Source of the DNA: Rhodoblastus sphagnicola
Lineage (GTDB): Bacteria; Pseudomonadota; Alphaproteobacteria; Rhizobiales; Beijerinckiaceae
Direction: 5' to 3'
Length of the DNA stretch: 64,000 nt
NCBI RefSeq assembly: GCF_002937075.1
Contig: NZ_NHSJ01000140.1
Coordinates: forward strand, 1-64,000
Shown here: in pieces, positions 1 through 64,000 of the stretch
Numbering within the stretch: position 1 is the first letter of the stretch
How the letters are laid out: each line of letters opens with the position of its first letter
The notes under the pieces: generated by a model
Seen by the model: only the letters and a program-made list of their open reading frames with translations
Database searches by the model: none
What the model was told of the DNA's origin: nothing
Translations under genes and position numbers: made by a program

Positions 1-735
1 GGGTTCCGCGACCTCGCTCAGACCGCGAATGTCGTCGATTTCGAGCGTCATGTCGTCCATGACGAACAGGAACACGTCCTCGATCTCGGAGCGGCTGGCG
101 TCCGCGTCGAGCACCACGGTCCAGCGCAGATACAGCGCGGTCGGGTCCAGTTGATCGAGCGGGGGAACGCCGCCGGCGTCGACGACAATCTCACAAGGCC
201 CCAGCTCGCGCAGATCGTCGAGGAAGGTCAGGGGATTGACCCCGTTGATCATCGCGTTCGGCGGCAGGGTGAAACGAATGCGCCAACGCCTTGGCGGCGC
301 GCCGGCGTTTTCGGGCGGCGCGACGGTTTCCGTCTGGCTCGGGGGCGAAGCCTTGCGCGCGCCGATATCTATGGCGGCGTTGAGTTGCGCGAGCAAGGCG
401 ATCTCTTGCTTGGCGTAATCGCCGTTGGCGTCTTCCACCAGCGCCCGCATGTGGTCGCGCGCCGCCAGCACCGCCGCCACCAGTTCGAGGGTGGCGGGAA
501 CAAGGCCCTTGCGCACTTGGTCGAAGGCGGTTTCGCAATGATGGGTGAAGGCCGCGAGCGCGTCGAAGCCGAACATCGCGCCCGAGCCCTTCAGCGTGTG
601 CAAGCCACGGAACACGGAGTCGATCTGGTCGCGATCGTCGAGACGCTGTTCGAGATCGAGCAGCCCCTGCTCGATCTGCTCAAGCAATTCGCCGGCTTCG
701 ATCCGGAAGACGTCGATCGGATCGAGTGTGCTCAT
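1..735 (-). CDS. cheA: Chemotaxis histidine kinase CheA, 5' part only (runs off the left end)
   Basis: Reading the minus strand from the ATG at 735 gives an open frame to base 1 with no stop, so about 245 N-terminal residues of a larger protein are present. The first 110 residues are an Hpt (P1) domain: the segment GLHTLKGSGAMFGF carries the phosphorylatable His at about residue 46. Residues 145-245 resemble the P2-like region of the second CheA in this window (55194-57305), including a WRIRF...FLDDLRELG segment. CheA is the cytoplasmic kinase that reads receptor arrays and phosphorylates CheY and CheB. Its ATG overlaps the TGA of the upstream cheY (ATGA), so the two are translationally coupled. 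Kinase, dimerisation and CheW-like domains lie outside the window. Confidence 0.88.
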   Translation of the reverse strand, partial: MSTLDPIDVFRIEAGELLEQIEQGLLDLEQRLDDRDQIDSVFRGLHTLKGSGAMFGFDALAAFTHHCETAFDQVRKGLVPATLELVAAVLAARDHMRALVEDANGDYAKQEIALLAQLNAAIDIGARKASPPSQTETVAPPENAGAPPRRWRIRFTLPPNAMINGVNPLTFLDDLRELGPCEIVVDAGGVPPLDQLDPTALYLRWTVVLDADASRSEIEDVFLFVMDDMTLEIDDIRGLSEVAEP

Positions 736-1100
736 TTGCCTACGACCTTGGAAACGAGTTTCAGCAATTGCCCGGCGTCGAACGGTTTTGTCAGCCAGGC
801 TGTCGCTCCGGCCGCCTTGGCGCGGGCCTTCATGCCGGCGTCGGATTCGGTGGTGAGGAACACGATGGGCACGCCAAGCTGGGTGGGCAGGCGCCGCAAT
901 TCCTCGATCATCCGCAACCCGTCCATGCGCGGCATGTTGATGTCGGTGATGATGGCGTCGAAGCGGCGGGTCTTGGCCTTTTCCAGTCCATCGAGGCCAT
1001 CGACGGCTTCCGTGACGGCGTAGCCCGCGCCCGAAAGGGCGAGGCGCGTCGTCATGCGCATGGATGCGGAATCGTCAACGGTCAGGATATTCGCGGTCAT
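732..1100 (-). CDS. cheY: Single-domain response regulator, CheY type
   Basis: The 122-residue protein is a bare receiver domain. It shows the acidic pair in TVDDS near residue 9, the phospho-acceptor Asp in IITDINMPRMDG near residue 53, a conserved Thr in VFLTTES and the Lys in WLTKPF. No output domain follows, as in CheY, which carries the signal from CheA to the flagellar motor or acts as a phosphate sink. It sits between a STAS protein (overlap at 1097-1100) and cheA (overlap at 732-735). The same STAS-CheY-CheA order recurs at 55.2-58 kb. It could be the sink rather than the motor-binding CheY; sequence alone does not decide. Confidence 0.9.
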   Translation of the reverse strand: MTANILTVDDSASMRMTTRLALSGAGYAVTEAVDGLDGLEKAKTRRFDAIITDINMPRMDGLRMIEELRRLPTQLGVPIVFLTTESDAGMKARAKAAGATAWLTKPFDAGQLLKLVSKVVGK

Positions 1101-1438
1101 TGCGCTTGCTCCTCGTGAAGCCAGAAACGAACGGCGTCGGGCGGCGCATTCGTCAAAAAGCCGGCGCGGTCGAGGACACGCCGAAGACCCCCTGTCGCCG
1201 GGCGGGCAAGGCTGATGGTCTTGCCACGGTCTTGTGCGTATAGGCGCGCCGAAGCGATCAGTTGGACAAAGCTCAGATCGACGAAGGAATCGTCGTCGAT
1301 GATCAGCGTAAGTGCGTCCGTCGCTTCGAAGCGGCCAAGCAAGTCGCGCCAGACATCCTGAATCGCGCGAATTGTAATGTCGTCGCTAAAACAAACGTTT
1401 GCGCTCGATAGCTCCAAAGGTGGACCTTGCATGCGCAT
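1097..1438 (-). CDS. STAS-domain protein at the head of a chemotaxis gene set
   Basis: The 113-residue protein has the hydrophobic strand, LSFVQLIASARLYAQDRG helix pattern and C-terminal GLRRVLDRAGF segment of a STAS (anti-sigma-factor-antagonist-like) domain. The usual phosphorylatable Ser of SpoIIAA-type proteins is not evident in the DLSFVQL stretch in the strict D-S-S form. It overlaps the downstream cheY by four bases. In Sinorhizobium a small STAS-like protein, CheS, binds CheA and speeds CheY1 dephosphorylation; the position of this gene before cheY-cheA makes a similar role plausible, but the protein differs in length from the second copy at 57692-57985. The start ATG at 1438 is followed upstream by an AT-rich leader. 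Confidence 0.75.
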   Translation of the reverse strand: MRMQGPPLELSSANVCFSDDITIRAIQDVWRDLLGRFEATDALTLIIDDDSFVDLSFVQLIASARLYAQDRGKTISLARPATGGLRRVLDRAGFLTNAPPDAVRFWLHEEQAQ

Positions 1439-1716
1439 CTACTCCAGAATTCTGTTTTCATATTCACGGCTATCCGTGAAATTTTTCTTAACAAAAAAAA
1501 GTATGACGGCGCTGACATTACATAATGTTGCAGATCAGCTATTTGAGAATATCACCCAATATTACACGGAGCGTCATCTATATTACGTGCGTTAGGTTGA
1601 TGTGCTACATGTAGCCCCTGATCCGCGCCAGGCGAAAGCCACGCATGTGGCGGCGCGGACAGCCGCGCCGATCCTTCGGCGCCATGCTTTCTCGCTTGAG
1701 CCCCGACGGCGCTGAC
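1439..1716. promoter_or_regulatory. AT-rich intergenic leader of the left chemotaxis set
   Basis: Between the STAS gene and the upstream CheZ-like gene, bases of roughly 1440-1600 are strikingly AT-rich for this genome (runs such as AAATTTTTCTTAACAAAAAA). It holds no credible ORF. The most likely content is the promoter region of the STAS-cheY-cheA unit; no exact -35/-10 pair can be fixed by eye. The part near 1620-1716 returns to high GC and contains no clear terminator with a T tract for the gene ending at 1717. Confidence 0.4.
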
Positions 1717-3438
1717 CTAAAGGAAGAAGTCCTCGACCTCGTCTTCGGAGGCGCTGGTCGGGCGCGCGCCCTGGTCGCCGATCTGGACCCGCGCCCGCAT
1801 GTCGGGGAACACGGTCAAATGCAGCTCTCGCTCGCTATCCATGGTGTAGCGCGCATAGGCCTCGTCGGAAAACGTCGTCAACGCCTCGGGGCGGACCGGC
1901 GTCTGGACGGGCCCGGCGCCGGCCAGGGCCTGGCGCAATGCGGTTGAGCACGCCACCAATTGTTCGCCCAATCGCCCGCTGAAATCGAGATCCTGGGCGA
2001 CCGTTTCAATGCGCCGGGCGATCGCCTCGCCCTTTGCCGCGATCAACTGCACGCTCTCGCCGGAGTCCGCGTCCATGTCCTGAAGCGCGCCCCCGACCTC
2101 ATCGAGGTCCGCGACCAAATCGCGATCGGCGTTGGCGCCGTCGGGATCTTCGCCGCCCGCGCCAAGCTCCGCCAAGGTCCGAAGCACGGCGGTCGCGCTT
2201 CGGCCGAGCTTTTCGCCTTCGAGATTGATCTCCGTGGCGATGGCCCCGATGGTCCGTCCGAGGTCGCCCATCCGCGAGCAATGCAGATAGGCGTTGATGG
2301 CCAGAAGGCGAATGTCGCCCTGGACATTGCGCAAATTGCCGATGTCGCTTCTGTTGTCGAGCAATTCGCGGGCGAGCCGTCTTATGGTCGCGTCGACGCT
2401 GGCGGATCGCTGTCCCGCCTCCTCGATCTCCACGACCAGTTCGCGCATGGATCCAAACCGATCCTTGACGGACGGCTTGGTCGGATCGGCGCGGCTCTCG
2501 GCCTGCGTGGCGAAATTTTGCACCAGAGTGTGAATGTTGCGCGCGTCGCTGGCGACGCCCTGAAGCGTCCCGACGACGTTGCGCGCGTCCTTGTCGAAAT
2601 CGGCGGACAGCGAAGCGGTCAGGACATCGAACAGGTGCAAGGCGGGAACGCAAAGTCCCGCAGAGTCCGGCTCCGTCCGCATCCGTTCGAGCAACGCCTG
2701 GATGATCTCCTGCACGTGCTCGATCCGTTGGCGGGTCATGTCGCCGATTTGCAGGGCGGACAGGGTGTCGGTGAATTTGCGTCCCGCCGCGTGCATGACC
2801 GGCGCCGCCCGCGCCGCCAGTCTTTCAAGCTCGACGCGGCGGCGATCGATGGTTTGCGCCGCCTCCATGAGTTGCGGCGCGGCGGCGCCGACGGCGCTTC
2901 CCACCACGGCGACGACATTTTGGTGCTCCTCGCCCATGCGCGCGAGCTCGGACTCCATCTGCGTGACCTTGCGCAGGAAGCCCGCGACTTCATGTTCGGC
3001 GCTCTGGACGTAACGGGCGATTTCCTCGGCGAAGGACATGAACTTGTCGTTGCCGGCGGCGGCGACCCGCGTCGAGACCGCGCAGGCGGCGAGATACCGG
3101 AGAACGGCGTGGATCTTGGAGATTTCCTTCTGGATCTCCGTCAATTTATGCGCCATCGCGGAAAGCTTGTCGCCGCGCGCGGTTTCGCTCCCGACCCGGC
3201 CTTGCAAATCCGAAATTGCATCTTGCATCGTGCCGATCGTCCGATCGGTCCGCTTCTCGTCGAAAGCGCCGGCGATCCGGTCAAGGGCCTGGATCAAGAC
3301 CTGAATATGCTCGCGAACCTCGACAAGGACGTCGCCGGCGCCGAGGAAACGCTGTTCGATCTCACGGCGCGCCTGTTCGAACTGGTCATGGACGGCCAGA
3401 AAAAAGGCCGGGTCGAGCGCGGCCTTGGTCTCGGTCAT
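1717..3438 (-). CDS. Long helical chemotaxis protein with a CheZ-like DxxxQ motif
   Basis: From the ATG at 3438 the product has 573 residues (ATG at 3450 is an equally possible start; the open frame extends further up without a ribosome site). It is almost entirely helical with no signal peptide or membrane segment, so cytoplasmic. Residues 228-245 read ALQIGDMTRQRIEHVQE, where D233-M-T-R-Q237 fits the DxxxQ phosphatase motif of CheZ (DLTGQ in enterics). A second, degenerate copy lies near residue 500 (DFSGR). The C-terminus EDEVEDFFL resembles the acidic CheY-binding tail of CheZ. A segment NVQGDIRLLAINAYLHCSRMG recalls the hairpin of receptor signalling domains. I infer a CheY-P phosphatase or receptor-like scaffold for the adjoining CheY/CheA set. 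Confidence 0.6.
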   Translation of the reverse strand: MTETKAALDPAFFLAVHDQFEQARREIEQRFLGAGDVLVEVREHIQVLIQALDRIAGAFDEKRTDRTIGTMQDAISDLQGRVGSETARGDKLSAMAHKLTEIQKEISKIHAVLRYLAACAVSTRVAAAGNDKFMSFAEEIARYVQSAEHEVAGFLRKVTQMESELARMGEEHQNVVAVVGSAVGAAAPQLMEAAQTIDRRRVELERLAARAAPVMHAAGRKFTDTLSALQIGDMTRQRIEHVQEIIQALLERMRTEPDSAGLCVPALHLFDVLTASLSADFDKDARNVVGTLQGVASDARNIHTLVQNFATQAESRADPTKPSVKDRFGSMRELVVEIEEAGQRSASVDATIRRLARELLDNRSDIGNLRNVQGDIRLLAINAYLHCSRMGDLGRTIGAIATEINLEGEKLGRSATAVLRTLAELGAGGEDPDGANADRDLVADLDEVGGALQDMDADSGESVQLIAAKGEAIARRIETVAQDLDFSGRLGEQLVACSTALRQALAGAGPVQTPVRPEALTTFSDEAYARYTMDSERELHLTVFPDMRARVQIGDQGARPTSASEDEVEDFFL

Positions 3439-3861
3439 GAAGGCTTCCATCCCAAATCTGGATACGCCGTCTTCCGGGGCGCGACCTCGACACAGTCGCC
3501 GATGAACCTTGCCACAACCTTGTTGGCGTTTCGTGGGACTTTCGCGGTTTCGGCTCTCGCCATGTTGCGCATAAGTCATTCGGCTGAAAGCGACTCCACC
3601 GCGCTTTCCGGCGCCGGGCGGCGCTTGGCGCAAATCGCCCGCGCTTGCGCGGGGCGCCAAATTCCTGGCGCTGGACGAGCCCATGGCCGGGCCATTTGCG
3701 CCGTCCGGTCGCCGAGGGGGGCGGGGGGATGACGATCACCCGCCACTCCCACCGCGATGGGGGTAGTTTCCGAACCTTTCCGCGCGCCGTCGCTGTTCGT
3801 ATCCAAGTGCGATCATGAAGCGATGTGCGTCACCGCTTTGATTTCAAACCGGGAGGAAGCC
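3439..3861. other. Divergent intergenic region between the CheZ-like gene and the BON gene
   Basis: About 420 bases without a convincing gene. The minus-strand frame of the CheZ-like protein stays open to 3684, but its extra N-terminus is Arg/Pro-rich and not protein-like. The region carries promoters in both directions. A 14-bp element at 3763-3776 (listed separately) and a good ribosome site (GGAGGAAG, 3852-3859) precede the BON gene. Confidence 0.5.
3763..3776 (+). promoter_or_regulatory. Recurrent upstream element GTAGTTTCCGAACC, copy 1
   Basis: The 14-mer GTAGTTTCCGAACC lies 85 bases before the BON gene start. The identical 14-mer occurs upstream of the response regulator at 10570-11022, and close variants precede other genes in the same orientation relative to the start. 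It could be a -35 element of an ECF/stress sigma factor (CGAACC is close to the GGAAC of EcfG) or an activator site; no conserved -10 is clear. Confidence 0.45.
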
Positions 3862-4509
3862 ATGTCCAACGACAGGGTTCTGAAACAGGCCGTGCTCGAT
3901 GAACTGGAGTGGGAGCCGAGCGTGAACGCCTCGCATATCGGCGTATCCGCGCAAAATGGAATCGTGACCCTGATGGGCCACGTCGAGTCCTATTTTGAAA
4001 AATCCGCCGCCGAGAAGGCGACGCGAAAGGTCAATGATGTCAAGGGGGTCGCCGAGGAAATCGAGGTGCGCCTGCCCATCGACGTGAAACATTGCGACGC
4101 GGACATCGCCGCCGCGGCGGTTGACCGGCTGAAATGGAGTTCGACGATTCCTCGCGACGCCGTCAAGGTGAAGGTGGAAAAAGGCTGGGTCACGCTGACG
4201 GGGGAAGTCGATTGGCGTTACCAGCAGAACGCCGCGACCAACGACGTTCGGGAACTTCTGGGAGTCGTGGGCGTTTCCAATGAGACCACCCTCAAGCCGA
4301 AGCCCAACGTGTCGAACATCAAGGAGAAGATCATGGTCGCGCTGAACCGGTCGTGGTTCGATCCGGCGAAGATCGATGTGTCCGCCGAGGGCGGGACGGT
4401 GAAGCTGACCGGACAGGTCCATTCCCTGGTCGAGCGCGACGAGGCCGATGCCGCGGCCTGGGCCGCGCCGGGCACGGTGCTGGTCGAGAACAACATCTCC
4501 GTCCGTTGA
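3862..4509 (+). CDS. Triple BON-domain protein
   Basis: The 215-residue protein is three BON (bacterial OsmY and nodulation) domains in a row, about residues 1-70, 75-145 and 148-215. Each has the V-x-L-x-G-x-V strand signature: IVTLMGHV, WVTLTGEV and TVKLTGQV. BON domains are thought to bind phospholipid interfaces, and OsmY relatives are induced by osmotic and stationary-phase stress. There is no signal peptide, so unlike OsmY this copy may be cytoplasmic. The ATG at 3862 has a strong GGAGGAAG ribosome site; an ATG further up lacks one. The shared element at 3763 and the terminator at 4521-4558 make it a single-gene unit. Confidence 0.88.
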   Translation: MSNDRVLKQAVLDELEWEPSVNASHIGVSAQNGIVTLMGHVESYFEKSAAEKATRKVNDVKGVAEEIEVRLPIDVKHCDADIAAAAVDRLKWSSTIPRDAVKVKVEKGWVTLTGEVDWRYQQNAATNDVRELLGVVGVSNETTLKPKPNVSNIKEKIMVALNRSWFDPAKIDVSAEGGTVKLTGQVHSLVERDEADAAAWAAPGTVLVENNISVR

Positions 4510-4520
4510 AATACGACGTT

Positions 4521-4558
4521 CCCGTCAACCTGTCGCAACGGGCTGACGGGCGATTTTT
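4521..4558 (+). terminator. Rho-independent terminator after the BON gene
   Basis: CCCGTCA (4521-4527) pairs with TGACGGG (4544-4550), and ATTTTT follows directly. The stem starts 12 bases after the BON stop codon. Confidence 0.6.
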
Positions 4559-4585
4559 CAGGAAACGACGATCAGGAGCCGCTTG

Positions 4586-5734
4586 ATGACCAGACCCCAC
4601 CAGATCCGTTCCGCGCGCGCCTTGTTCGAACCCACGCAGGCGGGCGCGCTCAAACTCGCCAATCGCATCGTCATGGCGCCGCTCACCCGCAACCGCGCCG
4701 CCGAGGACCTGAGCCCCGGACCTTTCGCCGCCGAATATTACGCGCAGCGCGCCTCGGCGGGCCTGATCATCGCCGAGGCCACGCAGGTATCGGCGCAGGG
4801 GCAAGGCTATGCCAACACGCCCGGCTGCTACACCGACGCGCAGGTCAAGGGCTGGAAGAAAGTCACCGACGCCGTGCACGCCAGGGGCGGGACCATCGTC
4901 GTGCAACTGTGGCATACCGGCCGCGTCTCGCACACCAGTTTCCAGAAGGACGGGCAGGCGCCCGTCGGGCCTTCCGCCATCCGCGCCAACACAAAAACCT
5001 TCATCGCCGGCACGGGTTTTGTCGACGTCTCCACGCCCCGCGCGCTGGAGTTGCAAGAGATTCCCGGCATTGTCGAGGACTTCCGCAACGCCTGCGCCCG
5101 CGCCATCGAGGCCGGATTCGACGGCGTGGAATTGCACGGCGCCCATGGCTACCTGCTCGACGCCTTTCTGCGCGACGGGACGAACCATCGCGCCGACGCC
5201 TATGGCGGTTCGATAGAGAACCGCGCGCGGCTGCTGCTCGATGTCGCCACGGCCTGCGCGGGCGCGATCGGCGCCGAGCGGCTGGGCGTTCGGCTCTCGC
5301 CGGTCTCGACCGCCGGCGATTCCCACGACAGCAATCCACAGGCGTTGTTCAATCATGTCGTCGAAAGCCTCAACCCGCTTGGTCTGGCTTATCTCCACGT
5401 GGTCGAGGGCGAGACGGGCGGCGCCCGAGACAGCATCGCTTTCGACTATGAAGCGCTCAGCGCGCGTTTCGACGGCCCCTGGATGGTCAATAACGGCTAC
5501 GACCGGCGGATGGCGATCGACGCGGTCGTCAGCGGCCGCGCCGATCTCGTCTCCTTTGGCCGCCCGTTCATCGCCAATCCGGATCTGGCGGAGCGCCTGA
5601 GCCAGGACGCGCCTCTCAACAAGCTGATGGGACCGGAAACGTTCTACGGCGGCGGCGCTCGCGGCTACACCGATTACCCGGCGCTGGCGCCCGATCACGC
5701 CACGGCGCGCCCCGAGGCGAAGGCTTCGGCCTGA
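4586..5734 (+). CDS. nemA: Old Yellow Enzyme family flavoprotein (N-ethylmaleimide/alkene reductase)
   Basis: The 382-residue protein is full length for the OYE family: an FMN-binding TIM barrel that reduces activated C=C bonds with NAD(P)H. Family marks visible are the N-terminal NRIVMAPLTRNRA, QLWHTGRVSH, the substrate-binding HGAHGYLLDAFLRD with the H-x-x-H/Y pair, the D-x-Y-GGSIENRARLLLDV segment, and the C-terminal phosphate-binding SFGRPFIANPDL. Physiological substrates are usually electrophiles (enones, nitro compounds, maleimides). ATG at 4586 has AGGAG seven bases upstream; the TTG one codon earlier is a less likely start. It is an independent unit between the BON terminator and an unassigned region. 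Confidence 0.92.
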   Translation: MTRPHQIRSARALFEPTQAGALKLANRIVMAPLTRNRAAEDLSPGPFAAEYYAQRASAGLIIAEATQVSAQGQGYANTPGCYTDAQVKGWKKVTDAVHARGGTIVVQLWHTGRVSHTSFQKDGQAPVGPSAIRANTKTFIAGTGFVDVSTPRALELQEIPGIVEDFRNACARAIEAGFDGVELHGAHGYLLDAFLRDGTNHRADAYGGSIENRARLLLDVATACAGAIGAERLGVRLSPVSTAGDSHDSNPQALFNHVVESLNPLGLAYLHVVEGETGGARDSIAFDYEALSARFDGPWMVNNGYDRRMAIDAVVSGRADLVSFGRPFIANPDLAERLSQDAPLNKLMGPETFYGGGARGYTDYPALAPDHATARPEAKASA

Positions 5735-6051
5735 ACGCGGCGTCCTTGCGCCGTTTGAGGCGGGTCATCCGATCCAGGTCGAATGGCCCCGGGATTGTCT
5801 TGGCGCTGGCGACGCCGCTGTCGGCCCTTGCGATCAATTGGATGGCTTGGGTCGTCGGCGTCAGCGCCATCGTTTCGGCGCCCGTGTCGTGGGGGATAGC
5901 GCCATGGTTGCGCGCGCGGCTCCAACGTGAGACGACGCCGTCAGCGGCCGAATGACTTGAAGGCGCAGGCAGGATCGGAAACTCTCCAGTCCGCAAATAC
6001 GTGTTTGCAAGGCCGGGCTTCATCACGACCCGGCGCGATGCGGCCCGACGC
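5735..6051. other. Region without a certain gene; two weak small-ORF candidates
   Basis: Two overlapping frames on opposite strands are possible. On the plus strand a TTG-initiated frame 5746-5955 (69 residues) has two hydrophobic stretches (VLALATPLSALAINWMAWVV). On the minus strand an ATG at 5870 opens 84 residues beginning MALTPTTQAIQLIARADSG but runs 119 bases into the end of the OYE gene. Neither has a good ribosome site. A variant of the recurrent stress element lies at 5971-5984 oriented toward the minus-strand frame, which slightly favours it. I assign no gene. Confidence 0.3.
5971..5984 (-). promoter_or_regulatory. Recurrent upstream element, divergent copy
   Basis: On the minus strand this reads AGAGTTTCCGATCC, 11 of 14 matches to the element at 3763, and continues with CTGCC, as does the copy at 11125. 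It points leftward, about 100 bases before the possible minus-strand small ORF. Confidence 0.3.
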
Positions 6052-7032
6052 TTACGCCATCAGCGCAGCCTTGGTCATCTGCAGCGTCACGATGATCCCG
6101 GCTCCGTCCCAGTTCATTTCTACGGACCCGCCAAGCTCGGAAATGCTTCGCGTCAAGAGCTTGCTGCCGAAACCGCCTGTGCTCGGGTTCTGCGCGACGG
6201 GAGGGCCGCCGCGCTCCGTCCAGACGACCACCACGTGCTCACTGTCATGGTCGACGCAGGAGACGTCCAGTGTGCCGGTGTGGATCGAGAGCGCGCCATA
6301 TTTGATGGAGTTGGTCGCAAGTTCATGCACGATGAGCGCGAGATGCGTCGCCGCGGCCTCGCCGACTCCCTGGCGCGGCACGGAAACGCGGATGCGTCCG
6401 GCGAACGCGTCTGTGTCGTCATAAGGCGTCAGCAGGACAGTCAGCAGGTCTCCCAGAAGCGCGGCCTGCGCTGATTGACCGGGACCAGGCCGCACAAGAT
6501 CATGCGCGCGCCCAAGCGCTGTCAGACGGTGGCTCAGATCGCGCGCCATTTCGACGGCCGTGGTCGAAGACCGGGCCGTGATGGTGGTGAGGGCGGCGGC
6601 GATCGACAACAGGTTCTTGACCCGATGGCTCATCTCGCCGGCGAGAAGCTCGTTGCCCTCTTCGGCTTGTTTGCGGCCGGTGACGTCGAGGAAAACGCCG
6701 AACATGTTGCGGTCGAATATGTTCGCGTCCGAGCCTTGGCCCCGGGCGGAAATCCAGCGAATCTTCTTTCGGGCGGTGATACGGAAGTCAATTTCGTAGC
6801 GACCCGCGATCGCGCGGGTGGCGGCGAACGCCGCCCTGACCCTGTCCAGATCGTGGGGGAAAATGTGCGCGGACAAATCCTCGAAGGTCACTTCCTGATT
6901 TTCAGGAACGTCCCACAGATCACACCCCCGTCTGTCCAGCATGATCTTGTTGGTGTCGACATTCCAGGACCAGAGCGCGACTTCCGCTGCATTCAGCGCC
7001 AACAGGAGGTTGGTTTCATTCCATTTCATCAT
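6052..7032 (-). CDS. PAS-HWE sensor histidine kinase
   Basis: The 326-residue soluble kinase has an N-terminal PAS domain (about residues 8-122; SLWSWNVDTNKI-like entry and GVFLDVTGRKQAEE exit) followed by an HWE/HisKA_2 transmitter. The phosphorylated His is H136 in EMSHRVKN; the ATPase part has HELATNSIKYGALS (N box) and the VVWTERGGPP motif that gives the HWE family its name, then GGFGSKLL. Such kinases in Hyphomicrobiales respond to light or redox and often feed the general stress response. No membrane segment is seen. It is transcribed alone; the downstream neighbour on the same strand side is separated by the unassigned 5735-6051 region. Confidence 0.9.
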   Translation of the reverse strand: MMKWNETNLLLALNAAEVALWSWNVDTNKIMLDRRGCDLWDVPENQEVTFEDLSAHIFPHDLDRVRAAFAATRAIAGRYEIDFRITARKKIRWISARGQGSDANIFDRNMFGVFLDVTGRKQAEEGNELLAGEMSHRVKNLLSIAAALTTITARSSTTAVEMARDLSHRLTALGRAHDLVRPGPGQSAQAALLGDLLTVLLTPYDDTDAFAGRIRVSVPRQGVGEAAATHLALIVHELATNSIKYGALSIHTGTLDVSCVDHDSEHVVVVWTERGGPPVAQNPSTGGFGSKLLTRSISELGGSVEMNWDGAGIIVTLQMTKAALMA

Positions 7033-7106
7033 GCTCGCTCAACCCGGCCAACTGGGAAAAGATCTTCGGCGTTTTTGCCCTTGTTCGATCAAATGCGTAA
7101 AACCTT

Positions 7107-8639
7107 TCAGCACACCGCATTTTGTTCCATCGCCAGTTCCGCCTTGAGACTTTCGAGGTCGCGGTAAATCGAGGCGACGGCGAGCACACGCCCCTGTTTT
7201 CTGTATTTGAGCATGCAGTCCCGTCCCGCTATGTCGCCGCTGATCGCAATCTCGTCCCAGTTTTCGGCGTGACCGACATAGTTGATCGGCACATCGTAGT
7301 GCTGACTCCAGAAGAACGGCACGGCGTCGAACGGCTCGCGCCGCCCCAGCATGTTCCGCGCGGCGGTCTGGCCCTGTCGCTCCGCCACCACCCAATGCTC
7401 GACCCTGATGTTGTCCCGGCAATGCGGATCGGGCCAGCGCGCGATATCGCCGGCGGCAAACACGCCGGGGACGCTGGTTTCGAGATATTCATTGACGACA
7501 ACGCCGCGATCGAGCGCGAGGCCGGCCTGTTCGGCCAGAGCCAGTCGCGGCCGCACGCCGACGCCGACGACGAAGACATCGGCCTCCAGCGCGCCGCCGC
7601 TCTTGAGCGTCGCGCGTTTGCCGTCGATGGCGACCACGGTGTCGCCGAGATGGAAGACGACGCCATGCTCCTCATGCAGCGCCCGCACGAAATCGCCCAT
7701 TTCAGGCCCAAGCACGCGCTCCATCGGGCGTTGCTCCGGCGCGACCACATGGACCTCGATATTTCGCGCGCGCAACGCCGCCGCCGCCTCCAGCCCGATG
7801 AAGCTCGCGCCGATCACAACAGCGCGGCGCGCGCCGACGGTGGAGGCGATGATGGCGCGACAATCGGCGAGCGCGCGCAACGTATGAACATGCGGCTGGT
7901 CGGCGCCCGGAATCGGCAGCCGCGCCGGTTCGGCGCCTGTCGCCAGCAACAGGCGATCGTAGGAAACGGCGCCGCCATCGGCGAGCACGACTTTGTTCGC
8001 CTTGGTATCGATGGAAACGACTTCGGTCCTTAACCGCAGGTCGATGCCCGCCTCGCGATAAAACTCATCGGGGCGCAACGGCAGCCAGTCTTCCGGCGCG
8101 CTGCCGGCAAGATAATCCTTCGACAGATTGGGACGATCGACCGGCGCCGCGCTGTCGCTGCTCAACATCACGATGTCGCCGCGAAACTCCAGCCGCCGCA
8201 ACATTTCAGCCGCCGCGAACCCGGCGGCGCCGCCCCCGACGATCACGATTTTTTCGGGCGCGTCGGCGGGGCTTTTGCCGAGCGCTGCCGGTTGCGCGCG
8301 CTTGTCCCGGACGAAGATGCGCTCGCCCTGTTGCTCGACCCGCCAGACGGCGAGCGGGTTCAGCGCGGGAGCGCGGGTGGCTTCCCCGGTTCTCAGGTCG
8401 AAACAGGCGTGATGCCAGGGACAGCGGATTTCGCTCCCGACCACAAGGCCATCCGCGAGCGGCGCGTGGTAATGACTGCAACAGGCGTCGATGGCGAAAA
8501 TCTCCGGGCCGGAGCGCACCAGCAAGACATCCTGATCGCCGACGTGACCGAGCAAGGTTTCGCCGGAAAAATCGTTTCGCGAAACACCCTGCGCGAGGTC
8601 CGGGCCCGCAGGCGACGCATGATCTTCAGCCATGTTCAA
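7107..8639 (-). CDS. FAD-dependent pyridine nucleotide-disulfide oxidoreductase with N-terminal Rieske domain
   Basis: The 510-residue protein combines a Rieske [2Fe-2S] domain (residues about 20-110; ligands C54-S-H56 and C73-P-W-H76) with a FAD/NAD reductase of the AIFM3/ferredoxin-reductase type. The FAD Rossmann motif is VIVGGGAAGFAAAE near residue 133, the NAD motif VVIGASFIGLEAA near 274, and the second FAD motif VPGVFAAGDIARWPD near 396. A reductase C-terminal domain (SQHYDVPINYVGHA) follows. It probably passes electrons from NAD(P)H through FAD to the attached cluster or a partner oxygenase, but no oxygenase is adjacent. Start at ATG 8639 is preceded by GGGGGAAT. Function beyond electron transfer cannot be named. 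Confidence 0.88.
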   Translation of the reverse strand: MNMAEDHASPAGPDLAQGVSRNDFSGETLLGHVGDQDVLLVRSGPEIFAIDACCSHYHAPLADGLVVGSEIRCPWHHACFDLRTGEATRAPALNPLAVWRVEQQGERIFVRDKRAQPAALGKSPADAPEKIVIVGGGAAGFAAAEMLRRLEFRGDIVMLSSDSAAPVDRPNLSKDYLAGSAPEDWLPLRPDEFYREAGIDLRLRTEVVSIDTKANKVVLADGGAVSYDRLLLATGAEPARLPIPGADQPHVHTLRALADCRAIIASTVGARRAVVIGASFIGLEAAAALRARNIEVHVVAPEQRPMERVLGPEMGDFVRALHEEHGVVFHLGDTVVAIDGKRATLKSGGALEADVFVVGVGVRPRLALAEQAGLALDRGVVVNEYLETSVPGVFAAGDIARWPDPHCRDNIRVEHWVVAERQGQTAARNMLGRREPFDAVPFFWSQHYDVPINYVGHAENWDEIAISGDIAGRDCMLKYRKQGRVLAVASIYRDLESLKAELAMEQNAVC

Positions 8640-8728
8640 TTCCCCCCGTCGTCAAGACGCGGCATGGAGCGCTTTCCGGCCCCCGCCCGCCGCGCCGAAC
8701 GGCGCGATCCGGATTTGTCGTGCACGCC

Positions 8729-9181
8729 TCACTTCAGCGGAGCGATCAGACCCCGGATTTCGCCTGAAGGATTCGTTTGCGTGTGGACATTGACGTACCA
8801 TTCGCCATCGGCGAGGTTCTTGGCCTGCTCTGGCGTCAGGATCGCCGAGCCTTGCACCGGACTGATGGGAACGGCGCCTTTCTCGACGACCCAGAGCACG
8901 GGCGGCGCATTGTTGCCGGGGATGGCGGGACCATGAAAATGCACCATCGTGGCTGGCCCGGTGAGATCGCTGAATTCGAGCGTCCAGGACAATTCGCGAG
9001 TCGCGGGATTCAAGGCGAGCACAATCGTTCCCTTGCCGGGGGTTTGCACCGCCGGAACCTCATTGGCGCCGGAAAGTGTGGCGGTAATCCTGGACTCGGA
9101 CAAGGCGTAGGTCGCCAGCAACACCGGCAGGATGCTCGCAATCACGCTATTGCGCAAAAGATTCAGAGGCGTCATTTTCAT
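8729..9181 (-). CDS. Secreted CHRD-domain protein
   Basis: From the ATG at 9181 (GGAGAG just upstream) the product has 150 residues: a signal peptide (MKMTPLNLLRNSVIASILPVL segment, cleavage near ALS-ES) and one CHRD domain, with TATLSGANEVPAVQTPGKG, the ATMVHFHGPAIPGN motif and the closing DGEWYVNVHTQTNPSGEIRG. CHRD domains occur in chordin and in many bacterial exported proteins of unknown role, possibly metal or surface binding through the conserved His residues. It lies 89 bases from the Rieske reductase on the same strand and may be co-transcribed with it. Confidence 0.85.
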   Translation of the reverse strand: MKMTPLNLLRNSVIASILPVLLATYALSESRITATLSGANEVPAVQTPGKGTIVLALNPATRELSWTLEFSDLTGPATMVHFHGPAIPGNNAPPVLWVVEKGAVPISPVQGSAILTPEQAKNLADGEWYVNVHTQTNPSGEIRGLIAPLK

Positions 9182-9340
9182 CTCTCCAAAATCCGCAAGC
9201 CATCGGAACAGAAACGTCCTGTCCCTTCGCCGAGACGCGGCGCTCACGCGATCGATAACGCGTGCTTGAGCGCTTGGGTTCCTGAGATCGTGTTACGCGC
9301 GGCGTCGGCGACCCCGCGTTCAACGCGCGCGCTCCAGTCT

Positions 9341-9382
9341 GTCGCCTTGACGCGAGCCGGCGTCCGCTTCGCGTGCAAACCC
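9341..9382 (-). repeat. Hyphomicrobiales intergenic repeat, copy 1 (inverted)
   Basis: On the minus strand the core reads GCGAAGCGGACGCCGGCTCG, the same repeat as at 13480, 42280 and 51384. It lies between the CHRD gene and the HWE kinase. Confidence 0.55.
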
Positions 9383-9383
9383 A

Positions 9384-10577
9384 TTAAGCGGCCACCTCGG
9401 CCACAGGGAAAGTGATGGTCCAGGTGGCGCCGCCGCTCGAAGCGACATCAGCGGTTCCGCGAACCTGTTCCGCAAGCCGGCGCACCAGGCCGAGTCCGTG
9501 CCGCTTGCTCCCGGTCTTGACCTCGAAGCCCTGGCCATCGTCCTTGATGATCATGGTGGCCATCGCGCCATTGTCGGGATCGCGCCGGACGGACACGTCA
9601 ATCGTCCCTGCGCCGTTGGGGAAGGCGTGATCGTAGCTGTTGGTGACCAGTTCGGCGACGACAATCCCCAAGGCCGTCACGACATCGAGGTCGAGGATGA
9701 CGACGTCGCTGTCGCAGGTCAGGGTCACTTTGGCGGGCGAAGCCTGGATTTCGCCGAGGTTGGCGCACAGCGACTTCACATAGGTTCCAAAATCGGTCGT
9801 CCGCGTCATCTCGGCGCCGAGCAGATGGTCGTAAACCTGCGCCAGGGTCGAAACCCGGCGCGCGATCGCCTTGATGCCGCGTTGGCCGCCCGCGTCGGAA
9901 GTTTCGTCCAACTGCCGCGTCAACATGCCGTAGATCAATTGCAGATTGTTGCGCACCCGGTGCTGCAATTCCTCGGCCAGCACCTTCTTCTGTTCCAGCA
10001 GGCGGTCCTTGTCCTCGACCAACAGCTTCATTTGCGCGATGGTCGTGCGCAGCACCGCGGTGCGGTCGGCCGTGGCGACGGCTTCCGCCAGAACATTGGC
10101 GAAGCCGGTCAGGAAAATGACGTCCTGCTGGTCGTAGGTCTGCTGCTGGTCGCTGTCGATTTCCAGAACGCCAAAGGGCCGCAGCACGCCCTTGATCAAA
10201 ACGTCGATGGTCGAGACGATGCCATGCTCGGCATAAAACGACGGCAGCTTGAACTGCCGGTCCCCGCGCAGATCGTTGCAGATCGACGGCTCCCCCGTGA
10301 CGAACGCGCGCCCCTGGGGCGAACTTATGTCGGCCCGGGAGACGACATGGCCGACGACCCCGGTTTTCCAGCCGCAGCCGGCGACGATGAGAAGGTCTTC
10401 CGTGTCCGGCCGGTACTGGCACACCTTGCAAAACTTTACGCTGAGTCCCTCGGCGCAAACCCGCGCCGCTTCCGTCAACACTTTCTGCAAGTCGGTTTGA
10501 CGGAGGGCGAAGCTGCCAAAGCTCGCCACCGCCGCCTGCTGCCGAAGCAGCCTCTTGACCTCGGCCGCGTTATCCAA
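9384..10577 (-). CDS. GAF-HWE/HisKA_2 sensor histidine kinase
   Basis: The likely start is the TTG at 10577, inside the stop region of the upstream response regulator (ATTGGATAA), giving 397 residues; upstream in-frame sequence is the antisense-like shadow of that regulator. Residues 25-165 form a GAF sensor domain (FCKVCQYRPDTEDLLIVAG, PSFYAEHGIVSTIDVLI). A coiled-coil linker leads to a HisKA_2 transmitter: H206 in EELQHRVRNNLQL, the N box VVAELVTNSYDHAFP, and ATP motifs IIKDDGQGF and GLGLVRRLA. It is soluble. Overlap with the response-regulator gene indicates a two-component pair. Such pairs in this order often feed the general stress response; the sensed signal is unknown. Confidence 0.88.
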   Translation of the reverse strand: MDNAAEVKRLLRQQAAVASFGSFALRQTDLQKVLTEAARVCAEGLSVKFCKVCQYRPDTEDLLIVAGCGWKTGVVGHVVSRADISSPQGRAFVTGEPSICNDLRGDRQFKLPSFYAEHGIVSTIDVLIKGVLRPFGVLEIDSDQQQTYDQQDVIFLTGFANVLAEAVATADRTAVLRTTIAQMKLLVEDKDRLLEQKKVLAEELQHRVRNNLQLIYGMLTRQLDETSDAGGQRGIKAIARRVSTLAQVYDHLLGAEMTRTTDFGTYVKSLCANLGEIQASPAKVTLTCDSDVVILDLDVVTALGIVVAELVTNSYDHAFPNGAGTIDVSVRRDPDNGAMATMIIKDDGQGFEVKTGSKRHGLGLVRRLAEQVRGTADVASSGGATWTITFPVAEVAA

Positions 10578-11022
10578 TCGTGGTTTCCGCCGGTTTGGAA
10601 TAGGCGCGGCCGAGCACCTTGAACCCATGCGGAAATGGCGGCGCGACCGCGCCGGTGGCGGCGATTTCGGCGACGATTTCCAGGCCGCGCATGAGATCCT
10701 TGGTCTGGTAGGGCTTGCTGAGGTAAGCGTCGCCGTCCGCGTCGGGCATCCCCGCGCTCGCATCATTGCCGGTGGCGAAGAGGACGCCAATCCGGCCCGC
10801 GGCGCGCAACCGGGCCGCAACCTCGGTCCCCAGGCCGCCATCGGCCAACCGCAGATCGATGAGCGCGAGGTCGGGTTTATGCAGCAGCCCAAGGGTCACC
10901 GCCTCATTGACCGTGGGGGCGATCCCGCAGACCTCGTAGCCGGACTGGACCAGCAGATCCTCCGTCATGTCGGCGATCATGAAATTGTCTTCGACGATAA
11001 GAACCTTGAGCTTTGCAACCAT
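10570..11022 (-). CDS. Receiver-domain response regulator paired with the GAF-HWE kinase
   Basis: The ATG at 11022 with GGGAGAGGGAG upstream gives 150 residues. It is a receiver domain: VLIVEDNFMIADM near the start, the phospho-acceptor in LALIDLRLADGG near residue 57, a TGN segment in place of the usual T/S site, and YLSKPYQTKDL with the conserved Lys. About 25 residues follow the receiver (APPFPHGFKVLGRAYSKPAE), with no DNA-binding domain. It overlaps the kinase gene and is preceded at 11125-11138 by an exact copy of the recurrent 14-bp element, so the pair probably shares control with the BON gene. Confidence 0.88.
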   Translation of the reverse strand: MVAKLKVLIVEDNFMIADMTEDLLVQSGYEVCGIAPTVNEAVTLGLLHKPDLALIDLRLADGGLGTEVAARLRAAGRIGVLFATGNDASAGMPDADGDAYLSKPYQTKDLMRGLEIVAEIAATGAVAPPFPHGFKVLGRAYSKPAETTIG

Positions 11023-11341
11023 GGACGACTCCCTCTCCCTCAAGGCGGGAGCAAAGCCGCAGCTCTCTGTCACACCGGCCCAGATCGATCCTGGAAGCTA
11101 CCGCGCCGCGATGGAACCCAGGCAGGTTCGGAAACTACTCATTTGCGATTTGCCGCCGGCGATCCCCGACTCGCCTCATCCATCGGGTCGCTGGCGACCG
11201 ATCAATGGACCGCGCGCGGCGCCGGCTTCGCCTTCTCGGCCAACCGACGCCAGAGGGCGGCATGGACCGCGCCGCGCAATGTTACGCCCGCGCCCCTTGC
11301 CCGCCCCGTTCTCTCCGCGTGAAAACACGACCTTGGTCGAG
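11023..11341. other. Intergenic region upstream of the response regulator
   Basis: About 320 bases with no credible gene. It holds the promoter side of the response regulator (with the element at 11125-11138). The DUF3309 gene ends at its right edge, on the same strand. I see no clear terminator. Confidence 0.4.
11125..11138 (-). promoter_or_regulatory. Recurrent upstream element GTAGTTTCCGAACC, copy 2
   Basis: The minus strand reads GTAGTTTCCGAACC, identical over 14 bases to the copy before the BON gene, with GAG in front and CTGCC behind the last C. It lies 103 bases before the response-regulator ATG and points toward it. Confidence 0.5.
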
Positions 11342-11506
11342 TCAGAGCTTGCCGAGCACGACCAGGACCAGCAAGATGATAACCAGGAGGCCGAGGCCAC
11401 CGCCGCCGTAATAGCCTGTTCCGTAGAACCGACCGCCGCCGAGTCCGGAAAAGCCGCCCAACAAGGCGATGATCAGGATGACGAGCAGGATTGTCCCAAT
11501 AGACAT
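11342..11506 (-). CDS. DUF3309 small hydrophobic protein
   Basis: The ATG at 11506 (GGGAAA upstream) gives 54 residues: an N-terminal membrane helix (MSIGTILLVILIIALLGGF), a Gly/Tyr-rich middle (GGGRFYGTGYYGGGG) and a second hydrophobic helix (LGLLVIILLVLVVLGKL). This is the layout of DUF3309, a family of small inner-membrane proteins common in Alphaproteobacteria and often stress-induced; its function is not known. A variant of the recurrent element lies 137 bases upstream. Confidence 0.85.
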   Translation of the reverse strand: MSIGTILLVILIIALLGGFSGLGGGRFYGTGYYGGGGLGLLVIILLVLVVLGKL

Positions 11507-11642
11507 GATCGCGTTTCCCTTTTCTGGATGAGCAGCTACCGCCGATTGCGACGCGACGACAAAGCGCAACGCCGATCATGCGGTTGGGCGCGCCGCATAG
11601 GGCGGCAGGTGAAGATTATCAGCAGCGTCATCAGCCGAGACA

Positions 11643-11656
11643 GGTTCGGAATCTAC
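11643..11656 (-). promoter_or_regulatory. Recurrent upstream element, copy 3
   Basis: The minus strand reads GTAGATTCCGAACC (13 of 14 matches to copies 1 and 2) followed by TGTC. It points toward the DUF3309 gene, 137 bases away. Confidence 0.45.
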
Positions 11657-11780
11657 TTACCCCGTCCGGGCCGGCGCGGCTCGCATGGGGAGGCGACGAA
11701 GCTGGCAAGCGCCCGCCAGCATGACGCCCCGGAGGCGCCGGAGACACCTCGCCGTCGCGCTTGCCCTGGCGGTCGAGGGG

Positions 11781-13121
11781 TCAACGCATCGCGAACAGTT
11801 CGTGATGAAACTGTCGTTCCAGGACCATGCCTGCGGCCCCGAAATCCCGACTGAGCGCCTGGCCGAGCCCAGTCGGCCCACAAAACCAGATGCTGGCGCG
11901 CCGCCAGTCCGAAACGGCCGCGCGAATCCGGTCGCCATCGAGAAACCCGTCGCGTTGGTCGATCAGCACATGCAGGCGCACGCCGGCGGCTTCCGCATCC
12001 GCAGCCAGCTTGGCCAGGGCCTCTTCGTTTTGTTCGGCCGTCGCGTGGAACAGATTTATGATCTGCGCCGGGCGGGGGTGCTGGGCGGCCAGATGCTTCA
12101 TGCGGGCGATGAATGGCGTGATGCCAATGCCGCCTCCCACCCAGATCTGTTCCGGGCAAGTGTCCTCGAATGTGAAGCAGCCGTAGGGGCCCTCGATCTC
12201 CACCTCCTGCCCGACGCCAAGCCTGCCGCGCAGGCGCCCGGTGTGGTCGCCAAGCGCCTTGACGACGAAGGTGATGCGTTTGTCGCCGGCGTTCCATGCC
12301 GAGGCAATCGTATAGGGATGGGCGCCCTCGGACGTATCGGAGGTGACGAACGCGAACTGTCCGGGCTTGTGGCCTTTCCACCCTTCCGCGACATCGATGG
12401 CGACCTCAAGCGTTCGAATGCTCGGGAAAAATCGCTTGGACGCGATCCGGCCCCGGACCTGGCGATCGGCGCCGACATGGCCGACCAGAATCATGACGGC
12501 CGCCCACGCGCCGACGAGCAGCAGAGCGATCAACAGCAGTCCGACAGGCGTAATCCAATAGGAGAATTTGGTCAGGACGACGGTGTGGAGCACAAGGGCG
12601 AGATAGGCCGGCGCCAAAAAGCGGTGCGTCTTGTAAAACAGCCTGTAGGGAAACCATTTCACCAGCGCGACGACGATGAGCGCGGTCGTCGCATAGAACG
12701 TCCACTCGCCGACAAACTCGGCGCTTCCGCGGAAGGTCGAAAGCCACTGCGCGATCGGATTGGCGAGCACGGGATGCGGCCCGTGGGGACCGCGCTCAAT
12801 CAAGCCCCATGCGCTCGCCCATTTCGGCGCGTTGCTCCAGAACCAGTGGAAAATGGTCATGGCGAGCACGCCGACGCCAAGCCATTTGTGCAAGCGATAC
12901 ATTTTGTCGAGGCCGCCGAACCATTGCTCCGGCCATCGGGGCCGCGCGGCGAGAACCATGGCGACGCTCATCCAGACCATCGCGACAAGGCCGCTGTACT
13001 GCACCATGAGGTTGCGCGCATGGATGAAGTCGGCGCTCTTGAAAACATCCGGCTCGGACGCCAGCCAAAGCAAGCTGGTCAGAGCAAGGATCAACCACCA
13101 TGCGCTTGCAATTCTTTTCAC
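11781..13121 (-). CDS. Ferric-reductase-like membrane flavocytochrome/NAD(P)H oxidoreductase
   Basis: The 446-residue protein has about six membrane helices in residues 1-210 (ferric reductase-like transmembrane domain; paired His in RLHKWLGVGVLAMTIFHWFW and FYKTHRFLAPAYLALVLHT fit haem ligation). A cytoplasmic FAD-binding domain follows (HPYTIASAWN near residue 270) and then an NAD(P)-binding domain (WVGGGIGITPFIARMKH near 330, WFCGPTGLGQAL near 410). It would carry electrons from cytoplasmic NAD(P)H across the inner membrane to an external acceptor such as Fe(III) or oxygen. Another variant of the recurrent element lies 285 bases upstream. Confidence 0.88.
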   Translation of the reverse strand: MKRIASAWWLILALTSLLWLASEPDVFKSADFIHARNLMVQYSGLVAMVWMSVAMVLAARPRWPEQWFGGLDKMYRLHKWLGVGVLAMTIFHWFWSNAPKWASAWGLIERGPHGPHPVLANPIAQWLSTFRGSAEFVGEWTFYATTALIVVALVKWFPYRLFYKTHRFLAPAYLALVLHTVVLTKFSYWITPVGLLLIALLLVGAWAAVMILVGHVGADRQVRGRIASKRFFPSIRTLEVAIDVAEGWKGHKPGQFAFVTSDTSEGAHPYTIASAWNAGDKRITFVVKALGDHTGRLRGRLGVGQEVEIEGPYGCFTFEDTCPEQIWVGGGIGITPFIARMKHLAAQHPRPAQIINLFHATAEQNEEALAKLAADAEAAGVRLHVLIDQRDGFLDGDRIRAAVSDWRRASIWFCGPTGLGQALSRDFGAAGMVLERQFHHELFAMR

Positions 13122-13405
13122 GATTGACCTCGGTTCATCAGGCGCCGGGCGGCATGACCACGGCTGCCCCTGCGCGTCGCCGCGCGCTTCAGCCAGGCTT
13201 CGGCGCCGGTTTCCCTATGTCGGCTCGTCGCGGCGGCGAGGAAAACCGCCGACGCGCGACATCGCCTCAAGTAAACGCCAAGTCGGGTTTGCTCCCCATT
13301 CCGGACGCATCAATCGCAAGGGAAGTCCTGCCGGCGATCTCCGGCCAACCGCGGGGCCGAGTGATCGGCGCCGTCACAACCTAGCGTGACGGCGTTGAGC
13401 CGACA

Positions 13406-13419
13406 GGGTCGGAAAATAC
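13406..13419 (-). promoter_or_regulatory. Recurrent upstream element, copy 4
   Basis: The minus strand reads GTATTTTCCGACCC (12 of 14 matches) with GA-rich flank before and TGTC after, like copy 3. It points toward the ferric-reductase-like gene but lies 285 bases from its start. Confidence 0.35.
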
Positions 13420-13479
13420 TCACGGCCAAAGGCTGCGGGTTGTCATTCTCGCGAGAGCCGGACAGCGCGGAACTGACAG

Positions 13480-13526
13480 GGCGTTTTCAAGCGAAGCGGA
13501 CACCGGGTCTCGTCAAGAAAATGCGC
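13480..13526 (+). repeat. Hyphomicrobiales intergenic repeat, copy 2
   Basis: GCGTTTTCAAGCGAAGCGGA followed by CACCGGGTCTCGTCAAGAAA and ATGCG matches the copy at 51384-51440 nearly base for base. Confidence 0.65.
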
Positions 13527-13579
13527 CATGAAGCGACAGGATGCGCGGCGCATGTTGTGTTCGCTGCCGGTCGAGCGGT

Positions 13580-14002
13580 TCAGCCGACGCGCTTGCCCTC
13601 GGCGTCGATCACCGCCTGACCGTCTTCCTTGGCCAGCGGTCCCGGCGGTAGGCGGTCGAGCAGGTCGAGCACAAGCTCGCTGGGGCGGCACAGGCGCACG
13701 CCTTTGGCGGTGCAGACGATGGGTCGGTTGACCAGGACGGGATGCGCGACCATCGCGTCGAGCAGCGCGTCATCGGTGACGGCGGGATCGAGCAGCCCAA
13801 GCTGTTGCGCCGGCGATTTCGATGTGCGCAGCGCCGCGCGCGGAGTCAGGCCGGCGCGCGCGAACAGGTCTTCGAGTTGCGGCCGGGTCCAGCCGGTCTT
13901 GAGATATTCGATCACGGTCGGCTTGTAGCCGGCGGCCTCGATAATGGCGAGAACGTTGCGCGACGTGCCGCAAGCCGGATTGTGGTGGATCACCACCTTC
14001 AT
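13580..14002 (-). CDS. arsC: Arsenate reductase ArsC, glutaredoxin-dependent type
   Basis: From the ATG at 14002 the product has 140 residues and begins MKVVIHHNPACGTSRN, the signature of the R773/ArsC family with catalytic Cys11. The family motif ends (NRPIVCTAKGVRLCRPSE) contain the Arg that binds the arsenate anion. The enzyme reduces arsenate to arsenite with glutathione and glutaredoxin. A longer TTG-initiated frame (14014) overlapping acr3 is less likely because family members start at this Met. It is the last gene of the acr3-arsC unit and follows acr3 at a few bases. Confidence 0.92.
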   Translation of the reverse strand: MKVVIHHNPACGTSRNVLAIIEAAGYKPTVIEYLKTGWTRPQLEDLFARAGLTPRAALRTSKSPAQQLGLLDPAVTDDALLDAMVAHPVLVNRPIVCTAKGVRLCRPSELVLDLLDRLPPGPLAKEDGQAVIDAEGKRVG

Positions 14003-14006
14003 GTCC

Positions 14007-15080
14007 TCAGCCAATGGTCTTCTCCTTGAGATTTTCGGCGGCGACGCGGCGGACGGCGGCGCCGGAGTCGTACCAGCCGCGCGTCCGGTTGACGATGGCC
14101 ACGACCGACAGCATCACCGGCACTTCGATCAGCACGCCGACGACCGTCGCCAGCGCCGCGCCGGAATGGAAGCCGAACAGGCTGATGGCGGCGGCGACGG
14201 CCAGTTCGAAGAAATTGCTGGCGCCGATCAGGGCGGAAGGCCCGGCGACGCAATGGGCTTCCCCGCTCGCCCGATTGAGCAGATAGGCCAACCCGGCGTT
14301 GAAATAGACCTGGATCAGGATGGGAAACGCGAGCAGGACGATGACCAGCGGCTGCGCCAGAATCTGTTCGCCCTGGAACCCAAACAGCAGGACCAGCGTC
14401 GCCAGCAAGGCGACCAGCGACAGCGGCTGCAAGGTTTTCAGCAGGCGCCCCAGCGCCGCCTCGCCGCCCTTGGCGATGAGGATGTTGCGCACGATCTGGG
14501 CGATGATCACGGGAACGACGATATAGAGCGCGACCGACAGCAGCAGCGTTTCCCACGGGACCGTGATCGCCGACAGGCCGAGCAGCAGGCCGACGATGGG
14601 CGCGAAGGCGACCACCATGATGACGTCGTTGAGCGCGACCTGACTCAAGGTGAAATGCGGCTCGCCCTTGCACAAATTGCTCCAGACGAACACCATGGCC
14701 GTGCAGGGCGCCGCCGCCAGCAGGATCAGCCCGGCGATATAGGAGTCGATCTGGTCGGCGGGCAGATAGGTTCTGAACAGACCGCCGATGAACAGCCAGC
14801 CGAGCAACGCCATCGAGAAAGGTTTTATCGCCCAGTTGATGAACAAGGTCACGCCAATGCCGCGCCAATGCGCGGCGACCTGAGACAGCGCGGCAAAATC
14901 GATCTTGACCAGCATCGGGATGATCATCAGCCAGATCAACCCCGCCACCGGCAGGTTGACCTTGGCGATCTCGGCGGCGCCGATGATCTGGAACGCGTCG
15001 GGAAGGAAATGGCCGAGGGCGACGCCCGCGACAATGCAGAGCAAAACCCAGAGGGTCAGATAGCGTTCGAACAGGGACAT
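14007..15080 (-). CDS. acr3: Arsenite efflux transporter Acr3
   Basis: The ATG at 15080 (GGAGT upstream) gives 357 residues with about ten membrane helices. The Acr3 motif AAPCTAMVFVWSNL near residue 110 holds the conserved Cys that binds As(III), and the C-terminal helix has the expected SNFFELAVAAAISLFG segment. Acr3 expels arsenite across the inner membrane using the proton motive force. It is followed immediately by arsC and preceded by arsR on the same strand, forming a classic ars operon. This is the BASS-superfamily Acr3, unrelated to the 12-helix ArsB. Confidence 0.93.
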   Translation of the reverse strand: MSLFERYLTLWVLLCIVAGVALGHFLPDAFQIIGAAEIAKVNLPVAGLIWLMIIPMLVKIDFAALSQVAAHWRGIGVTLFINWAIKPFSMALLGWLFIGGLFRTYLPADQIDSYIAGLILLAAAPCTAMVFVWSNLCKGEPHFTLSQVALNDVIMVVAFAPIVGLLLGLSAITVPWETLLLSVALYIVVPVIIAQIVRNILIAKGGEAALGRLLKTLQPLSLVALLATLVLLFGFQGEQILAQPLVIVLLAFPILIQVYFNAGLAYLLNRASGEAHCVAGPSALIGASNFFELAVAAAISLFGFHSGAALATVVGVLIEVPVMLSVVAIVNRTRGWYDSGAAVRRVAAENLKEKTIG

Positions 15081-15158
15081 GGATTGACTCCGCGCCGTCA
15101 CGGGCGACCGATTGAAGGATTTGGAGGCGGGTTCAGCCGGTCGGCGTTGGAGCTGCGG

Positions 15159-15515
15159 TCAGCCATGAACGGGCGCCTCTGGCGGGTGGCAGGGGGTGAT
15201 GTCAGCGATCAGCGCGGCGCAAACATCAGCGCGGCCGCCGCAACAATCCTTGAGCAGGAACAGGACCAGCTCTCGGAAATGAGCGAGATCCACGCGGTAG
15301 ATGATCGAGCGGCTGTGGCGCTCGCCTTTGACAAGGCCCGCGTTGGCCATGATCGACAAATGCGCGGAAAGGGTGTTCTGCGGCACGCCCAGCCGACGCG
15401 CCAATTCGCCGGCGGCGACGCCGGTCGGTTCGGCGCCGACGAGCAGACGAAAACAGTGCAGGCGAGTCGCCTGCGACAGGGCCGCCAGGGCGGCGAGAAC
15501 TTTTTCATCATCCAT
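15159..15515 (-). CDS. arsR: ArsR-family metalloregulator of the ars operon
   Basis: The 118-residue winged-helix protein shows the ArsR fold: LAALSQATRLHCFRLLVGAEPTG, then the recognition region LARRLGVPQNTLSAHLSIMANAGLV. The usual alpha-3 ELCVCDL metal site is absent; instead Cys residues cluster at the C-terminus (LKDCCGGRADVC and TPCHPPE), which resembles ArsR proteins that bind As(III) with C-terminal cysteines. It probably represses its own operon and releases DNA on arsenite binding. It lies 78 bases upstream of acr3 on the same strand. Confidence 0.9.
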   Translation of the reverse strand: MDDEKVLAALAALSQATRLHCFRLLVGAEPTGVAAGELARRLGVPQNTLSAHLSIMANAGLVKGERHSRSIIYRVDLAHFRELVLFLLKDCCGGRADVCAALIADITPCHPPEAPVHG

Positions 15516-15838
15516 AAATCCAGACTAACGGATAAGTAGGGCGGCGGCAAGACGTTCCGCGACAGATGTCAAACACTCATGGCCTGTCTCCGTTCGCCCG
15601 GTCCCGCGCCGCGCAAGATTTTTATTGTCTATTAGTTTTATGGATATTATCAGTTGCGTCCGGCCCCGTCTTCATGGCGCCCGCGTTTTCCGCTCGGGAT
15701 TGCGAGAAACGCGATGTTCGTCCGGAGCAACGGGACGTTGAACATGACCAATCATGCCGCGCGAAAGGCCAAGCGATCGCGCCACGCCGGCGGCGGGTCG
15801 CCCCCACCCCGCGCGAACCATCGCCCAGACAGGATGAC
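15516..15838. other. Divergent region between arsR and the organosulfur island
   Basis: About 320 bases hold the promoters of arsR (leftward) and of the DUF1847 operon (rightward). The DUF1847 frame stays open up to 15566, but the extra residues are Arg-rich and start without a ribosome site. An AT-rich island at 15615-15652 contains operator copy 1. The roughly 190 bases from the operator to the start codon form a long leader in which I see no recognisable riboswitch. Confidence 0.5.
15627..15645 (+). promoter_or_regulatory. Island operator, copy 1
   Basis: GTCTATTAGTTTTATGGAT matches 17 of 19 bases of the perfect dyad at 23600-23618 read on its minus strand (GTCTATTAGTTTTATAGAC). It lies in an AT-rich patch upstream of the DUF1847-metY operon. 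Confidence 0.7.
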
Positions 15839-16513
15839 ATGACCGACACCGATGTCTTGAGTTGCTCCGACTGCCGGCAGTTGCACTGCTACCGCCACGA
15901 CAAGCATTACCCGAAATTCTGCCTCACCACCGCGCTGGATGACAGCGAACGCGCGGAGCTGGCGGCGCGCTACGCCGGCGCGCAAGAGGCGGACCGGGCG
16001 GATTCCTTCATCGCCCAGGCCGCCGCCGAGGTCGAGGGCCTGTATTACGGCAAGATCAACCGGGTCGAGGAAACCATCGCCTTCGCGCGGCGCATCGGCG
16101 CCGCCCGCATCGGTATCGCCACCTGCTTCGGCCTGATCGAGGAGACCCGGACCCTGGTGAAAATCCTGCGTCTCGCCGGATTTCACACGTTCACCGCGCT
16201 GTGCAAGGTGGGGTCGATCGACAAGACCGAAATGGGCGTTCCCGAGGATCTGAAGATCAAGTGCGACAGCTACGAGGCCGGCTGCAATCCGATCCTGCAG
16301 GCGCGCCTGCTCAACCGCGAACAGACCGGCCTCAACATCATCATGGGCCTGTGCGTCGGCCACGATTCGCTGTTCATCAAGCATTCCGAAGCGCCGGTGA
16401 CCACGCTTGTCGTCAAGGACCGCGTGCTCGGCCACAACCCGGTCGCCGCGCTTTACACGGTCGGCTCCTACAGCGCCCATCTGCTGGACAAGGAGCGACT
16501 GCAAAGCCTGTGA
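15839..16513 (+). CDS. DUF1847 cysteine-rich metal-binding protein
   Basis: From the ATG at 15839 the product has 224 residues. The N-terminus has a Cys/His cluster (SCSDCRQLHCYRHDKHYPKFC) typical of DUF1847, probably a zinc or iron-sulfur site. Further conserved Cys lie in IATCFGLIEE, TALCKVGSIDK, IKCDSYEAGCNP and MGLCVGHDSLF. The family is found mainly in anaerobes (clostridia, methanogens) and its function is unknown. The last part (FIKHSEAPVTTLVVKDRVLGHNP) is also family-typical. Here it opens a five-gene operon that ends in metY. The choice of start rests on the family N-terminus; AGGATG lies just upstream. Confidence 0.85.
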   Translation: MTDTDVLSCSDCRQLHCYRHDKHYPKFCLTTALDDSERAELAARYAGAQEADRADSFIAQAAAEVEGLYYGKINRVEETIAFARRIGAARIGIATCFGLIEETRTLVKILRLAGFHTFTALCKVGSIDKTEMGVPEDLKIKCDSYEAGCNPILQARLLNREQTGLNIIMGLCVGHDSLFIKHSEAPVTTLVVKDRVLGHNPVAALYTVGSYSAHLLDKERLQSL

Positions 16514-16548
16514 CCCTCAACGCTGTTCGACCGCCGAAAGTTTGTTTT

Positions 16549-17532
16549 ATGACCGATCTTGAAACGTCCGCGTCGCTGTCCCTGGACATCGCCGCCTATC
16601 TCGACATCGACAAGCCCCGCCATCTGCGCCCGCGCGTAAAAATCGACGTGGCCGACCGCGCCTGGCGGCCCCCGGTCGAGGACCGCCAGCGCGACTGGGT
16701 GTCCAGCATCGTCGCTCCGGCGCTCAAGATTTTGCGCGCCCGACGCGGTGAAGCCGCCTGCAAGGCGTTTTGCGCGCTGGGAACCGGCGTCGGCCTCGAC
16801 GCCCTGGCCGCCGTCGAATTGTTGGGCGCGGAGGTGGTCGGCGTGACCGACCTGTTCCCCGACGTGGTCGAGGCGGCCGCCGAAAATATCCGCCGCAACC
16901 TCGCGCCAAACAGTTCGGTCGCCCTGCACGCCGGGGCCGGCGACCTGCTGCAGCCGCTGCGCGGAAGCGGCGTCAAATTCGACCTGATCTACGAGAATCT
17001 GCCCAACCTGCCCCTGGCCGACGGCGCCAAGGTCGAGGCCGACAGCACCAGCGCGACGTTTCTCGCCCCGCGCGACGAGTCCGTTCCCCAGGCGGCGCGC
17101 GACGCGCTGCTGGCGCTGCACTATGTTGCGCTGGTCCAGGCCCATGAGTTCCTGAGGCCGGGGGGCGCGGTGCTGTCCACCATCGGCGCCCGCGTGCCGC
17201 TGTCGGCGCTGACGGACATGGCCGAGGCGGCCGGGTATGTCGCGCGTTTCCTGGGCTATTGGTGGAAGGCGCAGGTCGATCCTGAAGCGATCGTCGGGTC
17301 CTATGCCCAATGGCGGCGCCAGGGTCTGGGGCCGTTTCACTTCTACGAGGTGGACGTTCTGGAAGCCGCCTTCGCCGGGCTGGAGCTGGAACAGGCGGGC
17401 CGCGACGCCCTGTCGATCGAACAGGCCCTGCGCCCGCATCAACTGGATGCGGAAGCGGCGCTGGCGGGGTTGCGCCAGGGTCGGCGCATCGGCCACACCG
17501 TCGCGGCGCTGCTGTCGGAGCCGAACAGATGA
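16549..17532 (+). CDS. Class I SAM-dependent methyltransferase of unknown substrate
   Basis: The ATG at 16549 gives 327 residues. The SAM-binding glycine-rich loop is CALGTGVGLDALAAVELLGA near residue 77, followed by the acidic VVGVTDLFPDVVEAAAENI. In place of the NPPY motif of HemK/PrmA-type enzymes there is YENLPNLP (about residue 149), so a protein-glutamine or rRNA activity is not assured. The C-terminal 100 residues (WWKAQVDPEAIVGSYAQWRR, GPFHFYEVDVLEAAF) look specific to this group. A GTG at 16510 could extend it by 13 residues. It overlaps the cupin gene by ATGA. A thiol or small-molecule methyltransferase is possible given the neighbours, but unproven. Confidence 0.75.
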   Translation: MTDLETSASLSLDIAAYLDIDKPRHLRPRVKIDVADRAWRPPVEDRQRDWVSSIVAPALKILRARRGEAACKAFCALGTGVGLDALAAVELLGAEVVGVTDLFPDVVEAAAENIRRNLAPNSSVALHAGAGDLLQPLRGSGVKFDLIYENLPNLPLADGAKVEADSTSATFLAPRDESVPQAARDALLALHYVALVQAHEFLRPGGAVLSTIGARVPLSALTDMAEAAGYVARFLGYWWKAQVDPEAIVGSYAQWRRQGLGPFHFYEVDVLEAAFAGLELEQAGRDALSIEQALRPHQLDAEAALAGLRQGRRIGHTVAALLSEPNR

Positions 17533-18119
17533 GCGCCGATCTCGCCGCCCTCGTGGCGCTGCTGCGGGGCCGGCTGACACGGGCCGAGGGCAGGGCGGGC
17601 GCGGAGGCGGCCAAGGTGAGCGGCCTGCTCGACCGCGCGTCGGCGGAGGCCCCCTATGCGGCGAGCGCGCATCCGCTGGTCCGCCATCTGCCGGCCGCGC
17701 TGGCCGGACTGGAGCGCGACGCCCCGGACATCGCCGCCTTGCTTGGCCCGCTCGCCCAAGGCCTGCCCTGGCGCTACGGCTATGACGCCCGCGCCGACCT
17801 GCCGGATCTGCATCTCAACATGGGGTGGGCGGAGTTCGTCGGTCCGGCCGCGCCGTTGCGCAGCGACGAGGTCTGTCTCGGCCTGACCCTCATCGGCCCC
17901 CACACCCATTACCCGGCCCATCGCCATCCCGCCGTGGAGCTCTATCATGTGCTCACGGGCGCCGCCGAATGGAGCGGCGACTGGCGCCCGCCCGGCGCCT
18001 TCATCCTTCACGAAACCAACCAGGAGCACGCCATGCGCGCCGGTGATGAACCGTTGCTCGCCCTTTACACATGGAGCGGCGACGTCGTCTCTCCCTCGGT
18101 CTGGAGCGCGCCGTCATGA
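17529..18119 (+). CDS. DMSP-lyase-like cupin (DddQ/DddL/DddW superfamily)
   Basis: The 196-residue protein has an N-terminal helical part and a C-terminal cupin barrel. All residues known to matter in DddQ are in register: Y128-P-A-H131-R-H133-P-A-V-E137-L-Y139 in motif 1 and H167 in motif 2 (NQEHAMRAGDEPLLALYTW). In DddQ these bind the metal and supply the catalytic tyrosine for cleavage of dimethylsulfoniopropionate to DMS and acrylate. Length also matches DddQ (about 190-200 residues). The superfamily contains members with no DMSP activity, so the family call is firm and the substrate is inferred. It overlaps both neighbours by ATGA, directly before the two MetY-like genes. Confidence 0.8.
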   Translation: MSADLAALVALLRGRLTRAEGRAGAEAAKVSGLLDRASAEAPYAASAHPLVRHLPAALAGLERDAPDIAALLGPLAQGLPWRYGYDARADLPDLHLNMGWAEFVGPAAPLRSDEVCLGLTLIGPHTHYPAHRHPAVELYHVLTGAAEWSGDWRPPGAFILHETNQEHAMRAGDEPLLALYTWSGDVVSPSVWSAPS

Positions 18120-19282
18120 GCCTGCATCCCCAAACCCAGGCGCTGCACGCCGGCCATCGCGCCGACCCGCATACCGGGGCGGCGGCGGCGCCGATCTATT
18201 TCACCACCTCCTATCACTATCCCAGCGCCGAATATGCGCGCAGCCTGTTCGCCCTGGAGGTGGTCGGCTACACCTACACCCGCACCAGCAATCCCTCCCG
18301 CGACGTGCTGGAGCGCCGCGTGGCCGCCATCGAGGGCGGCAAGGCGGCGCTGGCCATGGCCTCGGGCGTGGCGGCCGTGGGCAACGCGCTGCTGGCCCTG
18401 ACCCAGACCGGGGACAATATCGTGGTCGCGCGCCGGACCCTTGACGGCGGCGGGCGCGATCTGGCGATCCAGTTGCGCCGCTTCGGCATCGACGTGCGCG
18501 AGGCCGCCACGGTCGAGGATTTTGTCGCGGCCACCGATGCGCGCACCCGGCTGTGGTTCGCCGAAAGCCTTGATGTCCCCAGCCTGGAGCGCTTTCCCAT
18601 CGCCGCCGCCGCGAAGGCGGGCCGGACGCTGGGCGTTCCGCTGGTGATCGACAATTCCAACCTGCCCTTCCTCGTCCGCCCGTTCGAGGAGGGGGCGGCC
18701 GTCACCGTCTATTCCACCGCCGCTTACCTGACCGGCCGCGCGGCGTCGCTTGGCGGGGTTCTGGTCGATGGCGGGACGTTCTCCTGGGAGACTGAACGCT
18801 TCCCGACCCTCCACACGCCCGACCCGTCCTATCATGGCGTGGTCTGGACCGAACTGGTCAAGCAATGGAACGCCTCGCCCCTGATCGCCCGGGCGCGCGG
18901 CGGCATCTTGCGCGATCTCGGCGCCGCCATCAGCCCGATGGCGGTGTTCGAGATCCTGCAAGGGCTGGAAACATTGCCGCTGCGCATGCGCGCCCATGCC
19001 GAAAACGCCGCGAAGGCGGCTGCGTTTCTGGCGTCCAGACCCGAAGTGACCGGCCTGAAAACCGAGGGCGGACTCGTCGCCCTCGACCTCCCCGATCCCA
19101 AGAAATTCGTGGCCGGGCTTGCGCTGTTCGGGCGCGGCGAAGACCTCGGAGGCCTCACAAGCTCGGTCGCGGTTTTGGCCGACGGCCGCATCCTGCTTTC
19201 GGTCGGCGTGGAACATGCCGACGACATTCTGGCCGACCTCGCGGCCGCCCTGACTCCTGAACAACAGAGAGACGCGCCATGA
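18116..19282 (+). CDS. MetY paralogue lacking the PLP-binding lysine (probable pseudoenzyme)
   Basis: The 388-residue protein aligns end to end with the adjacent MetY (for example YTRTSNPSRDVLERRVAAIEGG and HTPDPSYHGVVWTE). However, the PLP lysine is gone: MetY reads YSTTKYIGG (K205) where this protein reads YSTAAYLTG (A203). The cofactor-stacking Tyr of DLYGGT is replaced (TLDGGG). The C-terminal substrate-binding stretch GDARSLAIHPATTTH is missing, making it about 40 residues shorter. The Asp that pairs with the pyridine nitrogen is kept (VIDNSN). The frame is intact and coupled by ATGA to both neighbours, so it is not a decaying gene. It may be a regulatory or structural partner of MetY, or have a new lysine-independent activity. 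Confidence 0.85.
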   Translation: MSLHPQTQALHAGHRADPHTGAAAAPIYFTTSYHYPSAEYARSLFALEVVGYTYTRTSNPSRDVLERRVAAIEGGKAALAMASGVAAVGNALLALTQTGDNIVVARRTLDGGGRDLAIQLRRFGIDVREAATVEDFVAATDARTRLWFAESLDVPSLERFPIAAAAKAGRTLGVPLVIDNSNLPFLVRPFEEGAAVTVYSTAAYLTGRAASLGGVLVDGGTFSWETERFPTLHTPDPSYHGVVWTELVKQWNASPLIARARGGILRDLGAAISPMAVFEILQGLETLPLRMRAHAENAAKAAAFLASRPEVTGLKTEGGLVALDLPDPKKFVAGLALFGRGEDLGGLTSSVAVLADGRILLSVGVEHADDILADLAAALTPEQQRDAP

Positions 19283-20562
19283 CGCTGAAACCCGAAACCC
19301 TGGTCCTGCACGCGGGCTACCGCAGCGATCCCACCACCACCTCGGTGGCGGTGCCGATCTACCAGACCACCAGCTACCAGTTCCGCGACACCGAGCACGC
19401 GGAAAAACTGTTCGGACTGGCCGAACTCGGCAATATTTATTCGCGCATCATGAACCCCACCAATGATGTGCTCGAAAAACGCCTGACCGCGCTCGAAGGC
19501 GGCGTCGCCGCGCTCGCCGTCGCCTCCGGTCAGGCGGCCAGCACCTTCTCGATCCTGAACGTGGCCCAGGCCGGCGACAATTTCGTCACCTCCACCGACC
19601 TCTATGGCGGCACCTGGAATCTGTTCGCCAACACCTTCAAGCAACTCGGCATCGAGGCCCGCTTCGTCGATCCGTCGGACCCCGAAAACTTCCGCCGCGC
19701 GACGGATGCGAAAACCCGCGCCTATTACGCCGAAACCCTGCCGAACCCGAAGCTGCAGGTGTTCCCGATTCCCGAAGTGGCGAAAATCGCCGAAGAGCTG
19801 GGCGTTCCGCTCATCATCGACAACACCTCGGCTCCCATCATCGCCCGCCCGTTCGATCATGGCGCCCACATCATCGTCTATTCGACCACCAAATACATTG
19901 GCGGCCACGGCGTCGCCATCGGCGGCGCGTTGATCGATTCCGGCAAGTTCGACTGGGAAAAACACGCCGAACGCTTCCCGCTGCTGACCCAGCCCGATCC
20001 CAGCTATCACGGCGCGATCTGGACCGAGGCCGTCAAGCCGCTGGGGCCGATCGCCTACATCCTGCGCGCCCGCGTCATCCTGCAACGCGACATCGGCGCG
20101 GCCGTCAGCCCGTTCAACGCCTTCCAGACCCTGCAGGGCCTCGAAACCCTGCCGTTGCGCATGCGCGAGCACAACAAGAATGCGCTCGCCGTCGCCGAAT
20201 ACCTGTCAAAACACCCCAAAGTGACAAAGGTGATCCATCCCAGCGTGCAGACGGGCGAGCCGAGGCGGCGCGCCGACGCCGTGCTCAAGGGCGGCTACGG
20301 CGCGCTGGTGGGTTTCGAACTGGAAGGCGGCAAGGAGGCCGGCAAGACCTTCATTGACGCTTTAAAACTGCTCTACCACGTCGCCAATATCGGCGACGCC
20401 CGCAGCCTCGCCATCCATCCCGCGACGACCACCCATTCGCAACTGTCGCCGGAAGACCAACTGGCGACCGGCGTGTCCGAGGGCTACGTCCGCCTGTCCG
20501 TCGGAATCGAACATATCGACGATATCCTCGCCGATCTCGCCCAGGCTTTGGACGCCGTCTGA
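19279..20562 (+). CDS. metY: O-acetylhomoserine sulfhydrylase / aminocarboxypropyltransferase
   Basis: The 427-residue protein is a complete Cys/Met-metabolism PLP enzyme of the MetY type. Visible are NIYSRIMNPTNDVLEKRLTALEGG, the stacking Tyr in STDLYGGTWN, the Asp in IIDNTSAP, the PLP Lys K205 in YSTTKYIGGHG and the substrate-site NIGDARSLAIHPATTTHSQL. MetY joins O-acetylhomoserine with sulfide to homocysteine or with methanethiol to methionine; in purple bacteria it is the methanethiol-capturing step of sulfur salvage. It ends the DUF1847 operon and overlaps the lysine-less paralogue by ATGA. The island context favours organic thiol capture. Confidence 0.93.
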   Translation: MTLKPETLVLHAGYRSDPTTTSVAVPIYQTTSYQFRDTEHAEKLFGLAELGNIYSRIMNPTNDVLEKRLTALEGGVAALAVASGQAASTFSILNVAQAGDNFVTSTDLYGGTWNLFANTFKQLGIEARFVDPSDPENFRRATDAKTRAYYAETLPNPKLQVFPIPEVAKIAEELGVPLIIDNTSAPIIARPFDHGAHIIVYSTTKYIGGHGVAIGGALIDSGKFDWEKHAERFPLLTQPDPSYHGAIWTEAVKPLGPIAYILRARVILQRDIGAAVSPFNAFQTLQGLETLPLRMREHNKNALAVAEYLSKHPKVTKVIHPSVQTGEPRRRADAVLKGGYGALVGFELEGGKEAGKTFIDALKLLYHVANIGDARSLAIHPATTTHSQLSPEDQLATGVSEGYVRLSVGIEHIDDILADLAQALDAV

Positions 20563-20587
20563 ATCCTTGACGCATCCGGTTTCACCT

Positions 20588-20618
20588 GCTCGCGGATTCC
20601 GCACCGGATTCCGCGAGC
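20588..20618 (+). terminator. Stem-loop after metY
   Basis: GCTCGCGGATTCCG and CGGATTCCGCGAGC form a 14-bp stem with one mismatch and a three-base loop, 25 bases after the metY stop. No T tract follows, so termination efficiency is uncertain. Confidence 0.5.
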
Positions 20619-20691
20619 GCGGGCGTCCGGGCGCGGCCGACGTTGTGCGAAAATGAGCAAAATCGCCGGCAAAGCGTCATGGACCGTTGAA

Positions 20692-20712
20692 TACTATTTA
20701 GTTTATCGAGTA
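20692..20712 (+). promoter_or_regulatory. Island operator, copy 2 (weaker)
   Basis: TACTATTTAGTTTATCGAGTA has its own dyad (TACT...AGTA) and matches 12 of the 16 central bases of the operator read in the orientation of copy 1. It lies in an AT-rich patch, 142 bases before the cystathionine beta-synthase start. Confidence 0.45.
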
Positions 20713-20853
20713 AGTTAACTAACAACGCCCCGTTTGGGGGGCTGTTGATTCGTCAACCGGGATCGGAGGCGCCATGTCCAGCGCAGGCAAAGGCTTGAGA
20801 CGCGCAGCGCAAGGCGCCGACGATTTTCGACCTGTTCCACTTTGGGGGCGCCA

Positions 20854-22266
20854 ATGACCTTGCCGGTTTCTCATTCGCCGATCGCGGCGCCGCCGCCGGT
20901 CGCGCGGGGGCTGCTGCCGCTGATCGGCAACACGCCGCTGGTTGAACTCACCAAACTCGACGTCGGGTCGTCCAGGCTGTTCCTGAAACTCGAAAGCGCC
21001 AATCCCGGCGGCTCGATCAAGGACCGCCCGGCGCTGGCCATGGTGGAGGCGGCCGAGCGCGCGGGCCAGTTGAAGCCCGGCGGCGTCATCGTCGAAGCCA
21101 CCGCCGGCAATACCGGCCTGGGGCTCGCCCTGGTCGCCAACGCCAAGGGCTACAAGCTCACGCTGGTCATTCCCGACAAGATGAGCCGCGAAAAAATCTC
21201 GCACCTGCGCGCGATGGGCGTGGAGGTGGTGCTGACCCGCTCCGACGTCGGCAAGGGTCATCCCGACTATTACCAGGACAAGGCGCGTCAGATCGCGGAG
21301 GCGACGCCCGGCGCCATTTTCATCAACCAGTTCGAAAATCCCGCCAATCCGCTCGCGCACCAGATTGGAACCGGGCCGGAGATTCTCGCCCAGCTCGAAG
21401 GCAAGGTTGACGCCATCGTTCTCGGCGTCGGGTCGGGCGGCACCTTGACCGGCCTGAGCCGTTTCTTTGCCGAACATTCGCCGCAAACCAAATTCGTGCT
21501 GGCCGATCCCGCCGGCTCGATCCTCAAGGACGTCGTCGAGAAGCGCACGCCGGGGCCGGTGGGAAGCTGGCTGGTCGAAGGCATAGGCGAGGATTTCGTG
21601 CCGGCCATCGCCGATCTCTCGCGCGTGACGCACGCCTATACCATCACCGACGCCGAATCCTTCGCGGCGGCGCGCGCGCTGCTGAAAGCCGAGGGCCTGC
21701 TCGCCGGCTCCTCGACCGGAACGGCGCTCGCCGCCGCGCTCAAATTCGCCCACGCGCAAACCGAGCCGCAGCGAATCGTGGTGCTGTCGCCCGACAGCGG
21801 CAACAAATATCTGTCGAAAATGTTCAACGACGACTGGATGCGCGACCAGGGTTTCATCGAGAACGCGCGCCGCGGCGATTTGCGCGATCTGATCGGGCGG
21901 CGTCACGACCAGGGCGCGTCGGTGACGGTCGGCCCCGACGACACCTTGCAGGTCGCCTATGCGCGCATGAAGCTCTACGACGTCTCGCAATTGCCGGTGC
22001 TCGAAGGCGATCGCGTCGTCGGCCTGATCGACGAATCCGACCTGCTGCTCGCGGTGTTCGAGCGCGCGCTGGGCTTTCACGATCTGGTCCGCGCCGCGAT
22101 GGTCAAAGACATCGAGACGGTCGGGGCCAGCCAGCCCATCCAGGCGCTGATCCCGGTGTTCGACAAGGGGTTTGTCGCCGTCATCGTCGACGGGCCGAAT
22201 TTCCTCGGCCTGATCACCCGCATCGACCTTCTCAATCATCTCCGTCGTCGCAAGGAACAATTATGA
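20854..22266 (+). CDS. Cystathionine beta-synthase with CBS-domain pair
   Basis: The 470-residue protein has a fold-type II PLP catalytic part (residues about 20-330): IGNTPLVELTKL, the PLP Lys K56 in NPGGSIKDRPA, the phosphate loop GVGSGGTLTGLS and EATAGNTGLGLALVA. Residues about 345-470 hold two CBS domains (VTVGPDDTLQVAYARM, VLEGDRVVGLIDESDLL; DKGFVAVIVDGPNFLGLITRIDLL) that usually sense adenosyl compounds. The enzyme condenses serine and homocysteine to cystathionine, the first step of reverse transsulfuration. The ATG at 20854 is preceded by GGGGG; a TTG four codons earlier is possible. It overlaps the next gene by ATGA. Confidence 0.9.
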   Translation: MTLPVSHSPIAAPPPVARGLLPLIGNTPLVELTKLDVGSSRLFLKLESANPGGSIKDRPALAMVEAAERAGQLKPGGVIVEATAGNTGLGLALVANAKGYKLTLVIPDKMSREKISHLRAMGVEVVLTRSDVGKGHPDYYQDKARQIAEATPGAIFINQFENPANPLAHQIGTGPEILAQLEGKVDAIVLGVGSGGTLTGLSRFFAEHSPQTKFVLADPAGSILKDVVEKRTPGPVGSWLVEGIGEDFVPAIADLSRVTHAYTITDAESFAAARALLKAEGLLAGSSTGTALAAALKFAHAQTEPQRIVVLSPDSGNKYLSKMFNDDWMRDQGFIENARRGDLRDLIGRRHDQGASVTVGPDDTLQVAYARMKLYDVSQLPVLEGDRVVGLIDESDLLLAVFERALGFHDLVRAAMVKDIETVGASQPIQALIPVFDKGFVAVIVDGPNFLGLITRIDLLNHLRRRKEQL

Positions 22267-23471
22267 CCAAAAGTTCTGCGGACAAGAAGACGCCCGGCTT
22301 GCAGACGCGGGCGATTCACGGCCGCCAGCATCCCGACCCCCTGACTGGCGCGGTCAATCCGCCGATCTACGCCAGTTCGACCTTCGTGCAATCCTCGCCC
22401 GGCGTGCATTCGGGCTGGGAATATTCCCGCTCCGGCAATCCGACCCGCGCCGCGTTCGAGGCCGCGCTGGCCGAACTCGAAGGCGGCGCGGCGGGCTTCG
22501 CCTTCGCCTCGGGACTGGCGGCGCAGGCCGCCGTGCTGGATCTGCTCGATCAGGGCGCGCATGTGATCGCCTCCAACGATCTGTATGGCGGTTCGTGGCG
22601 GCTGTTGCATCGCGTGCGCGAGCGCACGGCGGGCCTGAAGATCACCCATGTCGACGCCAGCGACGCCGCCGCGGTCGAGGCGGCGATCACGCCGGAAACC
22701 CGGCTGATCTGGATCGAGACGCCGGGCAATCCGCTGCTCAGCATCGCCGATCTCCCGGGCATTGCCGAGATCGGCAAAAGGCGCGGCCTCATCACCGTCG
22801 CCGACAACACGTTCGCTTCGCCGGTGGTGCAGCGGCCGCTGGAGCATGGCTTCGACATTGTCGTGCATTCCGTGACCAAATATGTCAGCGGCCATTCCGA
22901 CATTATCGGCGGCGCGGCCATCGTGCGCGACGCGCCTGACCTCATCGACCGGCTCAAGTTCCTGCAAAACGCCACGGGAGGCGTGCTCGATCCCTTCAGC
23001 AGCTTCCTGGCTTTGCGGGGCTTGAAAACCCTGCCGCTGCGGATCGCGCGCCACGCCGCCAACGCGCGGGCGGTCGCCGAATTCCTCGAAAGCCACGACA
23101 AGGTCGCTCAGGTCAGATATCCCGGCCTGCGCAGCCATCCCCAACACAATCTGGCGGCCCGGCAGATGAGCAGCGGCGGCGGCATGGTGTCGTTCTTCGT
23201 CAAGGGCAGTCCGGAACAGACGATCCGCGTGCTCGAAAGCTTGCGCTATTTCGCGCTGGCCGAATCGCTCGGCGGCGTCGAGAGCCTGGTCGGGCATCCC
23301 TGGTCGATGAGCCACGGCTCGATTCCCGAACCGCTGCGCCGCGCCGCCGGCATCACGCCGCAATTGATCCGGTTGTCGGTCGGCATCGAGGATGTCGAGG
23401 ATCTGATCGGCGATCTCGAACAGGCGCTTGAAGCTTTGGGCCAAGAGCGTGCGCGCGTCGTCGTGGCTTGA
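22263..23471 (+). CDS. Cystathionine gamma-lyase/beta-lyase-type PLP enzyme
   Basis: The 402-residue protein belongs to the Cys/Met-metabolism PLP family. It has EYSRSGNPTRAAFEAALAELEGG, NDLYGGSWRL, the Asp in VADNTFASPV, the PLP Lys K206 in HSVTKYVSGHSD, and the C-terminal ESLGGVESLVGHPWSMSHGSIP. Pairing with cystathionine beta-synthase in one operon (ATGA overlap) points to the gamma-lyase reaction, cystathionine to cysteine, 2-oxobutyrate and ammonia. A beta-lyase or a methionine-gamma-lyase-like reaction that releases methanethiol cannot be excluded by motifs. With MetY it would move sulfur from homocysteine or methionine into cysteine. Confidence 0.88.
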   Translation: MTKSSADKKTPGLQTRAIHGRQHPDPLTGAVNPPIYASSTFVQSSPGVHSGWEYSRSGNPTRAAFEAALAELEGGAAGFAFASGLAAQAAVLDLLDQGAHVIASNDLYGGSWRLLHRVRERTAGLKITHVDASDAAAVEAAITPETRLIWIETPGNPLLSIADLPGIAEIGKRRGLITVADNTFASPVVQRPLEHGFDIVVHSVTKYVSGHSDIIGGAAIVRDAPDLIDRLKFLQNATGGVLDPFSSFLALRGLKTLPLRIARHAANARAVAEFLESHDKVAQVRYPGLRSHPQHNLAARQMSSGGGMVSFFVKGSPEQTIRVLESLRYFALAESLGGVESLVGHPWSMSHGSIPEPLRRAAGITPQLIRLSVGIEDVEDLIGDLEQALEALGQERARVVVA

Positions 23472-23505
23472 AAAGACGGCGCACACACACGCCTCGCAAA
23501 CGGTT

Positions 23506-23528
23506 GCGCCGCGCGCCTGTCGCGGCGC
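23506..23528 (+). terminator. Stem-loop after the transsulfuration pair
   Basis: GCGCCGCG (23506-23513) pairs perfectly with CGCGGCGC (23521-23528) across a seven-base loop, 35 bases after the stop. There is no T tract. Confidence 0.4.
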
Positions 23529-23599
23529 GGGACTCGGGGTCCGCATGGCTTGGCGTGGATCCCATCGGCGCTCCCGTCGCGCTCAAAATAAATAATCTT

Positions 23600-23618
23600 G
23601 TCTATAAAACTAATAGAC
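23600..23618 (+). promoter_or_regulatory. Island operator, copy 3 (perfect dyad)
   Basis: GTCTATAAAACTAATAGAC is a perfect inverted repeat of six bases (GTCTAT/ATAGAC) around a seven-base spacer, in an AT-rich patch 84 bases before the ABC binding-protein gene. It is the reference copy for the other three sites. Confidence 0.75.
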
Positions 23619-23701
23619 TATAGCCTGCTCCCACTTCCGAGGATCGTCTCCCGACCGCCGATGCGTCCGGGGCCGTCCATCGCCGAACAAGGAACAGGAC
23701 G

Positions 23702-24787
23702 ATGAAAGACAGCCATAATCCGGGATCGCGCCGCGCCTTTCTCGCCGGCGCGGCGGCTGCAGGCGCCGCGGTCCCGCTGGGCCTGATGGGCCAGAAGGTG
23801 TTCGCGACTCCTCAAATCCTGCCGGCGCCGTTCGCGGACGCGCCGATCTGCACGACCGCCGCCGGCGCCGCGGCGGCCTCGGCCGGGCCGCTCAAGAAAA
23901 TCTCCTTTGCCTGGAACGCCGGGGCGCCCTGCCTGCTCAGCGTGACCGTCGCCAAGGAGAAGGGGTTTTTCGCCCGCAACGGTCTCGACGTCGATCTGGT
24001 CAATTATTCCGGCTCGACCGACCAGTTGCTCGAAACCCTGGCGACCGGCAAGGCCGACGCCGCCGCCGGCATGGCGCTGCGCTGGCTCAAGCCGATGGAG
24101 CAGGGGTTCGACGTGAAAATCATCGCCAGCACGCATGGCGGCTGCCTGCGCCTGCTCGCGCCCACCGCTTCCGCCATCAAGACCCTGACGGATCTCAAGG
24201 GCAAGATCATCGCCGTCAGCGACATGAATTCGCCGGGCAAGAATTTCTTTTCGATCCGCCTGAAGAAGGCCGGCCTCGACCCCGAGAAGGACGTCGAGTT
24301 CAAGCAGTTTCCCGGCCCGCTGCTGCGCGTGTCGGTCGAGAAGGGCGAGGCCCATGCGCTCGCCGACAATGACCCGATCACCTTCCTGTTCCAGAAGGAT
24401 GGCGCCTTCCGCGAGGTCTCGTCCAATCTCGACGGGGAATATGCCTCGCGCGTGTGCTGCATCATCGGCGTGCGCGGGAGTCTCATTCGCGACGACAAGC
24501 CGACGGCGGCGGCCATCGCCCGCTCGCTGATCGAGGCGGCGGAATTCGCCGCCCACCATCCCGAGGAGGCCGCCGCGACCTATGCGCCCTACGGCCCCGG
24601 CAAGGTCGAACTCGCCGACCTCGTGACCCTGGCCAAATACCACACCCACGCCCATCACCCCGTCGGCGCCGATCTGAAGAAACAACTGGCGCTCTACGCC
24701 GAGGAGCTGAAACTGGTTTCGATCTTCAAGCCTTCGACCGATCCGGCGAAATTCGCCGAACGCATCTATGCCGACGTGTTCGGCTGA
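23702..24787 (+). CDS. ABC transporter substrate-binding protein, SsuA/TauA/NMT1 type, Tat-exported
   Basis: The 361-residue protein starts with a twin-arginine signal (GSRRAFLAGAAAAGAAVPLGL; cleavage near KVFA-TP). The mature part is the periplasmic binding fold of the NMT1/SsuA family: KISFAWNAGAPCLLSVTVAKEKGFFARNG at its start and LADNDPITFLFQKDG in the hinge. Relatives bind sulfonates, taurine, nitrate, thiamine precursors or aromatic acids, so substrate cannot be read from motifs. Position after the operator, with its own permease and ATPase downstream and within a sulfur island, suggests an organosulfur ligand. Confidence 0.88.
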   Translation: MKDSHNPGSRRAFLAGAAAAGAAVPLGLMGQKVFATPQILPAPFADAPICTTAAGAAAASAGPLKKISFAWNAGAPCLLSVTVAKEKGFFARNGLDVDLVNYSGSTDQLLETLATGKADAAAGMALRWLKPMEQGFDVKIIASTHGGCLRLLAPTASAIKTLTDLKGKIIAVSDMNSPGKNFFSIRLKKAGLDPEKDVEFKQFPGPLLRVSVEKGEAHALADNDPITFLFQKDGAFREVSSNLDGEYASRVCCIIGVRGSLIRDDKPTAAAIARSLIEAAEFAAHHPEEAAATYAPYGPGKVELADLVTLAKYHTHAHHPVGADLKKQLALYAEELKLVSIFKPSTDPAKFAERIYADVFG

Positions 24788-24796
24788 GGAGGGGAC

Positions 24797-25816
24797 ATGT
24801 CGCTGCTCACTTTCGACGCCCCGCGAGCCGACAAGGCCGATGTTCGATATCGCCTGCCATCGCGGGCGACGCTTGCGCGCGTCGCCCTGGCTGTCGCCGC
24901 CGGCGGCGCCTGGCTGGCTTTCGCCGGCCTCACCGCCTATTGGCCGGATCAGGGCGACTGGGGACACGGATCGGAATTGGCCGCCGCCGCCGGCATTCTC
25001 GGCGGGGCGCTGGCGCTGGCCGGCGTTCTCGGCGGTCTGTGGCCGCGCGGCGCGGCGCGCCTGCGCCGCTCGACGCCCTGGCTGCTGGCGCTCGGCCTGT
25101 TCTTCACCCTTTGGCAGGCGGCGACCGCCAAATTCGCCTGGCTGCCGCAGCCGTTCTTCCCGCCGCCGCACGCCCTGCTGGAAGTGTTCGTCGACGATTG
25201 GGCCAAGCTCTGGACCAGCGTCGTCGCCTCGACCCAGCTTGAACTGCTCGGCTTCGCCGCCGGCGCGGGCGCGGGATTCATCATCGGCGTCCTGCTCGGC
25301 TGTTTCAGCGCCTTCGGCTATTGGGTGCATCCGGTGATGCGGCTGATCGGGCCGCTGCCGTCGATCGCGTGGCTGCCGATCGCCTTTTTCGCCTTTCCGT
25401 CGAGCTGGTCCGCCTCGATCTTCCTGATCGGCCTGACGACGGCCTTTCCCGTCGCGGTTCTGACGTGGTCGGGCGTCGCCAGCGTGAATTCCGCCTATTA
25501 CGACGTCGCCCGCACGCTTGGCGCCAGCCGCGCCTTCCTGGTGTTCAAGGTCGCCATTCCCGCCGCGCTGCCGCATGTGTTCGTGGGCCTGTTCATGGGT
25601 CTCGGCGCGTCCTTCGCGGTGCTGGTCGTCGCCGAAATGATGGGGGTCAAGGCTGGTCTGGGCTTCTACCTGCAATGGTCGCAGGGCTGGGCGGCCTACG
25701 CCAACATGTATGCGGCGCTGCTGGTGATGTCGCTGATGTGCTCCGGGCTGGTGACGCTGCTGTTTCGCGTCCGCGACCGCCTGCTCTCATACCAGAAGGC
25801 CGACGTGCAATGGTGA
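24797..25816 (+). CDS. ABC transporter permease, SsuC/TauC type
   Basis: The 339-residue membrane protein has about eight helices. The first 100 residues add two helices with a Gly/Ala-rich linker that SsuC proteins of about 260 residues lack. The permease core from about residue 110 shows the EAA-type coupling loop ARTLGASRAFLVFKVAIPAALPHVF. It has a strong ribosome site (GAGGAGGGG) nine bases after the binding-protein stop and overlaps the ATPase gene. Confidence 0.88.
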   Translation: MSLLTFDAPRADKADVRYRLPSRATLARVALAVAAGGAWLAFAGLTAYWPDQGDWGHGSELAAAAGILGGALALAGVLGGLWPRGAARLRRSTPWLLALGLFFTLWQAATAKFAWLPQPFFPPPHALLEVFVDDWAKLWTSVVASTQLELLGFAAGAGAGFIIGVLLGCFSAFGYWVHPVMRLIGPLPSIAWLPIAFFAFPSSWSASIFLIGLTTAFPVAVLTWSGVASVNSAYYDVARTLGASRAFLVFKVAIPAALPHVFVGLFMGLGASFAVLVVAEMMGVKAGLGFYLQWSQGWAAYANMYAALLVMSLMCSGLVTLLFRVRDRLLSYQKADVQW

Positions 25817-26613
25817 GTCTCGCGCAAACTTCCGCGCGGGAGCGCGCCGCTTTTGAGCCGGGCGTGGAAATCGCCGTCGAGGAGGTCAGCCATAGCTTCG
25901 ATCTCGAAGGCGCGCCTTTGCCCGTGCTCGACGGCGTCAGTTTCGCCGCCGCGCGCGGCGAGTTCGTCGCGCTGCTCGGCCCCTCCGGCTGCGGAAAATC
26001 CACGCTGCTGCGCCTCGTCGCGGGCCTGGAGCCGCCGACCAGCGGGGTGATCACCGAAAACGGGCGGCGCATTTCGGGGCCGGACCCCTCGCGCGTCGTT
26101 GTGTTCCAGGACCCGACCCTGTTTCCCTGGCGCAATGTGCGCGACAATGTCGCGCTCGGCCTGGAGGCGCAGGGCCTGCTGAAGACCAGGCGATCGCGCA
26201 TCGACGAGACGCTGCGGCTGGTCGGCCTTGAGAATTTCACCAAGGCCTATCCGCACCAGCTCTCCGGCGGCATGGCGCAGCGCGTCGCGCTGGCCCGCGC
26301 GCTCGTCAACGATCCCGACCTGCTGATCCTCGACGAACCGCTCGGCAAGCTCGACTCGCTGACGCGTCTGTCGATGCAGGGCGAGATCGTCAACCTCTGG
26401 CGGCGCGCCGGCTTTACCGCGCTGCTGGTCACCCACGACGTCGAGGAAGCCCTGTTGATGGCCACAAGGGTGATCGTGTTCAGCGAGCGCCCGGCCTCGA
26501 TCAAGGCCGACATCGCCATCGACAAGCCTTACCCGCGCCACCGCGACGATCCCGACCTCATCGCGCGCCGCCGCGAAATCCTCGGCCTGCTCGGCCTTCA
26601 CGACTCCTGGTGA
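25810..26613 (+). CDS. ABC transporter ATPase, SsuB/TauB type
   Basis: The ATG at 25810 overlaps the permease stop and gives 267 residues. Motifs in order: Walker [12 protein letters not shown] (about residue 57), Q-loop VVFQDPTLFPWRNV, signature [15 protein letters not shown], Walker B LLILDEPLGKLD and switch His in LLVTHDVEEAL. The VFQ-LFPW and GKLD variants are typical of nitrate/sulfonate/taurine importers. It powers import through the permease just upstream. An upstream in-frame extension of the same frame into the permease gene is a shadow. Confidence 0.92.
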   Translation: MVSLAQTSARERAAFEPGVEIAVEEVSHSFDLEGAPLPVLDGVSFAAARGEFVALLGPSGCGKSTLLRLVAGLEPPTSGVITENGRRISGPDPSRVVVFQDPTLFPWRNVRDNVALGLEAQGLLKTRRSRIDETLRLVGLENFTKAYPHQLSGGMAQRVALARALVNDPDLLILDEPLGKLDSLTRLSMQGEIVNLWRRAGFTALLVTHDVEEALLMATRVIVFSERPASIKADIAIDKPYPRHRDDPDLIARRREILGLLGLHDSW

Positions 26614-26620
26614 TTTCCAC

Positions 26621-27613
26621 ATGCCCAACAAACTGATCTCCCTGGCCGAAGCGGTCCGCCGTTTCAGCTGGGACGGCATGCAATACGCCAGCGGCGCGGC
26701 CTTGCCGATCGGCTCGGACGCCATCGTGTTCGGCCGCGAACTGTTGCGCCAGAAGCGCAAGGACCTGCACGCCATCTTCCATTGCAGCGGCCAGCAGCTC
26801 AACCTGCTGGCGGCGGCCGGCGCGGCGACCAAGGCGGAATGCGGCTTCGCCGCGCTGGAAGTGGTCGGCTTCGCCAATGGCCTGCGCCGCGCCGTCGAAA
26901 GCGGCCGGCTGGCGCTGGAGGATTATTCCAACCTCGCCATGACCCTGCGCCTGCTCGGCGGCGCGCTGAACTGGCCCTTCGTGCCGGCGACGGTGAACAT
27001 CGGCTCCGACCTGCAATATCGCAGCGCCTTTTCGCCCGACGAGTTTCCGGCGCGGTCGAAAATCCCCAGCGTGACCGATCCGTTCAGCGGCCGGGAAATC
27101 GGCGCGTTCAGCCCGCTCAGGCCGGATGTCGCCGCCATCCACGTGACGCTGGCCGACCCCAACGGCAATTCCATCCTGCTCGGCACGGAATGGAGCCGGT
27201 TCGAACTGTCGCGGGCGGCGAAAAAGGTGGTGGTGATCGCCGACGCGCTGGTCGATCCCGCCTGCATCCGCCAATATCCCAATCTCGTCCGCATCCCCGA
27301 CATTTTGGTGGAGGCGGTGGTGTACTGGCCCTTCGCCGCCTGGCCGCATTCCTCGCCGGGCATGTACGACATGGACGAAGAGCACACGTTCTTCATGAAC
27401 AAGGCGCTGGCGAGCGAACAGGGAACGGCGGACTACATCCGCGATTTCGTCGAGAGCTATTCCGACCTCGACTCCTATCTCGATCTGATCGGCCGGGAGA
27501 AAATCAAGACGCTTTCGGCCAGCGGGTCCAGCTTCCTGCTCGATCCCTATCGCCGCTGGATTTTTGCGCCCGAGGACGTTGCAAGTCTGACCGCGCAGGG
27601 GCTTTCAACATGA
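26621..27613 (+). CDS. Class I CoA-transferase, subunit A (GctA/IpdA-like)
   Basis: The 330-residue protein is the alpha subunit of a family I CoA-transferase. It is close in length to GctA of glutaconate CoA-transferase (about 320) and longer than IpdA (about 290), the ring-cleaving member from steroid degradation. Visible are SWDGMQYASGAALPIGSD at the start and the DVAAIHVTLADPNGNSILLG segment. Catalysis in the family uses a Glu of the beta subunit. It starts eight bases after the ABC ATPase and overlaps subunit B (ATGA), so import and CoA chemistry are one transcription unit. The acid substrate is unknown; a propionate-like or acrylate-like acid from the island pathway is an inference. Confidence 0.82.
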   Translation: MPNKLISLAEAVRRFSWDGMQYASGAALPIGSDAIVFGRELLRQKRKDLHAIFHCSGQQLNLLAAAGAATKAECGFAALEVVGFANGLRRAVESGRLALEDYSNLAMTLRLLGGALNWPFVPATVNIGSDLQYRSAFSPDEFPARSKIPSVTDPFSGREIGAFSPLRPDVAAIHVTLADPNGNSILLGTEWSRFELSRAAKKVVVIADALVDPACIRQYPNLVRIPDILVEAVVYWPFAAWPHSSPGMYDMDEEHTFFMNKALASEQGTADYIRDFVESYSDLDSYLDLIGREKIKTLSASGSSFLLDPYRRWIFAPEDVASLTAQGLST

Positions 27614-28404
27614 GCGCGGTCCTCGACTACACCCGCCAGGAAATGATGGCCATCGCAACGGGGCGCGAAATCCGCGACGGCGAACTGGCGATTTTCGGCG
27701 TCGGCCTGTCCATGCTCGCCGGCTTTTTCGCCCAGGCCGACCACGCGCCCAACCTGCGCACCATGACCGAAGGCGGGGTTTTCGGCGCGACGCCGGTCGG
27801 CGGCCTGCCCTGGGGCATTGAGTGCAACCGCCTCGCCGTCAACGCGACCAGCTTTACCTCGGCGCTGGACGCGCTCGGCTTTCTGGTGGCCTCCGGCCGC
27901 TGCGATGTCGGCGTGATCGGCGCGGCGCAAGTGGACAAGTTCGGCAATGTCAACACCACCGGCGTCTGGGACGGCGACATCGGCCCGCATTACCGTCCGC
28001 CGAAGACGCGGCTGCCCGGCGCCGGCGGCGCCAATGACATCGCCTGCGGCGCCAAGCGTTTCCTCATCATGGTGACGCACGAGCCCAAGCGTTTTGCGGA
28101 GAAGGTGACCTACATCAGCTCGCCCGGCTATCTCGACGGCGGCGATGCGCGCGCGTCTTACGGTTTTGTCGGCGGCGGCCCCTCGGCCATCATCACCACG
28201 CTCGGCATTTTGCGCCCGGAGCCCGGCGCGAATGAATTCGTGCTCGATGGCTGGTTTCCGTTCTCAAGCGTCGAGGAGATCAAGGCCAACACCGGCTGGG
28301 ATTTGCGCGTCGCCCCCAACGCGCGCGAAATTCCCGCGCCGAGCGCGACCGAACTGGCCAATTTGCGCAAAGTCGATGAGACCGGCGCCTTGCGCAAGAA
28401 GTGA
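27610..28404 (+). CDS. Class I CoA-transferase, subunit B (GctB/IpdB-like)
   Basis: The 264-residue protein matches GctB in length and layout. Marks are YTRQEMMAIATGREIRDGELAIFGVGLSMLAG, the NLRTMTEGGVFGATP segment that corresponds to the catalytic region (E in MTEGG at about residue 54), and SGRCDVGVIGAAQVDKFGNVNTT. IpdB relatives hydrolyse a ring-opened beta-keto CoA ester rather than transfer CoA; the presence of an enoyl-CoA-hydratase-like gene next door is shared with the mycobacterial echA20-ipdAB set. It partners the protein encoded at 26621-27613. Confidence 0.82.
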   Translation: MSAVLDYTRQEMMAIATGREIRDGELAIFGVGLSMLAGFFAQADHAPNLRTMTEGGVFGATPVGGLPWGIECNRLAVNATSFTSALDALGFLVASGRCDVGVIGAAQVDKFGNVNTTGVWDGDIGPHYRPPKTRLPGAGGANDIACGAKRFLIMVTHEPKRFAEKVTYISSPGYLDGGDARASYGFVGGGPSAIITTLGILRPEPGANEFVLDGWFPFSSVEEIKANTGWDLRVAPNAREIPAPSATELANLRKVDETGALRKK

Positions 28405-28440
28405 CCGTTTCAGACATTCACCCATGATGGAGATGCAGCC

Positions 28441-29226
28441 ATGACAGAGGCTCCCTTGCTGTTGCGCGCGGACGACCAGGGCGTCGTCACGCTGACCTTG
28501 AACCGGCCGCAATCGCGCAACGGCCTTTCGCTCGGCCTGTTGCAGGTTTTGCGCGAGGCGCTGGCCGAGATCGACGCCGATCCCGATGCGCGCGTCGTCG
28601 TCATCGCCGGCGCCGGCCCGGCCTTTTGCGCCGGCCACGACCTCAAGGAATTGCGCGCGAAAAATTACGACCCCTCTTATGTGGACGAACTTTTCGCCGT
28701 GTGCGCCGAGGTGATGCAGGCCATCGTCAATCTGTCCAAGCCGGTGATCGCCCGCGTGCATGGCGTCGCCACGGCGGCGGGCGCGCAACTGGTCGCCAGC
28801 GCGGATCTGGCCTTCGCGAGCGAGGACGCGCGCTTCGCCACGCCGGGCGTCAACATCGGCCTGTTCTGCTCGACGCCGATGGTGGCGCTGTCGCGCAATG
28901 TCGGCAAGAAGCACGCCATGCAGATGCTGCTCTCCGGCGATCTGATCGATGCGCCGACGGCCAAGAACTTCGGCCTCGTCAACGAGATCGTCCCGCCGTC
29001 GGAGCTTGAGGCGACCACGCTCGCCTTCGCGCGGAAAATCGCTGCGAAATCGCCGCTGACCCTCGCCATCGGCAAGAAGGCTTTTTACCGTCAGGCGGAA
29101 TTGCCGCTCGCCGACGCCTATGCCTTCACCCGCGAGGTGATGGCCGAAAATCTGAAGGCGCGGGACGCGCGCGAGGGCATCGGCGCCTTCCTCGACAAGC
29201 GCCAGCCGGTCTGGACCGGGACCTGA
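28441..29226 (+). CDS. Enoyl-CoA hydratase/isomerase-family protein, ECHDC3-like
   Basis: The 261-residue crotonase-fold protein has the oxyanion-hole loop AGAGPAFCAGHDLKEL (about residues 57-72) and the helix VHGVATAAGAQLVASADLAFAS. The two catalytic Glu of classical hydratases are not in place: CEL becomes AQL, and PEI becomes PGV-N. GLFCSTPMVALSRNVGKK is characteristic of the ECHDC3 group. Hydration of an enoyl-CoA is therefore not assured; it may bind or isomerise a CoA ester made by the CoA-transferase upstream, or act as a decarboxylase or hydrolase. It closes the ABC/CoA-transferase operon, 36 bases after subunit B. Confidence 0.82.
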   Translation: MTEAPLLLRADDQGVVTLTLNRPQSRNGLSLGLLQVLREALAEIDADPDARVVVIAGAGPAFCAGHDLKELRAKNYDPSYVDELFAVCAEVMQAIVNLSKPVIARVHGVATAAGAQLVASADLAFASEDARFATPGVNIGLFCSTPMVALSRNVGKKHAMQMLLSGDLIDAPTAKNFGLVNEIVPPSELEATTLAFARKIAAKSPLTLAIGKKAFYRQAELPLADAYAFTREVMAENLKARDAREGIGAFLDKRQPVWTGT

Positions 29227-29408
29227 GCGACCTTCACCCTCGCGGCGCCGCGAAAAAACGCGCCCGTCTTGTCACACGGTTTCCGCGAGATCGCGATCTG
29301 CGATCCGCTGAACAACGGGAGGTCCGAGCGGCGGAAGCAAGCGCCGCCGGCAATTTCTCAACTGACTCAAAGCGCGCAAGAAATCTCCTCGACTTCTAGA
29401 AAGATTGC

Positions 29409-29427
29409 GTCTATAGAATTAGTGGAC
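29409..29427 (+). promoter_or_regulatory. Island operator, copy 4
   Basis: GTCTATAGAATTAGTGGAC matches the perfect copy at 23600-23618 at 15 of 19 positions, all differences being transitions, and keeps both outer arms GTCTAT and GGAC. It lies 53 bases before the ferredoxin start. Confidence 0.7.
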
Positions 29428-29479
29428 TAATAGGCGGAACGGCTTGGCAAAACCTGCGAAAGGACCATCAGGCGCGAAC

Positions 29480-29767
29480 ATGATCGGCTCCCCATCGCAA
29501 ACACAAACCGAACAGCCCTCCGCCGCCCAGTGCGACGCCTGTCCCGCCGATTGCCTCGACGCCTGCTTCAATGAGGCCATCGTCGCCGCGTCCGGCGGCG
29601 GCGTCGAGATCGAGGCCGCCAACTGCGCCGGATGCGGCGCCTGCGTCCCCGCTTGCGAATTCGGCTTCATCCGCTTGCACGACGGCGTCGCCCGCATCGT
29701 CTTCCCGGAGGGCAAGCCCAACACACCTGAATCCAGCCCGTCCCGCGCCCCACAATGGAGTGAATGA
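29480..29767 (+). CDS. Small 2[4Fe-4S] ferredoxin of the corrinoid operon
   Basis: The ATG at 29480 (AGG eight bases upstream) gives 95 residues; a TTG at 29444 would add 12. Two cluster motifs are seen: C-x2-C-x3-C-x3-C (CDACPADCLDAC, one residue longer than usual between the second and third Cys) and C-x2-C-x2-C-x3-C (CAGCGACVPAC). It ends in an acidic, Pro-rich tail. As first gene of the operon that ends with RACo and CobW, it is a good candidate electron donor for reductive reactivation of Co(II) corrinoid, since RACo needs low-potential electrons. The protein is soluble and cytoplasmic. Confidence 0.82.
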   Translation: MIGSPSQTQTEQPSAAQCDACPADCLDACFNEAIVAASGGGVEIEAANCAGCGACVPACEFGFIRLHDGVARIVFPEGKPNTPESSPSRAPQWSE

Positions 29768-30430
29768 ATGTCCGCCGACCAGGAAGAATTGTTTGAACGA
29801 TTGGCGACCGCCGTTTTCGAACTGGACGAGGCGCTTGCCGCCAAGCTGTCGCAGGAAGTGCTCGATCGCGGCTACGACGCCTGGAACGCGGTCGAGCACG
29901 GGCTGCTCGCGGGCGTCAACCGGGCCGGCAAGCTGTTCGACGAGGAAGAATATTTCGTGCCGGAACTGCTGATCGCCGCCGACGCCATGTATGCCGGCTT
30001 GGCGATCCTGCGCCCGCACATCAAGGGGCATGACAGCGGCTTCAACCGCAAGGTGGTGATCGGCGTCGTCCAGGGCGACACCCACGACATCGGCAAGAAT
30101 CTGGTCCGCATCATGCTTGAGGTCGCCGGGTTCGAGGTTCACGACCTCGGCCGCGACGTCCCGCCGCGCAAATTCGTCGAGGCCGCCATCGCCTTGAAGG
30201 CCGATGTCATCGCCCTCTCCACCCTGATGACCACCACCATGGAGCGCATGGGCGAAGTGGTCTCCATTCTCGAAGCCGAGCAGGTGCGCAACCGCTTCAA
30301 GGTGATCGTCGGCGGCTCCCCGCTGTCGCAGCAATTCTCAGACCGCATCGGGGCCGACGGCTATGCGCCCAAAGCCGCTCAGGCGGTGGAGTTGACCAAA
30401 CGTCTCGTTGGATTGGTGAACGCGGCATGA
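29768..30430 (+). CDS. Corrinoid (B12-binding) protein, MtaC/MtbC/MtsB-like
   Basis: The 220-residue protein has the usual two parts: a helical cap domain (residues about 1-90; VEHGLLAGVNRAGKLFDEEEYFVPELLIAADAM) and a Rossmann B12-binding domain. The cobalt ligand lies in GDTHDIGKNLV (H106 of the D-x-H-x-x-G motif), followed by the S-x-L site (ALSTLMTTTM) and the GG of VIVGGSPLS. It carries the methyl group between methyltransferases as methyl-Co(III). It is the only corrinoid protein here, serving three UroD-type methyltransferases. It follows the ferredoxin stop directly and overlaps the next gene by ATGA. Confidence 0.93.
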   Translation: MSADQEELFERLATAVFELDEALAAKLSQEVLDRGYDAWNAVEHGLLAGVNRAGKLFDEEEYFVPELLIAADAMYAGLAILRPHIKGHDSGFNRKVVIGVVQGDTHDIGKNLVRIMLEVAGFEVHDLGRDVPPRKFVEAAIALKADVIALSTLMTTTMERMGEVVSILEAEQVRNRFKVIVGGSPLSQQFSDRIGADGYAPKAAQAVELTKRLVGLVNAA

Positions 30431-31506
30431 CCATCGCCATTCGCACCGAACAGAGCGAGGAACTCTCCTCGCTGGAGCGGGTGGTGCTCGCGCTGCAATA
30501 CAAGAAGCCGGATCGTGTGCCGGCCGCCCCGCTGGTCTGCGGCGCCTCCTGCCGCGTGCTCGGCTATTCCTACGACCGCTGGTCGCAGGACCCCAGGATC
30601 GCCATCGCCAGCCTGGTCGCCGCGCAGGAGCTGATCGAATTCGACGGCTTCCTCACCCTGGTCGATCTGTCGGTCGAGGCGGAAGATTTCGGCCAGGAGC
30701 TGATCTTCCCCGAACGCAGCACGGCGCTGCCCAATTTCGACAATCCCTTCATCAAGACCGCCGACGATTATTCCAAGGTCAAGGCGGTCGATCCGCGCAA
30801 GTCGCGGCGCATGTCCACGGTGATCGAAATCGTGCGCGGGCTGGTCGAAGCCAAGGGCGACACGGTGCCGACCATGGGTTTTGTTTACGGCCCGCTCGGC
30901 GTTCTCTCGCAGATTCGCGGCCATGCCGAACTGTTCAAGGACATCATCAGGCATCCCGACCGGGTGCTGGAGGCCGTGCACACCATCAACAAGGTGCTGG
31001 TCGAATACGCCTTGGCCCAGATCGAGGCCGGGGCGCACGCCATCGTGCTCGATCCGCTTTATTCCTCGGCCAGCATTTTGAAGAAATCGACCTGGGTCAA
31101 ATTCGAGGCCGAAATCTTCAAATCCGTGTCCGACGCCATTCGCGACGCCGGCGTGCCGGTGCTGGTGCACAATTGCGGCGGCGGCGTCTATTTCGACGCC
31201 GTGCTGGAGCACATCAACCCCATCGCCATTTCCCACGCCTATCCCGCCCATGGCTCGGCCAATTGGGAAGAACACGCCGCCAACTGGGCCAAAAAGGTGG
31301 TCACCATCGGAGTCGCCGATCCCGCCAAGGTCGGCCACGAATTTTCCCAGGCGCAGGTGCTGGAAGACAGCCGCCAGCAGATCGAGACGTTCAAAGTCGC
31401 CGAAGGCGGGTTCATCCTGTCCAGCGGCTGCGAGTTCCCGCCCAACGGCAATCTGCTGAGCGCCCGCACCATGGTGCAGGCCGCCCGCCTCTATGGCCGG
31501 TATTGA
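30427..31506 (+). CDS. UroD-family corrinoid methyltransferase 1 (MtaA/MtbA/MtsA-like)
   Basis: The 359-residue protein has the uroporphyrinogen-decarboxylase TIM-barrel fold of zinc methyltransferases such as MtaA, MtbA and MtsA. The zinc site is H248-x-C250 in VLVHNCGGG plus C335 in SSGCEFPPNG. These enzymes activate a thiol on zinc and exchange its methyl group with a corrinoid protein. It is the most divergent of the three copies here (extra N-terminal 15 residues, FVYGPLGVLSQIRG in place of the SLSGPVS motif). One of the copies may demethylate the substrate and another deliver the methyl group; roles cannot be assigned. Confidence 0.87.
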   Translation: MTIAIRTEQSEELSSLERVVLALQYKKPDRVPAAPLVCGASCRVLGYSYDRWSQDPRIAIASLVAAQELIEFDGFLTLVDLSVEAEDFGQELIFPERSTALPNFDNPFIKTADDYSKVKAVDPRKSRRMSTVIEIVRGLVEAKGDTVPTMGFVYGPLGVLSQIRGHAELFKDIIRHPDRVLEAVHTINKVLVEYALAQIEAGAHAIVLDPLYSSASILKKSTWVKFEAEIFKSVSDAIRDAGVPVLVHNCGGGVYFDAVLEHINPIAISHAYPAHGSANWEEHAANWAKKVVTIGVADPAKVGHEFSQAQVLEDSRQQIETFKVAEGGFILSSGCEFPPNGNLLSARTMVQAARLYGRY

Positions 31507-31507
31507 G

Positions 31508-32554
31508 ATGGGCCTCGATCGTCGGGAACGGTTCTTGCGCGCCCTGGCGCGCCAGTCAGTGGACCGCGCGCCAGTGATCTGCACCGGCGGCAGCATGACC
31601 GCGACCCCAGAGGACGTGGTGGCGCTTTCGGGTTTTGCCCTGCCGGAAGCCCATTGCGACGCCGCCGCCATGGCTGGACTGGCCCTGGCGGCGGCCCGCA
31701 TCACCGGCTTTGAATCGGTCGGCGTTCCGCTGTGCGTCACCGTCGAGGCCGAGGCGTTCGGCGTGAAGATCGATCTGGGCGACGCCCGCACCGAAGCCCG
31801 CATCGTCCAGGAGCCCTTCGCGTCGATCGTGGACGTCACCGTGCCTTCGGTGGACGACCTGTTGCGGCGCAGTCGCGTAAAAGTGACGGTCGAGGCGGTG
31901 CGCCGACTGGCCGCGACGGCCGGCGACCTGCCGATCATCGCCAATCTGATCGGTCCGGTCAGCATCGCGGCCTCCGTGGTCGAGCCGACCGTTTTCTTGC
32001 GCGAATTGCGCACCAGGCCGAGCGAAACGGCGGTGCTGTCGGCCCATGTCACCGATTTCCTGATCGCCTGGTCGCGCCAGTTGATCGCCGCCGGCGCCGA
32101 CGCCATCGCCATCCATGAAGACACCACCACGCCCGCGCTGGTGGGACCGCGCACTTTTGAGACGGCGGTGTTTCCGCATCTGCAACGGCTGGTCGCGGCC
32201 ATCCACGAAGCCGGCGGGCGAGTCCTGCTGCACATGTGCAACGCGCTGGGCAAGTCGGCCGAAACCGTGGCGCGTCTGGGCGTCGACGCCTATATCCCCG
32301 ACGCCTCGCTCACCGCCGCCGAACTGCGCGAAAGCCTGCCGGATGTCGCCCTGGTCGGCAACATCAGCACCTTCCTGCTGCACCAGGGCCAGCCGGGGCC
32401 GATCGCCAAACTGGCGGCGCGGCTGTCCGGTCCCGGCGGCTTCGACGCGCTGTCGCCGACCTGCGGCATGTCCAGCATCACGCCGCTCCAAAACATTCGC
32501 GCCATGACCGGCGCAACAACCCAATCGCCCGAACAGGAGGTCGCAAATGTCTGA
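31508..32554 (+). CDS. UroD-family corrinoid methyltransferase 2
   Basis: From the ATG at 31508 the product has 348 residues (an ATG at 31493 overlapping the previous gene is possible). Domains and motifs: MGLDRRERFLRALARQSVDRAPVI entry, LIGPVSIAASVVEPTVFLREL, zinc ligands H242-x-C244 in LLHMCNALG and C319 in SPTCGMSSITP. It is clearly paralogous to the next gene product, sharing VDRAPVICTGG, LGVPLC-VTVE and LRTRP segments. Corrinoid-dependent methyl transfer to or from a thiol is the family reaction. It overlaps methyltransferase 3 by eight bases. Confidence 0.87.
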   Translation: MGLDRRERFLRALARQSVDRAPVICTGGSMTATPEDVVALSGFALPEAHCDAAAMAGLALAAARITGFESVGVPLCVTVEAEAFGVKIDLGDARTEARIVQEPFASIVDVTVPSVDDLLRRSRVKVTVEAVRRLAATAGDLPIIANLIGPVSIAASVVEPTVFLRELRTRPSETAVLSAHVTDFLIAWSRQLIAAGADAIAIHEDTTTPALVGPRTFETAVFPHLQRLVAAIHEAGGRVLLHMCNALGKSAETVARLGVDAYIPDASLTAAELRESLPDVALVGNISTFLLHQGQPGPIAKLAARLSGPGGFDALSPTCGMSSITPLQNIRAMTGATTQSPEQEVANV

Positions 32555-33572
32555 CATCGCTCCAAGCGAACGTCTGAGTCGCGTTCTCGCCAACCAGCCG
32601 GTGGACCGCGCCCCGGTGATCTGCACCGGCGGGATGATGAACGCCGCCGTGACCCAGGTCATGGACGAAAACGGCCCGACCCTGCCGGCGGCGCATTTCG
32701 ACGCCGAGGGCATGGCCGAACTGGCCCAGCGCGTCCACGCCGCCACCGGCTTCGAAAATCTCGGCGTGCCGTTCTGCATGACCGTCGAGCCGGAAATTCT
32801 CGGCAGCCGCATCGATCCGGGCACGCTGTCCTGCGAACCCAAAATCGCCGAAGAGGCGTTCGCCTCCTGCGGCGCGGTCGAAATCCGCGATGTGAAGAAA
32901 ATCATCCGCGAGGGCCGCATCGCCACCGTCGTCCAGGCCGCCCACCACCTGAAAAAGCGCAACCCCGACACCCCCGTGATCGCCAGCCTGTCCGGCCCGG
33001 TCAGCACCGCCGCATCGGTGGTGACGCCGCTGACCTTTCTCAAGGAATTGCGCACCCGCCCGCAAGACGCCCATCGCGTGCTCGACTATGTGACGCGGCT
33101 GCTGGTGGAATATGCCCGCGAAGTCATCGACAACGGCGCCGATGTCATCGCCATCGGCGACCCCACCGCCACCGGCGAGATTTTGGGACCGCGCATCTTT
33201 GAAGATTTCGCCGTGCGCTACATCAATCAGGTGTGCGACGCGGTCCACGCCAACGGCAAGCAGGTGATCGTCCATATTTGCGGCGACATGTCCAAGAGCC
33301 GCAACCAGCTCGCCGCGATCCACGCCGACGCCATCAGCGTCGACGCTTTGGTCAATCTCAAGCAGTTGAAGGCGGACTTCCCCCAGATCAACACAATGGG
33401 CAACGTCAGCACCTCCCTGCTCGAATTCGGCGATGCGGAAAAAGTGTCGCGCAACACCGCCCGTCTCGTGCGCGACGGCATCGACATCATCTCGCCGGCC
33501 TGCGGCCTGAGCACCTCGACCGGCCTGCACAACATCCGCGCCCTCACCGAGACCGTGAAGGGAAACGCGTGA
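32547..33572 (+). CDS. UroD-family corrinoid methyltransferase 3
   Basis: The 341-residue protein is a paralogue of methyltransferase 2 with the same blocks: VDRAPVICTGGMMNAAV, SLSGPVSTAASVVTPLTFLKELRTRP, zinc ligands H243-x-C245 in VIVHICGDMSKS and C319 in SPACGLSTSTGLHN. The last motif is close to that of MtaA/MtbA methylcobamide:CoM methyltransferases. Coenzyme M is not expected in this organism, so the thiol partner may be homocysteine, methanethiol or another thiol. The gene overlaps methyltransferase 2 and the RACo gene. Confidence 0.88.
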   Translation: MSDIAPSERLSRVLANQPVDRAPVICTGGMMNAAVTQVMDENGPTLPAAHFDAEGMAELAQRVHAATGFENLGVPFCMTVEPEILGSRIDPGTLSCEPKIAEEAFASCGAVEIRDVKKIIREGRIATVVQAAHHLKKRNPDTPVIASLSGPVSTAASVVTPLTFLKELRTRPQDAHRVLDYVTRLLVEYAREVIDNGADVIAIGDPTATGEILGPRIFEDFAVRYINQVCDAVHANGKQVIVHICGDMSKSRNQLAAIHADAISVDALVNLKQLKADFPQINTMGNVSTSLLEFGDAEKVSRNTARLVRDGIDIISPACGLSTSTGLHNIRALTETVKGNA

Positions 33573-35272
33573 TGGCGCAGGTTCATTTCCGCTCCCATGA
33601 CCTGCGCATTGAAGTGGAGAAGGGCTCCTCGCTGCTCGACGCGGCGCGGCGCGGCCGTATCCGGCTGGACGCCCCCTGCAATGGCGCGGGCACATGCGGC
33701 AAATGCAAGGTGCGCCTCGACGACGACGCCCGCGACGCCGCCCGCATCGTAGCCTCCGACAAACTGTCGGAGGCCGACCGTCGCGACGGTTTCGTGCTGC
33801 TCTGCACGACGCTGGTCGAAGGCGACCTCGCCCTCGACATGCCGGTCGGCGCCGAGCACGGGTTGAAGATTCTGGAGCACGGCCAGCAGATCGACCTGCC
33901 GCTGGCGCCGTGGATCGGCAAACGCCACCGGCCCGAGTTGAACGCCACCGAAGTCCTGTCCGGCGCGGATGTGATCGCGCAGGAGCCCGGCGACACCACG
34001 CCCTACAGCTATGGCCTGGCGATCGACATCGGCAGCACGACCATCGTCGCCTCGCTGATCGATCTGGGGACGGGATCGCGGGTTGGTTCGGCCTCGGCCC
34101 TCAATCCGCAGGCGCACCATGCCCAGGACGTGCTGTCGCGCATCAAACTGGGCTCGACGCCGGAGGGGCTGGCCTTGCTGGCGGGCGAGGTCATTGGCGA
34201 GATCAACCGTCTCATCGGCGAACTCGTCGCCGAGGCCCGCATCCCGCGCCGGCGCATCTACGAAGCGGTGATCGCCGGCAACACCTGCATGCTGCATCTG
34301 GCCGCCAAGGTCGATCCCGAACCCTTGGGCCGCTATCCCTACACGCCGACGCTGACCGGCGACCGCCATCTGTCGTCCCGGGCCTTGGGGCTGGCGATTT
34401 CGAAATCCGGGCTGGTCTATGTGCCCCCGATCGTCTCCGGCTTCGTCGGCGCCGACATCACCGCCGGCATGTTGTCCGCCAGCCTCGCCGAGGCCAAGGG
34501 CGTCACCTTGTTCGTCGATATCGGCACCAACGGCGAGATGGTCTTGGCCCGCGACGGCCATTTGCAGGCGACCTCCACCGCCGCCGGCCCGGCCTTCGAG
34601 GGCATGAACATCGCCTGCGGCATGCGGGCGGCTCAAGGCGCCATCGAGCGCGTCAGTCTCGAAGGCGGCGACGTCAGCGTGCAAACCATCGGCGACGCGC
34701 CAGCTGTCGGCCTGTGCGGCAGCGGCCTGCTCGACGCCATCGCCGAACTGGCCGTGCATGGCGTGATCGAAAGCTCCGGCCGCTTCACCAAAAATCGCGG
34801 CGCGCTGCCGCCGGGCCTGCAAGCCCGCTTTGGCGAGCGCGACGGCAAGCCTGTGTTTCATCTCACCGAAACCGTCTTTCTGTCGCAGGGCGACATCCGC
34901 CAGGTGCAGCTCGCCAAGGGCGCCGTGCGCGCCGGCATCGACGTGCTGCTGCGCCGCAACGGCCTGATCGCGGCGCAAGTGGACCGCGCGCTGATCGCGG
35001 GTTCGTTCGGCTATCACCTGACGGTGCGCAGCCTGCTGGATATCGGCCTGTTCCCGCCCGAATTCGACGGCAAGGCGGAATATGTCGGCAACACCTCGCA
35101 GACCGGCGCTGAAGCCCTGCTGACCCACGCGCCGAGCCGGGAGTCGCTCGCGCGGCTGGTGCGCGCGGTCGAAGCGGTGGAGCTGGCCAATGACGACGCC
35201 TTTACCAAAGTGTTCGTCGCCGCCATGGCGTTTCCCCGCCCCAACCGCCCTGAACTGGAAGCCGTGGCGTGA
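33572..35272 (+). CDS. RACo-type reductive activator of corrinoid protein
   Basis: The ATG at 33572 overlaps the preceding stop (TGATG) and gives 566 residues. The N-terminus is a [2Fe-2S] ferredoxin domain with C36-x5-C42-x2-C45 (APCNGAGTCGKC) and C78. A linker leads to the large ASKHA-type ATPase part: GLAIDIGSTTIVASL near residue 146, GFVGADITAGML, FVDIGTNGEMVL near 315, and the Gly-rich LCGSGLLDAI. RACo proteins (RamA-like in function, DUF4445 family) use ATP to return inactive Co(II) corrinoid to Co(I). Presence next to the corrinoid protein is the normal context. Upstream in-frame sequence is shadow of methyltransferase 3. Confidence 0.93.
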   Translation: MAQVHFRSHDLRIEVEKGSSLLDAARRGRIRLDAPCNGAGTCGKCKVRLDDDARDAARIVASDKLSEADRRDGFVLLCTTLVEGDLALDMPVGAEHGLKILEHGQQIDLPLAPWIGKRHRPELNATEVLSGADVIAQEPGDTTPYSYGLAIDIGSTTIVASLIDLGTGSRVGSASALNPQAHHAQDVLSRIKLGSTPEGLALLAGEVIGEINRLIGELVAEARIPRRRIYEAVIAGNTCMLHLAAKVDPEPLGRYPYTPTLTGDRHLSSRALGLAISKSGLVYVPPIVSGFVGADITAGMLSASLAEAKGVTLFVDIGTNGEMVLARDGHLQATSTAAGPAFEGMNIACGMRAAQGAIERVSLEGGDVSVQTIGDAPAVGLCGSGLLDAIAELAVHGVIESSGRFTKNRGALPPGLQARFGERDGKPVFHLTETVFLSQGDIRQVQLAKGAVRAGIDVLLRRNGLIAAQVDRALIAGSFGYHLTVRSLLDIGLFPPEFDGKAEYVGNTSQTGAEALLTHAPSRESLARLVRAVEAVELANDDAFTKVFVAAMAFPRPNRPELEAVA

Positions 35273-36255
35273 GCGGCGCGGATTCGCGTATTCCGGTCAC
35301 GCTGGTCACGGGCTTTCTGGGCAGCGGCAAGACCACCCTGCTGTCCGCCCTGCTACGCCAGCCCGAACCGGGGCGCCTCGCAATCGTCATCAACGAATTC
35401 GGCGAGGTTCCGCTTGATCAGGCGTTGATCGGGCGCACCGAAGGCCAGGTCGTCGTGTTGAGCGGCGGCTGCCTGTGCTGCGCCATCGGCGGCGACGTGG
35501 TCTCGACCCTTCTGGGCTTGCACGCGCTGCGCGCGGAAAAACCGTTCGAGCGGGTCGTGATCGAAACCAGCGGTCTGGCCGACCCCGGTCCGATCCTGGC
35601 GCCGCTGGTCCAGGCGCCGGAGCTGACCGGTCTGTTCCGCGTGGATGGCGTGGTGGCGGTGGTGGACGCCTTGCAAGGCCTGCGCGAACTCGGGAGGCAG
35701 CGGGTTTGCGTCAAGCAGGTCGCGCTCGCCGACCGCATCCTCCTCAGCAAGAGCGACATCGCCGCGCCACTGGCGGTGACGCGTTTGCGGGACCGGCTGG
35801 CCGAGATCAATCCCTGGGCGCCGCTGACGACGGCCAATCACGGCGCCGTGGACGCCGCCTGGCTGTTCGATCCGGGGGCCGCCCGCCCCATCTGCGAACA
35901 CGCCGGTCACGATCACGACCATTCCCACGGCATCGGCGCGTTTTGCCTGTGGTTCGACCAGCCCGTGACATGGGAGGCGTTCGCGCGGGCCGTCGGCGAC
36001 CTGACCGAGGCGCACGGCGAGGCCATCCTGCGCATCAAGGGTCTGCTGAACCTCAACGGACGCCCCGTCGCCGTCCATGGCGTGCAACACTTCCTGCATC
36101 CGCCCGAACCGCTGCCGGACTGGCCGGACCAGGAGCGCCGCTCGCGGCTCATTGTCATCGCCGACCGGCTGACAGAGGCGGAGGTGCGATCGTTTTTCTC
36201 AAACATGGACTTTGTTGCGCAAGCAAGCCGGAAAGAATGCGCTGACGCTTCCTGA
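35269..36255 (+). CDS. CobW/COG0523-family GTPase, likely metallochaperone
   Basis: The GTG at 35269 overlaps the RACo stop (GTGA) and gives 328 residues. The G-domain shows Walker A GFLGSGKTTLL (residues 15-25), the metal site GGCLCC (C68-x-C70-C71), VIETSGLADP and the base-binding SKSD. A His-rich stretch (CEHAGHDHDHSHG, about residues 205-217) precedes the C-terminal domain. COG0523 proteins deliver zinc or cobalt to target enzymes. Since the operon encodes three zinc methyltransferases and a cobalt cofactor protein, either metal would make sense. It is the last gene of the operon. Confidence 0.9.
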   Translation: MSGADSRIPVTLVTGFLGSGKTTLLSALLRQPEPGRLAIVINEFGEVPLDQALIGRTEGQVVVLSGGCLCCAIGGDVVSTLLGLHALRAEKPFERVVIETSGLADPGPILAPLVQAPELTGLFRVDGVVAVVDALQGLRELGRQRVCVKQVALADRILLSKSDIAAPLAVTRLRDRLAEINPWAPLTTANHGAVDAAWLFDPGAARPICEHAGHDHDHSHGIGAFCLWFDQPVTWEAFARAVGDLTEAHGEAILRIKGLLNLNGRPVAVHGVQHFLHPPEPLPDWPDQERRSRLIVIADRLTEAEVRSFFSNMDFVAQASRKECADAS

Positions 36256-36296
36256 CCAGGGCAATCGGGTGAACGCAAATAGCGGTTAGGCGGGGA

Positions 36297-36465
36297 CTCC
36301 TTCTCCCCTTGCGGGAGAAGGTGGATCGCCGCCGTCAGGCGGCGAGACGGATGAGGGGGTCGGCAGTCACGGAAAAACGCCTTTGTTCTTGCGTTTGAAC
36401 CCCTCATCCGACCCCCATAGCCCGTCGCATGACGCCCGTCTTGCGATGGGCTTTGGGGAGAAGGA
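36297..36465. repeat. Palindromic intergenic repeat of the Hyphomicrobiales type
   Basis: CCTTCTCCC-CTTGC-GGGAGAAGG (36299-36321) is a perfect hairpin. TCGCCGCC-GTCA-GGCGGCGA (36326-36345) is a second. GGATGAGGGG (36349-36358) is inverted as CCCCTCATCC (36401-36410), and a GGGGAGAAGG end lies near 36455-36465. Such mosaics are scattered through genomes of this order. The hairpins may also terminate the corrinoid operon. Confidence 0.65.
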
Positions 36466-36541
36466 AACACGACCGCGCGTGCTTCTTCTTCATTCACCTG
36501 ATTGCCCTGGTTCCCTGACAAGCGACAGGCGGTCGTTCTTC

Positions 36542-37891
36542 TCAATCCCGCGCCAGCGCCAGCTTTTGACCGAACGGCGGCGCGGCGCGCGCGTGGGAGT
36601 CCGGCACGGCCCAGATCACCGGCCATTCCGGCTGGAAGCGCGCCGGTCCCTCCAGGTCGGTCAGGACCACGCCAATGTCCGGCCGATACAGGTCGGCGCG
36701 CTCGAGCAGCGGCGTGAAATCGGTGCCGCCGCCGCCGGCGAAATCAATGTCGTCCAAATCAATGTCGCGCAAGTCGAACGCGCCCGGCTCGAAGACCTCG
36801 ACACGACGGACCCGGTCATCGCCGATCACCACAATGAGGCCAGCCTCCTGCCGGCGGCTGATCGCCGCGATCTCCGTGGCGAATTGTTTGAGCAGATCGT
36901 CGTCGATCGAGCCGGACACATCGACGATCACGGCGATGCGCGGCGCGTTGGCGTTGGCGCAGGAACCGGGCTCGAACGGCAGGCGCCGGTTCGGGCCGGC
37001 GCGTCCCTGGTTGGCGATATAGGAGCGCGTCGGCCGCGACCACGACACCGCCTGCTTTCGCGAAAGTCCTCTGGCGAGCCGCGTGCGCAAAACCTGGCGC
37101 CAGGGGGTGCGGGTGCGCGGCAGATCGGCGATCAGGGCGCGCAGCATGGAAAAATCGCCGTCGCCGGCATGGCCGCGCAACAGGCGCTCGCTCCATTCGC
37201 GGGCCTGTTCGGTTTCAAGCTCCGGCGCGGATTCCGCGTCGAGGTTCGGCGCGAGGTCGTAAGCGATTTGAGCGCCGAGTTCGCGCGCCCGCGCCGCGCG
37301 CGGGCCATCTTGGGCGCTTGGCTGGGCGCTCGGCTGAAGCGGGTCGCCGGTCTGGCGTGGCGAACCGTCGCCCTCGGCCTGGGACGCGCGCGCCTTGGCG
37401 CCGGTCTCCGCCCGCGCGCCCTTGCCGCGATCGTCGATGCTGCGGTAGAGCCGCTCGACATCCCATTGCAACAAAGCGGTTTCGACATCCTGTTTCACAT
37501 TCAGCGCCTGCGCCAGCAACTCGTCGAGGAAAACGGACGAAGCCGGCAGGCGCAGCCAGCCGAGATGCCCAAGCGCGCTGTTGACGATGGCGTCTGCGCA
37601 GATGTTGAACAATTGCATGTCGAGATCGCCAAGCACGCGCCGCAGATCGAGCGCGCGTTGCGGGTGGCGCAGCGCGATGTGCAGAACCTCGTGCGCGACA
37701 AATCCCGTCTGTTCGGGCAGGCCGAGGCGCTCGAAGGCGGGGCCGTACAACACCCGGTCGCCGTCGGTCATCACCATGGGCGCGTCGTCGTCGATTATGT
37801 CCTGGTGCCCGACCCAGAGCGCGAGACCGCCAGTGGACGGCGCGAATTCCACCATGCGCTGGATCGCGCGGACGCCCCGGTGATCATGCAT
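36542..37891 (-). CDS. DUF2201-type putative metallopeptidase with C-terminal VWA-like domain
   Basis: The ATG at 37891, overlapping the MoxR stop (ATGCATGA), gives 449 residues. Residues about 1-280 are a putative metallopeptidase domain with H67-E-V-L-H71 (HEVLHIALRH), the HExxH zinc site. A low-complexity linker lies near residues 145-190 (Gln/Ser/Ala/Gly-rich). Residues about 315-449 are a VWA-like domain with the MIDAS motif DVSGSID and GGGGTDFTPLLE. MoxR ATPases and VWA proteins act together as chaperone-like systems that insert metals or remodel enzyme complexes. The client is unknown. Confidence 0.85.
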   Translation of the reverse strand: MHDHRGVRAIQRMVEFAPSTGGLALWVGHQDIIDDDAPMVMTDGDRVLYGPAFERLGLPEQTGFVAHEVLHIALRHPQRALDLRRVLGDLDMQLFNICADAIVNSALGHLGWLRLPASSVFLDELLAQALNVKQDVETALLQWDVERLYRSIDDRGKGARAETGAKARASQAEGDGSPRQTGDPLQPSAQPSAQDGPRAARARELGAQIAYDLAPNLDAESAPELETEQAREWSERLLRGHAGDGDFSMLRALIADLPRTRTPWRQVLRTRLARGLSRKQAVSWSRPTRSYIANQGRAGPNRRLPFEPGSCANANAPRIAVIVDVSGSIDDDLLKQFATEIAAISRRQEAGLIVVIGDDRVRRVEVFEPGAFDLRDIDLDDIDFAGGGGTDFTPLLERADLYRPDIGVVLTDLEGPARFQPEWPVIWAVPDSHARAAPPFGQKLALARD

Positions 37892-38993
37892 CGACGCCAT
37901 CCCGGCGGCGCAATTCGGCGTAGCGTCGGTAGGACGGACTGTCCAGAATCGCGGCCTCCAGCCCCGCGGCGAGCGCGCGCTGCATCAACAGCTCCATCGT
38001 CAGGGTCTGCGCCTCGCGCAGCGGCAGCGGCGTGGCCCCCTTGATATCGGGCAATTGCTCAACAATCTCAAGCGCGCGCGAAAAAGTCCGGTCGTCGGCG
38101 CAGGCGGCCAACAGCCCGTAGATCATGCCGTAGAGGGCGTCGAGCGATCTCGGCAGCAGGGCGGCGGTCTCGGCGCCGGGACGCGCCGCCAGCAGGCGCA
38201 CCACGTCGGCGCCGGCCTGGATCTCGCGCAGCACGCCAAAAAACTCCGCCGCATTGGCGGCGCCTATGCGCCCCTGCACGAACACGCGTTTGGCCGAGGC
38301 GGACAGGCCGGATTTCAGCACATTGGAAATGTCCTCCCAGCCGCGCGGGCTGGCGCCGATCAGATGGTCGCCCGCAAGCTGCGCCTGGGAATCGTCGAGC
38401 TTGTCCGGCCGGATTTTCAGATAAGCCATAACCTCCGGCGCGAAATTCATGGAGGTCGCGTGGTCGAGAAAAGCCTCGATCACCGTCTGCACGTTGAAGT
38501 GGAACATGCGGTCGGCCAGCGCCGTTCCCATATCGTGGCCGACCGCGCCATGGAAACTGGCGTTGCCGGCGGCGATCACCTGCCAGCCATCGGGCAGAAC
38601 GTAATTGCCGACGCGGCGATCGAGGATCAGGGAATAGGCCGAGATTTGCAGCCGTTGATCGGCGGCGGTCAGTTCGTCGAGAAACAGGATGCCATCGTGC
38701 GCGTCGGGCGAGGGCAGGAATTCAGGCGGGAACCACACGGTTTTCGCCAGTGCGTCGTCGGCATAGATGGCGCCGCGAATATCGACCGGCTCGATGGTGG
38801 TCAGACGCAAATCGACCAGCGGAATCTTGAAATGGTCCGCGACCTGCCGGACGACGGACGACTTCCCGACGCCGCGCGCGCCCCACAGCATCGAGGCGCG
38901 GCGCCGCAGCACCGGGTCTGAATATTGCTCGATCAAGGCGGCTTTCGCCGTCGCGATCGAAATCGGGGGAATGTTCATGGGATTGCCGCGCAT
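37884..38993 (-). CDS. MoxR-type AAA+ ATPase
   Basis: The 369-residue protein has Walker A WGARGVGKSSVVRQ near residue 43, Walker B GILFLDELTAADQRLQ near 104, sensor-1 IAAGNAS and the arginine-finger region GTALADRMFHF. It lacks a membrane segment. The ATG at 38993 overlaps the stop of the upstream gene, and its own stop overlaps the DUF2201 gene, so the three genes form one tightly coupled operon. MoxR/VWA pairs maturate or activate partner complexes. No obvious client enzyme is adjacent; the membrane protein upstream is the best guess. Confidence 0.88.
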   Translation of the reverse strand: MRGNPMNIPPISIATAKAALIEQYSDPVLRRRASMLWGARGVGKSSVVRQVADHFKIPLVDLRLTTIEPVDIRGAIYADDALAKTVWFPPEFLPSPDAHDGILFLDELTAADQRLQISAYSLILDRRVGNYVLPDGWQVIAAGNASFHGAVGHDMGTALADRMFHFNVQTVIEAFLDHATSMNFAPEVMAYLKIRPDKLDDSQAQLAGDHLIGASPRGWEDISNVLKSGLSASAKRVFVQGRIGAANAAEFFGVLREIQAGADVVRLLAARPGAETAALLPRSLDALYGMIYGLLAACADDRTFSRALEIVEQLPDIKGATPLPLREAQTLTMELLMQRALAAGLEAAILDSPSYRRYAELRRRDGVDA

Positions 38994-40027
38994 CAGGCCC
39001 TTTCTTCATCGATGAGATGGGGTTCAACCGACGCTTCCGGACCTTCGCCAACGTCCGGCAAGGGAAACCATGACGGAGCCTTGGAAGGACGCGGCAGCGG
39101 CGGAATTTCGAAACGCGGCAGTTCACGCATGGCGAACAGCATGAAAAGCAGCACCGGCGGAAAGTTGAAGATCAGAAACCGGAAGGGGGAGTCCTCGGGG
39201 ATGCCCGCGAAGGTCAGCGCCCCGGCGCCGGCGATCAGGGCGACGGACACCAACAGGGGGATCAGGCGCCGGAACACCACGGCCCAGCGCGCCCGCAAAA
39301 ACCTGTCGTGGAATTGGCGCGGCGGCTCGGCAAAAGTCCGAGCGAGATGCGCCACGGTTCGCTCCAGCGCGCTCTCGATGTGGCGGCTGCGGCGGGGCTC
39401 CTTGCCCGGCGCGCGCAAGGAGCTGGTCCAACCGGCCCCGCGCGGTCGCAGCACCCGCCAATCCCAGCCTAAAATCGCCAGCAAGTCTTCCGGCAAGTCT
39501 TCCGGCATGGCCAGCGCACAATCCGGCCGGGGCGACAGCTCGATCTCCGCCGGATATCCTGTTCCGGTGTCCGCCTTCACGGCCAGATCGAGGCGATCGA
39601 GCCGGGTTTGCGCCGATGTGAGCGCCATCGGCATCGGCCGCGTCGCATCGCCCGGCTTAGGCGTCAGCCGGTAGCTGAAGGCGATGGGAATATCCGCGAC
39701 CCAGCGAAACTGGCGCTCCAGCGGAACGGCCTCGACGCGGGCCAGCAGCTCTCCGGGATCGTCGCCCTCCGTCGTCAGCTTCGCTGTCGCGCCGCTTGCA
39801 AGGGTCACGACGCGGATCAGCCTGAACAGCGGGGGGCGTGGGTTCTCAAGCTGAAGGATTTCGCTCGCGCCAGCGCAGCCCGTCGTTGCGCTGTCGCGCA
39901 CGATCGGCTTGAAGGCGAGGCGCCGCTCGATGCGGTTGCTCGCGGAGAGATCGACATGGCGGCCGCGACGGGTGAAAGGTTCGATCAGGCCGAGAATTTC
40001 GTGGTGGGTCAGAGGGGGCGCCGTCAC
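38993..40027 (-). CDS. Unknown protein with two C-terminal membrane helices
   Basis: I do not recognise a family in this 344-residue protein. Residues about 1-240 are soluble and rich in Arg and Pro, with no clear motif. Residues about 250-310 hold two membrane helices (VVFRRLIPLLVSVALIAGAGALTFAG; FRFLIFNFPPVLLFMLFAM). The end is an acidic, Pro-rich tail. It is the first gene of the operon with the MoxR ATPase and the DUF2201 protein, so it may anchor that system in the membrane. Confidence 0.6.
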   Translation of the reverse strand: MTAPPLTHHEILGLIEPFTRRGRHVDLSASNRIERRLAFKPIVRDSATTGCAGASEILQLENPRPPLFRLIRVVTLASGATAKLTTEGDDPGELLARVEAVPLERQFRWVADIPIAFSYRLTPKPGDATRPMPMALTSAQTRLDRLDLAVKADTGTGYPAEIELSPRPDCALAMPEDLPEDLLAILGWDWRVLRPRGAGWTSSLRAPGKEPRRSRHIESALERTVAHLARTFAEPPRQFHDRFLRARWAVVFRRLIPLLVSVALIAGAGALTFAGIPEDSPFRFLIFNFPPVLLFMLFAMRELPRFEIPPLPRPSKAPSWFPLPDVGEGPEASVEPHLIDEERA

Positions 40028-40232
40028 GCCGCCTTGTCCGCGCGATAGGCCGCCGTCCGATGCAGACGCCGCCAGCCAAAGAAACGCCAGACAACAAAAC
40101 GCGGACGCGTCCGCCGCTCACCAAACGTCAATCGATCGCCTCCAGCGCGCTTCACGCCCAAAGCGTATATCGGATCGGTCCAGTGTCAAAGCGCATCCGC
40201 CCCGACGGCGGGCGCGGGCCGGTCTCCGCCTT

Positions 40233-40424
40233 TCAGGCGGCGTCGCCCTGGCGCGACTGTCCTCTTTGCGACGCCAGCATTTGCAACTGTCTCACGGCTT
40301 CATCGACATGGTCGCGGGCCCTTTGCCGGGCGACCGCGTCCATGCTCGAGACTTCCAGTTCGGCGCGCGCGTAAAGCATGTGAATGAGCGCCAGTTCCAT
40401 GATTTCCGCGATTTCGCTGTCCAT
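40233..40424 (-). CDS. Small hypothetical helical protein
   Basis: The ATG at 40424 has GGGGAG eight bases upstream and opens 63 residues, mostly helix (MDSEIAEIMELALIHMLYARAELE; ARDHVDEAVRQLQMLASQRG). No Cys, no signal, no membrane helix and no family recognised. It lies alone, 205 bases upstream of the MoxR operon. The ribosome site and protein-like composition support it. Confidence 0.6.
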   Translation of the reverse strand: MDSEIAEIMELALIHMLYARAELEVSSMDAVARQRARDHVDEAVRQLQMLASQRGQSRQGDAA

Positions 40425-40670
40425 TCACATGCTCCCCGTGACGCCGCATTGTCTTGTTATTTTCGGTCGTCAAGGCCAGTTTCGCACAGGAAGCAAGAAA
40501 TCCGTATGTCACAGATCAAGTCAGTCTTTATGAATTGACGGGCGCAAGGTTAAGACCGGCATATAATTTCGGCCTTTTAACTCAACTTTGCCTGCGTCGA
40601 GATTCAGGCCAGTTTCGACCCTTTCCCTTGATCCGCGACGCGCGCTTCCAATTCCGGGAACGAAACAGCG

Positions 40671-41537
40671 TCACGCCTCGGCCGTGACCGCGACCTCCAC
40701 CGACAGCCCAAGGAAGGCGTCGGAGGCGCCGACAAAACTGCCGCTGACGGGCATCGCCTGCCTGAGGTCGCGCGCGACGGCCACCGGGACGAGATTTTGC
40801 CCGCCGACGCTCCGGTTGGTCGGGTCGAAGGTGATCCACCCGGCGCCGGGCGCATAGACTTCCGCCCAGGCGTGGGTCGAGCCGGCGTCGGCCGATCCTT
40901 TGAGCCCCTCCGCCACGAAGAGATAGCCCGAAACGATCCGCGCCCCAAAACCCAGGCATCGCGCCGCCTCGACAAACAGCACCGCGAAATCGCGGCAGGA
41001 TCCCCAGCCGCGATCGAGCGTCTCGACCGGCGATTGCACGCCTTCGTCCTCGCGGCTCTGGTAGCGGATCCAGAGGGAAACGCCCGCGCTAAGATCCTTG
41101 AGCAGCGCCAGCGTGTCGGTCTGGACGCCACGGACGAAAGCCCACGCCCAGTCGCGCAGCCGCCCCGTTGGATCGAGGTATTGCTGGAACATCAGGGCGC
41201 CGAGATCGGTCTGCTCGTCGTCGGCGTAGCGAAACGGATAGGTCATGGCGCGAACCTCGAGGTCGAAGATCGGCCAGGGGTCGTCGGCGAGCTGGAGTTG
41301 CGCGACGCTGTCGATGACGAGCGTGTCGGCCGTGTTGGAAAAGGTGGCGACGGCGACGCTGTTGCCGAACACGTCCTGGGACCAGGTCAGCGTGGCCGGC
41401 GGCGTGATCGTCACCTCGCTCGAAATCAGCCGGAGGTCGCGGCTCTCCCTGGGGCGCAACATCAGGCGGTGAGGGTTCAGGCTCACCGGGTGGCGATAGC
41501 GATAGGTCGTCCTGTGCGCGATCCTGAGCGTGATCAA
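40671..41537 (-). CDS. Transglutaminase-like cysteine protease superfamily protein
   Basis: The TTG at 41537 has AAAGGAGAG at ideal distance and gives 288 residues beginning MITLRIAHRTTYRYRHPV, the common start of bacterial transglutaminase-like proteins. An N-terminal beta domain (residues about 1-85) precedes the catalytic part: Cys in RGWGSCRDFAVLFVEAAR (about residue 176), His in STHAWAEVYAPGAGW (about 218) and Asp in ITFDPTNRS. These form the Cys-His-Asp triad. Substrates are unknown. The longer ATG-initiated frame (41585) has no ribosome site. A partial match to the stress element lies about 190 bases upstream. Confidence 0.87.
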   Translation of the reverse strand: MITLRIAHRTTYRYRHPVSLNPHRLMLRPRESRDLRLISSEVTITPPATLTWSQDVFGNSVAVATFSNTADTLVIDSVAQLQLADDPWPIFDLEVRAMTYPFRYADDEQTDLGALMFQQYLDPTGRLRDWAWAFVRGVQTDTLALLKDLSAGVSLWIRYQSREDEGVQSPVETLDRGWGSCRDFAVLFVEAARCLGFGARIVSGYLFVAEGLKGSADAGSTHAWAEVYAPGAGWITFDPTNRSVGGQNLVPVAVARDLRQAMPVSGSFVGASDAFLGLSVEVAVTAEA

Positions 41538-41840
41538 GAAACTCTCCTTTTCACCGCAAGGGAATGTGGGTTCGCGTAAAGACAACGCGTCGAGGAGGGG
41601 TTTTAGCGCGCACGCGGCCAGATCGGCAATCCATGAATGAGCGCATGAAATATTATATAGCTTTTCACTTGTAAAATTGACGGGACTCGCTAAATTGGTG
41701 AAGTCGAACGGTGGCTTTCAGGCATGGTTTCCGAGGAAACTACTCGCGATCGCCCCACACATATCCTGCTAAAAAGTGCAAATTCGACTGCCGGCGACCG
41801 CGCTGGCACGCATTTCCGGCTTATCTAGAAAGGGGTTTCC
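41538..41840. other. Divergent region between the transglutaminase-like and cold-shock genes
   Basis: About 300 bases with no gene. An AT-rich patch (41640-41700, including TATTATATAG) probably holds the cold-shock promoter. The minus strand at 41730-41743 reads GTAGTTTCCTCGGA (nine leading bases identical to the recurrent element); reading on, GGAAAC-N16-CGTT lies toward the transglutaminase-like gene and is close to the EcfG-type promoter consensus (GGAAC-N16/17-CGTT). Confidence 0.4.
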
Positions 41841-42053
41841 ATGTCTCAGGGAACCGTGAAGTGGTTTAATTTCGAAAAAGGCTTTGGGTTCATCGCGCCG
41901 GATGGCGGCGGTCAGGACGCCTTTGTCCATGTCAGCGCGGTCGAGCGCGCCGGCATCAGCCAGTTGCGGGAGGGCGACAAGGTCTCCTTCGAACTCGTCG
42001 CGGACCGCAGGACCGGCAAGATGTCGGCTGAAAAGCTTGAAATCGTGACCTGA
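41841..42053 (+). CDS. Cold-shock domain protein (CspA family)
   Basis: The 70-residue protein is a single cold-shock domain: [20 protein letters not shown] with RNP1 KGFGFI and RNP2 DAFVHV. It binds single-stranded RNA or DNA and acts as an RNA chaperone. The ATG follows AAAGGGG. Whether it is cold-induced or constitutive cannot be told; the leader upstream is long enough for a thermosensitive structure. Confidence 0.95.
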
Positions 42054-42101
42054 CCTTCACGCCGGAGGCGAGCCGACCACGGATGTACTGGCGGCCCGCC
42101 T

Positions 42102-42120
42102 CCGGACCTTGAAGGTCCGG
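42102..42120 (+). terminator. Stem-loop after the cold-shock gene
   Basis: CCGGACCT pairs perfectly with AGGTCCGG over a three-base loop, 48 bases after the csp stop. There is no T tract. Confidence 0.45.
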
Positions 42121-42279
42121 CCCCCTCGATCTTGGGGGCTCCCGCGCGAAAAACGACTCCGCGCCAGGGTTCGTTCGGCGAACGCCCGTTCACCGGGCGA
42201 TCGCCATTTTTATTTCATATTGTTGTCCGGCGAGAAGGTCCGCGTCCGCGGACGCCCGGACCATTTTTCGCAAACATGC

Positions 42280-42325
42280 CTGCATTTTCAAGCCAAGGAA
42301 ATGCCGGGTCGCGTGAACAACACGC
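42280..42325 (+). repeat. Hyphomicrobiales intergenic repeat, diverged copy 3
   Basis: The stretch GCATTTTCAAGCCAAGG... GGGTCGCGTGAACAACACGC keeps the ends of the repeat found at 13480 and 51384, with a changed middle. Confidence 0.45.
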
Positions 42326-42425
42326 CCCCCAACCAAAGCCCCCTGTTTTCGCGCTTGAGGACGCCTGTCGTCGCGCGGGGGCATGAGGGCGCGACACCCG
42401 TTCCGACTTCGATTCGAGGCTCTTC

Positions 42426-45400
42426 TTGACATTTGTCCGCAACCTGTTCGCACGCGCGCCCTCGGCCTGGGACAATCCCGAACCCGTTCGCGAAGAGTTG
42501 TTCAGCGCCGAGCGCATCGAGGAGCACGCGCGCAGCCTCGCGGCCGCGCAAACCGTGACGCGAGAGCCGATCAAGGGACATCCGCTCGCCGCCCGCCTCG
42601 CGCAAAACGGCGCCGTGCTGCTCGCCGCTTACAAAAACCTGCTGCTGGGAGCCGACGAGGGCCGCGCGGTCACGCCGGCGGCCGAATGGCTGATCGACAA
42701 TTATCATCTCATCGAAAAGCAGATCCGCGAGATCCGCTCGGACCTGCCCGCAGGCTATTACCGGCAATTGCCAAAGCTCCTGGACGGGCCGTTCGCCGGC
42801 TATCCCCGCGTGTTCGGCATGGCCTGGGCCTTTGTCGCCCACACCGACAGCCGTTTCGACTCAGAAATGCTGGTCGGCTATGTGCGCGCCTACCAGGAGG
42901 TGCAGCCGCTGACCATCGGCGAGCTGTGGGCGGTGTCGATCACGCTGCGCATCGTGATGATCGAGAACCTGCGGCGCCTCGCCGATGAGATCGTCCAGGG
43001 ACGGGCGGCGCGCCATCTGGCGGACGCTCTCGCCGACCGCCTGCTCGGCGTGTCCGGCAAGGAAGCGGAGCCGGCAAGAGTCGTGCTCGCCGACCACGAG
43101 GACGACTCGCGCTCGAAAGCCTTCGCCGTCCAGTTGATCCACCGGCTGCGCGACCAGGATCCGAAGATCACGCCGGCGCTCAACTGGCTCGACCAGCGCC
43201 TCGCCGCGCAAAAGACCAGCGCCAACGATGTGGTGCGCGAGGTGCACCGGCGCCAGGGCGCGGCCAGCGTCACCGTGCGCAACATCATCACCAGTCTGCG
43301 CCTGATCTCGGACGTCGATTGGCAAGACCTGTTCGAGGAGGTCAGCCTCGTCGACGCGGCGCTTGGCGAACACGCCGCCTACAAGGACATGGATTTCCCG
43401 ACGCGTAATCTCTACCGCACCGCCATCGAGGATCTGGCGCGCGGCTCCGATGGCGCCGAACGCGACATCGCCCGCCAGGCCGTCGCGACGGCCCGGCGCT
43501 TTGATACGCTTCCGCCCGAGCAAACCGACGCGCGCAAGAGCGATCCCGGCTATCATCTGATCGGCGGGGGGCGCCGGGATTTCGAGACCGAGATCGGCTA
43601 TCACCCGCGCCGGCGCCGGTGGCGGGCGCGGCTGCATCGGGCGAACGGCATCGGCCTTTACGCGGGCGTGATCGCTTGCGCCGCCCTCATCCTGCTCGCC
43701 GCGCCGCTGCTGGCGCTCGCCGCGCTCGGCGCCGGCGCGGGAACGCTGGGGCTTCTGGCGTGTCTCGGCGCGATCCCCGCCATCGACGCGGGCGTCGCGC
43801 TGGTCAATCGCGCGGTTGGATTCGGCTTCCACGCCAACCTGCTGCCAGCTCTGGAGCTGGCCAAGGGCGTTCCCGCGCATTTGCGCACACTGGTCGCCGT
43901 GCCAACCCTCTTGACCAATGCGCAATCGATCGAGGAGCAGATCGAGGGTCTCGAAATCCACCATCTCGCCAGCCCCGAGGGCGACCTGCATTTCGCGCTG
44001 CTGTCGGACTGGCTCGACGCCGACGCCGAAAGCGTCGAGGGCGACGAAGACCTGCTGGCGGTCGCCGTCGCGGGCGTGGCGCGGCTGAACGCGCGTTATG
44101 GACCCGCGCCCGGCGGTCCGCGCTTCCTGCTGCTGCATCGCCGGCGCGTCTGGAACGAAAGCCAGTCGCGCTGGATCGGCTGGGAGCGCAAGCGCGGCAA
44201 GTTGCACGAATTGAATCGGTTTTTGCGCGGCGCTGATGGCGCCGGCTTTATCGCCTTCGATGGCGTCGCGCCCGTTGCGCCGGCGAACATCCGCTATGTC
44301 GTGACGCTCGATGGCGACACCCGTCTGCCGCGCGAGACCGTGCGGCGCCTGATCGGCAAAATGGCGCATCCGCTCAACCGGCCGCGTTTCGACGCCGCCG
44401 CCGGCCGCATCGTCGAAGGCTACGGCGTGCTGCAACCGCGCGTGACGCCGTCGCTGCCGGTCGGCCGCGAAGGCTCGCTGTTCCAGCGCATCTTTTCGAG
44501 CCTGAGCGGCATCGATCCTTACGCCTCCGCCGTTTCCGACGTCTATCAGGACATGTTCGGCGAAGGCTCCTACGCCGGCAAGGGCATTTACGATATCGAC
44601 GCGTTCGAGGCCGCCATGGCCGGTCGCGTCTCCGATTCGATGCTGCTGAGCCACGATCTGTTCGAGGGCATATTCGCCCGCGCCGGTCTCGCCTCCGATG
44701 TCGAGGTGGTCGAGGAATTTCCGTCGCGCTACGATGTCGGGGCCTTGCGTCATCATCGCTGGGCGCGCGGCGACTGGCAGTTGCTGCCGTGGATTGTCGG
44801 AATGGGGCCGCGCGCGCCGGGAGCGCCGAAATCCGCCGCCGCCATGCCGGCGATCGGGCGCTGGAAAATGCTCGACAACCTGCGCCGCACCCTTTCGGCG
44901 CCCCTGGCGGTTTTCGCCCTGCTCGCGGGCTTCCTGCTGCCGTTTCCCGCCGCCCTTGTCTGGACGCTGTTCGTCGTTGCGACCATCGCCTTGCCGCCGA
45001 TGATTCCGGTCATCGCCGCGGCTTCGCCGCCGCGCCCGGGCATCACGCTCAAGAGCCATTTTCGCGCGCTCGGCGGCGATTTTAAACTGGCGCTGATCCT
45101 GTCCGCGCTCACCATCACTTTCCTGGCCGATCAGGCCTGGCTGATGGGCGACGCCATTCTGCGCACGCTGCACCGTCTGCTGGCCAGCAGAAAAAACCTG
45201 CTGGAATGGGTTCCCGCCGCGCAGGCGTCGCAAGCGCGCCGGCTCGACCTCGGCGGTTATTACCGCCGCATGTTCGGCGCCTCGGTCTTCGCCGCGCTCG
45301 CCCTGGTCGCGGGTGCTTTCGCAGGCGGCGCCAATGCGCTGCTGGCGAGCGTCTTCGCCGCGCTCTGGCTGGCCTCGCCGGCTCTCGCGCGCTGGGTCAG

Positions 45401-48400
45401 CCTGCCGCCGCGCATCGCGGCGCGCGCGCCGCTGTCGGAGGAAGACGCCAACGGCTTGCGTCTCACCGCGCGGCGCACCTGGCGCTTCTTCGAGACCTTC
45501 GTCACCGAAGCCGATCACATGCTGCCGCCCGACAATTTCCAGGAGGATCCGACGCCAAGACTGGCGCGGCGGACCTCGCCGACCAACATCGGGCTTTATC
45601 TGCTGTCGGCGGCCAGCGCCCGCGATTTCGGCTGGATCGGACTTGAGGAGACCGTCGCGCGGCTTGAGGCGACGCTGGCGACCATGAGCGGCATGGCGCG
45701 GTTTCGCGGTCATTTCTACAATTGGTACGACACCGGCGACCTGCGTCCGCTCGATCCGAAATATGTCTCCTCCGTCGACAGCGGCAATCTCGCCGGGCAC
45801 CTGATCGCGCTGGCCAACGCCTGCCGCGAATGGCGCTTCGCGCCGGCCGACGACGCCCGCGCGCTCGCCGGCGTCCGCGACGCCGTGGCGCTGGCGCGCA
45901 AGGAAGCCGCCGGCCTGCGCGACGGGCCGAAGACGCAGACCGTGACCTGGCGCCAGCTCGACACCGCGCTGGCGGAATTTTCGCGCGCGCTGAGCGAGCC
46001 GGCTTGCCCGCGCGACGATTTCCCCAACCGCCTCGTCAACCTCGCGCTCCAGGCCGCCACCATGGTCGACATGGCCAGGGCGCTGGCCAGCGAGCGCGGC
46101 GACGCGGCGGGCGCGGACATGCTGTTCTGGGCGCAGGCCGGCGTCAACGCCATCGCCGCGCATCGCGCCGATTATTCACGCGGCGCCGCCGCCTTGGCTG
46201 CGCTTCACGCGCGGCTGGAAGCGCTGGAGGACGCCGCGCGGTCGATGGCGCTCGACATGGACTTCGCCTTCCTGATCGACCGCCAGCGCAACCTGTTGTC
46301 GATCGGCTGTCTCGCCCCCGAAGGCGCGCTCGACGCCAATTGCTACGATCTGCTGGCCTCCGAAGCGCGGCTCGCCAGTTTCTTCGCCATCGCCAAGGGC
46401 GATCTGCCCGCCCGACACTGGTTCCATCTCGGCCGCACCGCGATCCCGGTCGCCCATGGCGCCGCGCTGATCTCGTGGTCGGGATCCATGTTCGAATATC
46501 TGATGCCGTCGCTGGTGATGCGGGCGCCGACGGGCAGCCTGCTGGACAATACCAACCATCTGGTCGTGGCCAAGCAGATCGCCTTCGCCACCAGGCTGGG
46601 CCTGCCCTGGGGCGTGTCGGAATCCGCCTATAACGCGCGCGATCTGGAACTGACCTATCAATATTCCAATTTCGGCATTCCCGGCCTTGGATTGAAACGC
46701 GGACTGGCGGACAGCGTCGTGCTGGCGCCCTATGCGACGGGGCTGGCGACCATGGTCGATCCCCATGCGGCGCGCGCCAATCTGGAGCGCCTCGCCAACA
46801 TCGGCGCGCGCGGCCGCTATGGCTTTTACGAGGCGCTGGACTACACGCCGGCGCGCGTGCCCTTCGGGCAGGATTGCGCCATCGTCCGCGCCTTCATGGC
46901 CCACCACCAGGGCATGACCATCGTCGCCATCGCCAACGCCGTGCTCGACGCGAAAATGCGGACGCGGTTTCACAGCGAGCCGATGGTGCAGGCCACCGAG
47001 CTTCTGTTGCAGGAGCGCATGCCGCGCGATGTCGCGGTCACCCATCCCTGGGCCTCGGAAATCAAGTCGCCCGCAAGGAAGGGGCGCGATGTCGAGCCGC
47101 TCGGCGGCCGGCGCATCTTCTCGGCGCATCAGGCCCATCCGGCGACGCATCTTTTGTCCAACGGATTCTTTTCCACCATGCTGACGGCGGCCGGCTCAGG
47201 CTACAGCCGCTGGGGCAAACAGGCCCTGACGCGCTGGCGCGAAGACTCGACCAGCGACGATTTCGGCTCCTATGTCTTTCTGCGCGACGTTCACAGCGAT
47301 GCGGTGTGGTCGGCGGCGTTCCAGCCGATCGGCGACCAGCCCGACTCCTATCATGTCGCCTTCAACGAGGATCGCGCCGAATTCACGCGGCGCGACGGCG
47401 CGCTGACGACCACGCTCGATGTGGTGGTGTCCTCCGAGGACAATTCCGAAGTGCGGCGCGTCAGCGTGACCAACGGCGGCGCCCGCGTGCGCGAGATCGA
47501 GATCACCTCCTATGCCGAACTGGCGCTGGCGCCGCAGGCGGCCGACGTCGCCCATCCCGCCTTTTCGAAACTGTTCGTCGAGACCGAGTTCCTGCCTGAT
47601 GTCGGCGCGCTCGTCGCCACGCGGCGCCGGCGCGATCCCAACGAGCCGGAAATCTGGGTCGGCCAGCTCGCCATCGTCGATGGCGAAACCATCGGCGGGC
47701 TTGAGTTCGAAACCGACCGCGCGCGCTTTCTCGGGCGCGGTCAGGGCATAAGGACGCCGTTCGCCATGAGCGACCGGCGACGGCTGTCGAACGGCGTCGG
47801 CGCCGTGCTCGACCCGATCTTCGCGCTGCGCCGCCGCGTGCGCATCGCGCCCGGCGCGGTCGCGCGCATTTCGTTCTGGACCATGGCGGCCTCGACGCGC
47901 GAAACGCTGCTCGACATCGCCGACAAGCACCGCGACGACGCCGCTTTTGCGCGGGCGACGACGCTGGCCTGGACGCAGGCGCAGGTGCAATTGCACCATC
48001 TCGGCGTCACCGCCGGCGAAGCCAGCCTGTTCCAGCGTCTGGCCAGTCCCGTGATCTACGCCAACGCAACGCTGCGCCCGCCGTCGCCGACGATCGTCGC
48101 CGGCGCCGGCGCGCAATCCGGGCTGTGGCCGCAGGGGATTTCCGGCGACCTGCCGATCGTGCTGCTGCGCATCTCCGACGCCGACGATATCGACGTCGCC
48201 CGCGAATTGCTGCAAGCGCACGAATATTGGCGCATGAAGCAGCTCGCCGTCGATCTGGTGATCCTCAACGAGCGCCAGTCCTCCTATGTGCAGGACCTTC
48301 AGATCGCTCTGGAAACCCTGATCCGCGCCCGCCAGATGCGGCCCAGGCTGCGCGGCGAGGAGTCCGGCGGCTCCGCCTTCGTGCTGCGCAGCGATCTCAT

Positions 48401-50987
48401 TCCCGCCGAGACGTCCGCGCTGCTGGCCTCCGTCGCGCGCGTCGTGATCGTGGCGCAGCGCGGCGGGCTGTTCGAACAGCTCGAACGCATTGTCGAAGCG
48501 GCCCGGCCGCCGGCCGGCGCGAAGGCGAAACGCCCGGTCGAACTCGCCCCGCCGCCGGCGCCGCCGTCCACGAAAAACCTGGAATTCTTCAACGGGCTCG
48601 GCGGCTTCGCGCGCGACGGCCGCGAATATGTCACCATTCTCGGACCGGGGCAGGCGACGCCCGCGCCCTGGATCAATGTCGTCGCCAATGAAAGTTTCGG
48701 CTTCCAGGCGGCGACCGAGGGCGGCGGCTACACCTGGTCGCTCAACAGCCGGGAGAACCAGCTCACGCCCTGGTCCAACGATCCGGTCTCCGACCGTTCC
48801 GGCGAAGCGTTCTACCTGCGCGACGAGGACAACGGCGACTATTGGAGCCCGACGGCGCTGCCGATCCGCCTGGAGGAGGCGACCTATGTCGCCCGCTTCG
48901 GCCGCGGCTACAGCCGGTTCGAACACACCAGCCACGACATCCAGTCCGAGCTGCTGCAATTCGTTCCGACCGACGGGGCGATCAAGATCTCGCGCCTGAA
49001 ACTGCGCAACCTCACGGGGCGCGTGCGCCGCCTCGGCGTCACGGCATTCGTGGAATGGGCGCTCGGCCCGTCGCGCTCGGCCGGCGTCGCTTTCGTGACG
49101 ACCGCGCTGGATTCCTCCGGCGCGATCTTCGCCCGCAATCGCTGGAGCGCTGGCTTTGGCTCCCGCGTCGCCTTCGCCGATTTCAGCGGGCGCCAGACCG
49201 ACTGGACCGGCGACCGGCGCGAGTTCATCGGCCGCAACGGGACGTTGCGCCAGCCGGCGGCGATCGCCAGCGGCGCCAGCCTGTCGAACGCCCTGGGCGC
49301 CGGCCTCGATCCCTGCGCGGCGCTGCGGTCCAGCCTCACCCTCGCGCCCGGCGCCAGCGTGGAGGTCGTCTTCCTGCTCGGCCAGGGCGAGGACGCCCAG
49401 GCGGCGCGTCATCTGGTCGAATTCTATCGCGCCGCCGATCTCGACGCGGTTTTCGCGCAAGTCGGCCGCCATTGGGACGACCTGCTGGGCGCGGTCACCG
49501 TGAAAACGCCCGACAGGTCGATGGACATCATGCTCAACGGCTGGCTGCTCTACCAGACCGTCGCCTGCCGCCTGTGGGCGCGCGCGGCCTTCTATCAGGC
49601 CAGCGGCGCCTATGGTTTCCGCGACCAGCTTCAGGACGTCCTGGCGCTGGCGGCCTCCCACCCCGCCATGACGCGCGCGCAGATTCTTCGCGCGGCGGGG
49701 CGCCAGTTTGGCGAGGGCGACGTGCAGCATTGGTGGCTGCCGCATTCCGGCCAGGGGGTGCGCACCCGCATTTCCGACGACCGGGCGTGGCTGGCTTTCG
49801 CCATCGCCCACTATGTCCGGGTCAGCGGCGACGCCGCGGTTCTCGACGAGCAGATTTCCTTTGTGGAGGGACGGCGCCTGGAGCCGTCGGAGCATGACGG
49901 CTTCTTCACGCCGTCAATCACCGAAGAGACCGCCAGCCTCTACGAACATGGCGCCCTCGCGCTCGACAGCAGTCTGGAGCTGGGCGGCCACGGCCTGCCG
50001 CTGATCGGCGCCGGCGACTGGAACGACGGCATGAACCGCGTCGGCGCGGGCGGCGCCGGCGAGAGCGTATGGCTGGGCTGGCTGCTCTTCGCGGCGCTCA
50101 ACCGTTTCGCCCCCTTCGCCGAGGCGCGCGGCGAGTTTGCGCGCGCGGAAACATGGCGCGCGCACGCCATCGCCTTGCGGACCGCGCTCGAGCGCGAGGG
50201 CTGGGACGGCGACTGGTACCGGCGCGGCTTCTTCGACGACGGAACGCCGCTCGGCTCCAGCCAGAGCGAGGAATGCCGCATCGACTGCATCGCGCAATCC
50301 TGGGCCGCCCTGTCCGGCGCGGCCTCGCCCGAACGGGCGGCGCAGGCGATGGCTTCGGTGGGGCGCGAGCTGATCCGTCGGCGCGATGGCCTGGCGCCCC
50401 TGTTCGCCCCGCCGTTCGACAAGACCCCGCTCGATCCCGGCTACATCAAAGGCTATCCGCCGGGCATACGCGAGAACGGCGGCCAATACACCCATGCCGC
50501 GCTGTGGTCGGTGATGGCTTTTGCCGAACTCGGCCAGGGCGACAAGGCGGCGAGCCTGTTCGCCATGCTCAATCCGATCAATCACGCCCGCACGCGGGCG
50601 GACGCGCATCGCTACAAGGTCGAACCCTATGTCGTCGCGGCGGATGTCTACACCGTGGCGCCGCATGTCGGGCGCGGCGGCTGGACCTGGTACACCGGCT
50701 CCGCCGCCTGGATGCAGCGCGCCGGCCTGGAAAGCATTTTGGGCGTGCGACGGGAGGGCGACACGCTCCATGTCGATCCCTGCATCCCGAAAAGCTGGAG
50801 CAGTTTTGAGGTCACGCTGCGCCATGGCGACTCCAGCTACGAAATCCGTGTCGAGAATCCCGACGGCGTCGAGCGCGGCGTCGTTTCCGCCTCCATCGAC
50901 GGCGAGGTCAATCTGGAGCCGCGCGGCCTGCCGCTGGTCGACGATGGCGCCACGCGACGGGTCGTCGTTCGGCTTGGATGTGTTTGA
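42426..50987 (+). CDS. ndvB: Cyclic beta-1,2-glucan synthase NdvB
   Basis: The 2853-residue membrane protein has the full NdvB/Cgs layout. Membrane helices lie near residues 410-455, 825-865 and 950-990. Between them is the GT84 glucosyltransferase part: VTLDGDTRLPRET near 627 and RHHRWARGDWQLLP near 775, the D,D,D,(Q/R)xxRW-type catalytic set. A glucoamylase-like domain follows (about 1280-1560; FGIPGLGLKRGLADSVV). The C-terminal third is a GH94-type phosphorylase domain with the general-acid region GAGDWNDGMNRVG near 2530, which sets ring length. The protein initiates on itself, elongates, cyclises and thus makes periplasmic cyclic glucans important for osmotic adaptation and host interaction. 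TTG is the apparent start. Long antisense frames here are shadows. Confidence 0.95.
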   Translation: MTFVRNLFARAPSAWDNPEPVREELFSAERIEEHARSLAAAQTVTREPIKGHPLAARLAQNGAVLLAAYKNLLLGADEGRAVTPAAEWLIDNYHLIEKQIREIRSDLPAGYYRQLPKLLDGPFAGYPRVFGMAWAFVAHTDSRFDSEMLVGYVRAYQEVQPLTIGELWAVSITLRIVMIENLRRLADEIVQGRAARHLADALADRLLGVSGKEAEPARVVLADHEDDSRSKAFAVQLIHRLRDQDPKITPALNWLDQRLAAQKTSANDVVREVHRRQGAASVTVRNIITSLRLISDVDWQDLFEEVSLVDAALGEHAAYKDMDFPTRNLYRTAIEDLARGSDGAERDIARQAVATARRFDTLPPEQTDARKSDPGYHLIGGGRRDFETEIGYHPRRRRWRARLHRANGIGLYAGVIACAALILLAAPLLALAALGAGAGTLGLLACLGAIPAIDAGVALVNRAVGFGFHANLLPALELAKGVPAHLRTLVAVPTLLTNAQSIEEQIEGLEIHHLASPEGDLHFALLSDWLDADAESVEGDEDLLAVAVAGVARLNARYGPAPGGPRFLLLHRRRVWNESQSRWIGWERKRGKLHELNRFLRGADGAGFIAFDGVAPVAPANIRYVVTLDGDTRLPRETVRRLIGKMAHPLNRPRFDAAAGRIVEGYGVLQPRVTPSLPVGREGSLFQRIFSSLSGIDPYASAVSDVYQDMFGEGSYAGKGIYDIDAFEAAMAGRVSDSMLLSHDLFEGIFARAGLASDVEVVEEFPSRYDVGALRHHRWARGDWQLLPWIVGMGPRAPGAPKSAAAMPAIGRWKMLDNLRRTLSAPLAVFALLAGFLLPFPAALVWTLFVVATIALPPMIPVIAAASPPRPGITLKSHFRALGGDFKLALILSALTITFLADQAWLMGDAILRTLHRLLASRKNLLEWVPAAQASQARRLDLGGYYRRMFGASVFAALALVAGAFAGGANALLASVFAALWLASPALARWVSLPPRIAARAPLSEEDANGLRLTARRTWRFFETFVTEADHMLPPDNFQEDPTPRLARRTSPTNIGLYLLSAASARDFGWIGLEETVARLEATLATMSGMARFRGHFYNWYDTGDLRPLDPKYVSSVDSGNLAGHLIALANACREWRFAPADDARALAGVRDAVALARKEAAGLRDGPKTQTVTWRQLDTALAEFSRALSEPACPRDDFPNRLVNLALQAATMVDMARALASERGDAAGADMLFWAQAGVNAIAAHRADYSRGAAALAALHARLEALEDAARSMALDMDFAFLIDRQRNLLSIGCLAPEGALDANCYDLLASEARLASFFAIAKGDLPARHWFHLGRTAIPVAHGAALISWSGSMFEYLMPSLVMRAPTGSLLDNTNHLVVAKQIAFATRLGLPWGVSESAYNARDLELTYQYSNFGIPGLGLKRGLADSVVLAPYATGLATMVDPHAARANLERLANIGARGRYGFYEALDYTPARVPFGQDCAIVRAFMAHHQGMTIVAIANAVLDAKMRTRFHSEPMVQATELLLQERMPRDVAVTHPWASEIKSPARKGRDVEPLGGRRIFSAHQAHPATHLLSNGFFSTMLTAAGSGYSRWGKQALTRWREDSTSDDFGSYVFLRDVHSDAVWSAAFQPIGDQPDSYHVAFNEDRAEFTRRDGALTTTLDVVVSSEDNSEVRRVSVTNGGARVREIEITSYAELALAPQAADVAHPAFSKLFVETEFLPDVGALVATRRRRDPNEPEIWVGQLAIVDGETIGGLEFETDRARFLGRGQGIRTPFAMSDRRRLSNGVGAVLDPIFALRRRVRIAPGAVARISFWTMAASTRETLLDIADKHRDDAAFARATTLAWTQAQVQLHHLGVTAGEASLFQRLASPVIYANATLRPPSPTIVAGAGAQSGLWPQGISGDLPIVLLRISDADDIDVARELLQAHEYWRMKQLAVDLVILNERQSSYVQDLQIALETLIRARQMRPRLRGEESGGSAFVLRSDLIPAETSALLASVARVVIVAQRGGLFEQLERIVEAARPPAGAKAKRPVELAPPPAPPSTKNLEFFNGLGGFARDGREYVTILGPGQATPAPWINVVANESFGFQAATEGGGYTWSLNSRENQLTPWSNDPVSDRSGEAFYLRDEDNGDYWSPTALPIRLEEATYVARFGRGYSRFEHTSHDIQSELLQFVPTDGAIKISRLKLRNLTGRVRRLGVTAFVEWALGPSRSAGVAFVTTALDSSGAIFARNRWSAGFGSRVAFADFSGRQTDWTGDRREFIGRNGTLRQPAAIASGASLSNALGAGLDPCAALRSSLTLAPGASVEVVFLLGQGEDAQAARHLVEFYRAADLDAVFAQVGRHWDDLLGAVTVKTPDRSMDIMLNGWLLYQTVACRLWARAAFYQASGAYGFRDQLQDVLALAASHPAMTRAQILRAAGRQFGEGDVQHWWLPHSGQGVRTRISDDRAWLAFAIAHYVRVSGDAAVLDEQISFVEGRRLEPSEHDGFFTPSITEETASLYEHGALALDSSLELGGHGLPLIGAGDWNDGMNRVGAGGAGESVWLGWLLFAALNRFAPFAEARGEFARAETWRAHAIALRTALEREGWDGDWYRRGFFDDGTPLGSSQSEECRIDCIAQSWAALSGAASPERAAQAMASVGRELIRRRDGLAPLFAPPFDKTPLDPGYIKGYPPGIRENGGQYTHAALWSVMAFAELGQGDKAASLFAMLNPINHARTRADAHRYKVEPYVVAADVYTVAPHVGRGGWTWYTGSAAWMQRAGLESILGVRREGDTLHVDPCIPKSWSSFEVTLRHGDSSYEIRVENPDGVERGVVSASIDGEVNLEPRGLPLVDDGATRRVVVRLGCV

Positions 50988-51132
50988 ACTGGGCGCATGA
51001 CTCGTCGAAAATGAAAGAACCCTGGCGGATTTGCTGCATTCGCTCGAGAATGGGCGTATGACAGCCATGGGCGCGGTCGGCAAGGCGCACGACCGCGCGC
51101 GACGGGTTCCTGACGCGACGATTGGAGTTCGC

Positions 51133-51342
51133 ATGCCCTGGTTCGTGGTCTATCGCAACAAGACGATGAACAAGGAGATGCGTTCGCCGCCTTGCCCAAC
51201 GGAACGCAGCGCGCTGACGCATGCGCGCGCGCTTGACCGGGATGGCGCCGAAGTCTTGCGCGTCGAAGGCCCGGACGGAGCGGCCGTGCCGGCGCGGATG
51301 CTCGACGCATGGCTCGACGACGCTCCAGACATGGCCGATTGA
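51133..51342 (+). CDS. Small hypothetical protein
   Basis: The ATG at 51133 has GGAG seven bases upstream and opens 69 residues (MPWFVVYRNKTMNKEMRSPP; then ALTHARALDRDGAEVLRVEGPDG). The middle looks like a short alpha/beta unit with DGAEVLRVEGPDG strand-turn pattern. No family recognised, no membrane helix or signal. An in-frame ATG at 51031 is less likely. It follows ndvB by 145 bases, possibly separately transcribed. Confidence 0.5.
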   Translation: MPWFVVYRNKTMNKEMRSPPCPTERSALTHARALDRDGAEVLRVEGPDGAAVPARMLDAWLDDAPDMAD

Positions 51343-51383
51343 CGGACGCGACATGCGACGGCGGCCTCATCTTGTCGGCGTTA

Positions 51384-51440
51384 GAGCATTTTCAAGCGAA
51401 GCGGACACCGGTTCGCGTGAAAAAATGCGTTAAAACAAGA
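51384..51440 (+). repeat. Hyphomicrobiales intergenic repeat, copy 4 (best preserved)
   Basis: AGCATTTTCAAGCGAAGCGG, then ACACCGGTTCGCGTGAAAAA and ATGCGTTAAAAC, is the canonical form of a short repeat common between genes in this bacterial order. Confidence 0.7.
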
Positions 51441-51498
51441 ATCTGGAGTGTTTTCATGTTTCCACGAAACGTGAAGATGCTCTGGACGCGAACGGGCT

Positions 51499-51879
51499 TC
51501 AGCCGCCCGACGTGAAGAAAATATCCTCGTCGTCGGCGCTGTCGCGCGGCATCGACGCAAGCGCCTGGCGCCCGGTGAGATAAGCCGCGAGATCGTGAAG
51601 CCGAACCGGCTGCGTGGCGCCGACAAGATCAACGGCGACCCCGCGCTGCATCTGGCGCGCGAGCTGGCCGATAAACTCGGCGATGGCCGCGACCTCCTGC
51701 ACGCTGAGGTCGAGTTGCTGCACATCGGTGAAATGCCCCGCCGGGGGCGTTTCCGATTGCCGCAAAATCTCCCCGACGGCGACCTCCACCCGCGACAGCC
51801 GCGAGGAGGTCAGGCGCAGGGCTTCGGCGGCCCGCGCCAGCGCGCCCGCCAGATCGTTGATTTCCCGTCGCGCCTTCAT
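51499..51879 (-). CDS. cheT: CheT-like protein with DxxxQ phosphatase motif
   Basis: The ATG at 51879 overlaps the cheD stop (ATGA) and gives 126 residues, mainly two helices. QQLDLSVQEVAAI holds D57-x3-Q61, the CheZ-type DxxxQ motif. In Sinorhizobium the gene after cheD, cheT, encodes a small protein with this motif that helps dephosphorylate CheY; position and motif match. The acidic end DSADDEDIFF may bind CheY. It is the last gene of the operon. Confidence 0.75.
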   Translation of the reverse strand: MKARREINDLAGALARAAEALRLTSSRLSRVEVAVGEILRQSETPPAGHFTDVQQLDLSVQEVAAIAEFIGQLARQMQRGVAVDLVGATQPVRLHDLAAYLTGRQALASMPRDSADDEDIFFTSGG

Positions 51880-52439
51880 GAGAACAACTCCATGTCGCCC
51901 CCGGTGGAAGTCGCGGCGGAGGGAAACGCGCTGGCCTTTGCCGCCTCGGTGGCGGCCAGTTTCGGCCCCGGCGCGACACAGATCTGTCTGGCGCGGCCGG
52001 AGACGGGCCAGAATTGCACGCGCCGGGCGCGTGTGCCGCCGAGATCCTCGGCGACGATCCGGATGCCCTCGTGGCGCAGGAAGCGCCGGGCGAAATCGGC
52101 ATTGTCGGCGCCGATGTTGGAAAGCCCGCGCACCATATTGGCGCCGCCGAAGATTTTGGCGTGGAGCCGTTCGCGGCGGGCGCCGATCTGCATGAGGTCG
52201 TTGATCAGCACTTCCATCAGATAGACGCCGTAGCGCTCCATGGTGCGAAGCTGATTGCGCCCCTCGGCCTGTTCGCCAGGCAGGAGAAAATGGTTTATGC
52301 CGCCGACCAGCGCCACGGGATCGTGCAGGCAGACGGCGACGCACGAGCCGAGCACCGTCGAAAACACCGTCGCAGGGTCGGCGCTGACGGCGCGCTCCCC
52401 CTGGACGATTGTCGTCGTGATCAGCGGCGCTTCGATCAT
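51876..52439 (-). CDS. cheD: Chemoreceptor glutamine deamidase CheD
   Basis: The 187-residue protein has the CheD core: TVFSTVLGSCVAVCLHDP with catalytic Cys33 and GGINHFLLPG with His50, then AKIFGGANM and GIRIVAEDLGGTRARRVQFWP. CheD deamidates receptor Gln residues and in many species regulates CheC-type phosphatases. The C-terminal 35 residues are an Ala/Ser-rich tail beyond the usual domain. It overlaps the upstream cheY by ATGA and cheT downstream. Confidence 0.92.
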   Translation of the reverse strand: MIEAPLITTTIVQGERAVSADPATVFSTVLGSCVAVCLHDPVALVGGINHFLLPGEQAEGRNQLRTMERYGVYLMEVLINDLMQIGARRERLHAKIFGGANMVRGLSNIGADNADFARRFLRHEGIRIVAEDLGGTRARRVQFWPVSGRARQICVAPGPKLAATEAAKASAFPSAATSTGGDMELFS

Positions 52440-52828
52440 TGCAGGCGTCCGACCACCGCCTCGATGGCCTTGCGCACGGCCTCGACCGTGAACGGCTTGG
52501 CGACGTAATTGTTCATTTGCAGCGCCTTGCCGCGATCGATCAGCGTCTTGTCGGCGCTGCCGGTCACCAGGATGAAGCCGATCCGGCTGGTCGAGGGCGT
52601 TTCGCGCAGCTTCTTCAGCAGCGTCAAGCCGTCCATGCCCGGCATGTTCATGTCGGAGATCACCAGATGGCCCGGCTTGGCCACGATATCCTTCAAGGCC
52701 TGCACGCCATCCTTGGCCTGGACGACGCGCGTGATGCCGATCTGTTCGAGCGCGTCGATGATGAGGGCGCGGCTCACCGCCGTGTCGTCCACCACGGTGA
52801 CTTCCAGTCGTTCCGCCAAAGAGCCCAT
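52436..52828 (-). CDS. cheY: Single-domain response regulator CheY (second copy in the operon)
   Basis: The 130-residue receiver has TVVDDTAVSRALI, phospho-Asp in LVISDMNMPGMDG, Thr in ILVTGSA and Lys in YVAKPFT. By position (between cheB and cheD) it corresponds to Sinorhizobium CheY2, the motor-binding regulator. Overlaps cheD by ATGA and stops just before cheB. Confidence 0.92.
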   Translation of the reverse strand: MGSLAERLEVTVVDDTAVSRALIIDALEQIGITRVVQAKDGVQALKDIVAKPGHLVISDMNMPGMDGLTLLKKLRETPSTSRIGFILVTGSADKTLIDRGKALQMNNYVAKPFTVEAVRKAIEAVVGRLQ

Positions 52829-52829
52829 G

Positions 52830-53849
52830 TTATCGCCTTTCCAAAAAAGTCAAATCCAGGATGCGCCGTCCGATCTCGTGCAGCGGCGCCTCGCTTTCCA
52901 CCGCGCCGCATTTTTTCGCGGCGCGGGGCATGCCGTGGACCATGCTGGTCGCCTCGTCCTGGGCGAGCGTGCGCGCCCCGGCCGCGCGCATGGCCAGCAG
53001 GCCGTCCGCGCCATCGTCGCCCATGCCCGTCAGGATCACGCCGACCGCGTTTTTGCCAAAATTTTTCGCCAGCGCGTGAAACAGCGCGTTGACGGAAGGG
53101 CGGAACACATCCCCCGGTTCGCCCGGACGCAAGCGGCAGGCCGGCCGCGAACCATTGGTGGCCTCGATGTGGACGCCGCCGGGCGCGAGCCAGACCCGTC
53201 CGGTTTCGAGCGGGGCGCCGTCCTCGGCTTCCGCCACCTGCGCCTCCGTGGCGGCGTTCAGGCGTTTGGCGAAGCTCTTGGTGAAAGCGCCGGGCATATG
53301 CACGGCGACCAGGGTCGGCGGGCAATCGGCGGGATAGCTGGCGAGCACGGCGAGCAGGGCCTCGACGCAGCCGGTGGACGCGCCGATGGCGACGATCTTG
53401 CCATCCCAGTGATAGGCGGAGTGGCGAAGGTGGGATTGAGGCGTCATGCGCTCGCCCACGCGCGCGCCCGCCGCCGCCAGCACGCAGGCCGGCAGGCTGT
53501 CGAAGGCGTTGGGATGTTCGATCGTGGGCTTGCCGACGCAGGTCACGGCCCCCAGCTCCAGCGCCGCGAGGGTCGCGGAAGCGCCGCGCGCCGTCTGGCT
53601 CGAAACCATCACCACGGGCATGGGGCGCAGCCGCATCACCTTTTCGAGAAAGTTCAGGCCGTCCATCTTCGGCATTTCGACGTCGAGCGTCATCACGTCG
53701 GGGTTGAGCTGCTTGATCGCCGCCCGCGCCTCGATCGGGTCGCCGGCCATGCCGACCACTTCGATCCCGGCGTCGCGCGACAGCGTCGCGGCGATCATGG
53801 CGCGCATGGTCGCGGAATCGTCCACCACGAGAACGCGCACCGGCTTCAT
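52830..53849 (-). CDS. cheB: Chemoreceptor methylesterase CheB
   Basis: The ATG at 53849 overlaps the cheR stop and gives 339 residues. The receiver part (residues 1-125) has VLVVDDSATMR and the phospho-Asp in VMTLDVEMPKMDG. The methylesterase part has the nucleophile loop AIGASTGCVEAL (Ser about residue 156), the His in AVHMPGAFTKSFA and the Asp region VILTGMGDDGADGLLAM. CheB removes methyl groups from receptors and is activated by CheA. The usual GTGG nucleophile loop is here STGC, with the Ser retained. Confidence 0.92.
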   Translation of the reverse strand: MKPVRVLVVDDSATMRAMIAATLSRDAGIEVVGMAGDPIEARAAIKQLNPDVMTLDVEMPKMDGLNFLEKVMRLRPMPVVMVSSQTARGASATLAALELGAVTCVGKPTIEHPNAFDSLPACVLAAAGARVGERMTPQSHLRHSAYHWDGKIVAIGASTGCVEALLAVLASYPADCPPTLVAVHMPGAFTKSFAKRLNAATEAQVAEAEDGAPLETGRVWLAPGGVHIEATNGSRPACRLRPGEPGDVFRPSVNALFHALAKNFGKNAVGVILTGMGDDGADGLLAMRAAGARTLAQDEATSMVHGMPRAAKKCGAVESEAPLHEIGRRILDLTFLERR

Positions 53850-54721
53850 GACGAAACCTCCGGCGCGGTCGCGGTATTGCGGCGGTAGCTGGTGACGCCC
53901 GCGCTGTCGAAACAGGCGGCGGCGGGTCCGTCCACCCGCTCGGAATGGCCGATATAGAGCCAGCCGCCGGGCGCGAGCATGGCGGCGAATTTCGCCCACA
54001 GGGCGCGCTGGGTGGCGTCGTCGAAATAGATCGCGACATTGCGGCAGAAAATGGCGTCGAACGGGCCGCGCATCGGCCAGGCGGCGTTGAGATTGAGGCG
54101 ACGGAAGGCGATCATCCGCCGCAAATCCGCGCCGGCGCGCCGGCCGGCGCCCTCCTTGGCGAAGTAGCGCTGCAAGGCCTGGGGCGGAACGTCCTCGACC
54201 AGCGCGGCCTCGGGATAGAGGCCCTCGCGGCCATGGGCGATCATGCGGGGATCGATGTCGGTCGCCAGCACCTTTATGTCGAGATCGGCCACTCTCGGGT
54301 CCAGATGCAGCGCGGTCAGGGCGATGGAATAGGGCTCCTCGCCGCTGGAGCATGCGGCCGACCACAGTCGCGCCCGCTCGCCGCGCCGCGCCCGCGCCAG
54401 CAGCGGCGGCAGCACGGAATGTTCGAGATGATCGAAATGATGCCGCTCGCGGAAGAAGCGGGTGACGTTGGTGGTCAGCGCCGACAGCATTTCCTGCCGC
54501 TCGCCGTTGTCCTCCTCGCGCAGCAGCGCGCAATAATCGGAAAAGCTCTCCAGGTTCAGCGCCCGCAGCCGCTTGATCAGCCGCGAATAGACCAGGCTGG
54601 CCTTGTTCTCCGTCAAAAAAATGCGCGCGTCCGCATAGAGCATATCGGCGATGTCGCGAAAATCCTCACCCGTGAGCGGGTAGTCGCCTTCGATCAGATT
54701 GCCCTTGCGGAGCGCGCTCAA
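53846..54721 (-). CDS. cheR: Chemoreceptor methyltransferase CheR
   Basis: The 291-residue protein has the helical N-terminal domain (ARIFLTENKASLVYSRLIKRLRAL) and the SAM-dependent catalytic domain: TTNVTRFFRERHHFDHL, WSAACSSGEEPYSIALTAL, VLATDIDPRMI and CRNVAIYFDDATQ. It methylates receptor glutamates. A CheR-docking pentapeptide-like end (DWREF) is present on the receptor encoded at 57995-59761. It overlaps cheW and cheB. Confidence 0.93.
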   Translation of the reverse strand: MSALRKGNLIEGDYPLTGEDFRDIADMLYADARIFLTENKASLVYSRLIKRLRALNLESFSDYCALLREEDNGERQEMLSALTTNVTRFFRERHHFDHLEHSVLPPLLARARRGERARLWSAACSSGEEPYSIALTALHLDPRVADLDIKVLATDIDPRMIAHGREGLYPEAALVEDVPPQALQRYFAKEGAGRRAGADLRRMIAFRRLNLNAAWPMRGPFDAIFCRNVAIYFDDATQRALWAKFAAMLAPGGWLYIGHSERVDGPAAACFDSAGVTSYRRNTATAPEVSS

Positions 54722-55185
54722 GCGGCTTCTCCGATCGAGGGCGGCGTCAGATGGTCGAGGCGGATCAGGCCGACCATGCGATCGTCAAAAGCGAACACGC
54801 CCTGCACGTAGAGTTTCACCACCTCGGACGCGACATCGGGAATCGGCTGGATGGTTTCGGACGGCTGCGACAGGATGTCGGACACCGCATCGACCAGCAG
54901 CCCCACCAGCCTGCTGCCGATCTGCACCACGATCACCACCCGGCGGGCGGAAATTTCGATCGGAGGGAACCCCAGCCGCTCCGCCAGATCGACGATGGGC
55001 AGCACCGCGCCGCGCAGGTTGATCACGCCGCGCACGTAGGAGGGCGCGTGCGGCAAGGCCGTGGCGGGAGTCCAGCCGCGAATCTCGCGCACCGCCATGA
55101 TGTCGATGGCGAATTCCATCGCGCCGAGCCGGAACACGATGAATTCCTTGGAAACGCCGGCGCTGTTGTCGTTGTGTTCGATCAT
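54718..55185 (-). CDS. cheW: Adaptor protein CheW
   Basis: The ATG at 55185, with GGAG in range, gives 155 residues; a GTG at 55197 overlapping the cheA stop is an alternative. The CheW fold is plain: EFIVFRLGAMEFAIDIMAVREI, ATALPHAPSYVRGVINLRGAVLPIVDL and VGLLVDAVSDIL. It links receptors to CheA in the arrays. Confidence 0.93.
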   Translation of the reverse strand: MIEHNDNSAGVSKEFIVFRLGAMEFAIDIMAVREIRGWTPATALPHAPSYVRGVINLRGAVLPIVDLAERLGFPPIEISARRVVIVVQIGSRLVGLLVDAVSDILSQPSETIQPIPDVASEVVKLYVQGVFAFDDRMVGLIRLDHLTPPSIGEAA

Positions 55186-55193
55186 GGCTCGGC

Positions 55194-57305
55194 TCACTCC
55201 GCGGCCAGCGGCGATTGCGCATGCGCGGATGCGCCTGCGACGAAGATATCAATGTCCAGGATCAGGGCGACGCGGCCGTCGCCGAGAATGGTCGCGGCGG
55301 CGACGCCGGGGATGTGCTGGTAGTTGGTTTCAAGACTCTTGATCACCACCTGGCGCTGGTCGAGGATGGCGTCCACGATCAGGGCGCAGCGCCGGCCGCC
55401 CTCGCTTTCGACAATGATGACCACGCCCAAAGTGGGGTCGGCCTCGTCGTCGCGATAGCCCATCTCGCGGCCGACATCGATCAGCGGGACGAACACGCCA
55501 CGGTCGGCCAGCACCCGCGTCTCGACGCCGAGACGATGCACCTGCTGGGCTTTCGGCCGCAGCGTCTCGACGATGGCGGTGAGCGGCGCGACAAGCGTCT
55601 GGTCGGCGACCCGCACCACCATGCCGTCGAGAACGGCGAGAGTCAGCGGCAGGCTCATGGAAAAGGTCGTGCCCAGTCCCGGCCGCGACGTTATGGAAAT
55701 GCGGCCGCCGAGCGACTGGATCGAACTGCGCACCACATCCATGCCGACGCCGCGCCCGGAAATGTCCGACACCGTCGAAGCCGTCGAAAAGCCCGGCAGG
55801 AACAGCAGGCTGTCGATCTCGGCGCTGGACAGCTGCGCGTCGGCGGCGATCAGATCCTTCTCCACCGCCTTGGCTTTCACGCGGGCGCGGTCGATGCCCT
55901 TGCCGTCGTCGCTGACGTCGATGAAGATGCGGCCCGAGCGATGCGCGGCGCTGAGGCGCACCTCGCCCTGATCGGGCTTGCCCGCCGCGCGGCGTTCCTC
56001 GGGCGATTCCAAGCCGTGGTCGATGGCGTTGCGGATCATGTGCGTCAGGGGATCGGCCAGTTTTTCGAACACGGTGCGATCCACTTCGGTCGCCTCGCCC
56101 TCGGTCTTCAGCCGCACCTGCTTGCCGGTCATGTCGGCCAGTTCGCGCACGATGCGGGTCATGCGCTGGAACAGCGGCTTCACCGGCTGGGCGCGGATCG
56201 CCATGATGCCTTCCTGGATTTCGCGCGTGAGCTGCTCCAGCGAGGTCAAATCGTCGAAGGCTTTGCACGCGCGAGGAAGGCCCGCGTCGAGAATGCTTTG
56301 CGACAGCATGGCCTGATTGATCACGAGTTCGCCGACCAGATTGGCCAGCCGGTCCACCCGTTCGAGATCGACGCGGATGGTTTGCGAAACCGGCGCCTCC
56401 GCTTTGGCGGTTTCGAGTTTGGCGATCTCGGGCTTGGGTTTTTCGCGCGGTGTCGCGGCGGCTTCAGGCGCGGGCAGGTCGATGGTCAGCGGCGTGAAAT
56501 CCAGTCCGTCGCCGTTGGCCGCTTCATCTTTCGCCGCCGACGCCGCCGCGACGGTCTCGATCGTGAGTTCGCAATCGTCGCGCACGAAGTCGAACACCTC
56601 CTCGACGGCGTCGCGGGGCGCGGCGGTGGCGAGGTCGATGGTCCAGGCGAGATAGGCGCCGTTGGGGTCGAACGCGTCGAGCAGGGGCAGCGCGGAGGCG
56701 TCGCAGCGCGTGCTGACAGCGCCGAGTTGGGCCAGTTCGCGCAAAATGCGGGCAGGCTCATTGCCGCGCCGGTAAAGGTCGGGCATGGGCCGGAAAAAAA
56801 TCCGCCAGTCTTGCATCGCCGCGACGGGCGCGAAACCGTCGAGCGAGAGGGTCAGGGGCTGAAAGCCGAAGGAATCGCCTTCGTCCGACGCAGCCGCCGG
56901 CGCCGGGGCTTCGTCCTCCGAGAGTCCCGCGAGATCGGCGGAGAGCGCCTGGAGGCGCGCGTCCTCGACCTCCTGCTGGCCCTGCGCCTCGCGCACCAGA
57001 TCGGCGAGCAGGTCGGCGGAGCGCAGCATGATCTTCATCACCCCCGGCGAGGGCTCCATCCGATGGTCGCGCAGGCGGTCGAGCGCGGTTTCGAACTTGT
57101 GGGCGAAGCGCACGAGACGCTCGAACTTGAAGGCGCCGGCGCCGCCCTTGATCGAATGAACGGCGCGGAACACGGCGTTGACGGTCTCGGCATCGGCCTC
57201 GCCGATTTCGAGCGCCAGCAGCCCGGTCTCGGTTTCGTTAAGCTGCTCCTCGCATTCCTGGAAAAAGGTCTGCCGGATCGTCGCCATTGTGTCCACGGCG
57301 GTCAT
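55194..57305 (-). CDS. cheA: Chemotaxis histidine kinase CheA
   Basis: The 703-residue protein is complete: P1 Hpt with H50 in VHSIKGGAGAF; a P2-like region around 160-255; P3 dimerisation (LANLVGELVINQAML near 325); P4 kinase with HMIRNAIDHGLESPEER (N box), DDGKGID (G1) and GRGVGMDVV (G2); and a P5 CheW-like domain (VVRVADQTLVAPL to the end). It phosphorylates CheY and CheB. It corresponds to the main CheA of the operon; the 5' part of a paralogue lies at 1-735. Confidence 0.94.
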   Translation of the reverse strand: MTAVDTMATIRQTFFQECEEQLNETETGLLALEIGEADAETVNAVFRAVHSIKGGAGAFKFERLVRFAHKFETALDRLRDHRMEPSPGVMKIMLRSADLLADLVREAQGQQEVEDARLQALSADLAGLSEDEAPAPAAASDEGDSFGFQPLTLSLDGFAPVAAMQDWRIFFRPMPDLYRRGNEPARILRELAQLGAVSTRCDASALPLLDAFDPNGAYLAWTIDLATAAPRDAVEEVFDFVRDDCELTIETVAAASAAKDEAANGDGLDFTPLTIDLPAPEAAATPREKPKPEIAKLETAKAEAPVSQTIRVDLERVDRLANLVGELVINQAMLSQSILDAGLPRACKAFDDLTSLEQLTREIQEGIMAIRAQPVKPLFQRMTRIVRELADMTGKQVRLKTEGEATEVDRTVFEKLADPLTHMIRNAIDHGLESPEERRAAGKPDQGEVRLSAAHRSGRIFIDVSDDGKGIDRARVKAKAVEKDLIAADAQLSSAEIDSLLFLPGFSTASTVSDISGRGVGMDVVRSSIQSLGGRISITSRPGLGTTFSMSLPLTLAVLDGMVVRVADQTLVAPLTAIVETLRPKAQQVHRLGVETRVLADRGVFVPLIDVGREMGYRDDEADPTLGVVIIVESEGGRRCALIVDAILDQRQVVIKSLETNYQHIPGVAAATILGDGRVALILDIDIFVAGASAHAQSPLAAE

Positions 57306-57308
57306 CGC

Positions 57309-57674
57309 TCAGGCCGCCACGCGGCGCACGGCGCTGACCAGCTTTTCGGCGTCGAACGGCTTGACGATCCAGCCCGTCGCGCCGGCCTTGCGCGCCCGGT
57401 CCTTTTTTTCGGGCGCGTTTTCCGTGGTGAGGACCAGGATGGGAATGCTGCGATAGCCGGGATCGTTGCGGACAGCCTCGATGAAGCCGAAGCCGTCGAG
57501 CCGGGGCATGTTGATGTCGGTGATGATGACGTCGGGTTTTTCCTCGCGCAGCCTTTCGAGCCCGTGGGCGCCGTCCACCGCATCCACCACGCGGTAGCCG
57601 GCCTCGGACAAAGCGAGGTTGAGCATGTCGCGCATGGTGCGCGAATCGTCCACCGTCAGGATGGTCATGGGCAT
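57309..57674 (-). CDS. cheY: Single-domain response regulator CheY (first copy in the operon)
   Basis: The ATG at 57674 (GGGAG upstream) gives 121 residues, a receiver with ILTVDDSRTMRDML, phospho-Asp in IITDINMPRLDGFG, LVLTTENAPE and WIVKPFDAE. By position before cheA it corresponds to Sinorhizobium CheY1, the phosphate sink. It is also close in sequence to the CheY at 732-1100. Spacing to cheA is three bases. Confidence 0.92.
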   Translation of the reverse strand: MPMTILTVDDSRTMRDMLNLALSEAGYRVVDAVDGAHGLERLREEKPDVIITDINMPRLDGFGFIEAVRNDPGYRSIPILVLTTENAPEKKDRARKAGATGWIVKPFDAEKLVSAVRRVAA

Positions 57675-57691
57675 GGTTTGAGGTCTCCCGA

Positions 57692-57985
57692 TCATTCTTG
57701 CGAAAACTCTTGCGCGGGATCCACGCCCATCGCACGGATCTGGCTCGAGGGTTCGTCTCCCAGGTTGATCAGCGTCAGCGCGACGCCATCGGCGCGCCAG
57801 CTTCGCGCGGCGGAGAGAAGGGTTTGCAGGCCCTGGGCGCCGATCCGGCGCGTGGCCTGGGCGTTCAGGGTCAGGGGCGCGTAACGCAGGTCGCACAAGG
57901 CGTTGGCCAGAGGCGCGGCGCCGTCGGCGTCGAGCACGGCCGGCAGGGCGAATTCAGTCTGCTTGTCTTCCAGCGTGAGCTTCAT
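57692..57985 (-). CDS. cheS: STAS-domain protein, CheS-like
   Basis: The 97-residue protein has a STAS-like pattern (LPAVLDADGAAPLANAL; IGAQGLQTLLSAARSW; LTLINLG). In Sinorhizobium the gene between the receptor icpA and cheY1 encodes CheS, of about the same size, which binds the CheA P2 domain and accelerates CheY1 dephosphorylation. Assignment rests on position and size; the family call STAS is firmer. A separate STAS protein occupies the same place in the left cluster (1097-1438). Confidence 0.75.
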   Translation of the reverse strand: MKLTLEDKQTEFALPAVLDADGAAPLANALCDLRYAPLTLNAQATRRIGAQGLQTLLSAARSWRADGVALTLINLGDEPSSQIRAMGVDPAQEFSQE

Positions 57986-57994
57986 GGCCGCGCC

Positions 57995-59761
57995 TCAAAA
58001 TTCGCGCCAATCTTGATCGTCCTCCTCCACGGCTGCGCGTCCGGAAAATCCGCCGCCCGCCGCTTTTTGCGGCGGCGCCCGCCTGGAGCGCGCGGGGGGC
58101 GCGGCCTTCTGCGCATAGGGCGCCGCCTTGGGCGCGGAAGACCCGGCCTTGGGCGCTGGCCCGGGCTTGCGGAAGGCGTGCGGGGCCGCCCGCTCCAGCT
58201 CGCGCCGCATGGAATGATCCGGCGCGCCGGGAATGTGGAATTCGGAGATCATCATGGCCAGACGGTCGGTTTCCTGGGCCAGCGACTGGCTCGCCGCCGT
58301 CGCCTGTTCCGACATGGCGGCGTTCTGCTGCGTGCCCTGATCCATCTGGTTCACGGCGCTGTTGACCTGTTGCAGCCCGGTGGCCTGCTCCTCGGCGCTG
58401 GAGGCGATGTCGGTGATGACGCCGGCGATTTCCGAGACCCTGTCCTCGATCTGCGACAGCGCCTTGCCGGTTTCCGCCACCAGCGACACGCCTTCGCTGA
58501 CCTGGCTGCTCGACGTCGAGATCAAATCCTTGATCTCCTTGGCCGCGCCCGCCGAACGCTGCGCCAAGGCGCGCACTTCCGAGGCGACGACGGCGAAGCC
58601 GCGCCCGGCGTCGCCGGCGCGGGCCGCCTCCACGCCGGCGTTGAGCGCCAGCAGGTTGGTCTGGAACGCGATTTCGTCGATCACCCCGATGATCTGGCTG
58701 ATCTGATGCGAGGATTTCTCGATCTTGCTCATGGCCTCCACGGCCTTGCGCACGATGGCGCCGCCGTGCTGGGCGTCGACCCGCGCGCCGCTGACGGCTT
58801 CGCGCGCCACGCGGGCGCCCGCCGCCGTCTTGTTCACCGTGGCGGTGATCTGGTCGAGCGCCGCCGCCGTCTGTTCGAGGCTGGCCGCCTGTTGTTCGGT
58901 GCGCCGCGACAGGTCGTTGGAGGCGACCGCGATTTCCTCGGCGCCGGAATGGACCGAATCCGTGGAGGCGCGCACGCCCTCGAACGCGTCCGCAAGCTGC
59001 TCGATCGCCGCGTTGAAATCGGCCTGCAATTGCGCGTAGGCCTCCGGCATGTCCTCGGTGATGTGATAGGTGAGGTCCTTCTCCGCCAGTTTGGCGAGGC
59101 CGGCGCCGATGGTGCGCGCCACGGCCGAGCGCTCCCTGGCCAACGCCTCGGCTTCGGCGTGCTTGCGCGTCTCCTCGGCCTTGGCGGCCATGTCGCGCTC
59201 GCGTTCGGCGGCCTCAGCCTCCTGGCGCTTGCGCGCCTCCTCGGCGGCGTCGATATAGACCGAAATCGACAGGTCCATGTCGAGATAGATGCCCTTCAGC
59301 AGCGCGGACAGCGACTTCGCCAGATCCTCCGCCTTGGCTTGCGCGCCGAACGCCAGCATCCCCTTGGGCCAGGCCTCCTTGACGATCGCCGTGACGAGGT
59401 ATTCCGTGATCAGGGCGTAGGAGCCGATGTACCAGCGCGGCTCCAGCCCGATGCGCGCATGGGTCTCGCCGATGCGGCGGACCTGGGTGTAATAGCGCTG
59501 GTCGAACTGGCCGGAGCTGATCGCGGACCAATGCCCGAGCTGCATGGTCTTGGCGCGGGTAATTCCGCCTTCGTTGGAGAAGAACCGCCGCGTTTCCGGC
59601 GTCGCGCGCACCTGTTCGTAGAATTTGTCGAGCGCGGCCGGCAGCTCGCGCTCGATCACCGGCTTGATCTTCAAAATGGCCGCGCTGGCGCCCGCGTCCA
59701 TCCGGATGAACTGCAATCTTTCGTTCAATGGGTCCGCATGCGACAAGTTCTGCTCAGTCAT
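57995..59761 (-). CDS. icpA: Globin-coupled soluble chemoreceptor (HemAT/IcpA-like)
   Basis: The ATG at 59761 gives 588 residues without membrane helices. Residues about 10-165 are a protoglobin sensor; H101 in [18 protein letters not shown] is the expected proximal haem ligand. A helical/HAMP-like linker (about 200-290) leads to the MCP signalling domain, with the hairpin tip [23 protein letters not shown]-type segment near 400. After a Pro/Ala-rich flexible tail the protein ends in DWREF, which fits the W-x-x-F CheR/CheB docking pentapeptide. It would sense oxygen (aerotaxis) from the cytoplasm. It is the first gene of the che operon. Confidence 0.9.
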
Positions 59762-60019
59762 GGCTGATATCTCGCAATGCGGCGCCAGCTCGAAGCCGAT
59801 CAGCCGGCCGCGACGCGCTTGATGGAATTGGAAACAACGTAAGGAGACATGCCGCTTCAACGCGACGGAATCGGGCGGCGTCATGCCTCAGGATCTCGCG
59901 GCGGAGCGCGGGAATGCCGATCACTGGATATTGATACAGATCAAATATTGCGCCGCTATTAACGCCGCCAAATAAACCCGGCCGCGGCGGCGCGCGGATG
60001 ACCTTGCGTCACAGCAGGT
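59762..60019. promoter_or_regulatory. Region between the two soluble receptor genes
   Basis: About 260 bases holding the promoter side of the che operon. An AT-richer stretch (59930-59985, including TTGATACAGATCAAATATTG) is the best candidate. The palindrome TTGATAC-AGATCAA there resembles an FNR/CRP-type half-site pair (TTGAT-N4-ATCAA, 59936-59949), which would fit oxygen-linked control. Confidence 0.4.
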
Positions 60020-62134
60020 TCAGGCGCCGACCGGAACGGCGATGCGCAGGGCGCCCCAATGCTCGCCGCGAACGACCACCGGCATCGAAATGTCCTTCAT
60101 CATGTCCACGACGCCGCCGCCGAGGTCGCGCGGGTAGGACTGCACCAGCACGTCCTGGAGATTGCGCGCCGCCGCCAGTCCCGCGCGATCGTCGAAGATG
60201 CGCCGGTTGCGCGAATGGCGCGCGTTCCAGACGGGATCGTCGCCCTGGGGCTGGGACCAGATCTTGTTATGCACGGGAATGTAGCCATTGCGATCGGTGA
60301 CGAGGCAGAACGTCAGGCGCGGGTCTTCGGTAAGCGCGGTTTCCAGGATCGGCGGCAGAATCTTTTCGAGCAGTTCCAGCGACACGGTCGTGACCTGCTC
60401 CGGGTCCGTGCCGGGAATCGGGCTGTAGTCGGCGCTGAACAGATCCTCCGGCGAAATGTCGCCTTGGGCCAGCGCTCGTTCGAACGCCTCCTGAACGCTG
60501 TCGCGCCGTCGCGCCGCCAGGGCGCGCAGCGGCGCGTCCTTGTCGATCTCGCGGCGCACCAGTTCGGCCAGATCGCCGCGCTGGGCGGGCGACAGCTCGA
60601 CGAATTCGACGCGCAAGATGTCAGGGTCGCGCGCGCGGCATTTGCCCTGAATGGAGCCGATGCCCGGAAGGTTCATGACAATGTCCTCGCCCTCCTCAAG
60701 CCCGTGCGAGGCGATCCAGAGCGAGCATCCGCCTTCGGAAATCTCCATTGTCGAAACGTTCTCGCGACGGCCGTGAAGATCGAGGGTCACCTGTAGCTTG
60801 ACGGGAATGCGCGGGTGGCGGCGCCCATCCACACCGAGAAAACCGCGCACGGTGATGGTGAGCCGGTTGGTCAACCCGCGCAGCATGCCCGCGACCTTGG
60901 AGCCGAAATTCTGGACGTTCAAGGCGATGTTTTCGATCTCGACGACGCCGGCGGTGAACATGCGCGCGCTGCGGCTGAGATCGTTGGCGCTGTTTGCCGC
61001 CGACTTGGCGTTGCCGGTGATTTCCTCCAGTTGCGCGACCTGATGCGCGGCATGGGTCGCCACCCCGCGCGCCATGCCATCCATGTCGCCGATCATTTCG
61101 CCGACCCGGCTCAGGGCGGCGGAGGCCGCCTCGGTCGCCGTGACGATTTCGGCGATCTGGTCGGAAATTTCTCGGGTCGCGACAGCGGTTCGCTGCGACA
61201 ATTGCTTGACTTCGCTCGCCACCACGGCGAAGCCGCGTCCGGCCTCGCCGGCGCGCGAGGCCTCGATGGTCGCGTTGAGGGCCAGCAGGTTGGTCTGGGC
61301 CGAAATGGTGGTGATGAGCTTGACGATTTCGGCGACGCGGCCGGCGGTTTCGGTCAGCCGCACCATCCGTCGCGCCGCCTCCTCGGAGACGGCGACCGCC
61401 TCGGTCGCCATGCGCGATGTTTGCTCGGCCTGGTCGCCGACGTCGCGGCTGCTCGCCTGCAACTCGTCGATCGCCGCCGCGACGGCCTTGATCTCGTCGC
61501 GGTTCGACTTGGAGCCGCCTTCGATCATCTCGAAACCGCGCCGCAACTCCTCCATGGAGCGGGACAGTTCGCCGACAATCTCGGTCAGGTCGTCGGATCG
61601 GGCCTTGGCGGTCCGGTGCGCGACCATCACCTCTTCTTCCACCGACTTGACCATTTGCTGCGCGCCGCGGTGGAGCATCTGGTCTTCGGCGTTTTCGACA
61701 TAGGCCGTGAGCGTCAGCTCCATGTCGAGAAAGAGGGCGCGGGCGAGGGCGATCAGTTCCTCTGGCGCGCGGGCGTTGTGGTCGCCCGCGACGACCAATT
61801 CGAAAAGAAAGAGATAGCCTTGCAGGACGAAACGCGGGGTGACGCCGGCCTTGGCGTTCTCCAGGCCGATCCGCCGCACGCTCGCTTTGAAGGCGTCGTC
61901 GTCCGCGCCCGTCAGCAGGCCGCGCCAATGCTCGGCCAGTTCCTTCTTGAACGCTTCGAGGCCCGCCTGCCGCGTCAGCACGGCCAGTTCGGGATCGTCG
62001 CGGAATTTTTCGTGATAGGCTTCGATGAGCGCGTCGAAGCGCGGCATGATGCGCGCGGTGGCCCGCGCAAGCGCGCCGCTTCCGGAGTTGGCGGACTGGG
62101 TCTTTCTCGCGCGGAGGCGAGAGAACTGCAACAT
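60020..62134 (-). CDS. Soluble chemoreceptor: globin-like sensor, MCP, PilZ and C-terminal sensor domain
   Basis: The ATG at 62134 gives 704 residues without membrane helices. Residues about 15-155 are a protoglobin-like domain ([34 protein letters not shown]), but the proximal His is replaced (ENAKAGV), so haem binding is doubtful. The MCP part spans about 170-400 with [21 protein letters not shown] PilZ domain follows ([14 protein letters not shown] near 425, with the RxxxR di-GMP motif, and [11 protein letters not shown]), then a C-terminal ligand-sensor-like domain ([35 protein letters not shown]) common at the ends of MCPs. It may integrate c-di-GMP with chemotaxis. Confidence 0.85.
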
Positions 62135-62274
62135 GATGGGTCCAACTCCGGTAGGATCGTCGAGCGAACCATCGCGGGCTGGCGCGAAGCTTGCAGCCGC
62201 CGGCGCGCATGCCGGCAGGTCTGGATGGCGGCAGGTCTGGATGGCGGCGCGGAAATCCCGCAACCGCAAAACGT

Positions 62275-63108
62275 TCAGGCGGGCGCGGCTTCGCGCGCGT
62301 CCGCCTCGCGCGCAAGCGAAAGCTCGGCGCCGTTGTACGCCACGCCCAGCAGCGCCAGAACCTGATCGCGCAAGCCGATGAATCCGGGGCTCGACCGGTC
62401 GTGGGTCTGCGGTCCCGACACCGACAGCACGGTCGCGACCCGGCCGGGATCCGGCCGCATCACCACCACGCGGTCGCCGAGATAGACGGCTTCATCGACA
62501 TCGTGCGTCACCAGGATCGCGGTCGCGCCCTCCTGACGCACGATGCGCAGCAGTTCATTCTGCAAGCGCAGGCGGGTCAGGGCGTCGAGCGCGCCGAGCG
62601 GCTCGTCGAGCAGCAGGAACCGCGGCCGGTTGACCAGCGCCCGCGCGATGGCCACGCGCTGCGCCATGCCGCCGGACAATTGCGCGGGATAAGCGTCCGA
62701 AAAGCGCTCAAGGCCGACGAGGCGCATCTGCGCGTCCACGCGCTCCGCCTTTTCCGCCTTGCCGAGCGGACTGTGGCGCAGGGCGACGGCGATGTTCGAC
62801 CGGACATTCAGCCAGGGCAGCAGCCGGTGATCCTGAAACACGATGGCTCTGTCGAGACCGGGCGTCTTCACGCGAACGCCATCGATGCGCACCTCGCCCT
62901 CGTAATCGGTGTCGAGGCCGAGGATCAGGCGCAACAAGGTGGATTTGCCGCAGCCGGACGCGCCGACGATGCTGACGAACTCGCCCTCGTCGACATGGAG
63001 ATCGACGCCGCTGAGCGCCAGCATTTTTCGCCCGGAGACGAGGAAGCGTTTGCTGACGTGGGAGATGTCCAGCGCGTGCGCGGCGGTTTCCCGCGCGGGC
63101 GCCGTCAC
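62275..63108 (-). CDS. ABC transporter ATPase, SsuB/TauB/NrtD type
   Basis: The GTG at 63108, overlapping the permease stop (GTGA) and preceded by GGAGGA, gives 277 residues. Motifs: Walker [13 protein letters not shown]-loop [14 protein letters not shown], signature [15 protein letters not shown], Walker [13 protein letters not shown] and [13 protein letters not shown]. It belongs to the sulfonate/taurine/nitrate importer group. The substrate is not visible, and no binding protein is in the window. Confidence 0.9.
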
Positions 63109-63944
63109 AACGTCCTCCAGCGCAGCAGACGCCGCTCGGCCGCCCGGGCCAACAGGTTGAAGAGGAGGCCGACGCCGCCCAGCAGCAGGATGCACAGCAG
63201 CAGCCTGTCCATCTGGAACAATTGCTGGCCCTCGTTCATCTGGCCGCCGATGCCCGGCGCGATGTTGAACAGCAGTTCCGCGCCAACGGTCCCCGCCCAT
63301 GCGCAGATCAGGGCGGAATGCAGGCCGGTGAAGATTTGCGGCAACGCGCAGGGCAGGGCGATCAGCCAGACGAAGCCCAGGCGGCCGAACAGCAGCACAT
63401 TGGAAAGCTCCCGATAGGATTTGGGGACTTCCGCGACGCCGCGCCAGCTGTTGACCAGGGTCGGCTGGAACGCGGCCATGGCGATGAAGGCGATCTTGCC
63501 GGCCTCGTTGCCGCCGAACCACATCGACACCAGCGGAATCCAGGCGAACAGCGAAATCTGCCGATAGGTCATCAGGGTCGGGCCGAGCGCCCGCTGCGCC
63601 AGGGGCGAAAAGCCCAGCACAAGACCCGCCGATACGCCGGCGCAGGCGCCGAGGACGAAGCCGGCGAGATCGCGCCCGAGACTGGCGAGCACATGGTGAA
63701 ACAGGTCGTCATGAACAAAACCTCGCCAGCCGCGAACCGCGACGGCTTCCAGCGACGGAAGAAATCTGGCGTCGACGCCGGGCAGATGCGCGCCAATCTC
63801 CCAGACCAGCAACGCCGCCAGCGGCGCGAGCCAAGGGCGCCAGCCGCTGGCGCCAAGTTTCGAGACGAGACGCGACAGCAAGCCCGGTCCCGCGCCTGGG
63901 CGGCTTTTCGCGCGCGCGGCGCCCAGCGCGACGGTGAAATTCAT
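63105..63944 (-). CDS. ABC transporter permease, SsuC/TauC/NrtB type
   Basis: The ATG at 63944 (GGAGGG upstream) gives 279 residues with about six membrane helices. The coupling loop is EVPKSYRELSNVLLFGRLGFVWLIALPCALPQIFTG-like, with the EAA pattern changed at its start. It overlaps the ATPase gene (GTGA) downstream and a further gene (ATGA) upstream. Confidence 0.88.
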   Translation of the reverse strand: MNFTVALGAARAKSRPGAGPGLLSRLVSKLGASGWRPWLAPLAALLVWEIGAHLPGVDARFLPSLEAVAVRGWRGFVHDDLFHHVLASLGRDLAGFVLGACAGVSAGLVLGFSPLAQRALGPTLMTYRQISLFAWIPLVSMWFGGNEAGKIAFIAMAAFQPTLVNSWRGVAEVPKSYRELSNVLLFGRLGFVWLIALPCALPQIFTGLHSALICAWAGTVGAELLFNIAPGIGGQMNEGQQLFQMDRLLLCILLLGGVGLLFNLLARAAERRLLRWRTL

Positions 63945-64000
63945 GCGGCGCCCTCCAGATGCCAGCGGCTCAAGCGGAGTTCGACCCATCGCAGCAGGGT
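63941..64000 (-). CDS. C-terminal end of a second ABC permease (runs off the right end)
   Basis: The last 60 bases read on the minus strand as an open frame ending LLRWVELRLSRWHLEGAA-stop. The RWVELRLSRW pattern is that of the C-terminus of SsuC-type permeases, similar to the end of the next permease (RRLLRW). The ATGA overlap with the permease at 63105-63944 suggests a transporter with two permeases. Only 19 residues are visible. Confidence 0.5.
   Translation of the reverse strand, partial: TLLRWVELRLSRWHLEGAA

Follow-up and report, generated by a model that had tools for sequence, protein, structure and literature searches.

A tandem operator associates a corrinoid methyl-transfer unit with sulfur genes in the purple phototroph Rhodoblastus

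The soluble CoM methyltransferases of methanogens (MtaA and MtbA), which are UroD-family proteins with zinc ligands, and the MtsAB system are among the nearest known counterparts of the corrinoid set described here. In the purple bacterium Rhodospirillum rubrum MetY takes part in anaerobic MTA salvage. The methylthio-alkane reductase and MTA salvage route of R. rubrum handles methylated sulfur and methanethiol (PMC12552129, PMC4958253, excerpts), and the methylthio group stays whole along it (PMC10418091, excerpts). Kountz and Balskus (2023) described gene clusters for corrinoid-dependent methyl removal and suggested that they salvage methyl-sulfur or methyl-selenium compounds; such sets are reported mainly from strict anaerobes (PMC10418091, excerpts). 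According to the same excerpts, type 1 mlp clusters combine a corrinoid protein, several UroD-family Mlp proteins with a His-Cys-Cys zinc site, at least one each of the Mlp2 and Mlp3 clades, and a bacterial RACE/RACo activase, lack an H4folate methyltransferase and lie near sulfur genes (MetY, cystathionine enzymes), while their carriers are obligate anaerobes, 73% of them Firmicutes. The island described here lies in a window, meaning the whole stretch of DNA that was analysed, of 64,000 nucleotides from Rhodoblastus sphagnicola, a purple non-sulfur phototroph of the Alphaproteobacteria. Rhodoblastus is presumably not an obligate anaerobe, and this phototroph appears to use a B12-dependent methyl-removing set within a sulfur-scavenging network under sulfur shortage.

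An earlier note, made from the sequence alone, had arranged the island as four operons on a single strand. Pfam and NCBIfam profile searches recovered all the genes that it named where it had put them (Table 1), on the + strand and in four runs separated by 291, 230 and 253 bp. Two genes within the same coordinates had stood outside its argument, encoding a DUF1847 protein and a SAM-dependent methyltransferase. The former is 58% identical to a copy in L041, a 21 kb locus of a Spartobacteria MAG; a search for a relative of solved structure gave none (best E 0.35), and the word DUF1847 occurred in no paper of the library searched. Family searches with the methyltransferase returned generic matches only.

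Table 1. Genes and putative operator sites of the island in window coordinates
Feature	Coordinates	Strand	Evidence
Putative operator 1	15622..15650	.	20.5-bit dyad at 15622, followed after 13 bp by a weak one (6.4)
DUF1847 protein, Cys-rich	15839..16513	+	Pfam DUF1847 193 bits
Class I SAM-dependent methyltransferase, PrmA/PrmC-like core	16549..17532	+	
DMSP_lyase-family cupin (DddL/DddQ/DddW-like)	17529..18119	+	Pfam DMSP_lyase 99.6 bits, cut-off 27
MetY' (MetY paralogue)	18116..19282	+	Cys_Met_Meta_PP 220 bits
MetY, O-acetylhomoserine sulfhydrylase	19279..20562	+	TIGR01326 609 bits, cut-off 495; Cys_Met_Meta_PP 406
Cystathionine beta-synthase-like (CBS)	20854..22266	+	PALP and two CBS stretches
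Cystathionine gamma-lyase/synthase-like (CGL)	22263..23471	+	Cys_Met_Meta_PP 486 bits
Putative operator 2	23595..23623	.	tandem dyads at 23595 (14.6) and 23608 (21.3)
NMT1/SsuA-like substrate-binding protein (SBP)	23702..24787	+	NMT1
ABC permease, Ntr/Ssu/Tau type	24797..25816	+	BPD_transp_1
ABC ATPase, Ssu/Tau/Sao-like, below cut-offs	25810..26613	+	ABC_tran
CoA-transferase subunit A, glutaconate-CoA-transferase-like	26621..27613	+	CoA_trans; 1poi A E 2.6e-25
CoA-transferase subunit B	27610..28404	+	CoA_trans; 1poi B E 1.6e-37; Glu aligned with 1poi_B
Enoyl-CoA hydratase/crotonase family	28441..29226	+	ECH_1
Putative operator 3	29404..29432	.	tandem dyads at 29404 (8.5) and 29417 (21.3)
Ferredoxin, two 4Fe-4S-type Cys motifs	29480..29767	+	Cys motifs, weak NCBIfam matches
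Corrinoid protein, MtgC/MtbC/MtaC family	29768..30430	+	B12-binding and B12-binding_2
UroD1, divergent UroD-type methyltransferase	30427..31506	+	URO-D; H-N-C ... C
UroD2, UroD-type methyltransferase	31493..32554	+	URO-D; PRK06252 282 bits, cut-off 244
UroD3, UroD-type methyltransferase	32547..33572	+	URO-D; PRK06252 374 bits; MtaA 4ay7 E 2.5e-43
RACo-type corrinoid reductive activase	33572..35272	+	RACo middle and C-terminal, N-terminal 2Fe-2S (Fer2)
CobW-family GTPase	35269..36255	+	cobW and CobW_C

Closer inspection of the first three operons narrowed several assignments. The cupin, previously read as DMSP-lyase-like, retains that family by model and by motif (H-x-H-x3-E-x-Y and a later H, aligned to DMSP lyase 5cu1, which we take to be the metal ligands), and the step from cupin family to DMSP as substrate was not upheld. 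MetY exceeds its equivalog cut-off and carries the PLP lysine motif STTKY. The reported lysine-less paralogue was borne out: in MetY' the motif reads STAAY, the PLP lysine is missing in all four Rhodoblastus genomes aligned, and the TIGR01326 score is 335 against a cut-off of 495 bits. The Tyr of LYGG and the Arg of VRLSVG, which we assume to have roles in the MetY family, are missing from MetY' in the same alignment, and YTR..NP is retained. For the cystathionine pair, the CBS- and CGL-like character holds, and the exact enzyme names fit more loosely than first given (CBS 404 against an equivalog cut-off of 510, CGL 475.8 against 513 with its best model). Likewise, the third operon encodes an ABC importer, and the name SsuABC was dropped as its SBP missed the SsuA cut-off (TIGR01728, 85.9 versus 163.5 bits). 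The CoA-transferase has the two subunits and the aligned Glu, presumably catalytic, of the glutaconate type.

The corrinoid unit resembles type 1 mlp clusters in its core. Alignment showed that the zinc motif H-x-C ... C is kept in UroD1–3 of four genomes and in the L041 copies, dN/dS values of 0.05–0.29 for the corrinoid protein, UroD1–3 and RACo indicate purifying selection, and H4folate methyltransferase Pfam families were absent from the proteins scanned between 15566 and 36252. Against the four UroD-like proteins of an Acetoanaerobium cluster, itself untyped, the best identities are 42% for UroD3, 31% for UroD2 and 24% for UroD1; for UroD1 the range is 13–24%. UroD3 matches methanogen MtaA, yet all three UroD proteins fall below the NCBIfam MtaA and MtbA cut-offs (231/400 and 211/600 bits for UroD3, lower for UroD1 and UroD2). 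Unlike type 1 mlp clusters, the operon includes ferredoxin and CobW, words absent from the main text of PMC10418091. The earlier note had thought the use of such a set for sulfur assimilation in an alphaproteobacterium new; that novelty is reduced because Kountz and Balskus described such clusters, although the alphaproteobacterial carrier differs from theirs (PMC10418091, excerpts).

To place the island in a genomic context, we refer to the genome of the window as G000 and to the other Rhodoblastus carriers of the corrinoid unit as G001, G005 and G008. The unit is syntenic in these three of the ten other genomes of the genus searched, with RACo at 83% identity; RACo matches at 33–41% in other genomes lie far below this and were not counted as the same system, and probably belong to split MetH systems. 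UroD1 is 91–94% identical to proteins of named Rhodoblastus strains and 73% identical to the L041 copy. In the co-occurrence check that the earlier note had proposed, CBS/CGL was found to adjoin the corrinoid unit directly upstream in two of the three other carriers (G001, G008), and in G005 it is divergent from the SAM-methyltransferase-cupin-MetY'-MetY run. Part of the gene set also recurs in a second phylum: in L041 a same-strand run of SBP, ATPase, permease, UroD and DUF1847 is divergent from corrinoid-UroD1-UroD2. RACo, a further corrinoid protein, CBS and CGL lie within the same 21 kb. Roughly half of the kinds of gene in the island are thus found again near this UroD1; cupin, the MetY pair, CoA-transferase, ferredoxin and CobW were absent from those 21 kb. 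The four units do not form the fixed set first envisaged, since G002 and G004 have ABC-CoA-transferase units but lack this RACo, and G089 has a CBS/CGL-DUF1847-ABC group and likewise lacks it. The four Rhodoblastus carriers cluster, with weak support, on a MetH tree, so co-occurrence at genus level may reflect a single event.

A further link between the units was found in their upstream regions, where three of the four units have a tandem palindromic operator whose dyads are spaced 13 bp apart, the second dyad beginning 94 bp before SBP and 63 bp before ferredoxin, and operator 1 lying 217 bp upstream of the DUF1847 start. In relatives the same operator stands before CBS/CGL, metY-like and cysE-like genes, cysK with an SrpI encapsulin, and an Lrp-type regulator gene, which is the shared regulation that the earlier note's pathway would predict. 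This operator and its gene companions are the new finding of this analysis. SrpI encapsulin and cysteine desulfurase constitute a system of sulfur metabolism (PMC8049743, excerpts), and in relatives of Rhodoblastus, genes for an SrpI-like shell and a desulfurase are found next to sites resembling the operator; the available excerpts of PMC10418091 describe no operator or regulon for mlp clusters.

With a matrix of ten sites from other genomes, positions 23608, 29417 and 15622 rank top in the 64 kb (19.3–20.3; maximum 14.1 in 20 Markov shuffles). Tandem scores at the three units are 35.9, 29.8 and 26.9, followed by 10.7 at 23590, which overlaps the 35.9 site, and 9.1. Among 43 strong sites, some of them orthologous, the best neighbour lies exactly 13 bp away in 29, compared with a mean of 2.4 and at most 7 in shuffled flanks. 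A genome-wide pattern scan of G008 (0–1 mismatch) gave seven places, six of which precede choline sulfatase, CBS, SBP, cysE-like, ferredoxin-corrinoid or metY-like genes. Other tests were less favourable. The CBS site in the window is weak (8–11 bits), ranking ninth with the ten-site matrix and eleventh with a matrix of other operons' sites, a ranking that is partly circular since those sites were found by an island-derived matrix. A matrix from SBP sites alone placed 29417 only sixth, after AT-rich positions near 41650. Two leave-out runs, one for ferredoxin and one for SBP, gave mixed results. When ferredoxin sites were left out and 240 upstream regions ranked, the G005 ferredoxin came sixth, that of G008 22nd and the window's outside the top 40; when SBP sites were left out, the window's SBP fell outside the top 30 of 240. 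In none of four genomes was the pattern, at up to two mismatches, commoner than its reversed control, and strong sites also precede genes that have no tie to sulfur (for instance in L035, L197 and L198). G089 has no site of at least 13 bits, and its four sequences yielded no convincing site in a Gibbs motif run (six seeds for the real set, window sequences included; four shuffled sets were run with three seeds apiece).

These data bear on whether the operons are neighbours by chance, with a transferred corrinoid methylotrophy unit beside amino-acid and transport genes. The sporadic occurrence of the unit (4/11 genus genomes, and UroD1 in only 1/385 class genomes, its own) would suit such a history, as would transporter and CBS modules that occur without it, but the adjacency is recurrent though rearranged, and we reject chance clustering, quite improbable in our estimate, on the strength of the shared tandem operator and the locus in another phylum. 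Operator 1 also lies 107 bp from arsR, between DUF1847 and a divergent arsR-acr3-arsC-type operon, and decayed arsR-like and permease-like fragments were seen by eye upstream of ferredoxin in G005. Demethylation of methylated arsenic or metals, with ars genes exporting the product, is nevertheless extremely unlikely, as visual inspection around the units of G001 and G008 picked up no ars genes and the operator's companions are mostly sulfur genes.

Selenium salvage, in which dimethylselenide or methylselenol would be demethylated, is the purpose proposed for most type 1 mlp clusters; the nearest described clusters are tied mainly to methyl-selenide, and in vitro selenide was a better substrate than sulfide for ClMlp2 (PMC10418091, excerpts). 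SelD is present in G005, one of the four carriers, but none above the cut-off was found in G000, G001 or G008, with two positives among 13 genomes in a search limited to SelD, and the operator is common to cysE-like, cysK, metY-like and CBS genes. Selenium was thus set aside as the main role, being very unlikely given that SelD is missing in three of four carriers. Alternatively, the unit could be an arm of methionine or MTA salvage that is not fed by the importer, in which methanethiol or methylthio compounds from MarHDK-like reductases are demethylated or remethylate homocysteine. This matches the proposal of Kountz and Balskus for non-selenium clusters (PMC10418091, excerpts), and MarD-like candidates, called as nitrogenase-alpha relatives far below NCBIfam cut-offs, occur in G000 (on C18, and on C134 with 53% identity to that on C18 and then a metY-like gene) and G008 (81%), where an operator-like site lies 345 bp upstream of a NifH-like gene. 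However, G001 and G005 have no relative of the MarD-like protein above 30% identity, making Mar-like genes inconstant among the carriers (2/4), and the importer is left unexplained; we regard this reading as unlikely. MetH frames of 1,237–1,252 aa in all four carriers rule out the corrinoid unit as sole methionine synthase.

Since the operator is shared with sulfur genes, the most likely place of the corrinoid unit is in a regulon for sulfur/cysteine limitation, judging from sequence, and we consider it probable that the island as a whole is part of this Rhodoblastus regulon, with the corrinoid unit as an S-methyl transfer system. The earlier pathway reading is partly supported: the checks of co-occurrence and shared regulation came out in its favour, DMSP as substrate and a fixed four-unit set are not supported, and the CBS site of the window is weak. 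Low reduced sulfur would act through a regulator at the tandem dyads, for which we infer an Lrp/AsnC protein whose own gene bears a site as the best candidate, to switch on organosulfur import and sulfur release. At the zinc of at least one His-Cys-Cys UroD, methanethiol or a methylthio compound would be bound and its methyl passed to the Co(I) state of the corrinoid protein, with release of thiol or sulfide; this would separate methyl from sulfur, in contrast to the R. rubrum route. Another UroD might hand the methyl on to a different thiol, for example homocysteine, while RACo and ferredoxin would re-reduce Co(II) and CobW would probably supply metal. MetY would capture the thiol or sulfide, possibly with its dead paralogue MetY' as partner subunit, and the captured sulfur could reach cysteine via the CBS/CGL-like pair; the DUF1847 protein and the CoA-transferase unit may have roles in the same path. 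More tentatively, and with somewhat less than even confidence, we suggest that corrinoid S-demethylation is an assimilatory sulfur source in this facultative phototroph, under one tandem-dyad sulfur-limitation operator that also governs cysteine, methionine and encapsulin genes, that it feeds a MetY whose partner is MetY', conserved but catalytically dead, and that the SAM-methyltransferase and Ddd-type cupin open thioethers by methylation to a sulfonium and elimination.

Corrinoid S-methyl clusters are widespread, and the purposes proposed for them are selenium, methionine salvage or sulfur; here, the cluster bears a regulatory signature that links it to sulfur genes. Named strains of Rhodoblastus acidophilus are held in culture collections, making the question testable in a laboratory strain. 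If the proposed role is true, the organosulfur cycle in facultative phototrophs would gain a B12-dependent demethylation route, and one regulon would join several sulfur systems of purple bacteria.

All genes named in the earlier note were found in frame, as four co-directional runs, and the island that it described was confirmed. One operator (15622) sits between an ars-type operon and the island. Elsewhere, the window encodes a cyclic beta-glucan synthase-like protein of 2,853 aa, in which a glucoamylase region is combined with the supersandwich and catalytic regions of GH94.

Features of the window and related loci (window positions unless a locus is named)
Feature	Position	Content
ars-type operon	13580-15515	arsR-, SBF-family (Acr3-like) and arsC-like genes, divergent from run 1
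Run 1		DUF1847, SAM-methyltransferase, DMSP_lyase cupin, MetY' (MetY paralogue without the PLP lysine), MetY
Run 2		CBS/CGL-like pair
Run 3		Substrate-binding protein (SBP), permease, ATPase, CoA-transferase A and B, crotonase
Run 4		Ferredoxin, corrinoid protein, UroD1-3 (UroD-type methyltransferases), RACo (corrinoid reductive activase), CobW
Large protein	42426-50987	2,853 aa
Decayed fragments	L035 678-1261	arsR-like, permease-like
MetY fusion	L129 11726-13513	CoA_binding_2-MetY
Encapsulin set	L127 15937-18960	SrpI-type encapsulin, desulfurase-like gene
nif-like set	L073 4491-9329	Same genome, contig C140, 4.5-9.3 kb past the window
Acetoanaerobium noterae locus	L172 3398-13887	Corrinoid cluster

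Co-occurrence was assessed in 100 relatives, 11 of them from the genus (G000-G010, with the genome under study as G000). Within the genus, RACo orthologues (83%) and DUF1847 share the identical four members (G000, G001, G005 and G008), and DUF1847 also occurs beyond the genus in G089. The cupin is found at at least 77% in these four carriers and at 48% in G089 and a further relative, G016, and CoA-transferase A at at least 80% in the carriers plus G002 and G004. The carriers form one group, equivalent to one change, in a MetH tree (weak support, 45/19), so the genus-level co-occurrence may represent a single event; gene arrangement is the better support for association. A CBS/CGL pair (~60% identical) lies immediately upstream of ferredoxin in G001 and G008, and in G005 CBS/CGL is divergent from SAM-methyltransferase-cupin-MetY'-MetY. 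A Spartobacteria MAG locus features an SBP-ATPase-permease-UroD-DUF1847 run divergent from corrinoid protein-UroD1-UroD2, and close by are CGL, CBS, RACo and another corrinoid protein. The importer of this locus is only 26-43% identical to that of the window, and the 21 kb examined contain neither the cupin nor the MetY pair, and no CoA-transferase, ferredoxin or CobW. G089, from another family and without this RACo, groups an Rrf2 regulator, CBS, CGL, DUF1847 and an ABC importer, with cupin-SAM-methyltransferase-MetY at a separate place. Given these varied arrangements, the co-occurrence that the earlier note proposed to test holds as a loose association of modules that recur near each other in relatives and in another phylum, but not as one fixed cassette.

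A CoA_binding_2 domain is fused to MetY in loci L129 (Pfam analysis of this copy), L130 and L131 and in G001, directly 3' of the CoA-transferase-hydratase unit in four of the six genomes with that unit. Decayed arsR-like and permease-like fragments were recognised by eye just 5' of the G005 ferredoxin-corrinoid operon.

When 23 upstream stretches, those of the window among them, were subjected to a Gibbs search, a palindrome of 16 bp emerged with a best log-likelihood of 255, versus 148-156 in four shuffled sets. With a matrix built from ten sites in other genomes, positions 23608 (before SBP), 29417 (before ferredoxin) and 15622 (before DUF1847) were the top of the 64-kb window (20.3, 19.3 and 19.3), and the best score in 20 Markov-1 shuffles was 14.1. 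Stricter leave-outs were mixed: a matrix trained only on SBP sites from four other genomes placed 15622 second and 29417 sixth, and with a search that left out the ferredoxin sites, ferredoxin ranked 6 in G005, 22 in G008 and outside the top 40 in the window among 240 upstream regions. As for spacing, a feature that the operator search did not use, the best neighbour lies exactly 13 bp away in 29 of 43 strong sites (shuffled flanks: mean 2.4, maximum 7). The top three tandem scores in the window belong to the three units (35.9, 29.8 and 26.9), followed by 10.7, from a register that overlaps the first, and by 9.1. A matrix from metY-like, lrp, cysE-like, cysK and sulfatase sites, themselves found by the island-derived matrix or pattern, ranked the three sites 1, 2 and 3 of 63,985 positions. 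The CBS gap of the window reaches only 8-11 bits, versus 25-28 for CBS of G001 and G008. Shared regulation is thus supported by a putative operator before three of the four units, with a weak CBS gap and mixed leave-outs on the other side.

Across both strands of the four carrier genomes, the pattern at up to two mismatches showed no excess over a reversed control (G000, 121 versus 114; G001, 62 versus 66; G005, 77 versus 87; G008, 69 versus 101). At zero or one mismatch, six of seven places in G008 precede choline sulfatase, CBS, SBP, cysE-like, ferredoxin-corrinoid or metY-like genes. The corresponding genes are ferredoxin, CBS, SBP or Lrp/AsnC at four of eight places in G001 (places that overlap within one AT repeat taken as one; gene context read outside contigs C42 and C59), ferredoxin, SBP, lrp or metY-like at four of the seven matches listed in G005, and metY-like and lrp at two of the five loci retrieved from G000. 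Pfam analysis of representatives confirmed Lrp/AsnC, SrpI encapsulin, desulfurase (aminotransferase class V), serine acetyltransferase, a PALP-family CysK-like protein and sulfatase. Since the Lrp gene is itself preceded by a site, 26-27 bp away, in three genomes, the Lrp protein is a candidate regulator of the operator. In locus L127 (Pfam on these copies), an SrpI-type encapsulin and a desulfurase-like gene adjoin cysK-like genes with operator-like sites between them; similar genes occur in L125, L130, L131 and L199.

A UroD1 scan of a collection of 84,980 species, able to detect a genome only if it contains either of two exact peptides of 7-8 residues, returned four loci: Rhodoblastus acidophilus DSM 142, DSM 137 and MO (91-94% identity) and Spartobacteria MAG UBA695 (73%). 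UroD1 was found in one of 385 genomes of the class and one of 240 of the MAG's phylum, in each case the source genome itself. The corrinoid unit is rare and patchy, which suggests gain by transfer.

In four genomes, UroD1-3 have H-C-C ligands, which by a published criterion suggests that they act on sulfur or selenium. Of 13 genomes, two have SelD above the cut-off, including one carrier, and all have the MetH homocysteine-methyltransferase domain (carrier frames of 1,237-1,252 aa); MarD-like genes are present in two of the four carriers. The corrinoid protein, UroD1-3 and RACo have dN/dS values of 0.05-0.29. Values of 0.20-0.39 for MetY', versus 0.04-0.07 for MetY, indicate that this apparently dead paralogue is under relaxed constraint and still kept. 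MetY' retains the YTR..NP motif, which in the MetY family reaches into the active site of the neighbouring subunit; on our reading, MetY' and MetY would therefore form a hetero-oligomer. Past the window, a radical-SAM gene (NF045502) is followed by NifH-, NifD- and NifK-like genes, adjoining MFS and SDR genes and an ABC importer with an operator-like site by its SBP; similar sets occur in G008 (L074) and the Spartobacteria MAG (L079).

Type 1 mlp clusters, defined by Kountz and Balskus (PMC10418091, version 4), are proposed there to use methyl-selenium or methyl-sulfur compounds, and their hosts are called obligate anaerobes. The words Rhodoblastus, ferredoxin and CobW are absent from the main text of version 4; 'Rhodoblastus' appears once in version 3 and apparently also occurs in other early versions, so the Rhodoblastus cluster may already have been reported and we do not claim its first sighting. 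Word searches revealed, in titles and abstract starts, no other paper linking corrinoids and sulfur metabolism in Rhodoblastus-type bacteria. An unannotated record from Acetoanaerobium noterae (Firmicutes) clusters an ABC importer, a CobW-like GTPase, a corrinoid protein, UroD-like proteins and RACo.

The detailed path of the earlier note, DMSP included, stands as a hypothesis. Its organosulfur assimilation reading is the best supported one when taken more widely, as a regulon for sulfur limitation with a corrinoid S-methyl cluster among its members.
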